Source: Rhodamnia argentea
Lineage: Eukaryota > Streptophyta > Magnoliopsida > Myrtales > Myrtaceae
Length of the DNA stretch: 64,000 nt
NCBI RefSeq assembly: GCF_020921035.1
Contig: NC_063151.1
Location: 6,014,001-6,078,000, forward strand
Direction of reading: 5' to 3'
Positions 1 through 64,000 of the stretch are shown one piece after another. How positions within the stretch are numbered: the first letter of the stretch is position 1; every line of letters begins with the position of its first letter. Made by a program: the position numbers and the translations under genes. Below the pieces are notes generated by a model. It saw only the letters and a program-made list of their open reading frames with translations, made no database searches and had not been told where the DNA came from.

Positions 1-926
1 ATGGTCCATTAGCAGTTTGTCAAACGCATATTGCGCTTCGTTCACGACACGCAGCACCATGGGCATACTCTTTACCCGTTGGCACAATTTTGATCTTCAT
101 GCTTTTTCTGATGCGGGTTGGGCTGGAACCATGACACCACACGGTCGGTTGGCGGCTTTGGCATATTCCTTGGCTCAAATCTCATCTCATGGAGTTCACG
201 TAAGCAACGGATTGTCGCCCGATCTAGCATAGAGGCCGAATTCAAAAGCTTAGCCGACACAACCGCTGAACTCATTTGGATTGAAGCTCTCCTCTACGAT
301 CTCGGTGTCTCTTGGAAAGGACCTACGGTTCTTTGGTGTGACAGCATCTCAGCCATCTTTTTGACAGGGAATCCCATCTTTCATGCTCGGACAAAACACG
401 TGGAAATTGGTTACCACTTTGTGCGAGAACAGGTCGCCAAAAATCAACTGCATGTTCAGTACATCTCCACTACCGATCAACCTGCTGATATCTTCACCAA
501 AGGGCTCTCCACGGCTCACTTTCGACTTCTACAATCCAAGCTTATTGTTTGTTCCCCCACATCAGCTTGCGCGGGGGGGAGGGGTGTCAAAAGAAACGAT
601 GATGTGTCCCGATTCGACTATAATTTCTTCGTCGCTTGCTCATCAATCACAATCTCAGCCTGCTACAATTTCTCCCTTGATTTTGTATCAAGCATAATCT
701 CAACTAGCTGCAATCTCTCCACCAATTGCTTATCAATCAAGATCAATTATTTCCAAAGAGAAGAGATCATGATTGTATCCTTTGTTAATTCTGTAACTTT
801 AGCTTGTATTATATAAAGCCACCACACTGCATAGCCAATGTATGTACAAAAATCCTATCAATGAAACACAAAGTACTTATCGGCAATTGTCACCCAATCT
901 CTTCTTGTTAGTTTATTGTTTTTACA
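1..926 (+). mobile_element. Ty1/copia retrotransposon remnant, 3' end
   Basis: The encoded protein is the RNase H end of a copia polyprotein. It shows the SDAGWAG start, the SSIEAEF motif, the WCDS motif, the RTKHVEI motif and the closing ADIFTKGL motif. A purine-rich tract of G and A follows directly, then a long terminal repeat. The 5' part lies outside the window, so the two terminal repeats cannot be compared and the age cannot be estimated. The copy looks old and broken, with about one break visible in the part seen. It ends a few bases before a cytochrome P450 fragment. Confidence 0.9.
585..926 (+). repeat. 3' LTR of the copia remnant
   Basis: The repeat begins with TG right after the polypurine tract and ends with CA, giving about 342 bp. 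A TATA-like stretch (TATTATATAAAG) lies near 808-820 and an A-rich poly(A)-signal-like region near 860. The partner LTR is outside the window. Confidence 0.7.
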
Positions 927-937
927 GCCCGAGTTAA

Positions 938-1192
938 TACCCAAGAATGTTGACCTTCGACAAATCGAAGTTTGAGGATCGGGACTGGCTCCATGTTCGT
1001 ACGTCCCCATTCGAAGGCGGGCCAAGGACGTATTTGGGGCTCGAGTTTGTGAGGGCGAAGTTGCTCGTGTTCCTGCACAATCTGGTAAATGGATTTCGCT
1101 GGAGTCTGATCAATCCCAATGAGAACAAAATCTGTGACCCCATGCCTATACCGGTTAAAGGACTTCCCATTCGGCTTCGACCTCGCGGCTAG
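938..1192 (+). pseudogene. Cytochrome P450 C-terminal fragment (CYP85 clan, CYP716-like)
   Basis: About 84 codons match the end of a CYP716-type P450. They cover the heme-binding loop, the following L helix (the LVFLHNLV stretch) and the characteristic DPMPIPVKGLPIRL tail, and they end at a natural stop. The heme loop reads PFEGGPRTYLG: tyrosine stands where the family has the invariant cysteine that ligates heme iron, so the product could not bind heme normally. The N-terminal ~400 residues are absent and an in-frame stop lies just upstream. The copia LTR ends immediately before the fragment. This suggests a triterpene-oxidase-type gene that was broken and invaded. The family call is firm; the subfamily is an inference. 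Confidence 0.8.
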
Positions 1193-1555
1193 CTTCTTCT
1201 TTCTTTGTGGTGCCTAAATTGGGGATAAGCTATGTGTTTGTTTCCGCCTCCCTTACTATGAAGCCAAAACAATGGGCATCCAAATAATTGAATGTCCCTT
1301 ATGTTCGTCTATCTTACAGTGATGAGAGCTTTCGTCCAATTGATGTTTGTCAAATAAGCTCGCGATGCTTAGGATAAACTTCAGATAATTCTGGGGAAAA
1401 AAACAGAAGAAAAAAACTCAGTCGCACGACAATTTTAAAATTGGGAGAGTTGTCCATGGCGAGTTGCCAAATAGTTTGAGAAGTGCATCGAGGAACGTTT
1501 CGCTGCATGGTATAGGATAAAGCGAAGTGGAAACCAACACTCGTTAAATTTTTCA
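1193..1555. other. Intergenic, nothing recognised
   Basis: There is no convincing reading frame or repeat here. It is single-copy-looking sequence between the P450 fragment and a GC-rich repeat core. Confidence 0.5.
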
Positions 1556-1765
1556 GATCGATATTTAATACAATCCGATCTGGCGAGCCCAAGATCGCAG
1601 CTACCGGCTGAGCCTCGCGCTCGCTTGCAGCCAGTTGCCTTGGCCGGCGATCGGTCGAAATCAAAAGGAAAAAAATAAAAAAGAAAAGATAAAAAGATAA
1701 AGATAAAAAAAATTTAAATTAATAAAAAAATGAAAATAAAAAATAGAAAAACAAAATATCATTAA
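1556..1765 (+). repeat. Half of a foldback element: GC-rich core plus purine tract
   Basis: A GC-rich block rich in GAGC/GCCGGC words (about 1560-1650) is followed by a ~100-bp A/G tract of AAAAAGAAAA type. The same core-plus-purine layout is found inside the complete foldback elements at 4.2, 6.9 and 58.7 kb. No matching arms are seen, so this is probably a decayed half copy. Confidence 0.5.
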
Positions 1766-1769
1766 AAGG

Positions 1770-2100
1770 AGTCCATGGAGGAAAATCAAATCTGATTTTT
1801 CATACCAAATGATGGAAAATATTTTCCGGGTCTTTTTCGTAGTTTAGCCAAACTCCGAAAAATATTGTCATTTTCCTTAAAAATAACTTTCCAAAAAACA
1901 TTTTTCGAAATCGTTGCATTTTTAGTGAAACATTTCATGAAAAATGATTTGTAGAATTTTTTTTTTAATTTTTTAGCATTTGATTCACATAAAATAATCT
2001 AGTCAACGAAAATATAAACACTTTCAAAAGTGTGTAAAATGATTTTTTCTTTTCTAAAAGAGAAAATTATTTTCCATTCTCTTTCCTCGCCAGTCTCCTT
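1770..2100. repeat. AT-rich palindromic repeat (MITE-like)
   Basis: GGAAAATATTTTCC-like words near 1812 reappear inverted near 2065 (GAAAATTATTTTCC), with many ATTTTTCGAAA-like words between. It resembles the AT-rich MITE-like elements common in plant genomes. The family is not assigned and no target duplication was identified. Confidence 0.4.
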
Positions 2101-2104
2101 TACA

Positions 2105-2375
2105 TTCCTTTTTTTCTTCTCTTCTTCTTGTCATATTTTAAGTTTTTTTCTTTTTTGATTTTTAATACTTTCTAATGTTTTTATTTTTTCTTTCTTTCTT
2201 CCTCCGTCGAGCGCCAGCCACGGGTGATGTCGAGCTCGCTCAAGGCTAGCAAGGCTCGGCTTCGCTCGTGGTTGGCAAGGCTCAAGCTCGCCAGCCATGG
2301 GCAAGCTCCACCTCGCCGGCTTTGGGAGAGCTCGTCCTTCGCCTATGGCAGGCGACCAGCAAAAACACACATCTA
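2105..2375 (+). repeat. Half of a foldback element: pyrimidine tract plus GC-rich core
   Basis: A ~100-bp C/T tract is followed by a GC-rich block made of AGCTCGCC/CAAGGCTC words. This is the mirror order of the half copy at 1556-1765. It may be the other part of one dismantled element with an insertion between the halves. Confidence 0.45.
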
Positions 2376-4155
2376 GGTCTACGACCGTAATCTCCATGAG
2401 CTACAAAGGATTATGCGAATCATAGAACACGATCCACTTAATCCTTTAAAAGAACATCATTAGAGAAAGTGATCTCAACATTGATTATTCCTATGATCAA
2501 CGTGGCCATGCACGGTGCACGCATGACATGTCCTCTCCGCGCATCTCTCGGTTGAGGTTAACTCCTACAATTGAGATGAAGACATGAGATTTGACTTTCC
2601 AGTAACGTTGCTTAAGCGACTAAAGTCAACCCCAGGGACAAGTGTTTTTAGTCAAAAGCTTCTTTATTATTATTACGTACTAATGATACAGTGCCCACTA
2701 TAGCTTTGGTTTAGGTAACTGAACAGTTACTTAATGCTTAGTTAGTTAGAGATATGTGCGCGAAGTCGCATTAGATAATGCAACGCGAAAACGGGGTCGT
2801 ATTTGGAAGCACACGCATCCTACTATTTTACTAATCGGAAGAGCATTATTGCTTCTTCCACCATTAGAGAAGGGTGAGGATATCGACAGCAAGTTACTAT
2901 GATCTAAAAAGAAGAATTTGTTAGGTGGATTAGTTGTGTTTTTCAATATCATGTGACTAGGACAAAGCCACCTCGTAGTTTAGCATTTTCACTTAAATAG
3001 ACAAATAATGCAGCATACTGAGATTGACTTACCATACATGTATCCATGATTTAGAAAACGTTCTCCGAAAATCAAATGTCTGTCTTGCCTAGAAATATCA
3101 GTCTCAGCAACAATTTGTTCCCGATTATTTTCATTGATGATTAAAACATTTCTTTTGTTAATTCATTTTTATAAGCGTTACAAACGATTATTATTATTTT
3201 TTCAGAAAAATATTATTCGAATTATTGATTTTTCCCCGAAACAAACGCCATCCACGTGAAGCTCGCCTTCTGCGGCGCCTTTAAGAATTTTTCCTTACCC
3301 AAAGTTCACCCAAAAAATAAAAAAAAAGTTCACCCAAAAACATTTGGAATGCAATGCAAATGTGCAACTTTATTTCTTCACGTAGGTGGTAGATGTAATC
3401 GCCTACAGTAATTTATGTGATGAGATCATCCTGACCTCAGCATGAATTTCATGATTTAAGTTTGGTGGGCAAGTAGAATTTGCGTTGTTCTTGTACGTTA
3501 TATTTTTGTTTCAATTAGTGATAGGTTTTTTGGCTTTTTTTTTGAGTTTTTAGGGGGGTAAAAATATTTGATGCTATTGTTTTTTAAACTTGTTTTTGTT
3601 TGGTTTGTTGGTTGTCTTTTAATGTTCCCGTGTTTTTGGGTTTTGAATCGGTTTTATTTCTTTTTTTGTTGTTTTTTGTATGTGTGCTTAATTAATACTA
3701 TCGGGAAGTTCTCTTCCAGACGATTGGCTCTAGATTGCAGCATACAGTATGCAAGAAAGTTCCTTTCACTCACCAAACATGTAAGGACCGTCGGTAGCCA
3801 ACCTAACCATGCCATTATCAACTCGTTTTCGTGATGTGTGCGCTTACTTCAACATTCTATTAACGCTAAGATTTCGTTTAATTACGTCGTCGTCGGACGA
3901 CGTTCTGGGGGTCGCATGTTGTGGTTGAGGTTAATTCCTGGTTTCCACATAAATAGATTAATATTAGTTATCTCAGGAATATATATGTTATGCACGAGGT
4001 ACGTAAATTTGTCGTGAGGTCAAATGTGCCGTCGTGTCTCCATGTTTGCTCTAATGGAAACAGTAACCCCAGCTTCCATGGAGAATTGATTAGTTCTTAA
4101 TCCGTTCTTTAAGCTGATCACTGGCCTATCATATGGAGTCGATTGCTTCCACTAT
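2376..4155. other. Intergenic, no gene recognised
   Basis: The sequence is mixed AT-rich. A T/G-rich open stretch at 3568-3834 is low-complexity and has no family likeness. No RNA gene was recognised. Confidence 0.5.
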
Positions 4156-4164
4156 GGGGAATTA

Positions 4165-4821
4165 GGGAAAATTTGTCAAGAAAGTCATAAATCTTTTGCA
4201 CTTTTGTCAATTCAGTCTTAAACCTTTTAACTTTGTCGATTCAGCCCTAAATCATTTTACCAATTGCCAATTTACTTCTATTAACAAGAAATCACTAACA
4301 TGGATACCGGCGGTGTCACGTGGACAATTTGATATAATATTTTAACAATTTTTTGAGTTTCTTTATTTCTTATTTTATTTTATCTTTTTATCTTTTTTCT
4401 GTTTTCCTTTTTCTTTCTTTTTTTAGTTTCTTTTCTTTTCTTTTTCCCTCCGGCCATCACCCTCAACCTCGGCCGAGCATCGAGGGCCGTCTTCGTCCTC
4501 GTCAGGCAAGTGCCACCCTCGCCAAATCTAGTGAGGGCCACCCGCCTCACTAGATCAGGCTAGGGCCGCCCACGCCCGCAGAGGTTGATGGTGATGGTCG
4601 GAGGGGAAAAAGAAAAGGAAAAAAACGAAAAAAGGGAAAAGGAAAAGGAAAAAAAAAAGGGAAAATTTTCCAAAATATTATTAAAAATTAGTGATTTCTG
4701 ATCAATGGGACTAAATTGGCAAAAGGTGAAAATGTTTAAGACTGAATCGGCGTACTTAAAAGGTTTAGGACTGAATTGATAAAAATTGCAAAATGTTTAG
4801 GATTTTTTTGACAATTTTCCT
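4165..4821. mobile_element. Mutator-like foldback element, family A
   Basis: The ends are GGGAAAATTTGTCAA and, inverted, AGGAAAATTGTCAA. The flanks are GGGGAATTA (4156-4164) and AGGGAATTA (4822-4830), a 9-bp direct repeat with one mismatch, as expected for Mutator-type insertion. Each arm is a row of three or four ~30-nt units of the form GTCTTAAACCTTTTAACTTT. Inside come a pyrimidine tract (4360-4450), a GC core (4450-4615) whose own ends are inverted repeats (CCTCCGGCCATCACCCTCAA and its complement), and a purine tract (4615-4665). Nearly the whole 657 bp could fold into one hairpin. There is no transposase, so it is non-autonomous. Confidence 0.8.
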
Positions 4822-4830
4822 AGGGAATTA

Positions 4831-5490
4831 GGGTTTCACAAGTAAAAAAGGCAAATAATTAAGTATTCGAACAATTTGTGACTTTATAAGGTCATTAAGA
4901 TTTGGGGGTTGGTCAGAATCAATGCTTATGCGATGGATGGATGTATTGAATGAATTTGTTATGTATGGATGATAAGGATTCTATTGTTCAGGAGTCAACT
5001 CGAATAGACACATTATAAAGTCCGGTTCGGGTGCATTTGTTGGAGTCGGACCCACGAATTCCAATTATGAGTTGGGCTCTTATACGGGAAAAGAGTGACC
5101 TTTGGTTCCGAAAGGAACCTCGCCTTTAAAAAATTTTACGGCCAAAGCACCTCCTTAATTTTGTTTAATTCTTAGCCTATTGGTAGGTAGCTGTTCGCTT
5201 CTGAGGTTAAATCACGAGCTATTATCATTCTAAGACGTTGGATTTCTAGGTAACTTATTAACATTCACGGGGGTACAATGACGGCAAATCTCATGCAATT
5301 GACAACTTAAACGAGGGGACAAAATTGAGAAACAACTTTGAAAAGGTGAGCTATTTTGGGGATAAGAATTAAAAGATGAGGTTGAATTTGAAAATAGACC
5401 CAAAGTTATGCAACATGTGTTAGTGTATAAGAGCTAATTTGTCCCGCTGAATACCTTGAATGTTTGACCCCCCCCAAAAAAAAAAAATAT
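4831..5490. other. Intergenic, nothing recognised
   Basis: This AT-rich sequence lies between two foldback elements and shows no supported gene. Confidence 0.5.
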
Positions 5491-5499
5491 GCTTTGAAT

Positions 5500-6060
5500 A
5501 AAAGTTATATCCAATTCCTTTAAAAAAAAAATCAACTTTAACTCAAGTTCTAACTCTAACCCAATTTTTTTATCTCATAAAAAGGCACAAACTTTATCTC
5601 GGTCTTAGTTCTAGCCCAAACTTTTGTTTCTCTCATTAAAAAAAAAAACACTAATTTTAGATCCGTGTCCCAATTATAGTCCCGAGTTTTTTTTTCCCTT
5701 CTCATGAAAATGCACAAACTTTCAATTGGTATCCAAATCTGGTCCCTTTCGAGTTTTCGTCAAGTTTTCACTAAGCACGTGTGGAGTGACATGTCGAATG
5801 TTTAACAACATCATTGAACGAAAACTTTTGGGGGGCCATATTTGGGTACCGACTAAAAGTAGCTATTTTTTTTTATGAGACAACAAAAAGTGTGAGCCAT
5901 GGGTGGAATCCGACCTAATGGGATGAGAGAAAGCTTTGGTCATGATTGTGTCCCGATCTAAAGTTTGGTTTTTTTTATGAGACCAAAAAAGAAAAGGTTT
6001 GAGCCAAAATTAAGACCTGATCTAAAGTTGGTAAATCTTAGAGGTTTCGCGCCAAAACTT
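5500..6060. mobile_element. Foldback element, family B
   Basis: The left part repeats words such as TCTCATAAAAAGGCACAAAC and CCCAAACTTTTGTT. The right part carries them inverted (AAAGTTTGG, TTTTTTATGAGAC, GGTTTGAGCC). The centre lies near 5760-5825. Units are roughly 60-90 nt and less regular than in the other families. Exact ends and target duplication could not be fixed by eye. Confidence 0.5.
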
Positions 6061-6920
6061 TGATGAGATTTTGATGCTGACTAACGCGAAAAACCGAAAA
6101 CAAAATTACAGTTGAAGATACGTGAGCATGAATTGTCAGCTCTTAGGTCGAATCGGTCCGCCGTCCAAGGCTATTCTCAAGCTTTGCCGGGTCCAGGAGG
6201 CCAGAAGCTAGAGCCCATGGCTTGACAGGCCCATGATCTTCTCCTCTGTTTACAGTATCTTTGAAGCATTTTGCGGTTAAGTTGATTTAGTATCATAAAA
6301 AATTATGTGAATTACTCTTCCATATGTTAATTTTTATTTTGTGAATTGTGAAAATTATACTTAGAATAAGTGTGCTTGAAAAGTATGATCGGGAACAGTG
6401 ATTCGACTGATAATAAAGAAAGAGAGTTCTTGCATTTCAAACAGTTTATTATCATTTTATTTATAAAATACACAAATTTCAAATTTTTTTTTTTTTTGCA
6501 TTTCAAATTGTTTTTCGTTGATTGAATCGAATATGTAGTTAATTTTTTCTTGTTTAAATATTTCTTCATTTAGAGAGTCTAGTAAATTGGATTAATTTAT
6601 TTTCGAAAACGTCATAATTGAAATTAGATAAAATATATCATCTAAATGAAAAGTTCATATCGGTTTTTCATGTGGAAGAGTAGCTACTTTGTAAATCATT
6701 TAAGGATATATCCAAATTTACTTTAAACTCGTGACGACATCTCTTTGACCATTGTTTGAACATATCTAAAATTCATGATGACATATATTTGTTCATTAGA
6801 TAAGATGTTTTCAAATTGTGATGTGAAACATAAACTTCGTGGTGCAAAATAGCTTCTCCAATTCTATCCTTCACACTATCTACATATGCAAGAAAAACCG
6901 TTACTTGTCTCACTTTTGTA
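6061..6920. other. Intergenic, nothing recognised
   Basis: The sequence is AT-rich with poly-T runs. No gene-like frame is supported on either strand. Confidence 0.5.
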
Positions 6921-6929
6921 TTTCTCATT

Positions 6930-7740
6930 GAGATAATAACATTGTAAGTGCTATAACTTTTGTATGGCGTTCGCTTGAGCACTATAATTTTTTTTTTCCC
7001 TTCACTTGAGTGCCATATCATAGCAAAATCGTTTACTTGAGTGGTATTTCCGGCAAACAGTCTCACATGGACTTATTATTATTATTTTATTTATTTTGTA
7101 GTGACATGTGGCTTTTTTTAAAATGTTTTTAATATTTTATGGAATTTTTGTATTTTATTTTTTATTTATTTTGATAATTTTTTTTAATTATTTAATATTT
7201 TCTGAAAAAAAAAAAACTTGAATTTCCCATGGCTGGCTATCCCGGGGGCAAGGGTTGCGACAGCCGTCGCCACCCCCGACGGCCACGGGCTAAGGGTTCT
7301 TGAAGCCCCGCCGGCTAGGGCCGCCTCACCTATGGCCGGCGAGGTCGTAAGGGGCCTCACTCATATCTACAAGGGCTTTTGTGCCCTCGCTTGCGGCCGC
7401 CAAGGCCGCGACGACCGTCGCCTATGGCCGTCGCCGCTCCCTCGGGTGAAGGTGAGGTGGCCCTTTCCCCTAGGGCTAGATGGCCATGGTCGGTGAGGGC
7501 CCTCACTAGCCAAGAGGAGGGAAACGAAAAAAAAAAATCAAAATAACTAAAAGAATAAAATAAAATCCACGTTTATATTAAAAAATTCAAAAAAATTACT
7601 CCGACGATGCCACGTCATATTTTTGACACATAAGTGATCGTTTTTTCAAATTTGTGGCACTCAAGTGAGCAAAAAAAATATATTATGGCACTCAAGTGAA
7701 TGTTGTACATAAGTTATGGCACTCACAGTGTACTTATCCC
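6930..7740. mobile_element. Mutator-like foldback element, family C
   Basis: The flanks are TTTCTCATT (6921-6929) and TTTCTTATT (7741-7749), a 9-bp direct repeat with one mismatch. The arms carry the unit GTGCCATAACTTTT...CGTTCACTTGA: the left arm near 6944-7050, the right arm inverted near 7630-7725. The interior has an AT-rich tract, a GC core at 7220-7510 built of GCCGGCGAGG and CGTCGCC words, then a purine tract. An open frame across the core is an effect of GC content, not a gene. It belongs to the same family as the element at 62856-63187. Confidence 0.8.
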
Positions 7741-7777
7741 TTTCTTATTAGAGTCTTTATAAACATGCCTTTTCTAG

Positions 7778-8513
7778 GGGTGTGCAACCGAACCGGGTTT
7801 ATCCAGAACCCGGATCGGACCACCCGAAAAACAGGGTCGGAAAACAGTTCTCGCTCAAACCGGTCCGAGAGCCATTTCCAATTTTTGGGAACCGGTTGAA
7901 ACCGGTCCGGTTCTAGGTGAAGACTCACCTAGACCGATTTTAGAACCAATTTTAGCTATTGTTTAAAAAAAAAAAAACTATCTCACTTCTTTTGCTAACC
8001 TTGCTAACCTTGCAAGTTTCACAATGGGCTTCGAGTCTTTTTAACTTGCAAGACAAAAATGAGAGATTATTAGCGGATTTTGGTGATAGTGTGATAGGAA
8101 GAATTGTACTTATTAATTCAGTGTTTTATAGGATCATTATTGCTTTTTGTGGATTGTAATTTTTATTATTATATTTTGGATTGTTGCTTTTGATGGATTG
8201 TCATTTTTATTGCTCATATTAGGAATTGTTTCTTTTGATTGATAATGAGTTTTATTATTCACCTTTTACTTTGGATCATTTCATCGATACTCGGATTATT
8301 TTGATGAAAAAAAAACTGAAATCAGAAAAAGAAACGAAAGGAAAATAGGTTGTTGGGTAGACCGTGGAATTGGATCGAAATACAGGGTCGGTTCCAAAAT
8401 AGGCTCTAGGATAAACATGGTTAGTTCTCGGTTCCAAAAATTGAAAACCGGTTATAACATGGTCGATTTTAGGGTATAGGTCTAGATCCTACCCACCCGA
8501 TCCATGCTCATCC
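7778..8513. mobile_element. TIR element with AACCGG-rich subterminal ends
   Basis: The ends are GGGGTGTGCAACCG and, inverted, GGATGAGCATGGATCGG. CTA and TTA flank them. Both ends are loaded with AACCGG/GGTTCC words, while the middle is AT-rich. There is no transposase. It could be a PIF/Harbinger-like or hAT-like non-autonomous element; the target site does not decide. Confidence 0.5.
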
Positions 8514-9545
8514 TTAGTTGTTAAGCACATACGAGAAAAGGTAAAATTGACGCTAAAAAAATTGGCAAAAAGATAAAATAAGAAATTAACTGCACACTTT
8601 CTTTTAAAAAAGTGCACTTGATAATACTTATCCGTCCACTTTAAAAAGATCGTTTTGATTACCTTTGAGTGGGCTCCCATGAGAACAAGAAATTCCTCAA
8701 TAAACTAGGAAAGCCTTTACGATATGTTTTAGCTATTGTTTAAAATAAAAAAAACTATCTCGCTTCTTTTGCTAACCTTGCTAACCTTACAAGTTTCACA
8801 GTGGGCTTCGAGTCTTTTTAACTTGCAAGAGAAAAATGAGAGATTATTAGCGGATTTTTGTGATAGTGTGATAAGAAGAATTGCACTTATTTATTCAGTG
8901 TTTTGTAGGATCATTATTGCTTTTTGTGGATTGTAATTTTTATTATTGTATTTTGGATTGTTGTTTTTGATGGATTGTAATTTTTATTATTATATTTTGG
9001 ATTGTTGCTTTTGATAGATTGTCATTTTTATTGCTCATATCGGGAATTGTTGCTTTTGACTGATAATAAGTTTTATTATTCACCTTTTACTTTGGATCAT
9101 TTTATCGATACTCGGATTATTTTGATGAAAAAAAAATGAAATCGGAAAAAGAAACAAAAGGAAAATAGGTTCTCGGGTAGACCGTGGAACCGGATCGAAA
9201 AACAGAGTCTGTTCCAAAATAGCCTCTAGGATAAACATGGTTAGTTCTCGGATCCAAAAATTGAAAACCGGTTATAACGGGGTCTATTTTAGGGTTTAAG
9301 TCTAGACCCTACCCACCCGATTCATGCTCATCCTTAGTTGTTAAGCACATACGAGAAAAGGTAAAATTGACGCTAAAAAAATTGACAAAAAGATAAAATA
9401 AGAAATTAACTGCACACTTTCTATTAAAAAAGTGCACTTGATAATACTTATCCGTCCACTTTAAAAAGATCGTTTTGATTACCTCTAAGTGGGGTCCCAT
9501 GAGAACAAGAAATTCCTCAATAAATTAGGAAAGCTTTTACGATTT
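7949..9545 (+). repeat. Direct tandem duplication, two ~0.8-kb units
   Basis: Unit 1 (about 7949-8726) and unit 2 (about 8727-9545) are nearly identical throughout. They start at the TTTTAGCTATTGTTT motif and end at the AGGAAAGC-TTTACGAT motif. Unit 2 contains an extra internal ~42-bp repeat near 8945-9000. The unit covers the 3' two thirds of the AACCGG element plus ~213 bp of flank, so the duplication came after that insertion. Two matching short frames in the copies (66 aa, + strand) are simply duplicated and resemble nothing known. Confidence 0.85.
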
Positions 9546-9643
9546 GTGACCGGATAAATATTCGAATTTCAAAACGTTGGTACGTATCATCAAGGCTATC
9601 GTTGTATTGGAAATTGTTATATTCCTTCATTTAATTATATTAC

Positions 9644-10075
9644 GGATATGACATAAATGGTCCATAAATTTTGATTCAATATGCAATGTGATTCTTGAAC
9701 TTTTAATGTGATCAATATGATTCTTGAACTTTAGCTAAATGTACAATATGGTTCCTGAATTTGTAATTTGACCATGGTCCATAAACTTTTCAAACATGTT
9801 CAACTTAGTCTCTGAATTATAGGAAAACATTTAATGTAGTAATTTCATTAATTCAAGTTCATGGACGATAGTTTAGGGACTACATTGGATATTTTCTTAT
9901 AGTTCGGAGATTAGGTCGAACATATTCCAAATGTTCATAGATCACATTGAACAAATTGAAAGTTAAGGGATTATATTGCACATTGGACTAAAATTGACGA
10001 ATCATATTGCTCAAATTAAAAGTTTATGAATCACATTGCATATTAGACTAAAGTTTAGAGACAATTTGTGTCATT
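9644..10075. mobile_element. Foldback element, family D
   Basis: The left arm holds about five ~30-nt units of the type GATTCTTGAACTTTTAATGT...CAATAT. The right arm (from about 9840) repeats them inverted, ending AAGTTTAGAGACAATTTGTG. It has almost no GC core, so the arms nearly meet. No clear target duplication was found. It is the same family as 59865-60226. Confidence 0.65.
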
Positions 10076-11789
10076 TTTTCTATTGCTTTACAAGTGTCTC
10101 GATACCCAATATTTTTATATAACAAAAGCCGATTGCAAAAAACGTAATATTTTCTCTTGTGGGGGCGTCATCAGACTTAACTTTGAAGGAATATGTTATA
10201 TCATTATTCATTTGGGCCCGACTCCTGTGGCGAACCTTCCCACGAGAAAATCGACAAATGCTTTCGGTTCGTCCTTTTGCAGCCCCGAATCAAATTCCGC
10301 CCACTCCACGCTGAAAGGCGACGGTCAAAAACGCGGCGACGCCCACGTGGGGCAAGCCCATTCGTCATTCAAATCATTTTTTGCCGTGGGCTTGACCGCG
10401 CCTGATCCTTGCCCACATTGCTTAGGGAGGGAAATGAGAAATTTGGTTGGGCGCGTGAAAAGCTTGCGACGCTCCTCCCCGTACTGGGACCTTCATCCCC
10501 CTCGACGTCGTGTCAAGAAGTAACCGAATCATCGTCATCGAAACTTCGTGCGATTGATTCCGTTGAATCCCAATTACAGTTCTATTTCTATCTCTATGTC
10601 TCTCTCTCTCTCTAGCCCCGCCATTGATTACGAGTTGTGAAAGGCGGAAGCAAGGAAGCTGCATCCCTTTGTCCCGTCTCTCTGTTCTTCTCATTTTGTG
10701 TCAGAGAACCGCGTGAACTCGTGATTCGACGAGACGAGAGTGCTTTTCCAGACGGGGAATATAAGGATCGCTTCGCACTTCTCCAATATCGCTTCGCTCG
10801 CTTTTGGAATCTTGCCGGCGTTCGAATCGCTCTATCTCGACCTATCTGCCTTTGCCTTTTTCGTCTCGCTTTCAGGTAAAGCAACGCGCCTCTTCCACGC
10901 GACTTTAACGTACCTGATGACGCATTCGGTTGATCAAGCTGCTTCCTGTGGTTAAAAATTTGGAGAGAGCTAGGTCGAGCGATTTGATAGTTTCCAGCTT
11001 GTTTCGAGCTGTTGAATTTTATTTTTTTTCCCTCTTTGGCGGTTAAAATGCGGCGCGAGATGAAAGGGGAGTATCGGGACAGAGCTTCGCTTCCTTTGCC
11101 CAGTCGTCCGCGTGAATCACCGGCGGGATCACGTCGTGCTGGGAGTGACATTAGGAGTTCTGTGCGGAATTTCATCCGTAAGAGGTTGTCTGAATCTCCA
11201 AGCGCGTCCGTGTAAGCACGGATGGATGTCATGAGTCTGCATGTGTCTGCACTGTGCTATCGGTAGCCCGAGGTTACTCGAAATTCATTTCTGTCCCTGA
11301 CAAGTTCGCCAGATGTTGCCGTTGTTTTGTCTGGAAAACTTATAATCTGACTCTTTCCAGAGTCGTCCCATAGTTGACGCGCATTGATTGATGCTTCAGA
11401 AGAGAGTGCTTCGTTGCTCATTCGAGACACAGTTTTTTTCCTTATGCATGCTGCTAATATCATAATTCTCTTCATTCTGGGGACAATTGATTTCAGCGGA
11501 AAGATAAGCCAACTCATTGAGCAAATTGCACGTGATTCTTTTCCCAGAAAAAAAGAAGTTTTTTGAAATGAGATATTCATCGACTACCACGTAATTTGTT
11601 ATTTTGGTTTTGATTTCCAACATTATCCTCTTTTACTGCTTCTCTTTATTTCTTTCGGTTGATCCTTACCCCAGGGATGGAAGAGCCGTTTCCCATTCAG
11701 ATTTTCTTTATTAATGACAGAGTTCTATTTGATATCTTAGGTTAGTTATTCATTGTATGCAGTGTTTCTTATGAATTGCTCTTTTGCAG
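10076..11789 (+). promoter_or_regulatory. Upstream region and likely 5' UTR of the diacylglycerol kinase gene
   Basis: A (CT)n run lies at 10598-10616. A strong splice donor, TTCAG|GTAAAG (10875|10876), could join directly to the acceptor at 11789. A second possible leader exon starts at ATG 11048, ends at donor 11211|11212 and stays in frame with the kinase (54 extra residues, Arg/Ser-rich). No clear TATA box was found. Which leader is used cannot be settled from sequence. Confidence 0.5.
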
Positions 11790-11790
11790 C

Positions 11791-14700
11791 ATGGAGGCTG
11801 TCATGGATGATAAATCTGAGGAAGTCTTGAAGGATTTCCATATACCTGATTACATACTTGTACCTGGATCTAAGGTCGAAACCACTTCCCATATACCCTC
11901 ATGTCCAGTGATTGCGTTCATAAACTCTAAGAGTGGTGGTCAGCTGGGGGGACAACTTCTCATCACATACCGCTCTCTTCTTAATAAGAATCAGGCAATT
12001 TCCTTTCTGGCCTTTGCTAAAGTGTTCTAGAAAAGGCACTTGAGTCTTTGAACAATATTCTTGACCCCTTAACGGTATATTTTGTCTTTCATTGGTGTAT
12101 CTGAATTATCAGGTTTTTGACCTTGGAGAGAATGCTCCTGATAAGGTGTTGCATCAGCTTTATGCGACTCTTGAAGTGCTGAACTGTAAAGGAGATATTT
12201 TAGCCGGAGAAGTTCAGAAAAAATTGAGAATAATTGTAAGATCAGTTCTTAGATTTGAATTAGGCCGGAAGTTCATTTTGTTGTTGTTACAGGCAGGAGC
12301 ATGTAGCTTGTGCTACTCTATGATCTGCACGTGCCCTTGGACAATTTTTTATCTCTTTTTCTTACCCAGTTAAATGATGTCATCAGGTTGCAGGTGGAGA
12401 TGGCACAGCCAGCTGGCTTCTGGGGGTTATCTCTGATCTCAAACTACAGAAACCACCGCCTGTTGCCACTGTACCGCTGGGAACGGGGAATAATCTTCCA
12501 TTTTCATTTGGCTGGGTATGCCTTTTAAGTCTTCTTTCACAGATAAATCATTAAAAATAAAAAAATAAGAACAGTTATTTGTTTTAGTTGTCGCGCCAAT
12601 GATTAGTCTTGCCTTGTGGTGAAGGCTATGAATGGCTATTTGACTTAGTATACAGAGGACATTCTTTTTTATCTCTGTCTTTCATGTTTAAATGCTTGGG
12701 AGATGAAATGATTTGGCAATAAGAAAGGAAATCAATTTATATGACATAAGAGTAAGGTACTTTTTATCTCACAGGGAAAGAAAAATCCTGGGATAGATAG
12801 GCAATCTGTCCTGTTGTTCTTGAATCAAGTGAAGACCGCAAAAGAAATGAAGATGGATAGGTCAGTACTCCCTCTATGAGATAATTCTGTTCATTAGGTC
12901 ATTAGGTGTAAAGGTTTCCATGCCTGGGGGGATGTGGACTAAATTTAAAGTTCCGTTGACATTGACATTGACTTTAAAGGCTTGCTCAACTCGATTAAAC
13001 AGCTATTCTGAATGTCAAAATATGCCCATGATGGAGTTTATGGCTAAGAGATAATGTTGATTCTTTGTCAGCTGGCACATAATCATGAGAATGAGAACTC
13101 CAAAAGAAGGTGCATGTGACCCTATTGCTCCTCTCGAACTACCGCATTCCTTGCACCCATTTCACCGTGTCTTGAATACAGATAAACTGAACGTGGTAAG
13201 TTTATCCATACCTTGCACATTAAATTTCTCCTCAATTTTTTGTCGTCTTATCTCTGTTTTATGTAGAGACTCAAATTAGCCATCTTTATTCTATGATAAG
13301 TTCTTAGTCAAACTTTCGCAGTTGCTTGCTTAAAACTCCCGAATTACTTTAATTGGTACTCAAGTACTTGAATGCAGATCGGGCATTTCTTTCTATAACC
13401 TTCCTGGGATTTCCTCTATATAATTTATTTACTGAAATGGTTAGTGTAGTGTTAGAGATGAGTTGGCACTCAAGTGTTGTTTGTGTATTGTCCAAGATAG
13501 GAGCTTTTTATCACGTACGGTGTTTGTTTGAGCGAAACAGTTAAGGGATTGTGCAATTGCTAGTATATTGATTTTTGAATTTGGCTTCAAACTCTATAGT
13601 GGCATGCAAATTATCCCGTCCGACAGAAAAAAGGTATATGAGATTGATCAGCCCTAGGGTGGGTTTGTAACAACAAATCCTCGTCTTCTAATCACCATTT
13701 CTCCTCTTCTGTGGGTCAATATTCGGCGCACTTCAAATCAAAATTTATCCTTTCTTGGTTCCTTTTCTGTCTCCTCTTCTGTGGTTCAATAACCAGGGCA
13801 CTTCTTATCACCATTCCTCCATTCTTGGCTCCTTTTCTGTCTCCTCCAGTTTTTCGGTGTCCAATGCATTTCTAATTACCGTTTCTCCTTTTTCAGTTCC
13901 TTTTCTGTCTGTGCCCATATGCATGTGTCAGCTATTTTGTTAACGTTTCTACTGTTGCATGTCTGTTTCTGTAAAATCGCAGGAGGGGTGCCACACATTT
14001 CGTGGGGGCTTTTGGAATTACTTTGGCATGGGTAAGGAAATCCATTAGCTCGTTGAATAACAATCTACCCTGAAACAGATGAACCAGAAGGCTAGCAGTA
14101 ACATAGACCTCGAAAGTGTTTCGTGGAAGTCCAGTTAATCATGGTGTTGAGAATTTAAAAATCCAATGACCGTCCTTGACCTGCTTTTCATTGCTTTTGC
14201 CCAGACTCAGTTGATCTGTTTATGTATCCGGAACTATCATTAGAAGCACATACATCACTAATTCAATGACCATATCTGACCTGCTTATTCAATGCTCTTG
14301 TGCAGACAATAATAGATATGTTTGTATGTCCAAAACTATCATTAAAAACAGATGGAATAGTAAATATTCACCGGTGTAATGGGTTCAAATCTCATGTATC
14401 TGTTATTTAGAGATTTCGAGAGATGAATCGATAAATGCCGTCGCCTAACAAATTTAGTCTTTGGGTTCCTGCAAGCGCACAGGACTAATTTGGCATTGCT
14501 CTCGTGCTGTACAGGAATGGATGCTCAAGTATCATATGCATTTCACTCAGAGAGGAAGTTACATCCTGAGAAGTTTAAGAACCAACTTGTTAATCAGGTA
14601 ATTTGATATCTTCATTTTAGTTATTTATGTGTGTGATAACTTGCTAGAGTTATCAATTATGCACAATAGTCTTGTCAAGCAATGAGAGATATCACACTGA

Positions 14701-16410
14701 CCATCCCAGCCAGGCGATTCTATGGTCCCTTATAGAGAGAATAGTGGGCAAGCTTTTTTTCTTTTTATTTTGGTAAAAAAAAAGGTATTGCTTGATTAGT
14801 CATTGATAGACAGCAAGTGAGGTTGAGTTGTCTCACTGATTATGCGTTAGAAGATTGTTCTAGTTGGGTCTATCCGTCAACTCAGACCAACGCAAACATA
14901 TTGCTGATTGCTTTCTCTACTTGTTCTAAGACCAAATCAAACTCCCTCTAAATATTGTTCTTAAGAAACTTTTCGGTTTTTATTTAGTGTTCCTGAGTAG
15001 TGTTTTAACTCTTCTTTCAGTTCAGCTTATAAGGTCATAATGCATATGTAAGACTTTGTCAGACTTTCCTTTTCTTGTGTTTCAGAGTACTTACTTGAAG
15101 CTTGGATGTACTCAAGGATGGTTTTGTCCTTCTCTTTGTCATCCTTCTTCACGGTGAGTCTCTTGGAAGCACACTCTGATCTCATGGAAAGAATGATATG
15201 CTTTTACGATCTACTTGCCTACAGGCTGTTAGTTTTCTGCTTTCCTTTTAGTCATCCCATATAAATGGAAGTCTTTTTACTAAACTTATGTCAATGCAGG
15301 AATATGGCACAGTTGACAAAGGTGAAAATAATGCGAAAAAACGGCCAGTGGGAGGACCTCAACGTACCTCGCAGGTTATTTACAAGTACCATGTATAATT
15401 ATCATAAAATAGCTGTGGTCGTTCATGTTGTCTGTGTTGCTTGTAAGTGTTCTTGCATTTTTCGGGGTATTGCTGAATGCTACCTCATTTTTCTGATTTC
15501 TCGAATTGACTCCTGATGTCTACTGTACAGCATCAGGTCTATCGTTTGCCTCAACTTGCCTAGTTTTTCAGGCGGGCTCAACCCCTGGGGAAATCCAAAC
15601 CCAAGAAAATCGGCTTATGTAAGTTCAATTCCTACTTACTAAAGCATCTTGTTCATGTGCTATGTTCCAACAGTTTTGCCAGTCTGCCAACCTTCTTTCG
15701 CAAATATATATTGAACCTCTTTTTGTTTGTTTGAGCCTTACAGAGAGACTTGACTCCTCCATATGTTGATGACGGCCTTCTTGAGATTGTCGGTTTTAGA
15801 AATGCTTGGCATGGCCTTGTATTGCTTTCTTCAAAAGGGCACGGTACTCGTCTTGCACAGGTAGAATTACAATGAAATCTTTCTCAAACTGATGTTGCAT
15901 GTACGCAGAGGAGTTTGTTATGCATAAATTGATCATCATCGTTTTGAAATGGCATTGGAATATAGATATGAAGATAATTTAGAATGGTGCCTGCTCTCAA
16001 GTGTGCCTCATTACATCTCACTTGTATATGTTTGCATGTTCTTGTATGTATATTCATACAATTGCTCTCTAAATTCGCTGTAGACAAACAGAGTTCGCTT
16101 CGAGTTCCATAAGGGTGCGGCAGACCACACATTCATGAGAATGGATGGGGAACCTTGGAAACAACCCCTACCAGTTGATGACGACACTGTCGTCGTTGAA
16201 ATCTCCCCATCCAGCCAAGTAATGATGCTAGCCACGCCTCTTTGCCAGTCCAAAAGTATACATGATCCCTCTTCCCCCAGGATATATCAGGACAATGATG
16301 ACGACAGCAGTCAAGAAGAATGTGAAGAAGACTCGGAAGAGCGAAGGAAGTTTGGTGCTGCAGACACTTTCAAAATTCCAGATGGCATCGAAATCTCCCA
16401 TCTCAGTTAA
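11791..16410 (+). CDS. DGK5: Diacylglycerol kinase, plant cluster III (DGK5/6-like)
   Basis: The enzyme phosphorylates diacylglycerol with ATP to phosphatidic acid in lipid signalling. The coding exons are 11791-11994, 12113-12235, 12387-12515, 12775-12860, 13072-13195, 13983-14031, 14515-14597, 15086-15153, 15300-15374, 15531-15618, 15744-15860 and 16084-16410; all phases agree, giving 490 aa. The catalytic domain has [11 protein letters not shown] (about 44-54), the ATP-binding GGDGTA (112-117) and [15 protein letters not shown] (about 139-153). The accessory domain carries [23 protein letters not shown] and [11 protein letters not shown]. An acidic linker precedes the conserved [11 protein letters not shown]...ISHLS tail. 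There are no C1 domains, as in plant clusters II and III. The donor after the first coding exon is GC (CAG|GCAATT). An in-frame upstream exon from 11048 could add 54 residues; the short start is preferred because cluster III proteins begin close to the kinase domain. Confidence 0.93.
13685..13915 (+). repeat. Tandem repeat in a DGK intron
   Basis: About three copies of a 75-85-bp unit are seen, each containing ATCACC-TTTCTCC and TTCCTTTTCTGTCTCC. They lie in the intron before the 49-bp exon. Confidence 0.6.
14155..14350 (+). repeat. Two-copy repeat in a DGK intron
   Basis: The words CCAATGACC/TTCAATGACC, GACCTGCTT, CAATGCT, GTGCAGAC, TATGTTTGTATGTCC and AACTATCATTA recur in the same order. 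This makes a duplication of about 110-120 bp within the intron. Confidence 0.55.
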
Positions 16411-18250
16411 GCACGGAATTCAAGTTCTTTGGTGGGATCTCCATTTGCAAGTATCAATTCCCCTTGTCAATGATTTGACTGGTCTTAGGATTCTCTATAG
16501 TTATGAGGTTTCACTTAGTAGGTATTCCCAAGTGGGAGAGATTCATTGTTGATAAACCGTGATAATTTGCTAACCTGTAGTTTCTAGAGTAAAGGCCATA
16601 TCTTCGTGTACAGCTCACAGCTAGAAATTAGATTCTGGCCAACTTGACCGATTAGTTCTCACTTGTTCACTTCACTCTTTCGAGTACGAGTGTGTGGCTT
16701 CTGGGTTCAGATGTGCTTGCTTGAATTATTCAGTTTGGTGAGTTCTTTCTGCCGTCTCAAACGCCAGTCCCTGCAGATTCTCTCATGATTTCACTTGGAA
16801 CAAGGGAAAGGAAAATCTCGGTTATTCTTTCAATTCAGCCTATTTTGGCAATTTGATGATCTAATTCTTACCGGCAAACCTCATATGTGAGTTCACTTTG
16901 GTAATTGCATGCAGACTGTGTTCTTCTTTGGGGCTGACTGCATGCAGTTTTGTTATTTTGGAGTACAAGTATAGTGGAATTCGAAATTCTTTATTGCTTA
17001 TCAAACTGTCTCCGACACTTCTTGGACCCTGATTTGTTTAAACGGTTCGAAAATTGGTTCTAACTTCTTTTCATCATCGACGAGCATAAACCTGTAGAAA
17101 TGTCGAGTGGAGTTTAATTTACTCATTCAAAAGAAGTAACTGCCTGACCGAATCCAATTACGGAGGAGGAGTGGGAAGCAATCAGAGAAGTGGTCGAGTC
17201 AGGAGGAGTGGGAAACACTCACAGTAGTGGTCGAGTCAGAGTTCGCAGCTCCCAAAACAACCAGCCGTACTTGCGTAAGGCAATCAAATTGAAATTAGCC
17301 CCAGAAATCTCTGACTGTGTTACATGCAGGATATTAGTAACACTCTAGGTTGCTAGATTTCTACTAAAACTAGGCCAAGGTATCAGCCTCGCCAGTTGCA
17401 ATCCGGATGCTTACGAATTGTTGACGTAAATCCAACGCGGGGTCTCAGTATTGTTGCAACCATCGCACCGTGCAAAATCAATCATCGAACCCGTGCTAAC
17501 CTTTGAAATCTAGGGATACAATTCAGGACCCTGTACATTTAGCAGAAGTGAGCAAATCTGTGGGTTATATTTTCTAGTTCACTTGGTACTTGGTATCAGT
17601 TGATGCGCTCAATGCCTGTATTGCAAGACGGCCGATCCAGAGTTACCATCTTACAGTTTGATTGATGTTGCCAGCACGAAATTTACTTTAAGTGACCATT
17701 AGCTTGTGAGGTGTTTTGCACCATTTTCCCTCAAACCAGGTTCTTTCGATACTTCCCTGTTTCTTAGTCCTTCTTCCTGCCGTAACTTCTAATAAACCCG
17801 GGAGCCACCAATCACGCCGGGCGAACATAAATCAAAAGCGCACGGTTTTACTACCACATAAGAATTTAATTTTCGCGTATCATAGCCAACATAAACAAAG
17901 ATTTCACTGAATGATCCGTACCCCCACAGCTAGAATCAACCATAATGACTCTTCGCTAATTGCGATAATTTGACAACAGGGAAAAGTTAAAATATGCGAA
18001 TGAGGACTTAGGGGATTCTAAACCATCCCTCCACATGGCTTATAGAGAGGGGAAAGCACGGCACCCCTAGTATCCCACTTGCCATTTTCTATTGAGTATT
18101 GACTCGAATACAACGAATATAAACTAACGCACCTAGGATTAGTCTTCTTAATAAATCCACTGAACCTTTTTCCCCCTAACTGTAGGTATTACTGCTGCCT
18201 ATGGTTTTCAACCTCCTCCATTTCATGGGCAAAACCATCTCACTCATGCA
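16411..18250. other. DGK 3' region and intergenic space
   Basis: The kinase 3' UTR is followed by single-copy-looking sequence. A 38-bp unit with GGAGGAGTGGGAA...GTGGTCGAGTCA is tandemly doubled at 17164-17239. No further gene is supported. Confidence 0.5.
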
Positions 18251-18259
18251 TATATAATA
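18251..18259 (+). promoter_or_regulatory. TATA box of the first DUF3774 gene
   Basis: TATATAATA lies about 100 bp before the start codon at 18360, a spacing that leaves a short leader. Confidence 0.55.
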
Positions 18260-18359
18260 AGTTTCGACATGATCCCAACCTCTATGCACCATAGAACTCA
18301 CTGAATACCGAGTACATTTTCTGTGATTTAAGCCCAAAACCAAGCAATATACTTCTAAA

Positions 18360-18650
18360 ATGAACGCAGTGAGCAGGGCATGGATCGTTGCGGCATGCAT
18401 CGCATCGGTTGAGTCGTTGAAAGAACAAGGGTTTTGTAGATGGAACTACCCGTTGAGGTCACTCGAGCAGCGTGCCAAGAGCAACATTAGCTTGTTCTAT
18501 GAGACCAGCAAGATCTCTTCCTCTTCCTCTTCTCCGTCTGTCGCGGCAGCAGCAGAGGCATCGAATGCCGACAAGGCGAGGCGAACAGAGGAGTCGCTGG
18601 AAAAAGTCATGTACTTGTCCTGTTGGGGTCCAAATACAGTCAGATTTTGA
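18360..18650 (+). CDS. Wound-induced/hypoxia-responsive small protein (DUF3774)
   Basis: This single-exon gene encodes 96 aa. It has the family's conserved N-terminal helix with the SRAWIVAACIASVESLKEQG stretch, then CRWNYPLRSLEQ (about residues 26-37). A Ser/Ala-rich variable middle (about 51-72) follows, then the hallmark end [16 protein letters not shown], with a four-residue extension after it. Arabidopsis relatives are short proteins induced by wounding and low oxygen (WIP family); their molecular role is unclear. There is no signal peptide. A similar gene lies 2 kb downstream on the same strand, which points to local duplication. Confidence 0.88.
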   Translation: MNAVSRAWIVAACIASVESLKEQGFCRWNYPLRSLEQRAKSNISLFYETSKISSSSSSPSVAAAAEASNADKARRTEESLEKVMYLSCWGPNTVRF

Positions 18651-20070
18651 GATCAGCAGTCGCCTAGTCGGGCACCAATCAGTTTTGTACGATGTACTTA
18701 TGCTATGTCATTGGTGATAGTTACTCTAGTGTGAAACATTATGCACTTTCCGTTGGAATGAGAGGAATGTTTGTTCACGAAATACCCACCACAGCTTTTA
18801 GTCTACAGGAACATTTTCCTTAATGGCTTAAGCACATTTGTGTACCTTATGCAATCAGTGCCGAAATCATGAACTAGTCCTGACATAATACCGGTCATGG
18901 TGTGGCGTTGATGACTTTCGTGGGGATTCATTTGAATCGGGGTAAGTAACAGAATTACGGCATGACTCTGGTCTGTGCAGTTCTTCATCAGGGAGATACT
19001 TTGGCTCTTAGTCTTGCACTGTCGCCATTAGCTATAGCTGACTTGCCAATTACTCATGTCAACTAAATGAAAAAACGAATTTACTCAAATCTGTCAAGGC
19101 CAGATATCATTTGAGGATGATCCATCGAGAAGCTAAAATTGGGGATTAATGTGTCAATCGAGTAAAACGAACATTGGCTTGTTTCCATATTTTGTTCCTG
19201 CTCGCTCATTCTCCTGGTCTTACACAGTTTTTGATCCTAGAAGATTCTATCCACGCCAAGGCCCCAACTCCGTGGTCGATGCTGGTTGTTTGTTGCATAG
19301 AGTAGAACTGCAAGAGGAGTAGGAAGACAGTATTGCTGCTTGAGTTAATACATAAACTAGCCAAGATAATGAGAAGTCCAGTTAACGCATCAGAACTAGA
19401 CAGCGTGCACGAACTGGCTTTTGTTCTTTAACAGTAGAACAACATTGCGCACATTGATTTCAGCGGATCCCTCATTTACTGTTTAAGTTTGTTCGGTTTT
19501 TCTGAAAAATTACAATCTGCAAAACCTGTCGCATCTTTTGATGGATGTTAATCCAACAAGCACCCCGGTTTAATTAAGTTTGCAAGATCTGCATCGACCA
19601 TAGTTTCAGATCCAGTCATTGAGAAATGGCAAATGTTTGTTCTGGCCGTCGAATCTACGTTAAAAGGACCAAGAGTGAGTAAATTGAGTGGGATTGGACT
19701 ATTGGAGGATATAAAGTTCATCTCAAATGACAAGCAGCACCAATACAGCGACACTAGGAATGGATAGAGAGGTCCTTCTCACGTGTGTGGCAACTCACTT
19801 GACTTTTGTGCGCTTGTATCTATGCCATAGGCCCACAACCATTTGTCCTTTCTGTCGTTTTAGAAAAGGAGTCTCGATTCATAGGCACATCAATTCATGC
19901 CAGCATAGAAAAATGTCCAATCTTTTTAGCAGATAATGGTATCGGATTGGGTCGGATCGGATTGGACTCCTCCCACTACCTAATACCAGGGGTTGCTTCT
20001 CCTAAACTGTTGGTGAAACAGCCTCTGGTTTTGCACATTCCCATTTTCTCTGAGACGCCCGTGAACCCCA
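18651..20070. other. Intergenic between two DUF3774 genes
   Basis: It holds the 3' UTR of the upstream gene and the promoter of the next. No further gene or repeat is supported. Confidence 0.5.
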
Positions 20071-20079
20071 CACTGTGCT

Positions 20080-20086
20080 TATAAAT
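20080..20086 (+). promoter_or_regulatory. TATA box of the second DUF3774 gene
   Basis: TATAAAT lies 250 bp before the start codon at 20336, implying a leader of about 220 bp. Confidence 0.6.
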
Positions 20087-20144
20087 CCAGAAGCCCCGTT
20101 GCTCCTCCAACACCATCTGAACTCACAGTCCCAGAAACCAAAAT

Positions 20145-20310
20145 TCGATCTTTTTTTCTCCATCCAAGTCAATCCTACCACTAGTGACTCAGACCCAGAA
20201 TTCAAAATCCAATCTTTTTCAATCCAAGTCGGTCCTAGTACTTGTAAATCGCAGACCCAGGATTCAAAAGTCAATCCTTTCTCCATCCAAGTCAATCCTA
20301 CTACTTGTCC
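20145..20310 (+). repeat. Tandem ~62-bp repeat in the 5' leader of a DUF3774 gene
   Basis: The words ATCCAAGTC(AA/GG)TCCTA, CAGACCCAG(A/G)ATTCAAAA and TCTTTTT/TCCTTT recur in order, giving nearly three units. The repeat sits in the transcribed leader and is open in the frame of the downstream coding region, but there is no ATG before 20336. Confidence 0.7.
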
Positions 20311-20335
20311 AGGAGGGCAGGCTATTCAAGTCACC

Positions 20336-20605
20336 ATGAGTTCAACTAGCAGAGCATGGATTGCTGCAGCGAGCATTGGGGCAGTGGAGGCACTGAAAGA
20401 CCAGGGATTTTGCCGGTGGAACCACGCGCTCAGGTCGCTCCACCAATACGCCAAGTGCAATGTCGGATCTTGTTCTCAGGCCAAGAGAGTGTCTTCGTCC
20501 TCGGCTGCTTCTGCCATTTCTGAGAAAATCAGAGGAGGGAAAGTGAAGCAGTGTGAAGAGTCTTTGAGGAAAGTCATGTATTTGAGTTGCTGGGGACCTT
20601 ACTAA
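20336..20605 (+). CDS. Wound-induced/hypoxia-responsive small protein (DUF3774)
   Basis: This single exon encodes 89 aa and is close to the family consensus. The N-terminal helix contains [20 protein letters not shown], followed by [18 protein letters not shown] short Ser-rich linker comes next, then [16 protein letters not shown] at the end. The start is the first ATG after the TATA box and aligns with the family's usual MSSTSRAW start. The leader carries a tandem repeat (20145-20310). It is the most typical of the four small genes here and probably keeps the ancestral wound/hypoxia-responsive role. Confidence 0.92.
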
Positions 20606-22640
20606 TTGCTAAGCTCCCCTCCTTTTTTTTTCCTTCCATCGCCAGTTGATTTTGCTAGAGTCCATTGTAATTATGACTGGCCGAAATGAAATTGAGCAGT
20701 TTATGCATACTTTCATGCAATTACTCTTTTCATCATCAGCGTTTTTCATGCATTCGGTCGTGAGATTAATTGTCGAGTAACTATAGCATACATGGATGGT
20801 GTAAATTCTTTTTTATATGAACGATTTTACTATTCTCTCTTTGAGGGCTTTAATGATTGGATTTCTCAATAACTCTCAAAACGGGTGAATAAAATCCTTG
20901 GTGTGATATTTTTCTTACATTGAGGATTTATGCACTAACTTTTTCTTAATTGTCATAGTTTGTGACATGGCAATTAAGAAATTTGGATAAATAACTCGTG
21001 GACAGCGTTCTCTGTGCTTGTCAGCCACAATACGAGTACAAACACCGCCGGAACGGGCCCAGGCGCTGCCGAATGGATTCTCAGGCCTCACTTTGGCCCA
21101 TTGCAAAAGTAACACTGGATTGCCAAAGTCCAACGGACAAATTGCTTACCTTGTAATTGGGTCACATATACCCCCGCCAACCCTTTTTTATATGTCATGC
21201 TCTTGTATTCACTAAACTCTTTTAAGTGAATGATTATCGAATTCAAAGTATATAATTCAAGAAGCAATTCCTCTTTAATTCTCAAGCTGAAGTATTTAAG
21301 GTTTCCATGGGCGTTGGTTTCACCTAGAGAGGTGGAGCTTACCTTGATAGATTGCACTAAGCTACAATGAGTTTTCTAGAGAAGTCGGGACAAATACATG
21401 TGATAGCACCGTCATAGAGAGACAAATCTGGCAGCTGGAGTTTAAGGGGTTTGTAATGCGTAGGGTAGATAGGAGCTCTTCCATAGGGATAAAGACTTTC
21501 GATAAGACCACTTAATCCTCATCTATGATCAATTTATTTAAGGAGATGAAATTAAGTAGATTTAGGTATAATTACTTAAAAGACACTTGTCAATCAACTT
21601 CTTCTTTTTGCCCTTCTACTGTCCAAATATTGTTAATTAAGGGTGATCGGTTTCAAAGTGATATGATTCCCACTTTGAACTGTCTAAATATTGTTAATTA
21701 GGGTGATCGGTTTAGGTGATAGATCCCACTTTTCGAGTGATATTGGGAATAAGCCCACCTTGTCACGGATCCACTTGGAAAGTGGATTGCCGGTTCTTAG
21801 GTGGGTCTAGGAACGGTCCGTATCTACTTTTTTTTTTTTTTTTCTCCCTATTCCTTGCAAGAATATAAGAGTTGTTGCATAGTATAAACTACTACACGTG
21901 AGCGTGAGGCGTCAAGCCACAAGGGAGGCGTGAGCAATGGGTGACTAAGATCGAGAGAAGTGTGAATGAGAGGTTTGAGGGACAAGTGTGCGTGACTGTG
22001 TATGAGCGAGAAAAGAATGGTAATTAGAATTATGGGAATATAGAATAATAAGAATTGCAACAACAAAAAAATATCGATCCAATTCGGGTAGATCAAGCAG
22101 GTGGCTTTGTACCTATAATCGAGAGCCGGATCGATATTCACCGATTTTAAATTTTAGGAGCTGAGAACCGCTCAGAACCATCCAATTCGATTCGGCAGGG
22201 CCCGGTTTGTTTTTTTTTTTTTCCCTCACCCCTATTGTCCATCATCAACACTTTGCGTAAACCGTTTCAAGCACCTAGCTTGCGCAAACCATTTCAAGCA
22301 CATAGCCAGCGTAAGGTTTACTTGGATGCTGCTAAGATACGCCATAGAGCGTCTGGTCTTTGCGCATAAATTGCCATTTTAACGTCCTGGAGTGGGAGGG
22401 CTGGAAGTGGATGCTTATCGAACAATTCATCTCAATGACGATGGAAATTTGCACCAAAACCACGTTTGCTGTTCGTTCGCTTTCAGTCCAGGGAAAAGAG
22501 AGGGCAAATTAACAATGTGCTTCCGAAACCCACCATTTCAACCCCAAAAAAACCACCGCCCACAAATCCGGGAGCTCCGACCCACCTTTTGATGGACCCA
22601 CTGATTTCTCCGATACCACCTCCTTTCCCAAATCATTTCT
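20606..22640. other. Intergenic region with small repeats
   Basis: It includes a short direct duplication near 21612-21715 (CTGTCCAAATATTGTTAATTA and GGGTGATCGGTTT words). A GGTTCC/AACCGG-type remnant lies near 22130-22210, and a small repeat AAACC(G/A)TTTCAAGCAC near 22260-22300. No gene is supported. Confidence 0.5.
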
Positions 22641-22644
22641 TGCC

Positions 22645-22652
22645 TATTTATA
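22645..22652 (+). promoter_or_regulatory. TATA-like box of the third small gene
   Basis: TATTTATA lies 128 bp upstream of the ATG at 22780. Confidence 0.45.
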
Positions 22653-22779
22653 CACGCAATCGCGGGGCCTCGAGGCTCTCCTCCTCCAAGCTCAGGTCCA
22701 CCGATCGAGAATCGCCATCGTAACCACCGCGCACCGCGATTCATATTTCGGAAGGATCGATACGGATAAAGCAGGTCAG

Positions 22780-23010
22780 ATGATCGGACAGGGAGTCAAC
22801 CGCCAGCCGGCGGTGGGTCGGGATCAGAAGAAGTGCAAGTTCGAAGCCGCGTTCAAGTCGATGCAGCAGGCGGCGGCATCCGGCGGTGGCGGAGGTGCGA
22901 CTCAGGCGCAGAGCAAGAGGGAGGCGAATGCGGCGGAGGTGGAGGAGGAGAAGAGGAAGAGAGAGAGGGTCGAGTTTCTGCTGCAACTAGTTTGCTGGGG
23001 ACCTGACTAG
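22780..23010 (+). CDS. Small protein with DUF3774-like C-terminus
   Basis: This single exon encodes 76 aa. The N-terminal part does not match the family helix. The middle has a short Gly run (about residues 36-40) and a charged Glu/Lys/Arg helix (about 48-63), a possible short coiled coil. Only the end, VEFLLQLVCWGPD, resembles the family signature LSCWGPN. It has a TATA-like box and the same strand and neighbourhood as the two typical members, so I take it as a far-diverged relative. It might be a different small protein with a chance CWGP ending. Confidence 0.55.
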   Translation: MIGQGVNRQPAVGRDQKKCKFEAAFKSMQQAAASGGGGGATQAQSKREANAAEVEEEKRKRERVEFLLQLVCWGPD

Positions 23011-23195
23011 AGATTGTATCAGCGAGCCAATCACACTTCTTAATAGAAAATGATAATCTGTAATACATCGATATTATACTAATCATCGTAATTTATTTCA
23101 ATATCAACCAAATTGAGTTTTCCCGCGGTTGATTTTAATAATTACATATTCATGAATTAATTAGCTGTACAAATTGAAGGGGGACTAATTCCCTT

Positions 23196-24772
23196 GGAAA
23201 AGTATCAACTTTAGTTGGAATCTCGATTATGGCTCCCCGAACTTTTTTTATCTCGTAAAAATTACCAACTTTTGCTCCGTAACCAAATTTACTCTTGATT
23301 AACTTGTCATTTACTGACGTTGGTTAAGTACCGTGGATAATGACATGGCGTTAAGACATGAAGCTTCAAGCATGAGTTGAGTTTCATGTGGTGAGTGGGA
23401 TGTCCCTCTATATCTTCATTGTTGGTCGATTCGCCATCACCATTGTCATTTTGGTCGCGTGTCACCACATCACTCTTATTGTGGAACCTCGGTGCCTAGG
23501 GCATCACGGTCTCATTATCGAAACCTCGGCATCTAGCACAATTTTCGGGCAATCTCACTCGTTTGTTTTTGGCCAACCTTTATTTTTCGAAAGTCATGAC
23601 GAACCGCATAACCGTTTTCCTTTTTTTTTTATCAAATAATATGGCATTGATGAAATGAGCAACAAAAATTATAATACCCAAAGCAACAATCCAAAAATAA
23701 TAATAAATAATAGTATGATTCACCAAAAGCAACAAACCCTAATATAAAAATAAAATTTGAATCCACCAAAAGCACAATGATCCTCCGAGAATTAACATAG
23801 TGAAGTCTTTCATCACACTTCAATTTTGTTGTACCCATTAAAAAGAATTGAAATTATAGGATCCAAATAACATGCTAAAGACACCACATTAAGGTGCATA
23901 AACCAACCAAAAACTCAAACACCACGAGCATAAAACCAAAATCATAGTTATTTGGACACACATTGGGTTTCTTTTTTTTTTTAGTAACTAAAACCGGTTC
24001 TAAAACCGGTTCGGGTGGGTTCCACTAGAAGAACCGGACGTTTCAACCGTTCCAAAATTGGAAAAACGCCGGTTTGAGCAAGAACCGTTGTTCGGTGGCG
24101 TCTTACTGGGCCTACATCACTCTCATTATCGAACCTCAGCGTCTAGCACAATCTCGGGCAATCTCACTCTTTGGCCAACCTTTATTGAAAGTCATGACGA
24201 ACCGCATAACCTTCATTAATGAAGGTGCTCGAATTCAAATTTGGACCGCACGACCTCAAATGTGAGGCTACCCGCCTCAACAGTGGGTGGCAACCTCCAT
24301 TAACGGAGGTTTTGGCCTCGAATTTGAGGTCGTGACCTCAAATATGAGTTCAAGCTAGAAGGGGCTCGAAGGATGATTGTTGTGGGAGGCGGTGAGGTGG
24401 TGATGGAGGGAGGATCGGGACAACGGCGAGGTGGTGGTGGAAGGCGAGTGCCTAGGAAGAGTTGATCGTGGGGCTAAGTTGATGGCGGTCTGGATGTTGT
24501 CCAATATGGTCTGATTGTTGTCCGGAGGTGAAAGGAGGCAGAAGAAATGAAAAAGTCAAGAAAAGGAGGAAGAAGAAATAGAAAATGAATACATAATTCT
24601 GATTTCGAAAATAAAAACGACATGGCGTTGACACATGGCACTATTGGACAGAAAGATAAGGAAGATCAGACATGGGCATTGAGTGAAAGTTAAAAATTCT
24701 TTAGGAGACAAAAAAAAAAAAAATTAAGGTCAGTATTGAGGTTCCATGTAAAGTTGGTGTTTGTTTTTATGG
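23196..24772. mobile_element. Foldback element, family E, with internal insertion
   Basis: The left arm (23196-23330) has units such as AAGTATCAACTTTAGTTGGA and CCCCGAACTTTTTTTATCTC. The right end (24610-24772) has them inverted (AAAGTTGG, GAGGTTCC, TTAAAAATTCTTTAGGAGAC). Both sides carry GACATGGCGTT near the inner arm ends. A GC-rich core (about 24270-24450) and a purine tract (24510-24590) follow the shared plan. It looks older than families A and C, and no target duplication was recognised. Confidence 0.55.
23465..24215 (+). repeat. Direct repeats flanking an insertion inside element E
   Basis: About 110-150 bp containing GGCAATCTCACTC, GGCCAACCTTTATT and GTCATGACGAACCGCATAACC occurs at 23465-23615 and again at 24108-24215. 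The ~490 bp between holds AT-rich sequence and an AACCGGTTC-rich end near 23990-24060. The repeats are too long for a target duplication, so a partial internal duplication is more likely. Confidence 0.6.
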
Positions 24773-24883
24773 AATTAGGCCAATCAGAGAGAGAAGCACC
24801 CAACTGGGGGGGGGCAAAGGTTGGTTTGAGTTCGGCTCCCTCCGAGAAGAGCTCGGTTAAAAAAACCACCCGCGCGGCGGCTG

Positions 24884-25014
24884 TTATGGGGGGGGGGGGG
24901 GGGGGGGCTCCCGCCCCCCCCCCTCCCGGCCCACCCCCCCCCCCCCCTCTGGGGTCACCCCGCCCGCCCAAAAAAAAAAACACAAAAAACAAAAAAAAAA
25001 AAAAAAAAAAAGAG
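24884..25014. repeat. Extreme homopolymer block (G, C, then A runs)
   Basis: A G run of about 20 is followed by interrupted C runs and then by long A runs broken by single C or T bases. Within ~130 bp almost every base is in a homopolymer. It may be a real low-complexity tract or a sequencing/assembly artefact. Confidence 0.7.
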
Positions 25015-26563
25015 GGATTCTCCGACCGAAAAGAGAAAGAGAGAGAGAGGGGATGTACAACAGTACAAGGACCGGTTGAGATGGGCCAGATAAGCCCACG
25101 ATATGGGCCCAAGAGCAATGGCCCAAAGCCCATGTTGACCATCACTCCCACGTTGACCATTGGGAGTCGATTATTGAAAAATTTTGTTTTCAGCCAGCGA
25201 GGCACGGATTTCGTCAAATGAAGGAAACGAAAGCGTGGCGCGCGCGCGGGGAACGTGGTATTAATCTAATTAGGTTCCTTCAACCTTCCCCAACGAACTT
25301 AGCCGACACCCAATTGAATGCCCCCCCTGTCCCCTTCAATCCCAACCTAATTCTTCGCAAACACGAATTCAATCGCCGACTCCCTCCCACCTCAAATATC
25401 TCGAAACTGAAAGACAAAAAGGAAGAAGAGCTACTTGGATTGACTTAGCCGTTGCATAACTACGGCAACTTCGTTTTCAAGTGTGTTCCGATAATATTCT
25501 ATCAAAGCGTTCGATGGGCATAGGTCGTAATTTCGATATACGGACCTTTTTCTCGATGTTGCGTATATAGTCGTTGTTTTGCCAATCAAGTATGTCCGGA
25601 GTGCTCGTGAGAACCATCATCCTAATAACAGTCATGTACGATAAATCTTCTTCCTTGACCCGATTGAAAATCCCTTTTTTTTTATCATTGAACTTCTGTA
25701 CCTAAAATAGGAGTGAAAATGATTGGGATTGGGGAATGTCATAACGAATTATACAGCTAAGCCGATGGAATGGACTTACTAAGACACAGAGTTCCGGATA
25801 ATCTTTTCGCTCGCGCAGGATCCCAACTATTTCGTAGCTCGACCCGTCCGTCAGGATATATCTACTAATGTCAGTCCTTTTCAATTTCGTTCGTTGGCCG
25901 GACGGCGATGCTTCAAATGTGGATCGTCCCACGAAGTTGCCAACCCACTCGCAATCGCATCATTAATCGCGCCAAATATGACCAATTTCCGACGGCCGAG
26001 CCAATACGACGTCTCCTAAGCCGCTGACGTGGCTGCGCTCTCTTTTATTCTCGAACATAAATTCCCCAACCAACCGCAAATCGCCCATCCCAATTTAATT
26101 TTAATGATTGGAATCCTCGCTCGCCGACACGGCGTCGTACAGCGAAGAAGTAAACGGGGGCTTAGCTGGGTGGGGGACGGACCCCAAATCCCGAAGTCAA
26201 ATCCACTTCAACCCCAGCTTGAGATCCGAACCCTTTCTGTTAAACTCGTGACATACAAACAAAACTCTTTTCCCTTCTCGCCTCGGGAGCTCGCGAAAGG
26301 GCGTGAAATTACCATTTTGCCATCGTCGTCATCAATTATCCAACTTCCTCCAATTTCCCCAAAAAAGCCGTCACTCAAAAACCTCCACCTCCCTCTCTCT
26401 ATCTCTGGCTTCTCTCTCCTCCGTGCGTGCTTCTCCGCTCAATTTCGACTCTTAAACTTCTTGCCGAGGCTCCTCGTCGCCGATTGGACCCTCGCCGCAG
26501 CGTCCCGCTCAATGTGATAGAGCCTCTCTCGTTGGAGTTTCATCGGGTTGTCGGCGAGCGAAG
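25015..26563 (+). promoter_or_regulatory. Upstream region of the VAP4-type gene
   Basis: It is GC-richer than surrounding intergenic DNA near 26000-26560. Pyrimidine-rich leader sequence (TCTCTATCTCTGG, TCTCTCTCC) lies just before the ATG. No clear TATA box and no other gene are supported. Confidence 0.45.
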
Positions 26564-29533
26564 ATGGCGATCGCCGACAGGCAGAAGCCGAAGGTGTTCG
26601 GCCTGTGTCCGTTTTGGCAGTCGGCCAGCTTGAACACGTCCTCTTCTTCGGGCTCCACGCAGAACCTTCACAACAGCAATGTCTACCACGACAGGAGCCA
26701 GGCTGGCCGGCCCGTGGACGGATCGCGCGTGCGGCCCGGCTCGTCCAATACGGTGTCTTCGGTCGCCAGATCGCTCCTCCCCGCCCGGCGCCGGCTCCGG
26801 CTCGATCCGGCGAATAATCTCTACTTCCCCTGTGAGATGTCGTTGACTTTCCTTCTTCGGTTTGTTGGTCTGTTGATTAAAATAAGTCATACGCGGAGAG
26901 TTTTATGTTTTTTATTAAGCTTTCTGTCGTTGGTTCACTTCGGTTTGTTCCTTTGTTTTGTCATTCCATTTTGCTCTGGCACGTCTAGTTTAAGTTTTTA
27001 AGATTATCTCATTCAAGGTACCCTCCATTCTAGACGTTTTCCACGAAAAGGATAGAATGGAAAAGCCTTCGGGACTCCATGGTTGCGTGTTTGTGAGTCT
27101 TGAGATTATATCTTATTAAGGTTATTCAGCTTGATTTCTTTATTCTTTTCCCCGGTGTTATACTCGTTCATTCGCTCCGGTTGCTTTCTGAAGCAACATG
27201 AGGAAGCATTTTTTTTTTTGTGGGCATTGCAAGAAGAAATGATAGCTTTTTTGAATGATGTGCTGTAAACGAGGAGATTTATCTGTTTTGATCACCAAGG
27301 CGTTGAATTTATGCATTTATCTTATCTTGGTACATGCATGCGTTTGTTTCCTCTAGCTATACGTGCTACATTCTTTTCGAGACTTATTGTTTTGGTATTC
27401 TCCATCCTTTTTCAGATGAACCGGGCAAACAGGTGAGGAGCGCAATCAGATTAAAAAACACGAGCAGGTCACATGTTGCTTTCAAGGTAAAATGATTCTA
27501 TCGGAACATGTACATTAAGCTTGAGGACGGATATAGGACTCATAAATTTATTTATTTATTTTTTTTTTGGTCCCAAGTTCGATGATAACTGCTTTTTTTT
27601 TTCGCATTTAGTATGTAGAACATAATTTAATAATTCAATACTAATAAATTCAACTATGGAGTCCTAGTAGAATGATCTTTCTTTGAAGAGATTTTGCTGA
27701 AAATGTGATTGTTGATGGAGAGTTACTGGTGTAGAAATTTTAATATGACATGGGATAGACTAAAAAAACTATTTTCTCCTTTTGTCATTGGCGATCTTGT
27801 CGAGTTATCACCATGTATGTCGTTGGAATGAAAATAAGGCGAAACTAAGGCAAAAGCTAGGTGATTGATTTGTAGGGCTTCAATTGATAATACTTATCTG
27901 GATAATAGTGAAATTTAGCACATCACCTATATGTATGGGGTTAATGTAATTTTGCTGAATATTAACTGAACCGAGCTTAGTAATCTTGCTTTTGAACATC
28001 GGGCCTGTTTAACCTAATTGCTTGTTCTTAATTAGTTCCAAACTACTGCACCGAAAAGCTGTTATATGCGTCCTCCTGGTGGTACCCTTGCTCCTGGTGA
28101 AAGTATTATAGCTACAGGTAATAATATGTCCTTTGGCCTTTTACTGTATGCCGTGTGTTCATCACTTCTTTTAAAACTGCTTGCATTCGACATGGGACAA
28201 GGATATCACTTGCTCTATGTTTGAATATAAATATTTTTATGAATTTCTTGTCCAGCTTCTATTGATACCTCTCTTGTTTCCTCTTTGAATATGAACTACA
28301 GTCTTCAAGTTTGTGGAGCATCCAGAGAATAATGAAAAGCAACCAGACCAAAAGAGCAAGGTCAAATTCAAGATAATGAGCCTGAAAGTCAAAGCAGGGA
28401 CAGACTATGTGCCTGAGCTGGTAAATAAATTGCTCTACCTTATAAATCAATAGCTCTGTCTCTGTCTCTGTCTCTCCCTATGATGCACTAAATGATTGAT
28501 CTATGCAACCATTGGATGGAGTGAATTCTAGATGGGTAATTTTCAGCCAACTGTCTTGGATCTGACCTTGTTCCTTTCCTTATTTGCATTCCTGGGGCGG
28601 CACAGAAATTGCAATAACCTCCTCTGTTTACACATATGACATGTCACTGGTTTTGCAATTTTGTTTATCTGAAATGAAATTATGCTCTGATAGTACTTGT
28701 TTTGGGAGGAGCAAGTTCATAGACTCGTGTCAGATGCTGTCTAATCTCTAAAGGACAAAGATGGATAACAGAGGCATCTGCTGATTGACAATGTGTTCGT
28801 ATATTGCTTGTCCCAAGATAGTATTTGGAAGCTCTCTGGCTGGGCATAATTAGGAATGGGTTGATCGACTCTCTAGTACATGATGATGGTGTTTCTTCCT
28901 ATTTCTTTTCAACGGTCCATGTGCTTCTTGGGGATGTCTTGTCACTGCTGGTTGGTATTGAGTTAGGTTTGCTATGTCCAGGACCATTGCATTCTATTTC
29001 AATATGAACTGACTAGATGGATTACATACTTTCTAATGAGCTGACATTTGCTGGCTCATATTCACAAATTTCTTGCAGTTTGATGAACAAAAGGATCAAG
29101 TAACAGTGGAGCGAATTTTACGTGTTGTCTTTCTAGATGTCGAGCGCTCCACTCCTGTAAGTCGAAACAGCTTGCCTGATTGTGAATTGTGTGACCTGCT
29201 CCACTTGTTGATTACCATAAGCAGCCGACAACAACGCTGGGTACTTTTTTACTCTGTAGGCAATGGAAAAACTGAAGCGTCAGTTGGCAGAAGCTGAGGC
29301 TGCTCTTGAAACCCGCAAGAAACCTCCAGCAGAAACAGGAGCTCAAGTTGTAGGAGATGGTCTCGTGATAGATGAATGGGTGAATTTTCTCATTGACTCA
29401 TGGTTGCTTTACACGCGTTTAAGTAAGCCTTATCGTGACTGCTTTTAACTCTTTTAACCTCCTATCATCTCAGAAGGAGCGGAGGGAGAAGTATCTGGCT
29501 CGACAACAAGTCGAAGCTGTAGGATCAGCATAA
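26564..29533 (+). CDS. Vesicle-associated protein 4-type (plant VAP, MSP domain)
   Basis: Seven coding exons (26564-26831, 27416-27486, 28036-28117, 28302-28420, 29079-29156, 29260-29379, 29474-29533) join in consistent phases to 265 aa. A Ser-rich N-terminal leader (about 1-65) is followed by the major sperm protein domain (about 76-202). This contains the RRRLRLDP strand and the FKFQTTAPK motif, which corresponds to the VAP consensus that binds FFAT peptides. A short coiled coil follows (EKLKRQLAEAEAAL, 209-222) and the end is VIDEWKERREKYLARQQ. VAPs usually end in an ER membrane anchor; this class, like Arabidopsis VAP4-1/4-2, shows no hydrophobic tail. The family acts at membrane contact sites and in trafficking. 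The assignment rests on near-full-length similarity to the 4-2 type. Confidence 0.94.
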
Positions 29534-30545
29534 AAGTCATTTGATCTTGCTAGAAACACCATTTTGGCCCAAATTGGAAAATATCAAATCAACCTTTCCA
29601 TGCATGGGCTTGATGTGTGTCAACTGAAATTAAGGAAGGAGGTGAATTGTCTTAAAGGGCTGCTTGTAGAGAAAGAGTAGCTTCTGGGATGCCTCCGGTG
29701 ATGGCCTTGTAAAATTATTGAACAGAAGGATGCAAGTCGGGGATGATATCAGAGTTTGGGTTGTGGCTACTTCCTTTCAATGGATTTTGCTGTGCCACAG
29801 AGAATAATAATGTCAGATTATGTCGCAGTTTGTTCGAGATATGTGGATTGGGTTGTCGGAGAATGGATGTAGGTGTTTTCTTTCCCTGTGGATTTGATTC
29901 TAGAATCTAGGTTAGATATCGGGTTTGTTTACTTAATGGCTCCTGTCACTTTTGAAATTTTACTTTCACATATGCATTTTTCCCACCTGTCTCGAGTTAT
30001 TTTACCTTTGTAAAGCAATGACAGGTAAGAATTTAGCTTAATTTTTATGAAGTGATGGTAGCGAATTAGAGTAATATCTGTGTGGACGTCAATTCAGGGG
30101 TGAAATGGCTTATACACTAATTAAAGTTTATCGCTATCATCTGATAAATCATGTAATAGTAAGACCAGCTGAGGTTGCTAGCGTCACCAGTTACTTGGCA
30201 CCGTGGACACCGGCCATCAGATTCATTGTGCAAGCGGCGAGGAGTTTATGGACTAAAGCTCGGTGGTCATGGTTTGCATTTAGGAACGCTTGATGCTTCT
30301 TGAAGCGGAAGGTAAATTCTTTACTTTCAATGTACTCATTTTTGTCAACCAGTTGGGGGCCTTTTTCCCGTGGATTGCTCGCTCCGGGATCAGCAACTTG
30401 CATTGATAAGTGAGGAAAGAGAGGTCGGAGGGACCCTGGAAGATGGTACAATAATTTAAGCATTCTGAGAACGACTTTTAGGCTTCCTTCGCCGAAGTGA
30501 AAAAGGAACTTTGGAGGGATACCGCCATTTCTCTCTGTTCCAGTT
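29534..30545. other. VAP gene 3' region and intergenic space
   Basis: It holds the 3' UTR and downstream sequence. Frames near 30190-30565 on the minus strand show no family likeness. Confidence 0.5.
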
Positions 30546-30549
30546 ACAG

Positions 30550-31080
30550 TGAGATCATCCGCCACTGGGCTTGTAAATCGAGCCAGGCTGAATCGTTACT
30601 TTGCCAAGCACAAGCCCGAGTCGGAACTCGAACCTCGACTTGAACTCGATTCGATAGTAATTTTCAATCTTGACTCATTTAAAATATCAAGGTACTCAAC
30701 CATGACTCGATTCAATCTCTTGTATGTGAAATCCAAACTTGAGTTTGAGCTTGACTTATGAGGTCAAGATTATGTAATGATAGTTTTTTTTTTTTTTGGG
30801 TCTACTTTTATAATTATAAAATAGTATATACAACATAATAATAAGAGCTCGAGCTGAGTAGCAACAAGTTTAAATTTTGATTCCACAACGTATTTGAGTA
30901 GTTTTACTCGAACTCGGCGGCACAATATGCTCCTGTAACTCGTATTCCTACTCAACTCAACAAGATACCCTAGTGATTCGAACTTGAATTAGATCCGAAA
31001 TTAAGCGAGTCGATATCAAAGAGTCATCGAACTAAACCTGAGCCATTTGCCAGTAGTTTGACTCGATTTGACTCCAATGG
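30550..31080. repeat. Repeat with CTCGA(A/G)CTCGA-rich ends
   Basis: Words of the type AACTCGA, CTCGAACTCG and GACTCGAT are dense at both ends (30600-30740 and 30845-31075), with an AT-rich middle. This is the look of a non-autonomous plant DNA transposon with subterminal repeats. Ends and family are not resolved. Confidence 0.45.
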
Positions 31081-31143
31081 CGTTAATTTTGTCTATGTAA
31101 GAGTGCAAAGCTAAGGCCACAGATATGACCTCTGAACACGTCG

Positions 31144-31168
<25 letters not shown>
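31144..31168 (+). repeat. (CT)n microsatellite
   Basis: An uninterrupted CT run lies about 175 bp upstream of the fourth DUF3774-like gene, in its promoter or leader. Confidence 0.85.
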
Positions 31169-31175
<7 letters not shown>

Positions 31176-31343
31176 CTGGTTTTTAGCAGCCAATGGTTTT
31201 AACAGAGTTGGGTCATCTTCCATCATTTTTCAGTCCCACCACTCGTCCTTTTCTATCTTTGAGCCTTTGTATCTGAAACAATCGTTGCCCACCTCATTCA
31301 TATCCTCTTAATCACTCAAACCCACCAGCATAAACAAAAGGGC

Positions 31344-31631
31344 ATGAGCATTCCCAAGAAAGCCTGCATTCTAGTCGCACTAGGGACTGTGGTCGGGTTA
31401 AGAGAGATGTCGCGTGCGAATCCCGGATCGTCGGCTCTCAAGCAGAACTTGAGAGGATCGGTTGGCTCGGCAAAAGCCCGAGTGGAAGCGACGAGTATCG
31501 GTTCGGCCACAGTGGATGCATCGAAACCTAAGGCTGGAAACAGCACGATGAGTGCATATGAGAGGTGTGTGGCTGCAGAGGAACCACTGAGGATGATGCT
31601 TTATCTCAGCTCCTGGGGACCCAATTCATAG
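31344..31631 (+). CDS. Divergent DUF3774 wound-induced-type protein
   Basis: This single exon encodes 95 aa. The N-terminus KKACILVALGTVVGLREM aligns with the family helix [18 protein letters not shown] but has lost most conserved residues, including the CRWN motif. The C-terminus AAEEPLRMMLYLSSWGPNS keeps the signature with serine in place of the usual cysteine. It lies on the same strand as the other members but beyond the VAP gene. Likely a functional but diverged paralogue. Confidence 0.75.
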   Translation: MSIPKKACILVALGTVVGLREMSRANPGSSALKQNLRGSVGSAKARVEATSIGSATVDASKPKAGNSTMSAYERCVAAEEPLRMMLYLSSWGPNS

Positions 31632-32290
31632 CACAAGAATCATCTTTTGCGCATCGATCACGGTCCTCGACCTCTCACGAACGGGAATTCGTTGTGCATC
31701 TTCTTGATGATGTCCCGGGGGATTGTAAGTGTTTGGTGCTTTGATGATAGCTACTCTTGAACTTGTGAGCTATAATATATTCCTAGACTTTACTGTGAAA
31801 ACAAAGCATGTGGTATCGACATCGACATCGAGAGATCGAGAGGAGAGAGAGAGAGAGAGAGATGAGTAGGGAGCAACTGAAGTGAGGGCTGCTGGTACAA
31901 ACATCATCATCTTCCTCATGATTATGGAGTGGCTCATTCCAGTTTCCAGGGTAGCTCCTCTCTTCCACATGTACAATAGTACTGTTTTGAGAGACTTGTC
32001 CATCCATTTGACAGTGCACACTGCAGGGCACTGATTGATTGTAAATAGATGCACGGTTTGCTATTCTTCATGCTATCCTCCCCCTCTCTGGACTAAGATC
32101 TTGGTTTATAATTGAATTTGGCGAAATAAAATTACAAGCAGGGAGGGCAAGTGATGTTATTAGGCCTAGAAGTTCAGACACGACATGGCCTTCGATATCA
32201 TGTAATAATATGCATTTAAGTTTTTTTAGCAATTCGATTAAAAGCCGATATTGATAACCCATCAACTTGCTCATCTTATGTAAGGAGTTA
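31632..32290. other. Intergenic, with a (GA)n run
   Basis: A GA repeat lies at about 31840-31862. No gene is supported. Confidence 0.5.
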
Positions 32291-32292
32291 GA

Positions 32293-32572
32293 TGTTGGAC
32301 CGACAATGAATTCCCATCGGTCATCTAATTGCCCCGGACGACTTTGCCCAGTTTTAGCGCACGGCATGGTACAAACATCCCCAGATTTTAATCTTGCTGT
32401 CGTCTGTTCTAGCTTATTAGAAAAGGGGAAGGAAAAAGGGAAGGAAAAGAGAAAGGTTAACAAAGAAACCAGGAACACGTACTGTACATAATGGTCCGGG
32501 TCATGGCCGGTGGGAGGTTGCGTATAAACACATTTAAAGAAACAAAAAAAACGACAGAACGAACGACCAGTC

Positions 32573-32606
<34 letters not shown>

Positions 32607-32700
32607 ACTCTCATACATTGTGCGGCAACGAAATGTTCTGCGACCCAAAAATCTGATGACCACCATTGTGGACGAAGACGGCGATGCCGCACTTGCTGCC
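32293..32700 (-). pseudogene. Duplicated 3' fragment of the DUF1223 gene
   Basis: It is similar along its whole length to 34500-34922, the 3' flank and last ~28 codons of the intact minus-strand gene. Translated on the minus strand, 32628-32700 gives CGIAVFVHNGGHQIFGSQN and a terminal NV before the stop, matching the intact gene's end with few changes. The rest of the coding region is missing, so it cannot make the protein. A (CT)n tract at 32577-32604 is expanded compared with the short run in the intact copy. Confidence 0.8.
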
Positions 32701-32703
32701 TGA

Positions 32704-33080
32704 GGCCTTCTCGTGGATGAAATATGAAACAATGTTCCCAATTTTGTTACATATGATTGAAATTAACTGATGCTTTTATGCATACAGATATAACTGTCCA
32801 TCTCCCAAGTCAGCCCACTAGCAAAGGAAGATCAATAATCAAGTAAAGTCATGAAATTTAGGAAATTCTCTGTAACTATTAGAGATCTGAGCATCCTCCT
32901 GCCTATGACCCTATTCTTAAGTGAAGACTAGAGGACAAATTAAGCATCCTGCACGACTTGTGGCAAATTTAGAGATGGACACATACCATGTGGGACCTCT
33001 GTATTGGGTTCTTCCTCTTTGGCATTCAGTGGGCGTGGCATGTTGGTTAAAGCAGGAAGAGACTGATTGGGCAAATTCGT
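32704..33080. other. Intergenic, nothing recognised
   Basis: No gene or clear repeat was seen. Confidence 0.4.
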
Positions 33081-33084
33081 CTCA

Positions 33085-33178
33085 GGCAATGAAAGAAAGG
33101 CTGATGAAAGGACTAAAATGGCACTATTGTAAAAGATTTAGGACTGAATTGCCACTATAGTCCGCTTTTTTCCCTAGC
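33085..33178. repeat. Solo arm of a family A foldback element
   Basis: Two ~30-nt units (AAAAGATTTAGGACTGAATT and a neighbour) end in TTTTTTCCCT, matching the right arm of the elements at 4165-4821 and 38091-38649. No partner arm was found. Confidence 0.55.
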
Positions 33179-33374
33179 CCAACAGGAGTGAAAGTAGTAT
33201 TTCATCATCCAAGCCCACTTGAAGAGCATCAAGGTCGTCCAACTCTCATGATTTCTGTCTAGTGTCTTTCACTATCCATCATATGACCATGGCTCGCTTA
33301 TTTTCTCTTTTGATCACTCACGGCACGACCGCAAATAGCAGGCTGTTTAGAGTAGAGCTAGCACAACTACCCAT

Positions 33375-33480
33375 TAGTAGTGGGCACCGGGTCCGGTTTT
33401 ATCTGGGAACATAGAACCGATCGGTTCCTGGTTCCAAGGCTGGAACCTTCCCAAGAACCAGGAACTGGGAGTTGATGTCC
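33375..33480. repeat. GGTTCC/AACCGG-rich remnant
   Basis: Dense GGTTCC, GAACCGATCGGTTCC and CCAAGAACC words mark the end of the same element type as 7778-8513. Similar remnants lie at 41135-41325 and 42100-42260. Confidence 0.45.
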
Positions 33481-34140
33481 TAATGTGCAACGATTTAAAA
33501 ACGTATCATGCATGGCTAATGCTCTCTTTATGGTATCGTAACCTAATTCAGCAATACATGTACTGTTAATGTGGTAAGAGTCCTCGTAAGATGCTAAGCG
33601 TGTTCTCAAACAACATTGAAGTAATTAAAACATAAGTGAGTTATAAATGTACTGCCATTTTCATATATTTTATCCATAAAATATCAACACCCCTCGTCTC
33701 CTGTACTTTCCAGTAAATATGTTTGTGCTCCAACTTTATCCATGTTCAATGTAAAGTTGCCCCACATTTGGTAAAAGGATTTTGATCAAATTTGCCAGCC
33801 GAAATCCATGGCTTCCTGAAGACTATGGTGCGGTCAGGATGTCACTACTGGATTTTGGCTGGTGGGTACAGAACGCGTTAACCAATGTTTGCATGAGAGG
33901 AGTCCTGGGAGGAAAATGAGATTTTCACTTCTCCATTCCTTTCGTGCAGCATCTTCCCATGCCATTCTGCAAATTGCATATGCCCAGACATAATATCACG
34001 GTTAGTCTCTGGAAGATGAGAATGGGGAAGAATGCCCTGCAAACTACATTGTGGATAAGACAGCACTAAGTGCTGGATAAAAAAAGTTCTCGAGTAGACG
34101 TGAATTAATGGAGGGTGATGTACTGGTTTTTCCTATCGGT
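33481..34140. other. Intergenic, nothing recognised
   Basis: No supported gene was found on either strand. Confidence 0.45.
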
Positions 34141-34146
34141 CATCTA

Positions 34147-34463
34147 GGGTGTGTATGGTAACGCTCCAGAAACGTGTATGGTAAAAAAATGTTCCCAAAG
34201 TGTTCGGAACACTTTAAATGGGAACACTTTTGAGCGAACGGAAACAAAAATACTTGTTTCTTGTCCGAACACTTTTATCAAAGCTTTTGAAAATTTAAAC
34301 GCAAGATGAACACTTTTGCAACCCTTTGTTCCTGGACTACTCCTTCACACTTTAAAGCGACTTTTATCAAAGCTTTTGAACACTTTTTTTGTAGCTACCA
34401 AACGCGTTTGTTCCCAAAATCGAAAAGTGTTGTCCAAAGTTGTTCGGAATACCTTACGCACCC
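34147..34463. mobile_element. Tourist-like MITE (317 bp)
   Basis: The terminal inverted repeats are GGGTGTGTATGG and GGGTGCGTAAGG, flanked on both sides by CTA, a 3-bp target duplication typical of PIF/Harbinger elements. The interior is filled with GAACACTTT/AAAGTGTTC words. Removing it with one CTA restores CGGTCATCTAATTGCC, which is exactly the sequence at the paralogous site near 32329, so an empty site is visible in the window. Confidence 0.75.
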
Positions 34464-34832
34464 CTAATTGCCGACGATGGCTGACGAGGATTGTCAGCTG
34501 TTGGACCGACAATGAATTCCTATCGGTTGTCTAATTGCCCGAACGACTTCGCCGAGTTTTGGCCCGCCGCACGGTAGAACATACCCGGGATTTTATTAAT
34601 CTTGCCGTCATCTGTTCTAGCTACTAGAAAAGGGAAAAGCAAAGAAAAGGAAAAGAGAAAGGCTAATAAAGAAACTACAGAAACAACAGGGTAAAAAAAG
34701 AGAGTGCGCTAGAAAACCAGAAACACATTCTGTACATAATGGTCCGGATCATGGCCGGTCGGAGACTGCGTAAAACACATTCAAAGAACCAAAAAAATGA
34801 CAAACGAACGACCGATCCAATATCTCTCTCTC

Positions 34833-36050
34833 TCATACATTGGGCGGGAACGAAATATTCTGCGACCCAAAAATCTGATGACCACTATTCTGGAGGAAGA
34901 CCGCGATGCCGCACTTGCTGCCGTTGAAGCCCTCCCACAAAGGGAAACTCACGGTCCCGGAGACCGTCTTCTTCGCCGACACGTCCTTGACGGAGCAGAG
35001 CTTCTCCAGCCTCCGGACGACAAAGTCGTTTGAGAGGACTCGGTCCTTGTTCTCGCCCTTGGTGATGTCTGTGACCAGCCCGCTCTCGTAGAGCGCCACC
35101 ATGACGTTCACACCGTCGCCGTCCACTTTGCTCCTCAGTGCTCCGGAAAGGGAGACTTGCAAGGTCTCCGGCGATGGCCTCTGGAACGTTGCCTTTTACA
35201 TGCACGTGAAGACAGATGGCTTGCATGTCAGTTGAGAAAGTCAACGATGGAGAAATGCAAGTGCCCTTGAAAGGCAATTTTAGATTAAATAGTATTTGGC
35301 AAAAAAAAAAATTATTTGCAAAAGGCTTTGGCTTGAATTATTTCATTTTTTAAATTAAAAAAAAAATCAAAACCCTTCGCCAGCTCCGGGCGCTGACAGC
35401 CGTCAAGGGTCACTTGGGTCGCACGCCCCTAGGCAGCCATCACATTTCCAAACATTCTTGACTTTCGAGTGCTAGAATTATGAAGATCTCCAAAAAATCG
35501 CGAATGGTAAAGTTCAAATTACCAAGATCACTTTTGCAACATTTTGAATTTAATTCAAAGAAAATCTAAGAAAATGATAACTAAAATGAAGAATCTTTAA
35601 AGAGAGCAAACTAACCTGAAACGTGGGAGCAGGGAATCGAGGTGCGGAGGTGATGGCGGAGAGCAAACCCTCCTGATCCGTCCCCATGCACTGTGCCCGC
35701 CCCTGGACCACCACCTGCGGCGTGAACATCGTATCCAGCCGCAGCGCCTCCACGTACGCCTTCTGCCGGACCGTGCTCTGGCTGGACCCGAACGGGTCCT
35801 TCCAACCCACGTAGTCCCAGTAATCCACGTGGTGGGCCAGCACGATCACCGGCGCCTCCAGCTCGAAGTCCCCTCTCCCGAGCCTCGATATCAGCATCTC
35901 CGCCTCCGGCGAGGTGGCGCAGCCCTGCGACGAGAACAGCTCCACCAGCACGGTGCCTCCCCTCCTCTGCTCCTCGGTCGACACGTCCACGGTCGCGTGC
36001 TTCTCTCTCCTCAAGGACGAGCCGAAGCAGGCGAAGAGACGGGGCGCCAT
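34833..36050 (-). CDS. DUF1223 family protein (thioredoxin-like)
   Basis: There are two exons on the minus strand: 36050-35616 (145 codons) and 35180-34833 (115 codons plus stop), giving 260 aa. The intron of 435 bp has GT-AG ends. The first exon carries the family start TVLVELFSSQGCATSPEAE (about 33-51), a thioredoxin-like strand-turn with one cysteine where bacterial relatives have CxxC. It is followed by VLAHHVDYWDYVGWKDPF and the TPQVVVQGRAQCMG strand. The second exon is a beta-rich C-terminal region. The start is the first ATG; a non-ATG extension is open upstream but not needed. No signal peptide is seen. The function in plants is unknown. The 3' end has been duplicated at 32.3-32.7 kb. 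Confidence 0.9.
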
Positions 36051-37610
36051 GATTCCTTCGCCTCGTCTCCTGAGTAACAACAGTGTCGGCGGCCGGCGGC
36101 AGCGACAGAAACGACCGCTATAAGAATTACACGGAGATAATTGAAATGGAAATGGGTTATGGGATGGGAGAAGAGATAGTACGTGCCAATTGGAGCGAAC
36201 AGGACAGAAGAAATGAGAGAAAAGCTGAGAGGAAGGAGGTTGGGAATGGGCGGCGAGGAGAGACAGGCGGCGAAGACAATGGTAATGGGGAAAACAAAGA
36301 TGCGAGGGCTTCGAGTTTTGTGAGTTAGCGATGGCTTTTTGATTCTTACGTCGACCGTTATCGCCCGCGCGTACTCGTTAGGACAGGTAATGATGCAATC
36401 GCAAGGGCGTCGTTGGGGACCTTTACGTTGTCTAGCGAGGTGGTCGCTCCCACGTTGTTTTGGTCAGGCGGAATGTGATGGAAATAGACACCAAATCAAA
36501 TTGCACCCGACCGAGCATCCCCACCAAATCATGCATCTATTAACTTAGTGCACAAATCATGGGCCTGTCTGGGCTTCTTCGTCCCTGAATGCGAAATCGG
36601 TTTGTTTAGCAAGCAATCCCCTTCTTGAGTTTGGTCTATACTCGTTAGAATTATTGAGTTTTATAGAGGCTACGGTGATCCCGCCTATGTAGACAACCAC
36701 ACCCAAGTCCACTGGGCTGTTTCTTAAAAATTTCGATATCGACAGTTCTCTCGCTTGTTTAGTCTCCCTATTGACACAGAATACATAATAGAGGATACAA
36801 AGAGAAAAACATGACATCAACTCTCCAACGCTTGATCGAAGCATGGAACCTCTCAAGACCGCATCGTAACACTTAATCTTTGGCTATTACGGTATGTTCC
36901 AAAGTGTGATGTATTCATTATCAATTGGTGATACAAGTTTTAATTAGGTTTGGGCATGTTTCCACACATTCATCGTTTATGTTTATGGAATTAGTTTCTG
37001 TCAACTATACTCATGTTCGATCGGTTTTTATCAGAGAAGTTTTTCCCCCTTATTTTTTATATTAAAATTACAGTTGTTAGATGTTGCAAAGGTGCTTAAA
37101 AGAATGAGCAACTGTGTCGTGACGATGGTAGGAAAATTTTCTTTGTTCTTGAGGAAGGCATCACCGTCCTGAATTCTTTGACGCCGGTCTTGGAGGCAGA
37201 GCAACTGCCGTTGATGGTTCTTCTTTGGTGCAATGTCGGTACCGTGCTCTCCTGGCTGTGCGACCGGCAAAAGCCAGTTGGTGGTTTTTCGTATTTTGGT
37301 TTTCACAACAGTACTATACGCGGTAAAAGCTTCTTCGTTACGGAAGAACATCGTAAAGTTTTGCGAGGCTTTTTGCATCATAATTTTTGCTTTAGATCTA
37401 ATCCAAACACGATATGCTTAGTGAACTAATTAAATTAGGCATGATAAATTTCTGACATGACACGAAATTAGTGGGTCTATAGTAGGAGTGCTCGTACCAT
37501 TATTGTATCAATATGCTCGACATGATTAACAGATGAGCCATCTTAAGTTTCAATTCGTGTTCCTCGAAATAAACCCTATCAATCCCATTATGTTAGAAAA
37601 GCCGCTCGCC
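36051..37610. other. Upstream region of DUF1223 gene and intergenic DNA
   Basis: The promoter side of the minus-strand gene is purine-rich (36130-36300). A minus-strand stretch at about 36590-36860 has an LTR-like look (old retroelement scrap), not assigned. No gene is supported. Confidence 0.45.
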
Positions 37611-38073
37611 TGACGGTTTAATAGTATTATCGTTATTTTTGACCCAATGATATTTCAATTAATGGGTGCTTTATACAAAACATGTAGTGATGGTGTGTGG
37701 ATTTATGGTAAAAAATAAGCGATATTACTATCGGATCGTCAGGGAAGCATTCTCCTTATAGGAAACCGCTAACCCGATAGTTGACAATCTTGTCATTATT
37801 TCTGACTCCACAATATTTTAATTAATGAGTGCTTCATGCAAAACATGCAGTAATGGCGTGTGGATCTATGATCAGAAATAACCGATAATACTATCAGACT
37901 ATTAGGGAAGCATTCTCCATTCTGGCCTGACAGTCTGACGGTACTGTCATTATTTCTAACCCCTCGATGTTTTAATTAATGAGTGTTTTATGCAAAACAC
38001 ACAGTGATGGTGTGTGAATTTATGGTTAAAAATAATTGACAGTACTATCATCAAAGAAGTATTCTCCTTATGT
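37611..38073 (+). repeat. Three-copy tandem repeat, ~155-bp unit
   Basis: Units begin near 37611, 37772 and 37927. Each contains a T-rich start, TTAATTAATG(A/G)GTG, CAAAACA(T/C)(G/A), GTGATGGTGTGTG and an ending GAAGCATTCTCC(T/A)T. A small inverted repeat (GATA-TACTATCGG type) is present in each. Confidence 0.8.
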
Positions 38074-38090
38074 TAGGTGTGTTATCAACC

Positions 38091-38649
38091 AGGGGAATTA
38101 TCAAAAAAGTCATAAATATATTGTAATTATGTCAATTTATCCGTATATCTTTTTTTCGCCAAGTAAGTCTAATACTTTTTGCATTTGTGTCAATTCAATC
38201 CATTCGTTCGATTTTTACTGGAAATCACTAGCATAGATACTAATAGTCCTACATGACGTGATCGGCATTGATGTTGACAACTTAATAATATTTTAAAGTT
38301 TTCGATCTATTCATGTATTTTTTTTTTTTTCTCTTCTTGGCGTGGTCCTAGAGGAGCAGGAGCTGGAGGAAGCAGGAAAGGAAGGGAAAAAAAGTAAAGG
38401 AAAAGAAAATAAAAAAAGGAAAAATAAAATAAATAAACAATACAAAAAAATGTTCAAATATTATTAAAAATGTGAGCATCGGTCGTGCCAAGTAGGACGT
38501 TCGACGGAGTCAGCGATTTCCGGCTAAAATTTGCTAAATTGACTGAATTGAGACAGATGTAAAAAGATTAAGATTCAATTGGCAAAAAAATTAAGGACTG
38601 AATTGACACAATTACAATAAATTTATGATTGTTTTTTGTAATTCTCCCT
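38091..38649. mobile_element. Mutator-like foldback element, family A
   Basis: A perfect 10-bp direct repeat, GTTATCAACC, flanks the element (38081-38090 and 38650-38659). The ends are AGGGGAATTATCAAAAAA and, inverted, AGGGAGAATTACAAAAAA. The arms are ~30-nt units of GTCAATTTA...CTAATACTTTTTGCA type. The interior has a T tract, a reduced core (38335-38385) and a purine tract (38385-38450). It inserted directly next to the tandem repeat at 37611-38073. Confidence 0.8.
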
Positions 38650-38819
38650 GTTATCAACCCGATTAATGACCGAACCTAAGTTAACCTACTCAATTTAAAT
38701 TAGCCTTATTCCCTTTCATTATTTACTACTAATGACCATAATTTAAGTGTTACATGAACACAAATAGTTGTTGTACTGTAACAAGTTCACAATTTTGCTT
38801 CTTCTTTTTTCATTGTTCA

Positions 38820-39680
38820 TGGTTGAAAATACTGTCATAAACTCATGTAAATTGTCGTAAGATATTTCAATTTTACGACATCGTTCTTGGTTACGACAAA
38901 TCATTGTAAGCTTTCCAACGTCACTATCAGAAGCCTCTTTTTTTTTTTTTTTTGTGCATCTTACGATCATTTTTTAAGGTTACAATAGAATCATCAGAAA
39001 CATTTGTAAATTGTCGTCAGAAAGAAAATTTAAATTTTATGATGTTTTGTTGGTGGCTACGGCAGACCGTCATAAAACTTGAATATTGTCATTAGCAAAA
39101 TAAATTCAATTTTACGACGTTTTCTTCTTGGTTACGGCGTTCCGTCATAAAACGTTTGTAAATCATCTCAAGGGGAAATAAAGTTCAATTTTGCGACATG
39201 TTGCTCATGGTTACAACAGATAATTTTAAATCTTTGTAAATAGTCATAATAAAACAAATTCAATTCTAGAACTTTTTTTCTTGGTAACAGAGGCCCATCA
39301 TAAAAATTTTAAATCATCGTAAGGAAAAATACTTTCAATTTTACGAGAATTTGTCCCTCATAGAAAACGGAGTCTTCAAATATGAATTCACCTCCGACCA
39401 AAAAAAAAATATATGAACTCGCCTCTCGCCGATAGCTCCACCGAATCTGCGATCGTCTCTGTGGCTGTCCATGGCGCATGTCCAAATGTAAAGAAAGTCA
39501 ATTTTAAGACATTTTGCTCTCGATTAAAATAAAAGAAGATGGATCTTCGTAAACCTTCATAAACAATAGCTAGAATCTTCTTCTTTTTTCTTTTCAATTA
39601 CGACATTTTATTAGTCGTCGCAAGAAAAGAATTTCAATTTTCGGACTTTGTTTTGGTTACAACAAATTATCAATAAAACC
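38820..39680 (+). repeat. Degenerate tandem array, ~80-bp unit
   Basis: The motif TTCAATTTTACGAC recurs near 38868, 39028 (altered), 39108, 39186, 39258 (altered), 39336, 39499 and 39630, at spacings of about 72-81 bp or twice that. It is followed each time by CTTGGTTACGAC-like and CGTCATAAAA-like words. About ten diverged units are present. No coding potential was seen. Confidence 0.7.
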
Positions 39681-40247
39681 ACGGATTCTATGAAAATGAA
39701 AAAATTCCAAAACTTTTTTTTTTTTTTGGGCTATAACTCAACGCTTAAGACGCGACCAAAAAAAAAAAAATGGCGGCTCAGGCTTGCTGGGACACCGTTA
39801 CAGCAACATTGTTCTCTAGAACTCTCCCGATTATTCAACACCTGGATTGGAATCCCTGGGCAGTCTGTACTGCAATTTTAAAGTAAGGACAAAGACAGGT
39901 ATCTCCAATCTCGTCCCTCCAAACATTCCCTGGACGACAATCTCCTGTCGGGACACAGCCAAAATCGCCAGCCCACCTGGCGGAATCCTACCGACGAACC
40001 ACAAGTTCGGCAGTGGCGCCACGTTTCACGCGATGAAGCGGCCACACAACGATCATCCTCTGCACTCTTAGCCTCCATCTTGGGTCCACCTGCGTCTCGC
40101 TCTCTCCTCAACCTCCATATAATCTTTTCATCACCCACGTATCGATCCGCAGTCCGAGCAGAACGCTTTTTGGCGACTTCGGCTACTCTCGACTTGGGTC
40201 CATTTTCCATACCCTCACTCGATAACCCCGAGCTCGAGCCGTCGACA
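39681..40247 (+). promoter_or_regulatory. Upstream region of the dynein light chain gene
   Basis: GC-richer sequence from about 39880 leads to the ATG at 40248. A CATATAATC word at 40117 could serve as a weak TATA box. No other gene was seen. Confidence 0.4.
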
Positions 40248-40691
40248 ATGCTTGAAGGGAAAGCGGTGATCGGCGAGACGGACATGCTCGAGGGCATGCA
40301 GCGATACGCGCTCGATGTAGCTTCCAAGGCTCTCGACCACTACGACGTCACGGAAGCCACCGACATCGCCCGTCTCATCAAGCAGGTACTGACGAACGAT
40401 AAAGGATCTCCGGTCCCGCGCTTTTGCAGTATCAAATCCCACAATATTACAATCGCGAAGCACTGATATGGGGACGAACTTTTATGTATGCAGGAGTTTG
40501 ACAGGACGTACGGGCCGGGATGGCAGTGCATAGTGGGGACGGACTTCGGGTCGTTCGTGACGCACCGGTTCGGGTGTTTCATCTACTTCTGCATCGGGAG
40601 CCTGGCGATCTTGTTGTTCAGGGGTTCTGCAGGAGCAGAGCCGCCCGATGCGAACCAGTTCATGACCAGCTTAGAAAGCATCAAAGCTTAG
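40248..40691 (+). CDS. LC8-type dynein light chain family protein
   Basis: There are two exons, 40248-40385 and 40494-40691, with a 108-bp GT-AG intron, encoding 111 aa. The fold signature runs from MLEGMQRYALDVASKAL (helix, 13-29) through ATDIARLIKQEFDRTYGPGW (37-56) to CIVGTDFGSFVTHRFGCFIY, the LC8 beta strands that form the dimer groove. Canonical LC8 ends near residue 89; here about 25 extra residues follow (AGAEPPDANQF...), as in many plant members. Flowering plants lack dynein heavy chains, so a general dimerisation hub role is likelier than motor function. Confidence 0.92.
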
Positions 40692-41134
40692 CTTTGGACA
40701 TTTTCGGTTTTTTTTTTTTTTTTTTTGCGGGTGTGTATCCTGACGTTTCTCGTGACGGCCCATGGGTTGCACAAAAATAAATTCCTTTTTGGTTTCCGTA
40801 TATTCATCGAATTCGTATTAATTCCGGATTCTTGTCCCTGCGGTATGCGCATTTCCCTTGATGTTCGTCCCTGTCCACAAATTTTGTTGATATCCATCAT
40901 GAACGTCGGCAAAATTGTATGACCATTTTTGGTTCGGAGCATAAGATGATGCTGACCATATTTTTTTAGTAAATTCCACGGTTTTAAGGCACTTTCATCA
41001 CTAAAAGATAATGAAGTAGCGGAAAACAATGAACCGGACTGGCGTAAGTAGATCTCACTATCCTTATTTCTTGGGAATCAAGATGCCGTGTGTTTCATCT
41101 CGTCAGTAGTTAATACTTAGTCGTGAGATGTTGG

Positions 41135-41325
41135 GCCTGGAGACCAGACCAAACCGGCATGGACCGACCGGTTCAAGGTTGGTTCCAGAGAAAAAACCAG
41201 TTCGATTTTCGTTCCAACTTCCGAGGCTGAACTGCCGGCTGTGCCCGAGAACTCGACCCGGGTAGAACTGGTTTTTTACCCAAAACACAAGTGCCGGCAC
41301 ACCCCCGAACAGAGACAAGCGTCTC
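41135..41325. repeat. GGTTCC/AACCGG-rich remnant
   Basis: Words such as AAACCGGCATGG, GACCGGTTCAAGG and GGTTCCAGAG are dense. It is the same repeat class as 7778-8513 and 33375-33480. Confidence 0.45.
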
Positions 41326-41392
41326 GGTAGAATGCCTTGGATTTGCTATCAATTCCAGTCAGAGTATTGAATAGCCAACACAAGCTTCGAGA

Positions 41393-41515
41393 ATGGCTAC
41401 TGCGGAAGAGAAGCGAATCGAGGAGGAGCTGTTGTACTAGATCCTGCTGGCGAGCAAGTTTTCTCGGCGGCGGATGAGGCAGAGTCGTTCAAGTCTGAGT
41501 TGAATCCTCAATCCC
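41393..41515 (+). pseudogene. N-terminal scrap of an ARM-repeat-type protein gene
   Basis: ATG 41393 opens MATAEEKRIEEELLY, which then meets a stop. The sequence continues ILLASKF and, after a one-base frame change, AADEAESFKSEL. From memory this is the start of a plant armadillo-repeat protein family that reads roughly ...PILLADRVRSAADEAESFKSE. With a stop and a frameshift in 40 codons, and no continuation, it is a dead fragment. The match is from recall, not a search. Confidence 0.5.
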
Positions 41516-43230
41516 TTGACCCCTTTGCAAGTCAGTCATCCACATCTCTCGCCCTCCTTCCTTTCCTGTCGTTGATTTGTTTCTGCTAAAAAGAGTTGAA
41601 GCCTCGATCCCTCGACCTACTTCTCAATTTTATTTTTATTTTTTTAAATCTTTTGCCATTGTCTGATTGGGGTGTGAATTGGAAGACTTTACAGTGAAGT
41701 GAGAGCTTATCAGCAAAAGGGCACGATTGGGATCCAATAAAGATTGTATTTTTTGAGGAAAGATAACGTTCTTTACGGTTGAGAAGAAGGAGATCGTGGG
41801 GGATACGGTGGTGGAGGAAGGCGAGTATGGTAAAGAGGAAATGGGGTTCAAAATCTGGGATTTGGATAGCATAATATTGGAATTTCTGTTAAATACTTAC
41901 CATTACTCAAATCAGGTCTTCCAAATGAAAATGGGCGGCCAAGAATGGGCCACATCATTTGTTGAGGGAGAGGGAAAAAATTTGGGTGGAAATTTTTTTG
42001 GGGTTTGAAAAATTTTGAATCCCAACCCTCTCTCAAATCCGGCCGTCCATTTTCATTTGGCCGCCTAATTTGAGTAATGATAAATATGTCACGAAAACCT
42101 TAATGTTAGGCGATTCGGATCCCAAAATCCGTGCTTTGGCCGATTCCCAAGTAGAATCGGACGAGAACCGACGGGTTGAGAGTCATAGGTTCGGTTCCCA
42201 ATTTTGGATCGAGAACATACCCACCCGAGAACCGATCAATCCGTTGAGATATACGTCACTTTCAAATTTTCAATAATGTCCTCGGAACAAACTTTCGTTG
42301 AATGAGAATGCTAAGGTGCAAAAGGAAAAAAATTGTCAAGACTCTAACGCCTACTTAAATTATTTTTGCCTCGGTACCTCAAATGCTATGGGAACATGTA
42401 GTATATTTTGGTTACATGATTGATATGGCATGACCAATCAATTAGACTATACACGTGGTATGCATCCTAGCTGGCACTCCAACATCCAACATAGACAGTT
42501 ATGTTGGGTTTGGTTATTCAAACACGGTTGACATATGATAGGATAAGGTAGGATTAGAAATCCTTTGGATTATGAAAAATATCTTGATCTATTTGTTAAA
42601 TGTCTAGATATAACTTGAATATCTAGACGTGCTATCCAGTATCCACCTTGCCGGTGGCCTCCTACAAACACAATGGTGATAATAGCCGCGACCATCACGC
42701 CAAGCTGGGACATAGCGGTGGCATCCGCCTAAATCTAGAATGGTGACCACCAATGGGGTGATCACTCACTAAACCACGGCGGCTGTGCTCATTGAAGGAC
42801 GACAAAAGGCGACTAATGCTGATCAACGCAAGCAACAATAAGGATCAAATGACATTCAATTCCTTAGGCTTCTCATTTAGGATTAAGTACTGAGATGAAA
42901 CTCCGAGTCTACCTTCTTTTCTACATAATTGCAATGAGCACATCCTTTTCATCTTGCCTTCCTCCTGGATATTCATTTTTGAGCTTTTAACTCTCTTTTT
43001 TCCCATTGCATGTTATCTGATGCCATAACGTGACGCATTCTGTTGTAAATCCATTTGGAAAGAGTAATGGCCCCTTAAACTTCACCGGAGATAAAGAAAC
43101 TTTCTCACTGTTACCAAACAGTTCCGAAAGAAAGAAGAACCAAAGATCGGAGGAAAATAACACAACATTACAAGAAAAAATACCCAAATTCTTCCCGATC
43201 AGTGCTTAACCATAGCACCAATAAACCTAT
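41516..43230. other. Intergenic with repeat remnants
   Basis: It contains an AACCG/GGTTC-type remnant at 42100-42260. A small inverted repeat TCCAAATGAAAATGGGCGGCC lies near 41930, with its partial complement near 42045. No gene is supported. Confidence 0.45.
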
Positions 43231-43231
43231 T

Positions 43232-43640
43232 TGATGTAGAACAGTTAGCAAATGCATATATCATGTCAAATCAAGGAAGAATGCGAGATCTTAGAAGATT
43301 CAAACTGGCTATGTTGATTTTGGCAATCAAAAAAGATTGCGAGATTTTAGAAGATTGCAAGATCGTTGTAAGAGTGTAATTTCAGAGCTTTCGGACTCGT
43401 TTTGAAGACTTTTCCCGTTATCAATATCTTTTAATTATGTTATTTGATTTTGAGTATTTGTTTGTTTCTCAAAGGGCGGGCTCTCTATAAATAGGCGTCT
43501 AAGTAATTGTTAAGATGATCATTGTCATTCAGAATAAACTTTTATCTTTGGAATCATTTTCCAATTATCTCCTCCTCAGCATCACTATTGGCCTGACCAA
43601 AAAAAAACTATTGGTCAATTCAAGTGCCCAACACACCAAC
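43232..43640 (+). mobile_element. Possible solo LTR
   Basis: The sequence has the look of an LTR. A CTATAAATAGG TATA box lies at 43485-43497, a GAATAAA poly(A)-type signal at about 43531, and a TG-like start and CA-like end at uncertain places. No internal retroelement region adjoins. It is old, and no target duplication was found. Confidence 0.35.
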
Positions 43641-44843
43641 TACTGATGGAACCCTGGAGTTCAATTAGACATTGTTATTTTCTTCAGAATCAAACTAAAA
43701 AAGAAACCATTATGGATCTGCACCATCACAGTTGAAACCACGTCAATGAGGATCTCTGTTGAAGTGGACCGTGTCAGGACAGCATTGGACAGATCGGCTT
43801 GGTTGACCTCAGGTGCGAGATCCAACGTTCGACACCGCTGGTCGAGCTTGGGCTTGATGACGATGAGGATAACGACGACATGCCCAGTGAGAATCAATGG
43901 TGACGGAATGTCGGGGAGATGACCGGCTAGCCAGATGACGGTCGGCCGTCATTGGAGGTGATGAAAGATTGCACGGCTGTAGAAAGTAACAATGATCTTG
44001 TGGTGGTGGTCCTCACGACGAAATAATATGTGGATGCGTCAGTCTACCGTTGGAAGACAGTGTTCGTGAAGTTATTTTTCAAACTTTCTTTTTTTTGTAT
44101 CCAATCTAAGTTTGTCTCACCGCTGGTTGGATTTTCAGAACATGGCCTCTTAATTCCTCTCTCAAGGCCCAATACGATTGGGCCCGTCATCTCCGACGAC
44201 CCCGCGCTCTCTCGGACGGGCAACCTTTTTAGACGACGAGCGAGCCATCGACCGGCGTCTCCGCTTCCTCCGTGCTTTTGAAATTTCCCCGCCACCACTT
44301 CTCTACTCCAACTCCACCGTCTTCGTCTCGACTCACCATTCAACACTCACCATCCTGTTTCAGGCCTTCTTCACATCGGAAGTCGCTGATTTCGACTACC
44401 TCCAATTTCGCCTCGGAAAACCAAGCCAACAATCGAGCGAACAGGTTGCGACGACGGAACTCAGGGCTCACTAGCGTTCTCGGTTCGTCTCTTTCCGAAT
44501 TTCTTTCTCCGTGATTGAACAATGAGCGCGTTCTGTTTAGCGTCACGTTTTTACCTCTCCAAGTTCTGCGATGGTTTCTGCCTTGCCATTTCGGTTATTG
44601 GGGGGATGGCAAACCGTCTCCTAGGGTTTTTGGACTTCCCTCCGTTTTTTAATCGAAGTCACTGTTCGATGATTGCACGTTTCTTGCGTTGTTTTCCTCT
44701 TCCAACAACTCGAGTTGGGTCGTCCAGCATCTGGGTTTTGCGAGTGTAATGATGATCGTTTTGTTTTGTACAGACACTGTCGACTCGTCTGAGATGTTTT
44801 TGCAGTGCTGATATCATAGGCGGGGTCGGGGAATTCTGTAAGC
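43641..44843 (+). promoter_or_regulatory. Upstream region and leader of MRE11
   Basis: From about 44170 the sequence becomes C/T-rich and leader-like. An acceptor TTTTTGCAG at 44805-44813 shortly before the ATG at 44844 suggests a leader intron whose donor is probably near 44480. Frames in this stretch are not gene-like. Confidence 0.45.
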
Positions 44844-47800
44844 ATGGGAGACTTGACTAGGTATGACCGTTTGTGCTTTTATTCGGTTTGGTTGCTGGTA
44901 GGGAGAGATACAATAGCAGAGGTCATTGCTTCACTATGAAGTTTTGAGAGTAGGGCTGCCTAAGTGGCTTCTGAAGCCCGTACTTGATGATGTTTCTTAC
45001 TTCATGTAGTTGATGCTTTGCTTCTGGATCTTTATTCATCGTTGTCCATCTTCTCTGCGAGGAGCTCGTGCCTTAAATTGATCCAATAATGCGGTAGTTT
45101 CCTCCAATTTCAGGGAGGATGCCGGTAACATGCTTCGTATACTCGTGGCTACAGACTGTCATCTGGGCTACATGGAGAAGGATGAAGTGCGGCGGCATGA
45201 TTCCTTCCAGGCATTCGAAGAGATCTGCTCTATAGCTGAGAAAAAGAAGGTTTCAGATCATAATCCTGTTTGTCTTATTTACGACAATTTTATCACCTTT
45301 CTATTTTACTTGTTTCAAACTAGTCCACAGAAGGTTGTACTTTTTTCTTCTGCATGGTATATCTTTAGCGGCTGCAAATATTTCCAATTGCTTCTGCTTA
45401 TGGCTAAATACCCTGGATCGAGTACCGGTTGTCCATCAAAATAGTCCGCACTTAATTAATGCCGCAGATGCTATATCTTGTCTACCTGGAAAAAGGATAA
45501 AGAATGTGCATTCACACTTGCATGATAAAGTTTTTTGTTTACTTTTGGGACCAATAGTTGGTTCCCCAAATTTTCAGTCGTTCTCAAAAGAACATTTCGA
45601 ATGAAAGTCTCTTTGGCTACCCGCACATGTTATCCTTTTGTCTTTTGTCTGAATTGTTGGCATTTTCTGTGCTTCTATCAGGTGGATTTCTTACTTCTAG
45701 GTGGCGATCTTTTCCATGAGAACAAACCCTCAAGATCAACATTAGTAAAGGCCATTGAGATTCTTCGTCGCTATTGTCTCAACGACCGGCCAGTGCAATT
45801 TGAAGTTGTTAGCGACCAGACCATAAATTTTCAAAATATGTAATTATTGTTTCACGCATGATGGCTCTGTTTGTTTACTTGTTGGAGGAATGGACAATAA
45901 TTGAGGACGTGCTGCATGATTTAACTGTACCAACCTCATGAGAGATGAGAAAAGTTGAAACCCACTCCCTCGAAAAAAAAAAAAAAATGTAGGATAACAC
46001 CCTTTTGTGCTAGAAAAAAAAATGTAGATAACACCATCTGCAACATTGTTTCTGCACGAATTGTGCATGTAGTTGATCTTATGTATATAATAGAGCACTC
46101 TTGTCTTCACAGATTCGGCCATGTAAATTATGAAGACCCTCACTTCAATGTTGGCTTGCCAGTCTTCAGCATCCATGGAAATCATGATGATCCGGCTGGA
46201 GTGGTATGTAATGAGCAGCCAAATGCTTTCTGCATGTTTTTGCATTTATATATCGTATTTGTTGGAAGGTGCAATATGCCTAAGCTCTTGTCTAAATTGA
46301 ACGGTGAATTATGAGTAAATTTTCCACTAAAAAGTCAGATCGGGTGTTTGTTTATAATGTACAGCGTGGGGCCTCTACGTCGTGAATATTTGTCGTAATG
46401 CTGGATATGCTCCTTTTTTTTTTTTTAAAGATTTATCATGGCACCAACATCATCAAACTTCTGTCCAGGCTTCTTAGTTTTCAATTAAGAGAGAATCAGA
46501 AAGAGCTTGAAAGTTGTCCTCTCGTACAGATACATACTTGCACGTGTGATACAAGAACGGGACTTTAACAGGTCCTGTTCTTTTCAATTAATTGCATGTA
46601 TTGTATTAGAGATTTCCATTTGATGGGTATAATGTTCATAGGATCACAGATTGCTGTGCTTGGTATGCTGTTGATTTGACTGCATGATTTTTTGTTTTAA
46701 GACCACCCTCTTGGCTTAAACACCTTTATTAAGTGCGTAATTTTTTTTTTTTTTTTGGGTTCTCACAGAGTTCGCTTCTCAAGTTTACAACTGGTCTGCT
46801 GATCTAAAGATCATTCTTAGTTTAAATGTTTTCGTAGGGAAGAGTAATATTTTTGTAAGCTAAAGACCACCACAAGAACTGCTGAAATTGTTAAATTTGG
46901 GTTTAGTAAAGCCGGCAATCTTGTCTTCATTGATTCTCTTCTTTTCCTTAGCATCAGCAAGACTTCTCTCCCTTCTTGTTCTAAACCTGCTGAATATGGT
47001 GGGCTGGTAGATGGTATTGATCCTTGGTAGCTTTTGTATATATGGACTTGGGGTTGATGTGATCACCAGTTACTTTTGGTGGTGGTGTTCAACAGGATAA
47101 TCTTTCTGCCATTGATATTCTGTCCACATGCAATCTTGTGAACTATTTTGGGAAAATGGTCCTTGGTGGTTCTGGTGTTGGAGAGATTACTCTTAGCCCA
47201 ATTCTTATAAGGAAGGTTTGTGAGCGAAACTGTTTCTAACTTATTGGAGTGTTGGCCTGATAAAGTTATCACCATCACATGAAACTCTTGAAAACTATGC
47301 AGGGTGCAACAACTGTAGCCCTTTATGGTCTTGGCAACATTAGGGATGAACGACTCAATAGAATGTTTCAGGTATCTTCTCATGAAAGCTGACATCTCTA
47401 TGGTTTGGAATTAGGATGTCTTGGTAGTTGGGATTGGTGTACCCCTTTTTTCTGCCATTGTCTTTTTTTTTTTTGTTCCTTTTTTTTCCACTTTGTTTTG
47501 AGGGGGGGGTTGGGGGGTGGGAAGGGATGTGGTGATCAAGTCTACAGAATTGATAAAAGAGTAGACAATAGTTATCAAGGGCAGTTTCCCTGTCATTGTT
47601 TGTTGGCTGAATGATTGTCAAATCTCACATAGATGTTGTGGGTTGTTCTCAGACGCCTCATGCTGTTCAGTGGATGCGGCCCGAACCTCAGGAAGGGTGT
47701 CAAGTTTCAGACTGGTTTAACATTCTTGTCCTTCATCAAAACAGGTTATGCCTTGCTCTTAGAAAATGTTGCATCAAGAATGCATAAAAGAAAATGTTCA

Positions 47801-50800
47801 AATATGTTGATGTTAGCTGCCCAAATTCATTCTCGCGCTGCTAGTCATTTACATGCTGTTTCTTGCCATCACCATCATCACATGAAACTTCGTGCTTTGG
47901 TATTGCAGAGTGAAAACAAATCCTAAGAATGCAATAAATGAGCACTTCTTACCACGCTTCCTGGATTTTATAGTATGGGGCCATGAACATGAATGTATAA
48001 TTGATCCTCAGGTGCAAGTCAAATGAATACTTCTTATCACTCGATTTCTTCTGAACTGTGATTCGTATTACCTAGTACAAAATGGATCTTGTTGTGACAG
48101 GAAGTTCCTGGGATGGGATTTCACATCACACAGCCAGGTTCATCTATTGCAACTTCGTTGATTGATGGGGAATCTAAACCGAAGCATGTACTTCTCCTTG
48201 AAATTAAGGTGGGTTTGAATCAGAAGAAAATCATCAAACTGTGTCGTTTGAAGTTTTCATGGGTACCTTCCTCATACACAGTATCGTGTAATGAACTTAA
48301 TGTATTGTCAAATAGGGTAATCAGTACCGACCAACCAAGATTCCTTTGACCTCAATCAGGCCTTTTGAATATGCAGAGGTACCTCAATGTGATTTCTTTT
48401 ATTTGCAAAAGTTCCATGTTAACTATATAATGGGGATGGTACAGGTTGTGTTGAAGGATGTTACTGACATTGATCCGAATGACCAGAGTTCAATTCTTGA
48501 GCATCTGGACAAAGTGGTACATCTTTTGCCTCTTGCGAGTAGAAGCACTATTTTCTCGGATTTCTCTCATTTTTTCACTCCTTTTTTGTTGCTTGTGGCA
48601 AGCTACTGCCAGTGATGTGCTTTTTTGGGAGCTTCTATGCCAACACATAACTTGCAACTTTCTCAGGTCAGAAATCTGATTGAGAAGTCTAGCAAAAAGG
48701 CAGCTAATATGTCTGAGCTGAAACTTCCATTAATACGGATAAAGGTAATCTCCTCCTTTGTCTGTCGGTATTACTTGTCCTTCAAAACTTGGCCATAAAA
48801 ATCGAGCTCGCCGGCGCTTGGCAGATCTTGAGGCTCAGCCGATCCAGGCGAGCCCGAGCTCTCTCTTTCAATTGTTTCTACCTATTTTTTTCCTCTTGCT
48901 ATTTGTAGTGGGTTAGTTCTTGGTTCCTTTACTTTTGGCACAGAAAATCTTCTTTTCTGTCACTGCTTTTGATTCTCTTCATGGATGTGAAACGCTAGGA
49001 TGATTCTAATTAGATTAGAACTGATATCTTCCACTAGTGTATGCATTCTCAGAGTGAATTTTAAACTCCTCATTCATTTGGCAGGTGGATTACTCTGGAT
49101 TTATGACGATAAATCCTCAGAGGTTTGGACAAAAGTATGTTGGAAAGGTAAATGCATATTAGAAGGTGCGCACTGTGTAGTCTTTGGCAGCACTGCGAAA
49201 GCAGGAGTAATGACTTATTTTTTTGTAGGTTGCTAATCCTCAAGATATCTTGATCTTCTCTAAGGCTTCAAGAAAGGGTCGGAGTGAAAGTGGTACAGAT
49301 CTTTTGACTAATGGAGTTAAATGATTTTAGTAGGCTATGTTCTTGCCCTTCTGTTTCAGTCAATATATGCATACCTTTCATGTTGCCTTTGAATAAAGAA
49401 ATGACTTGTCAAATGGATAAGTCCTAGACCAAATTCTATTTATTCACCCTCTCTAGTTGCAGTACATATTGTCTACTCAACAATAATTGTATTGGTAAGG
49501 CACTGATTCTCAAGGGTATTTTATCATCTTACAAGCCATTTAAATTGTTCATCTTCCTGATCTGTAGCAAAATTTGATGATTCTGAGCGACTTCGCCCTG
49601 AGGAGCTAAATCAACAAAACATAGAGGCACTTGTTGCCGAGAATAATCTGGTACATTTGATTTTTTATGCTTTTCAAATGAATTGTTCATATTTTATAGA
49701 TCTCTTACGGCCACCAATGAAATCCATAATAATAACATGTGCTTTGCTTCGTAAATGTTGTTGCACATACAATATTTTTTAAATGCAATTGCTACAGTTT
49801 AATTGAGTGTATTGTTGTGGGTAGAATGTTAGAAAGACATGCTGATATGTATAAAGTCTCTTAGTCTACGTAGCCGTACACAGTTTAATATGCTGTTATA
49901 TCTTGCAGAAAATGGAGATACTTCCAGTCAATGATCTGGATAAAGCGTTACACGAATTTGTCAATAAGGACGATAAAATGGCATTTTATTCTTGCGTGCA
50001 AGTAAATCTTGAAGAAACTCGTGTAAGTATTATATCCTGCTTTTGTTGCTGCAGAGATATCACTCTAGGCTGTCATTTACTTGGCCAATAATTGTGTCTT
50101 CTGACAGTTTCTCAGCTGACCATGCTATTATGTGATTGTTATGTTTCTGTTACGCTTATGTGCCGATACTGTTTTGCTTATGAACATGTGCAGAACAAAA
50201 TTTCTAGGGATTCCGATACCTTGAACTGCGAGGAGGAGCATCTAATTCTTAAAGTCGGCGAGTGTTTGGAGGCAAGAAGTTATTTATTGCAACTTGTGTG
50301 ATCAATCTAGTGTTATCCAACCATTTTATGTGTGGAATTCTTCCAATTTATTGGGGCTTTAGCCTTCATTTGGTTCGGTCTGTAATCAGGCGTCGACATT
50401 CTGCAGTGATTGTGGTTGTTATTAGATAGTAAAGCAGGAATTTCTTGTATATCTTGTTGTAAGGTATTTTCGGCACTTGCAGATGTGCATTTCAATGAGT
50501 GAAACTAGGAGCTTGAATGCAATCTTGAGCATTATTTTTTGCTTTGTTGGTATTAGTTCCCACAGACAATACGACAAAGCTCTTTTTAAATCATCTTCTT
50601 CCTGCCACGTGCTGCCTAAAGTGAATATTGATGCTTTTTTCCTTTACAGGGAACTTTCATTCTAACGGTTATTCTTTATTATCAGGATCGCGTTAAGGAA
50701 CGTTCTGTACATCCCAGTGACACCCCACGTGGAACATCCAGTGCAACATCTGTGGAGGTAAATCTAGCTGTAGCTTGCTAAACACTGTTGAGGATCATAA

Positions 50801-52879
50801 GTTGAATATCCTCCGTTGATTCTTATGAGTTTCTCTGTGGAGCCATTAAGTGCTAAAGTTTTCATGTTATACTCTGCCTAGGCTGCTAGAAATAGGAGTG
50901 CTGCAGGAATAGGAAGCGCAGTTTCTTTTAGTGATGATGAGGACACAGCAGAGATCTCAAAATCTGCCACCAGAGGCCAGAGGGGATCATTGGGAGTTTC
51001 TAGATCCTCCCGTGCTACTTCAGATGTTGGAAGAGGGAAAACTTCTTCAAGAGCAAGGGGCAGGGGAAGAGGATCCAATTTGAAGCAAACTACTCTTGAT
51101 TCAGCTTTGGGATCTCGCCGACGTGAAAGGTTGGTAGCAGATGTAGTCATGAACTTGAGCTTACAGATAAAAGTAGTCAAACTCCAATTTACCATATCGT
51201 GAGTCACCTAAAAGATTATTTGCGTCCTCAAATGATCTGACCATGCAATCGAAGTTAACTTTACATGATGGGATGCCTTTCTTGCAGCCGGTGGTTTATA
51301 AAGCCATATATAGGGAGGATCTATGTCAGTAGATGAGTTATACTAGCTCTTGGTGATCTACTAGGATCATTCTCTATGTTTGTTTTCTCTTGCTGCAGCA
51401 CCTCTGCATCAGGGGCTGCGAAAAATACTGCCAGAAGTATTCTTGATGATGAGGAAGAATTAAGTCCTGCCTCTAGTGAAGAAACAGGAAGACATGTGAG
51501 CAAGGATCCCATGGAAAGCTCAGTAAGAAAGAATGCCTTTTCTCCCTATGAATAAATTCTTCCATAGGGCCAGCGTATGCTTCCCCACAAACAGGCGACC
51601 ATGAACATGAACTTTATGTTTGCTTTACCATGTTGAGTTTCTGTATATCTGATCTTTACTAGTTACCTATTCGAAATTAATGTCCATTTGGATGAGAATA
51701 TTGTCTTGTTCCAACTTGTGCCATTGCATATCAATCAATCTTAAAAACATGCGACTGGGATGGGCATATTGAGTCAATAAATTAGCATATTCTTTTGTTG
51801 GTCTGACCGTGCCTTGTTGCAAAGTCGCAGGGGTTTTTTTTGGCCAGTTAGCATTGCCTCATGTTAACCGTGAATTTCCTCATAATTTGTCTTTAAAGGG
51901 AAGTGATGAGAATCTGCAAGGAAAAGGACGCAAAAGAGCTGCTCCACGGGGAAGGGGTAGAGGTACAGGAGCATCTTCCAAGCGTGGCAGAAAAACTGAC
52001 AATTCTTCAATTAACAGAATGCTCTCAAGCAATAATGACGATGATGATGAAGATGATGTGGGAAAGAGACCAAATAAGTCGCAAACCAGGGTAAGTAGTT
52101 CTCATAGTCTTGACAGTGATTTATACTCTTACCATAAACAAATTAAACTATCTATATCTCAAAGTGTTATGAAGTCTATCCTCTGTTTTTGAAGATGAAT
52201 GTCCTCAGTGTTAAAGTCTATTGCTTTTTGTTTACTCATTAAGGCTTTATGATCAGACTCATAATTGCTGATCTACGAAATAGCGCAAAAAGCCTGTGTA
52301 ATTCTTTGCTAATTTACACTTTCATTGTTGACTTAAAAAAGAGACTCGTATTAGTTAAGTAGCTGAAGTACATCATTCTTTATAGCCGCCTGTCTTTTTA
52401 TTCAGAAAAAAACAATGATACTTGTACCTTGTATTTCCTAGATTTGTCGTCTGTATGTGGTCTGCATTGTGTACACCTAGCGCTGAAGGATTCTGGCAGT
52501 TCTAGGAAGTAATTGATAATTTAAATTAAGCTTAATGTGGTTGCTGTAGCATAATGAGAATGCCCATGAAGCTGTCATTAGCATGCCAAGTGATTTCATA
52601 TTTTAATAGAGTGTCTCTTTTAATCATTATATGGAGATACATGAAGGAATGAAGAACCTGATTCTGGTGAAAATGCTTCACTCATTAAGCTCCATTGTCT
52701 CCCTATATGATGCATCTGAAACTACAGGCGAAAGTCTCTGTGTCCCTTTATATGAATGGACCTTATTAAGGTGGAGAAGATGTAGAGCCTGTTTGCAATG
52801 TCGATATATTACAGTTGGAAGTGACTGCTCTGTTTTCGATTCCTAGGTAACGAGAAACTATGGAGCATTGAGAAGATGA
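44844..52879 (+). CDS. MRE11: MRE11 double-strand break repair nuclease
   Basis: MRE11 is the nuclease of the MRN complex (with RAD50 and NBS1), acting in break repair, meiosis and telomere care. There are 22 coding exons: 44844-44860, 45114-45249, 45682-45839, 46113-46203, 47096-47215, 47303-47371, 47653-47744, 47909-48011, 48101-48208, 48316-48378, 48445-48516, 48667-48744, 49085-49147, 49229-49292, 49568-49650, 49909-50022, 50194-50271, 50686-50757, 50882-51129, 51399-51522, 51899-52090, 52847-52879. Phases agree and give 725 aa, close to the Arabidopsis length. Phosphoesterase motifs: DCHLGY (20-25), [11 protein letters not shown] (58-68), GNHDDP (126-131), LHQNR (224-228), GHEHE (252-256). 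The DNA-binding cap region follows. The C-terminus has RGRGRG-type Arg/Gly stretches, Ser/Asp-rich patches and the plant end TRNYGALRR. Exon 17 uses a GC donor (GAG|GCAAGA). All catalytic residues are present. Confidence 0.96.
48798..48868 (+). repeat. Foldback core remnant in an MRE11 intron
   Basis: A GC-rich stretch with CGAGCTCGCCGGCGCTTGGC and its near-complement GGCGAGCCCGAGCTC forms a small inverted repeat in the intron before exon 13. It resembles the cores of the foldback elements. No arms remain. Confidence 0.4.
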
Positions 52880-54389
52880 GATACGATGGTTCTAGGCCTT
52901 GTCACCAGTGCCTTCTCATGCTGCATCCATTCCATAGTGAGAAGCAGTGCATAATAAACTTTTGACGTATATGCTTCTTGATTGATGAATAGAAGTCAAT
53001 GTGCTTGATTTTACATGCTCTTACTACGGTTCAGGGGATGCCAGAGTTGCTCCGTTTTCACAGGACGATCTTCTAAGGCTATAGTGAGGAATCCCCATCT
53101 CTGAGTTTGTTGAGTAGTGCATACTATTAGTAATGACAGATTATGTAAATTTGACTGAGTACATGGCTTATGCAGGAGGTTTATCTTGCAATGGTATCTA
53201 TTGTGCTTGTTGCTTGGACTTGGCTCTTTCCTTAATCATGCATGCTTGAGAAATCTAGTTGTGATTAGTACGGTTAATGCGAATTGCTAATACTCATATG
53301 AGCATATGCTGAGATTTTGAGTAATCATCTCCCAAGTTTTAACAGACCGGCTTTGGAAATGGTTTGAGTTTCTATATACCGTCCTTCCACTCAAAAACTT
53401 TTTGAATTCTCGGTAGTCTGCTCTATATGTGTAATTGGCATCCATTTACCTTCAAGCATTTGTATTGCGTTATGATTGATTATCCATATTGTTACTTTAA
53501 ACATTCTAAATGCAACAAATGGCCAAAAAATAGGTCAGAGCTCAGTCGAGTGTGAATGAGGAAATGAAAGAGGCCAGGGCTCAGCTCAAAGACCAATTTC
53601 TGGATTTTGACTTAGGAGGGAGGGTGCGTCAAAGCCTAGATTTTAAGCCCAATGATGATTTAATGCGCATTTGCCTACGATTATGACATAAAAGTATCGA
53701 GTTTTCTATGGCTGGATTGCGGAACAATCGACGAATCGATGATGTCCCCTTCCTTTGGCACTTGAGATCACTCCTAAAGCTAATAACTAGATCCAAACAT
53801 GATATGAAGATAATAAATGTAGAAAATGACTATTTCTTCATGCCTTGCCGTTTCCTTAATAATTCACATCTTAATGATCTGTAGGAAACTCTATAGTCGT
53901 ATACAAATAATATTAGGAGTTTTTGGTCAAGTAACAAAATAAGTTGAGACACATCCAAGCATCAAATAAACCTTTACGACACCCTACGAAAAATGAGAAT
54001 TTGGTATTACTTGGCGTAGAAAACGCCCTTTATTATTTCCAGGTAAAAAGAAATATCTATTGACGGACAAGATAATATGTGGATAGAAGGATATGACGAG
54101 GAGATACTTCAATCTATCGAAGCATTCCTATTGGCTGATTCAGACCTCTGCATCCCCACCACGACACAGCTCGCCAAGTCCCCCAAATAATTCTGGCCAC
54201 CAGTTTTGGTTCTGTGTCTCGTTGTTTGTGTGCGGGCGCCCCCACGCAACATATACCCATCTTCTTCAACCACACACATCGTCGAGCCTGACAAACACTC
54301 GAAGAAGCTTCAAATCTCAAGAGCTTTCCCTTGGAGGCACAAGTTAAGCTAGAGGGCCTTCTTCTTCTTCTTCTTCTTCTTCTTCAGAC
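52880..54389. other. MRE11 3' region and LHCB3 promoter
   Basis: No further gene is supported. Toward LHCB3, AAGATAATATGTGG near 54068 contains a GATAA core as in light-responsive I-boxes, and CATATACCC near 54249 might serve as TATA region. Both are weak. Confidence 0.4.
54358..54385 (+). repeat. (CTT)n repeat in the LHCB3 leader
   Basis: About nine CTT units end five bases before the start codon. Pyrimidine repeats are common in plant photosynthesis gene leaders; length polymorphism is likely. Confidence 0.85.
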
Positions 54390-55727
54390 ATGGCTTCCAT
54401 GGGAACAGCGGCAGCCACCACCGTCCTCAGACCCTCTCCATTCCTTGGCCAGTCCAGATCATCCTCCAATGCTCTCAGAGATGTTGTCTCCATGGGCCCG
54501 GCCGGCAAGTACACCATGGTACTACCACTAGCGTCCCTTCTCGCTCAGGCTCACTTGCCCATGAATCTGTCTTTGATTTTGTTTTGGTGGGTTCATTGGC
54601 TGATGTGGCATTTTGCCGAATGTCGTTACTGGGTCTTGTCTCTCACTCTCGTTTGACGAATAGGGAAACGAGCTGTGGTATGGGCCGGACAGAGTGAAGT
54701 ACTTGGGACCATTCTCTGCTCAGACTCCTCCCTACCTCACCGGCGAATTCCCCGGCGATTATGGCTGGGACACCGCTGGTTTGTCCGCTGATCCCGAGGC
54801 TTTTGCCCGAAACAGGGCTCTCGAGGTAAAAAAAAAACAAATCATCAAACTCTTTGATCTTCTTTAAAGAGAGAGAGGGAGACCACTAGGGACACGTTAA
54901 TGGAGCCACAGTTGCGCTTTCAATTCGTGCTGCTTTGTGTGAGATCTAGTGTTCTTGTTTTGAAAAATGCATAGGTCGTGAGTTCGAGTCCTAGTAGTTT
55001 TGACTCTTCTTTTTGGGGGAAAACACTACTTATTTAGCAGTTCTTGTAAGCTTTGTCACGCGGTCGAAAGGATCTAGTCTCTGTCTTTCATTGATTTCAA
55101 GATATGGTATTCCTGTTCAGCTTCATATTTGCGTCAAGAAAGCTTTGAATTTCCATTGAGAAATAGATCAGTCCTCCTGAGACATTGGTTTGGATGATGT
55201 TGAACCAAAAAAATCAGGTCATCCATGGGCGTTGGGCCATGCTTGGAGCCCTGGGCTGCATCACCCCCGAGGTCCTAGAGAAATGGCTCCGGGTCGACTT
55301 CAAGGAGCCGGTCTGGTTCAAGGCCGGGGCCCAGATCTTCTCCGAGGGAGGCCTCGACTATCTGGGCAACCCTAACCTCGTCCACGCCCAGAGCATCCTC
55401 GCCGTCCTCGGCTGCCAAGTCGTCTTGATGGGCCTTGTCGAGGGCTTCAGAATCAACGGGCTCCCCGGCGTCGGAGAGGGCAACGACCTCTACCCCGGCG
55501 GCCAGTACTTCGACCCGCTGGGCCTCGCCGACGACCCGGTCACGTTCGCCGAGCTCAAGGTGAAGGAGATCAAGAATGGGAGGTTGGCCATGTTCTCGAT
55601 GTTCGGGTTCTTCGTTCAGGCCATCGTGACCGGAAAGGGCCCCCTTGAGAACCTGTTGGACCACCTAGACAACCCTGTGGCCAACAATGCTTGGGTCTAC
55701 GCCACCAAATTTGTGCCCGGGTCATGA
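54390..55727 (+). CDS. LHCB3: Chlorophyll a/b-binding protein LHCB3 (LHCII type III)
   Basis: There are three exons, 54390-54518, 54664-54825 and 55218-55727, giving 266 aa. An N-terminal Ser/Ala/Thr-rich chloroplast transit peptide (about 1-38) is followed by [20 protein letters not shown]. This start lacks the phosphorylatable Thr segment of LHCB1/2, which marks type III. Helix B has [13 protein letters not shown] (chlorophyll-binding E and H/R). The mid-helix [19 protein letters not shown] and helix [21 protein letters not shown] follow, and the end is [11 protein letters not shown]. The three-exon layout also fits LHCB3. The protein sits in thylakoid LHCII trimers and feeds photosystem II. 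All recognised ligand motifs are intact. Confidence 0.96.
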
Positions 55728-56792
55728 ATTGATGGGTCTGAATTGGTCTTAATGTGTATGATTGGAGAGGAAGTGTAAATTTGTGATGGTTCATAATCAA
55801 GAGCTTTTAATTTATGTGCACCATTGTTCCATGTTATGGATCCATTGTAGTTTTGTGATTTTGATGATCTTCCTTGGTGATCTGTAACAGAAACAATTCA
55901 TAACTTTTACTATGAGGACGATGCCAGGTTGACGTGGAAAAGCTAGAATTATAATCACGAGTCGTCCTAGAATCGGTTCTCCATTTTGTCATCAAGAAAA
56001 AGATCATGCGACCTTAGTTTTATCACGGTGACATCATGAACAAATAAACTTTTCGATGGAATGACAATGTTTGAAGTCTCTTTTTGTTATACTTTATATG
56101 TGTCACATAAAGTAGATGAAATAACTACTCGTGCTTCGTATTTTAGCATTGTTGTCGACATCATCTTATGTTCGATTTCACGCCATCATTTAATGTTCGA
56201 TTTCCCGATTGTTTGATGCCATAGTTATCAAGTGCCTCATGAATCTGAAGATGGAAAGAATGATCTTTAATGTACATTAAAAAAACATTGAAAATTCGAA
56301 ATATATTCTCTTTTTAGCATGTTATAAACAAAACACGCGAGTTTCAAAGCATAATCGATATAAAAAAAAATTGGGAAATCTCATGGATTGACGCTTTATT
56401 AAAATGCAATTATACTTTGATTGGTAGTAATTATTTCCGTAGTAATTATTTACACAGACATTGCTAGTCTCCATTTGTGTAAAATGTTTCATGATCGAAG
56501 GACTTAAGCCGATTGTTCAGGCTTGTATATGGTCCGTATCTTTGAAATTGAAAATAAGCCGAAAGGAAGAAAGAGATGTAATTATAATTAGGTCTGGCCG
56601 ACTTATATGTTTCGAAAGCCCAAATTAATTTGTCGAGGCCCAGGACCAGGCCCAATCTCGACCACCGTCTGTACCGTACCCGCCAAAAGTGTGACAGTCG
56701 AAGTGGCCTTTCGATGCTCTTCTGCCATTGCTAGGGTTTTTGGTTTTGTGCTCCGTCGTCTGCATTCTCTGTCTCTCTCGTTCGCCTCAGCT
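55728..56792. other. Intergenic, LHCB3 3' UTR to next promoter
   Basis: It is AT-rich with no gene or clear repeat. The last ~150 bp is leader of the following gene, and an open frame runs upstream of its ATG by chance. Confidence 0.45.
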
Positions 56793-58153
56793 ATGGCGAA
56801 GAACAGGAACAAGAAGAAGCGGAACGCTGCCGTTGCAATGGACATCACTGAACAAACTGTCTTCGACGGTCCTCTAGGTAAATCTCATTCTCGTCCCCTT
56901 TCTTCTTCCTCGTTTCCTGATGATTTCTAAGCTTCATTGGCTTTTCGTCTTCGAGGCAAATCGCAAAAGAAGAGTCAAATTAAGCGTTTTTGTTCAAGAT
57001 GGCGATGAAATTGAGTATATTCCGCGATCTATTTGTGTGCAGCGATGGACACTTCAGAATCTGGAGCTAAAAGTTCAGCTGCAGGTGCCGCGAATAGGTC
57101 GGTCGAATCAGCTAGCCCTTTTCTTTGGTCCTGCATAGCTATCACCGTGGTGAATCAATCCTTTCTAATTGTCTAGGACTTAGCATCCGACAATCCATGC
57201 GTGAATCAACGTACGGTGAACCTGGGAATGAATGTGAAACACTTAATTCTATCTGTGCGTAGAGAATTGAATTGTCTGTGAAGAAACATTGGTTTACGCA
57301 CAGTTCCCCGACTTCCATTCCGACGCAAGTATTTCATCGTTGGTCACCCTTCAGTGGAGTTGAGTCGACCCCATGTATATGTTATAGTTCCTCTGTCGAA
57401 ATCAGCTGATGGACGTGGATTGGGATTGAAGTCAATGGTGATCCTCTTGCGCGGAGGCTGGTTTGAAAGAATCCTCCAATGGGAGTTCTATTGCTCTCCC
57501 TTCTTTCTCGGTCTCTCTGCTGCTGTTTGAGAAATGTAAATGGAATTGTTTTGTAGAGTGATTTTCAGGTTCTAGAACTCCATTCTTGACCCATTAACTC
57601 GTGATCAGTGGACCCTGATGCGAAGCTCTTTCTACCTTCTGTAGGACACTTCTAACACCAAAGGACACGTCTTCTATTCTCTAATTGTTTTGTATTGGTT
57701 TCTAATTCCCGCGTTATGGGTACAACGCTTCTTGGTTTTCACTTGGATGAGGACCATATATTGAGTAATTGGTGGTTTTGCATAAAGAAATTTATGCAGG
57801 ACATATAGGAGTTTTACTCAGGTTGCGTTGTCAGTATTACTTAAATAGTTGCTTCTCCTTTTGGTTGCCCTGCACCTGTCTCCACCCGCACCTCTCTTTT
57901 GGAGTCTGTCTGTTTCCTATACCATATGTGATTCTGGTTTTTGCGGGTTTTCATCTCATCTGAATATCCTTCTACATCGAACTTTTGAAACAGAAATATC
58001 AGGAAGGGAAGACCAATGAAAAGAACGAAGAATGTCAGGAAGATGAAGGCGATAGCAAAGGCCGTATCAAAGAATGAGCAGATTGTGGAGAAAGTTTCAA
58101 AGAACGATAGCAAATCCGTGAGAACCCAATCTGCAAAAACTCTTTATGATTAA
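56793..58153 (+). CDS. Small basic, probably nuclear protein of unknown function
   Basis: Three exons, 56793-56877, 57043-57097 and 57994-58153, join in phase to 99 aa. The N-terminus MAKNRNKKKRN is a strong nuclear/nucleolar targeting-type patch. Two short repeats follow, AMDITEQTVFDGPL and AMDTSESGAKSS, and the exon junction falls at the second. The C-terminal half is basic and helical (KRTKNVRKMKAIAKAVSKNE, about 54-73) and ends in RTQSAKTLYD. I recall uncharacterised plant proteins with this KNRNKKK start and QSAKTLY-type end. The third exon lies after an 896-bp intron. Function is unknown; RNA or ribosome-biogenesis involvement would be only a guess. Confidence 0.8.
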
Positions 58154-58443
58154 CTTGGCTCAATCATTGGTCCACACTCTTTTTTGATGAAGAGGGAGTA
58201 GAATCATCATAGGAGTTTCAGTTTCTTAGTTCTAGCATTTGCATTTTACATATGAATTATTCTTACTTCCAGATAAGATGGAAGGTGTAATTATCAGCTA
58301 TCTTCATCTTTATTTGGTGATAGCTTTTGGACTGAAATGTTCGTGTATGGCCTATATAAAGCTTGGAAGATTTTGATTGTACCAAGTGGCAGATTATGAA
58401 TGTTCTGTAAATATTTCTCGTGGAATGAAAGAAACTACACCCT

Positions 58444-58448
<5 letters not shown>

Positions 58449-58502
<54 letters not shown>
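58449..58502. repeat. (TA)n microsatellite
   Basis: An uninterrupted TA run of about 27 units is followed by a short G run, ~300 bp past the stop codon of the 99-aa gene. Confidence 0.9.
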
Positions 58503-58505
<3 letters not shown>

Positions 58506-58678
58506 GGGGGGACCTTTTTTGTAATATCCATCGATATAAAAAAAGATTTCAGCATAAATGTTAAGTATTTATCACGTTGAAAAAAAATTTGGCACTTACA
58601 AAATCTGAAAATGAAAGAGAAAATTGAAATTCAAAAGTGAGCCAAAGAAAAGTCAACTGATGAAATGAATGCACATGA

Positions 58679-59172
58679 GGAAAATTTCAAATAAAGACAT
58701 AAAGTGTCTTTATTTTTTTAAATAAGGACATGAAGTGGATTGTATTTTACATAAAGCCTTAAAGCGTCCTCTTTGTTTCAAAGATGGACTTGATCGAAGG
58801 GAATTTTTTTGATTTGATTTTTTGAATTTTTTTCTTTTTCTTTTACCTCTCCCTTCCAGGGCCATTACTAGCGTCAAGTGAGGGGCTCAAGGCCACCCTC
58901 GCTTGGCCGGGCGAGGCCGGGCATTAGGTGAGGCATTGGACAAGGGCCGCCCTCGCTCACCCAAGCGACGGCTTTCGCCCGATCATGGCGATGGGCGGGG
59001 GAGGGGAGAGGGAAAAGTAAAAGAAAAATCGAAAAAAAAATAATGCCCTTCATCCAGGCTTTTTTTTTTTTAAATAATGAGGGCACATCAGATTCTTATT
59101 TGAAATAAGATCCACTTCAGACCTTTATTTGAGAAAATGATGGCATTTTAAGTTTTTATTTGGAATTTTTCC
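58679..59172. mobile_element. Foldback element, family G
   Basis: The ends are GGAAAATTTCAAATAAAGAC and, inverted, GGAAAAATTCCAAATAAAAA. The left arm units (29-31 nt) carry AAATAAGGACATGAAGTGG; the right arm carries the inverted form. A pyrimidine tract (58805-58855), a GC core (58860-59010, GGCCGGGCGAGGCC words) and a purine tract (59010-59040) follow the common plan. No convincing target duplication was found. Confidence 0.7.
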
Positions 59173-59864
59173 TTCATTGTGATTGAGAAGTGGTAATAAA
59201 AGTCTATATGGGCTTTATTGTAAGAGACATAAGATTTTCCGTTCTTGGCCATCCTTAAATATTAAATCTCCAAATTGACTCGATGTCATTGTTCACTTAT
59301 GTTTTGAGATCCGGACCGAATCGGCCAATTTGATTGTGAACCTGAGCATGGTCCGGTCCGGCGTTGACCCACGCAACATTTTTTACTAGTCCATTGCCCT
59401 TTAAAAAAAAAAGTTGACTTTGCATCAACAAGGACTCGAATCTCTATTTGCCAATTTACAAAGTTAAGTAATTGATAATAAAAGTGTGACACCAGTTCAC
59501 CTGTGGAACGTTTCGGGTTCAATCGATGGAAACTTTTCGACTCGTGAACCGCAAGGCTTATCGGTTCGTTGTCTAGGCATGGTTCAAAAGCCATTCCCAT
59601 GCATGTCCATACATGTCCATTTCGTTTTGCACATAAGCAATTACAATAGCTCTGTCCGGGGGAAAAAAAAAGGAACAACTAATAGCTAACCAGTCATAAA
59701 AGGACATGACGAAGTGCTGACGTGGCAATAATTATTGTCGAGCGATCGAGAAGTTATTGCATGAATCAGCTCGGTTGACTCAAAAGACGACATGTGGGGT
59801 CTACAAGATCCGACGGATGACATGTACTGAGTTTATGTGATTCGGTTAACATTAATAGTTTCGA
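59173..59864. other. Intergenic, nothing recognised
   Basis: A short GGTCCGG/GACCGAATCGG stretch near 59310-59365 hints at another AACCGG-type remnant. No gene is supported. Confidence 0.4.
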
Positions 59865-60226
59865 GGAAAATAACATATATGATCTTTAAATTTTAGTTCA
59901 ATGTGCAATATGATTAATGAATTTTAAATTTATTCAAAAAAGTCTTTAAATGTTAGTCCAATATGCAATATCATCCCAAAATTTTTTATTTGTTCAATGC
60001 GATCCCCGAACTTTTTGCACATGTTCAATTGACCCAGGACTACATGAAAATATTCAATCTTGTCCTTAACCTTGAATTAATAGATATATGACATTAGACA
60101 TTTTCATATAATTTAAGAACTAGATTGATTATTTACTAAAAGTTCAAGAATCACATTTAATAAATTAATAATCCAAAAATGATATTGCGAATTGGGACAA
60201 AATTTAAGCATTATTGCGTAATTACC
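59865..60226. mobile_element. Foldback element, family D
   Basis: The arms carry CTTTAAATTTTAG(T)TCAATGTGCAATAT-like units on the left and their inverted forms on the right (GATATTGCGAATTGGGAC). The centre lies near 60050 and there is no GC core. It has the same unit as 9644-10075 but is more decayed. It lies about 450 bp upstream of the zinc-finger gene start. Confidence 0.6.
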
Positions 60227-60680
60227 CCTGATTTTCCCATCCACCGTCACTCATGCACCTTGTCACCCTACATGGTTTTTCATTTTCCAAAAATTCAGGA
60301 CGCCGATAGAACGCGGCGCTCCACGTCAGAAGCTCGGAGAACCGCCGGCCCTCCGATCAATCTCACGGCTAGGGATGGAGTCCGGATCACCCTTTCTTCT
60401 CATCGAGCGGCCCACGAGCGCCTCGTGTTCGAAACAGGCCGTGCGAGCGACTTACACGTGACATTTCCTCCTCTCCGTATCTTCTTCCTTGTCCGTTAAT
60501 AAGACCTTGGGACGCAGACGCGCATGATTAGCAAACAGACAAAAGCTACCGGTTCGTCTTCTCTGCTCGCAAATGCGATTTCGCTCTCTGCTTGATCGAA
60601 CTCTCTCTCCAGTTCTCGAGCCACAAAAAAGTACAAGGAAATCGCATCTGTGACTGTGATTCCCTTGGGCTTCGACGTCA

Positions 60681-60814
60681 ATGGCGTACCATCCAGTTTG
60701 TTTCTCCGGCGACGAGGAGAGCACCTGCTTCTACTGCAAGCGCGGAACGGCTCAGCTCAGGCCGGGCTGGCGGCTCAGCAACGGCGGCTACGCACAGCTC
60801 TGCGACGAATGCGC
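60681..60814 (+). CDS. First exon of a zinc-finger protein (VAL-like N-terminal finger)
   Basis: ATG 60681 opens 44 codons up to donor GCGC|GTAAGA (60814|60815), leaving phase 2. The peptide has paired cysteines TCFYC and LCDEC, with the core GWRLSNGGYAQLCDECA between and after. This resembles the N-terminal finger of plant VAL/HSI2 B3-domain repressors, which reads roughly C..C...GW.LRSG.FA.LCD.CG. Downstream exons (B3, CW domains) were not found before the window end, so the family cannot be confirmed and the first intron would exceed 3.1 kb. It might instead be a different small zinc-ribbon protein. Confidence 0.6.
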
Positions 60815-62855
60815 GTAAGATCATTCTGCGATTCAGTCGCTTTTCCTCGAATGCACGTGGTTCTTTGCCAATCCGTCTCGTTTCGGGAATGCCTCTCCGC
60901 GTGCGTGCCATTTGTTTGTCAAGCGCGTGTGTATGGTAATTGAAGGCTTGGAAGCTATGCTTGGTTAGACAATCGGCTGGTTGTGATCTATTTGGTGATG
61001 GATGGATGGATGTTTGCGTTATTGCTTGCGGTACAAGCTTCTGGAATGATGACTGCATCTCTTAATACTTGTAGTCAGCACTTGTATTAGTTAGCTTCGC
61101 AGTATTAGGGAACATGTGAGCTTATTGCTTCTTATCTTGTTAGACCAGTGTGGGTTCGACTTTTTGGGAGTTAGATAGGATTTATGTGTTCAAAGCAAGC
61201 GTAGCCAAACATCTTCTTTAGACGTGAGTCGAGTGTGATGCCAACATTGGATTAACTATCCCCCTGTTCGATATGAATTGTTGGATTCTGTACCATCTAC
61301 AGATATATAATCCAGCAACTAATAATGCTGGAGTCATAGGTTCTGAAAAAGACGGAGCTGAAGATTTCCATTGTTTCCTGGAACTCATTATAAGCGAACT
61401 AAGTTAAGATGTTATCAATCGTTAACAGGAGATTGTTGACAAGAATAAGGCCCTTTCCTGTAGTGCAATTTGATCTAGCAAGCAACAGGGTGGCATTTCA
61501 GGTGCAGTTGAGAATCAAATAGGAGAAACAGAACCTGAACAATTGTTCCACAAGTGAGAGCCACCAAGATCAAGAAAAACAATACAGTAACACAAATCAT
61601 ATCCTCAAATTCTAGAGAGATTGTTTTCCTCATCTGTATGCCGTCATTTTAGTGGTCGGGTATAGAATATTTGCAAGTAGAATTCCTTGAATCTAGATTC
61701 ATTTTTATAAAGTGTGAAATACCGCTTTCATGTTGCAAGATAAGAGATTGTCACATCAACAGTTAGTGGGAGCATTTTGGCTTTGTGAATTGAAATAGAA
61801 ACCAGCATAGCGATGTCAATGATATAGTCAGAATCTCATAAAAGTTTAAATGATAAACACAGTTCATTGAGTCTCAAATAAGAAAGTCATTGACTGTGTT
61901 TCAGAGATTTTCTATTGCTATTCAAGTTTTTCATTTTTCTCTTAGTTTTTTCTGATGTACTTTGCTGGCATCAAAGTAGTGTTTATTGCTCAGAAAAACT
62001 GCCAATATATTGGCCATTCCTGTTATATTTCAGTGGATTTTTCAGTGTGATTTATTGTTAGATATCATCCTGGAAGGACCATAATTATATTCTGCAGAAT
62101 AATTGGCAAGAAGCAGGGGCTGGTTTTCCAGTGTCATGCTTGCATGGGTGTATTGCTTTACTAAAATGAGTCTGTCTCGGTTTTGTTGCTGGAAGTTTGT
62201 TTTACTCGCACCCATGGGCATCTTGCTCTGTAGCGTGACGTAGCTAGGTGGGCTGTCTGCCAATCAAGGCCTGCTGTAAATCTCAGCCATACAGATTTCT
62301 GTCTTTTTTTTACGAACCAAGAGCTTGCTTTCCAAAAGTATATTGCCTTTCAAAGGATCATTTGTTTTAAAATTTTATGAAGCTGAAATAAGGAGGAGCA
62401 TTTCCAGAAGAGATGCCATTCAAGCAGAGCAAGAATACTTCGTTCTTTCTGGTTATACTTCCGCCCATCCAGAGCTTAGTTCCTTAAACAATTTACAAGT
62501 GCTGTGACATGTTTAATGCACAATGTATATATAACTCCAGTATGTGTAGTAAGTACTTTCTTTATTGCTGATTTATTTCTTGATTAAGCAATTTTCCATT
62601 TTCCATGCCAATTTTACTTTTTGTTGATTGTCTTCTCTTCAAGTCATGCAAGACAGATCTGATCGTCTGCTGAGCAGTACAATTTCACTAATAAAAGGTG
62701 TAAGGAAATAAATGCCCTTATCTCTTGTTTAAAAAAGACCATACAAGTTATAGATAAATTGGTAAAAGTACCAGGTTTCTATGTGTAAGTTATAACAAGA
62801 GGGAGAGTATTGTGCTCATTTGGTAGACAAATTCTCGTGTGTTCAACCGGAGGAG
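60815..62855 (+). other. Probable first intron of the zinc-finger gene
   Basis: No exon of a recognised domain, RNA gene or repeat was seen. Several polypyrimidine-AG sites exist, but none leads into a conserved reading frame. Confidence 0.4.
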
Positions 62856-63187
62856 GGGAAAAGTACACTAGAAGTGCCATAACTTGTGTACGGCGTTCAC
62901 TTGAGTGCCATAACTTTCAAAACGTTCACTTAAGTGCCATAACTTTCAAAAATCGTTCACTTGAGTGCTACGTCGGAGCAAAATCGTTCACTTGAGTGCT
63001 ACAGTAACTTTTCCAGCGTGCCACGTCATCTTTCCGGCTGCCACGTCAGCTTTTCCGGCCGCCACGTCAGCATGACACTCAAGTGAACGATTTTTGAAAG
63101 TTATGGTACTTAAGTGAACGTTTTGAAAGTTATGACACTCAAGTGAACGCCGTACAAAAGTTATGGCACTTCTAGTATACTTTTCCC
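62856..63187. mobile_element. Mutator-like foldback element, family C, young-looking
   Basis: The inverted ends, GGGAAAAGTA(C/T)ACTAGAAGTG, match at 19 of 20 positions. The flanks are ACCGGAGGAG (62846-62855) and ACCGAGGAG (63188-63196), a target duplication differing by one base gain or loss. The left arm is four ~30-nt units GTGCCATAACTTTCAAAA...CGTTCACTTGA; the right arm is three inverted units. The centre is only ~70 bp, with three GCCACGTCA words. The high arm identity suggests recent activity or conversion. It has the same family unit as 6930-7740. Confidence 0.85.
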
Positions 63188-64000
63188 ACCGAGGAGAGTA
63201 TGCACTCCTACCTCCCTGCCTTATGCTTAATTGATGTTGAAGAGTCGTAGGTGCCATGCAACTCTACTTCTAGTGTTCTTTGTTTTTAACTCCTATTTTT
63301 AGGTTGATTGCAGAATGCAAATTGCAATACTATTAATCTCAGAACTGACCCTTAAGTGAACGCAAATCATAGGCTTTTGTATGAGCCTTGACTTTGGGAT
63401 GCGCCACATATACATACAATAAAACAAATGCAGGACATTCACCTATTTGTGGTCATTAGTCACCCCTGGAAAATTTTCATCAATCTGTTTATTGCTGACG
63501 CTGCTGTATTCACATTTGAGGTATATCTATATACGTCTTAAATAGGGAGTAACTAGTTATTCCTTATCTTGTGACCGAAATGGTTGTTAGGTCTCTATTT
63601 GTTGGTTTGACATAGGTTGTGAAACAGTCTAATTCTCTAGACTGCCATGCAAATCATTTGGACACAAGTAGCCCTTTTTTCTCCTTCAATTTCAATGGAG
63701 GAGATAGGCAAGTAGGGGAAACACGCTTATGATGGAAGAGTTACTTTTAGCTTTTCTTGAAAGATTCTTTAGAGTACCAGATTCCGTCTGCAGCGGAGTC
63801 TCTTTCAACAAGGAAGAGAAGAAAATTAATGTCCATGTGATCTCACATCGATTTGTGTATGTTTCCTTTTTTGACACAACCTGTTACAAGAATCTTTTTT
63901 ACATAAAAATATGGTAGTTCTACTATGAATTTGTGCTAGAATGAGATTTATAACTTTGTATGCTTTCGCTATCCTATTTAATGAGCTTGATGATATTTAC
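63188..64000. other. Nothing recognised to the window end
   Basis: A plus-strand frame at 63729-63917 shows no family likeness. It may still be intron of the zinc-finger gene. Confidence 0.4.

Follow-up and report, generated by a model that had tools for sequence, protein, structure and literature searches.

The question raised by this locus is whether foldback elements assigned to separate families share one arm architecture. In a 64,000-nt stretch of the 346.7-Mb Rhodamnia argentea genome (the window), the initial annotation had named eight elements, all with arms made of tandem units of 29–31 nt. Seven of the eight were foldbacks with such arms. Inverted arms were present at 4165, 6930, 9644, 38091, 58679, 59865 and 62856, and the terminal inverted repeats (TIRs) of these seven elements measured 84–133 nt, as in Mutator-like elements (MULEs) with long TIRs. 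Their long inverted arms, built from internal tandem repeats, place them in the foldback-like class, which is a structural class and not a descent group. The remaining element, at 23196, does not belong to the group: its arms were only a weak match (score 45, compared with 26–29.5 in five shuffles) lying 1.4 kb apart (23182–23305 and 24653–24781), no consistent tandem units were found, and the profile search described below gave no match there.

The left arms of the seven elements are on the plus strand and the right arms on the minus strand. In the A element, the left arm (4165–4298) consists of an end block followed by units from 4184 (31 nt), 4215 (29 nt) and 4244 (31 nt); the right arm (4688–4820) has 17 nt from the end to the first unit and then units of 32, 29 and 31 nt, and the direct repeat GGGAATTAG lies close to each end. 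The G element (38090–38204, units of 31, 27 and 31 nt; 38537–38650, units of 31, 24 and 31 nt) is related to A and is flanked on both sides by the perfect 9-bp repeat TTATCAACC. The D element has units from 9660 (31 nt), 9691 (29 nt) and 9720 (31 nt), with another unit after these, in its left arm (9643–9840), and its right arm (9879–10077) was identified both as an inverted arm and by a profile match. The F element, of D type and with sequence in common with D, has units of 31, 30 and 31 nt in the left arm (59863–60029) and a degenerate right arm (60124–60214). The E element has units from 58696 (31 nt), 58727 (29 nt) and 58756 (31 nt) in the left arm (58677–58787), and its right arm lies at 59068–59169; the right arms of E and F were both detected by inverted-repeat match, the profile search giving no match at either. 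The two C elements, at 6930 and 62856, have an identical unit core by eye. C1 has units of 31, 31 and 31 nt on the left (6932–7043) and two measured units of 31 nt on the right (7627–7740). In C2, an 18-nt end block precedes units from 62874 (31 nt), 62905 (29 nt) and 62934 (31 nt) on the left (62856–62967), and the 112-nt right arm (63076–63187), complementary to the left arm at 96%, repeats the order 18, then 31, 29 and 31. Thus the elements are not eight independent families, given the ties between A and G, between D and F, and between the two C elements. The proposed succession of pyrimidine tract, GC core and purine tract was found in A, the 6930 element and E and was poor in the window G element (highest central GC, 0.45). 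An Rfam scan of the whole window returned nothing at gathering scores.

A profile was made from the family consensus strings plus one copy of a further family, H, and is therefore not independent of these families; it gave 14 matches in the window at E≤0.05, of which 13 fell inside the seven elements, and it recovered at least one arm in each. A solitary A-like arm fragment on the minus strand at 33109–33162 (profile E 0.0022; a single 31-nt step by eye) was absent from the list of annotated elements. Using anchors picked by eye, we measured 11 of the 14 window arms, and 3 were dropped. The distance from the element end to the first unit was 16–19 nt (exactly 18 in 3/11). Unit 1 was 31 nt in 10/11 arms and 32 nt in the other, and unit 3 was 31 nt in all 10 arms in which it was measurable. 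Unit 2 was 29 nt in 6/11 arms (31, 31, 30, 27 and 24 nt in the rest), and the departures seen in the F, C1 and G arms fell at this unit.

The same order emerged when family consensus arms were segmented freely. A succession of 31, 29 and 31 nt was a top solution in A, C, D and E (tied with 31, 29, 24 in D, and obtained in E from a consensus carrying one extra end-block base), G gave 31, 28, 31, and start positions were 14–20 across families. Self-similarity of the units reached 45–54 of 54, far higher than the maximum of 37 in 25 dinucleotide shuffles per family. The family consensus end block is about 18 nt long and begins GGGAWAA. In copies aligned to their family consensus (families summed; 127 arms, of which 6 were unmeasurable and left out), the end block was 18 nt in 106/121 arms, unit 1 was 31 nt in 113/121, unit 2 was 29 nt in 108/121 and unit 3 was 31 nt in 108/121. 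The complete 18/31/29/31 pattern was present in just 9/32 A, 3/8 E and 1/6 G arms.

Genome-wide core-to-core spacing was bimodal in A, D and E. It was 29 or 31 nt in 89/100 cases among the matches listed for A (100 of 266 places, on contigs C1–C4), in 10/10 for D and in 33/40 for E (all places in both), and 30 nt in 3/100 among those listed for A, 0/10 for D and 0/40 for E. A freely varying period, named at the outset as a refuting outcome, was looked for and not found: most spacings were 29 or 31 nt, and few were 30. Among the matches listed, 16/22 adjacent step pairs alternated as 29/31 or 31/29, and 29/29 occurred in 0/22. H arrays showed a repeat of 59–60 nt in five places, as obtained by subtraction of tabulated positions. 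Four further inverted repeats lay outside the query elements in loci L001–L090; by eye, L016 has the plan, L008 and L019 have steps of about 30 nt, and L010 is unrelated. These results show that the families share one arm plan, namely a terminal block some 18 nt long, after which unit cores follow at distances of 31, 29 and 31 nt, which replaces the loose unit length of 29–31 nt given originally. At 10.5 bp per turn, 30 nt corresponds to about 2.9 helical turns, so that the three or so suggested per unit are not exact. We did not find this plan described in the literature searched, and a search with six unit sequence strings retrieved no paper.

Unit cores agreed across families at 0.516, compared with 0.257±0.031 under permutation of positions within each family, and none of 500 permutations reached the observed value (largest, 0.372). 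The idea of a common module thus withstood the tests set for its refutation, with the shared module being the 31/29/31 plan rather than a single ~30-nt unit. In ungapped, end-anchored comparison of A, G, C, D and H (H represented by one copy), the best match fell at offset 0 or 1 in 10/10 pairs; with E included, it fell at offset 0 in 9/15 and within 1 in 12/15. When one family at a time was left out and only units were scored, held-out A, C and H were beaten by 0 of 190,348 background positions, and D and G (with one gap put in) by 1; held-out D scored 11.9 at another shift of itself compared with 10.5 in register. Odd and even unit cores within a family had a mean likeness of 0.86, compared with 0.51–0.52 between families. 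Unit cores are thus shown to be related across families, much alike within a family and different between families. Unit tails of odd units resembled each other more than they resembled those of even units in A, G and D and slightly so in E; in D, the tails of units 2 and 4 were identical and those of units 1 and 3 alike. In C, the tail was independent of parity, and the fourth unit had a different core.

The likeness across families exceeds chance and is weakest for E, whose units were beaten by 1,824 of the 190,348 background positions in the leave-one-family-out test. In end-anchored comparison with the corrected register, E matched clearly only A, and matches with C, D and H at offset 0 were absent. 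With one extra E end-block base, the C–E and D–E values were 0.42 and 0.41; they dropped to 0.26 and 0.31 on its removal, so that the E comparison hangs on a single base. What places E in the group is mainly its spacing and end block, and less its unit sequence.

Target site duplications (TSDs) of about 9 bp, within the 8–11 bp of MULEs, scored with both ends projected and boundary slip allowed, matched at 8 or 9 of 9 positions in 13/18 A, 27/29 C and 7/8 D elements, compared with at most 0.8% of mispaired ends given the same slip. This projected-end set yielded 0/2 in E and 0/1 in G. It had lost the loci with no second projected end (12/30 A, 1/30 C, 3/12 D, 4/6 E and 5/6 G) and one further D locus for missing flank, and the A and C sets include the window's own copies (L001 and L061). 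The Mutator-like origin that the initial annotation drew from target duplications is accordingly supported for A, C and D.

The genome gave 150 scored matches to the MULE transposase domain PF10551. No transposase enclosed by such arms, and hence no autonomous partner with the same ends as had been suggested, was seen in 30 MULE loci with 1.5-kb flanks, which is a weak test, and none of the best 12–40 arm places per family was seen to enclose a MULE transposase. Comparison of the arms with the 30 loci gave 34 alignments, the best five of which (17–46 nt) were in L038 (twice), L052, L055 and L058. L038 was rejected as a partner, the match there belonging to a distinct element (H) that lies alongside and has an end block of its own; an H arm beside a MULE on contig C8 had no near-identical right arm among 40 scored places. 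L047, a profile match, was also rejected because the end of its array, by eye, faces away from the transposase. Among the arm places, an A copy lay 5.8 kb from a MULE match but has its own target duplication and was rejected as part of the MULE; a G copy lay 11.7 kb from one.

The best explanation is that the elements are non-autonomous MULE foldbacks of several related families. On balance, we consider it probable that these families inherited their arm plan and that the units form a putative transposase-binding array. All families would go back to a single ancestral arm of this layout, in which the unit core is a putative binding site of the element's transposase and the end block a putative cleavage site. 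In maize, MURA binds a TIR motif of about 32 bp (PMC3310237), the THAP domain of Galileo has several binding sites in tandem TIR repeats (PMC3688188), and the motif arrays of VANDALs co-evolve with their cognate protein (PMC5735166). Alternating steps of 31 and 29 nt (60 nt per pair) may be read by a multimer recognizing two kinds of step. If a transposase lineage shifted its recognition, every unit would have to follow, so that cores would diverge in concert while the spacing stayed. Because the plan looks inherited and most units change their core jointly from one family to another, multiplication of one module in step, as had been proposed, is not the best account. A more specific version, which we put forward tentatively, is an old, family-spanning ruler of plant MULE ends, in which cleavage would take place at an 18-bp block and the transposase would bind cores at +19, +50, +79 and +110; the multimer would read the 31/29 steps, so that the spacing would stay fixed even as the recognition sequence changed jointly at every site.

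The spacing may instead be functionless, if the ancestral arm already had 31/29/31 and its units are kept homogeneous by slippage or conversion acting on 60-nt dimers. Conservation among copies is compatible with such neutral inheritance, cores and middles being almost equally conserved within families: a test for greater core conservation was negative (A, 0.843 in the core and 0.824 in the middle; D, 0.832 and 0.830), and it was the end block that stood above both (A, 0.918; D, 0.889). Indel cells favoured the cores in A (9 in core, 26 in middle) and did not in D (4 and 1). The pairing of D tails is also what dimer duplication predicts. Such duplication would, however, separate odd from even units, yet their cores are alike within a family and differ between families, and the rarity of 30-nt spacings speaks against neutral inheritance as well. 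We regard it as unlikely, though worth serious consideration.

An array recruiting an element-encoded demethylating protein instead of the transposase, as in VANDALs, would share with VANC motifs the same-orientation tandem arrangement, variation between related elements and joint divergence (PMC5735166). However, VANDALs are described in PMC6446971 as having no TIRs or short degenerate ones, and in the families measured the arrays studied here begin at nearly equal distances from the element end and are present in both arms; an anti-silencing role is improbable. Arms serving folding and siRNA production, with unit spacing as a by-product, would account for complementarity of up to 96% and a short loop, but folding itself would require neither tandem units, a cap nor a 31/29/31 order across families, and we consider this quite improbable. 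Chance overlay of AT-rich sequence was a concern because the arms are AT-rich and the original overlay was done by eye. It is contradicted by the shuffles, the permutation, the leave-one-out scoring, the spacing and the end-anchored comparison, and is refuted for A, G, C, D and H; the unit sequence of E alone could be due to chance, but its spacing could not. As a general account, chance is hardly credible.

The maize Mu end starts GAGATAATTGCC, with a MURA site at a similar distance from the end, and Drosophila FB arms have a 31-bp unit. Maize Mu/MuDR resembles the present elements in its long TIRs, TSD size and a binding motif about one unit long (PMC3310237); one motif is named in that account, whereas here three or more occur at 31/29/31 across several families. 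Plant MULEs with tandem or multiple TIRs, such as tomato PM-ZIBP, also repeat motifs inside their TIRs, but in the cases described entire TIRs are duplicated and not units of about 30 nt within a TIR (PMC3310237). MuTAnT of Medicago, which targets TA microsatellites, and FARE of Arabidopsis share modular TIRs and foldback form, but no unit spacing plan was found in the relevant passages of PMC4486113. Tm1, a Mutator/Foldback group of root-knot nematodes in which some members carry a MULE (Phantom-like) transposase, has foldback TIRs of short tandem repeats and a 9-bp TSD; its unit is 13–15 bp and variable in number, and the relevant passages of PMC3169594 gave no fixed spacing across families. 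With units spaced 29/31 nt, the present elements do not fit the 13–15-bp arm motif of Tm1/Phantom. Galileo/Foldback of Drosophila likewise has long TIRs with internal repeats and several THAP sites for its transposase, but that transposase is of the P superfamily, and the sites lie about 70, 561–577 and 701–718 bp from the end and do not follow 30-nt steps (PMC3688188). In Arabidopsis VANDALs, tandem protein-bound motifs diverge together between related elements (PMC5735166), but as described there they are targets of an anti-silencing protein in non-coding element parts, and TIRs are absent or degenerate; the long TIRs found here speak against VANDAL membership.

The reason for the wide variation in MULE TIR length is not clear (PMC6446971), and tandem repeats in Foldback/Phantom arms had not been tested as binding sites as of 2013 (PMC3688188). 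The present plan may bear on the great length of MULE ends and on how a transposase tells its own elements from many relatives. A spacing rule that outlives sequence allows a direct test, because spacing and sequence can be separated, and it provides a sequence-independent signature with which foldback MULEs can be found and grouped. If the ruler reading were true, these arms would show a protein and its array of sites visibly evolving together.

The initial annotation listed eight foldback elements in the window, G000:C2:6014001-6078000. When each was locally aligned with its own reverse complement, clear inverted arms were found at seven of them, namely those of family A (4165), C (6930 and 62856), D (9644), G (38091), E (58679) and F (59865). 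The eighth, at 23196, had only a weak arm pair, 1.4 kb apart, and was excluded from the arm-plan analyses. Two weak foldbacks (5587-6032 and 23182-24781) had ATCTCRTAAAAA-like pieces in common and are perhaps one more family without the arm plan. An inverted repeat at 41856-42124, with arms of 85 nt, ends TGGGATTTGGA and no tandem units by eye, is a different element type. The open reading frames at 118-816 and 55185-55727 presumably represent the tail of a copia-type retrotransposon and a light-harvesting chlorophyll-binding protein, respectively.

The genome (346.7 Mb, 74 contigs) was searched with the window arms as queries, which gave 1745 (A), 2071 (C), 951 (D), 2174 (G) and 548 (E) first-look candidates, the A and G sets possibly overlapping in these related families; the best 40 per query were scored. 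A 20-mer of the C unit occurred 813 times genome-wide and its backward control 0 times. Sequences were retrieved for 30 loci each of A and C, with the window's own copy counted in both sets, and for smaller numbers of D (12), E (6) and G (6); the family alignments (51 A, 59 C, 21 D, 6 G and 8 E arms) yielded consensus arms.

Free segmentation of the consensus arms, with unit lengths of 24-36 and starts of 8-29, gave scores of 45-54 of 54, compared with a highest value of 37 among 25 shuffles per family, so that the proposed unit period held against shuffled arms. The top segmentation included (31,29,31) for A, C, D and E, tied in D with (31,29,24), and (31,28,31) for G; the start was resolved only within a few bases (14-20). 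Placed side by side, the families showed an end block of 18 nt followed by steps of 31, 29 (28 in G) and 31. In single copies aligned to the consensus, the exact 18/31/29/31 pattern was present in 55/57 C, 15/18 D, 9/32 A, 3/8 E and 1/6 G arms, and single steps held more often than the full pattern (unit 2 was 29 nt in 30 of 32 A arms, for example). The C copies were 98-100% identical across the best 40 scored places, and the agreement among them therefore has the weight of a single case. Within the window, arms were measured from anchors placed by eye (11 of 14), and the distance from the end to the first unit was 16-19 nt.

Spacing was also counted without alignment, by a genome-wide pattern search for two identical cores (the first part of the unit) with a free gap between them. 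For A (first 100 of 266 places), the spacing was 29 in 49, 31 in 40, 30 in 3 and another value in 8; for D (all 10 places), 29 in 4 and 31 in 6; and for E (all 40 places), 29 in 14, 31 in 19, another value in 7 and 30 in none. Thinning to one place per 3 kb left the same picture, with 29 or 31 in 61/70 A, 8/8 D and 32/38 E places, and the backward controls gave 4 matches for E and 0 for A and D. These counts peak at 29 and 31; thus, the 29-31 nt reported initially really represents two discrete values, with 30 being rare. Among 22 pairs of neighbouring steps, 16 alternated (29/31 or 31/29), 3 were 31/31, none was 29/29, and 31/32, 31/28 and 44/45 occurred once each.

The alternation was also visible inside the units. 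Agreement over the first 12 nt had means of 0.81-0.86 within families (lower in G, and with a deviating fourth C unit) and 0.51-0.52 between families, about half identical irrespective of unit place. Over the remainder of the unit, pairs of the same parity agreed better than pairs of different parity (0.81 in 7 pairs against 0.70 in 14 pairs). Families A, G and D showed this effect clearly, E only slightly and C not at all. In family H, five listed arrays had a repeat of 59-60 nt, as obtained by subtraction of the listed positions. Because of the parity effect and these H arrays, the repeating entity is mostly a pair of units (31 + 29 = 60 nt).

Family H was found while searching loci with MULE transposases (L038:3209-3282, G000:C8:760891 onward; 599 first-look genome candidates), and has a C-like end block, a 31-nt first unit and A/D-like units. 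Steps of about 30 nt were also seen in a tandem array at L047:90-215 (30 nt), whose cores GTCCCTGAA run by eye opposite to a GGAAAAATACACCAAGAA-like end and which is perhaps an element with inverted units, and by eye in an inverted-repeat family at L008:401-813 and L019:726-1110 (TCCTAAAC ... CCCAAAAC).

To examine kinship of the units, 15 family pairs were compared base by base without gaps, counting from the element end, at 57-81 offsets. Agreement peaked at offset 0 for 9 pairs and no more than one position away from it for 12. Under a null that applied the same permutation to every unit and so kept the tandem structure, the observed agreement was reached in 0 of 1000 permutations for A-G, A-C, A-D, A-E and C-D, and in 2-14 for A-H, G-C, G-D, G-E, C-H and D-H, although the best offset for G-E was 32. 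Agreement was not significant for G-H (186 per 1000), C-E (438), D-E (260) and E-H (326); that of E was sensitive to one end-block base (C-E 0.26 and D-E 0.31, or 0.42 and 0.41 with an extra base). Families were also held out one at a time (leave-one-family-out test, scored on the units), with G dropped from training when A was held out and vice versa. No background position of 190,348 scored higher than held-out A, C or H (H being a single copy of 74 nt), and one did for G (one gap inserted) and for D, which scored slightly better in its own shifted register (11.9) than in register (10.5). For E units, 1,824 positions scored higher, and one for the E end block alone. The end-anchored agreement and the leave-one-family-out results lead us to conclude that what appears to be one module is common by descent to A, G, C, D and H, and that F, by its sequence, belongs with D. 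The common module of the initial annotation is thereby retained for these families; E has the plan in common with them, and perhaps the descent.

The Mutator-like origin proposed earlier was supported by target duplications in A, C and D. With 9-bp flanks and a slip of up to 3 nt per side, the flanks matched at 8 or 9 positions in 13/18 A, 27/29 C and 7/8 D elements, against 0.8%, 0.1% and 0.0% of mispaired flanks with the same slip; with strict ends, the best duplications were 9 or 10 bp in 14 C elements. These duplications, together with the long arms, fit Mutator-like elements. At six C-family insertions (L070, L079, L081, L087, L088 and L089), the inverted repeat continues for about 13-40 nt beyond the element on either side, as would be seen after insertion at a palindrome centre. 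Elements with both ends located measured 310-1204 bp, which is too short to hold a MULE transposase gene. Such transposases are common in the genome (150 scored matches), but the autonomous partner anticipated earlier was not seen: no transposase lay between plan-bearing arms in a search that was weak because it covered only 30 MULE loci with 1.5 kb on either side and the best 12-40 arm places. Opposite-strand pairs of MULE-domain reading frames, 4.9 kb apart in each case, were observed at G000:C8:759186/764106 and C11:22527425/22532369, and these may be FAR1-type host genes that have been duplicated.

In the open-licence PubMed Central papers searched, foldback MULEs whose TIRs contain repeated motifs are on record, the repeats there being either units of another length or duplicated whole TIRs. 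A spacing plan that spans several families was not found described in these papers; curators of repeat libraries may already know of it. MURA of maize Mu is described as binding a TIR motif of about 32 bp (PMC3310237), and Galileo, also a foldback element but with a different transposase, as having more binding sites within tandem TIR repeats (PMC3688188). By analogy, the simplest mechanism would be that the arm is an array of transposase-binding sites, in which the end block is a putative cleavage site, the cores are putative binding sites and the alternating steps may serve a transposase multimer. Against this, conservation of the cores within families was not clearly above that of the unit middles, and indels tended to spare the cores in A, with no such tendency in D. 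For VANC, joint change of the protein and its motif arrays has been proposed (PMC5735166). The concerted difference in cores between the Rhodamnia argentea families would likewise be expected where a transposase changes in step with its full set of sites.
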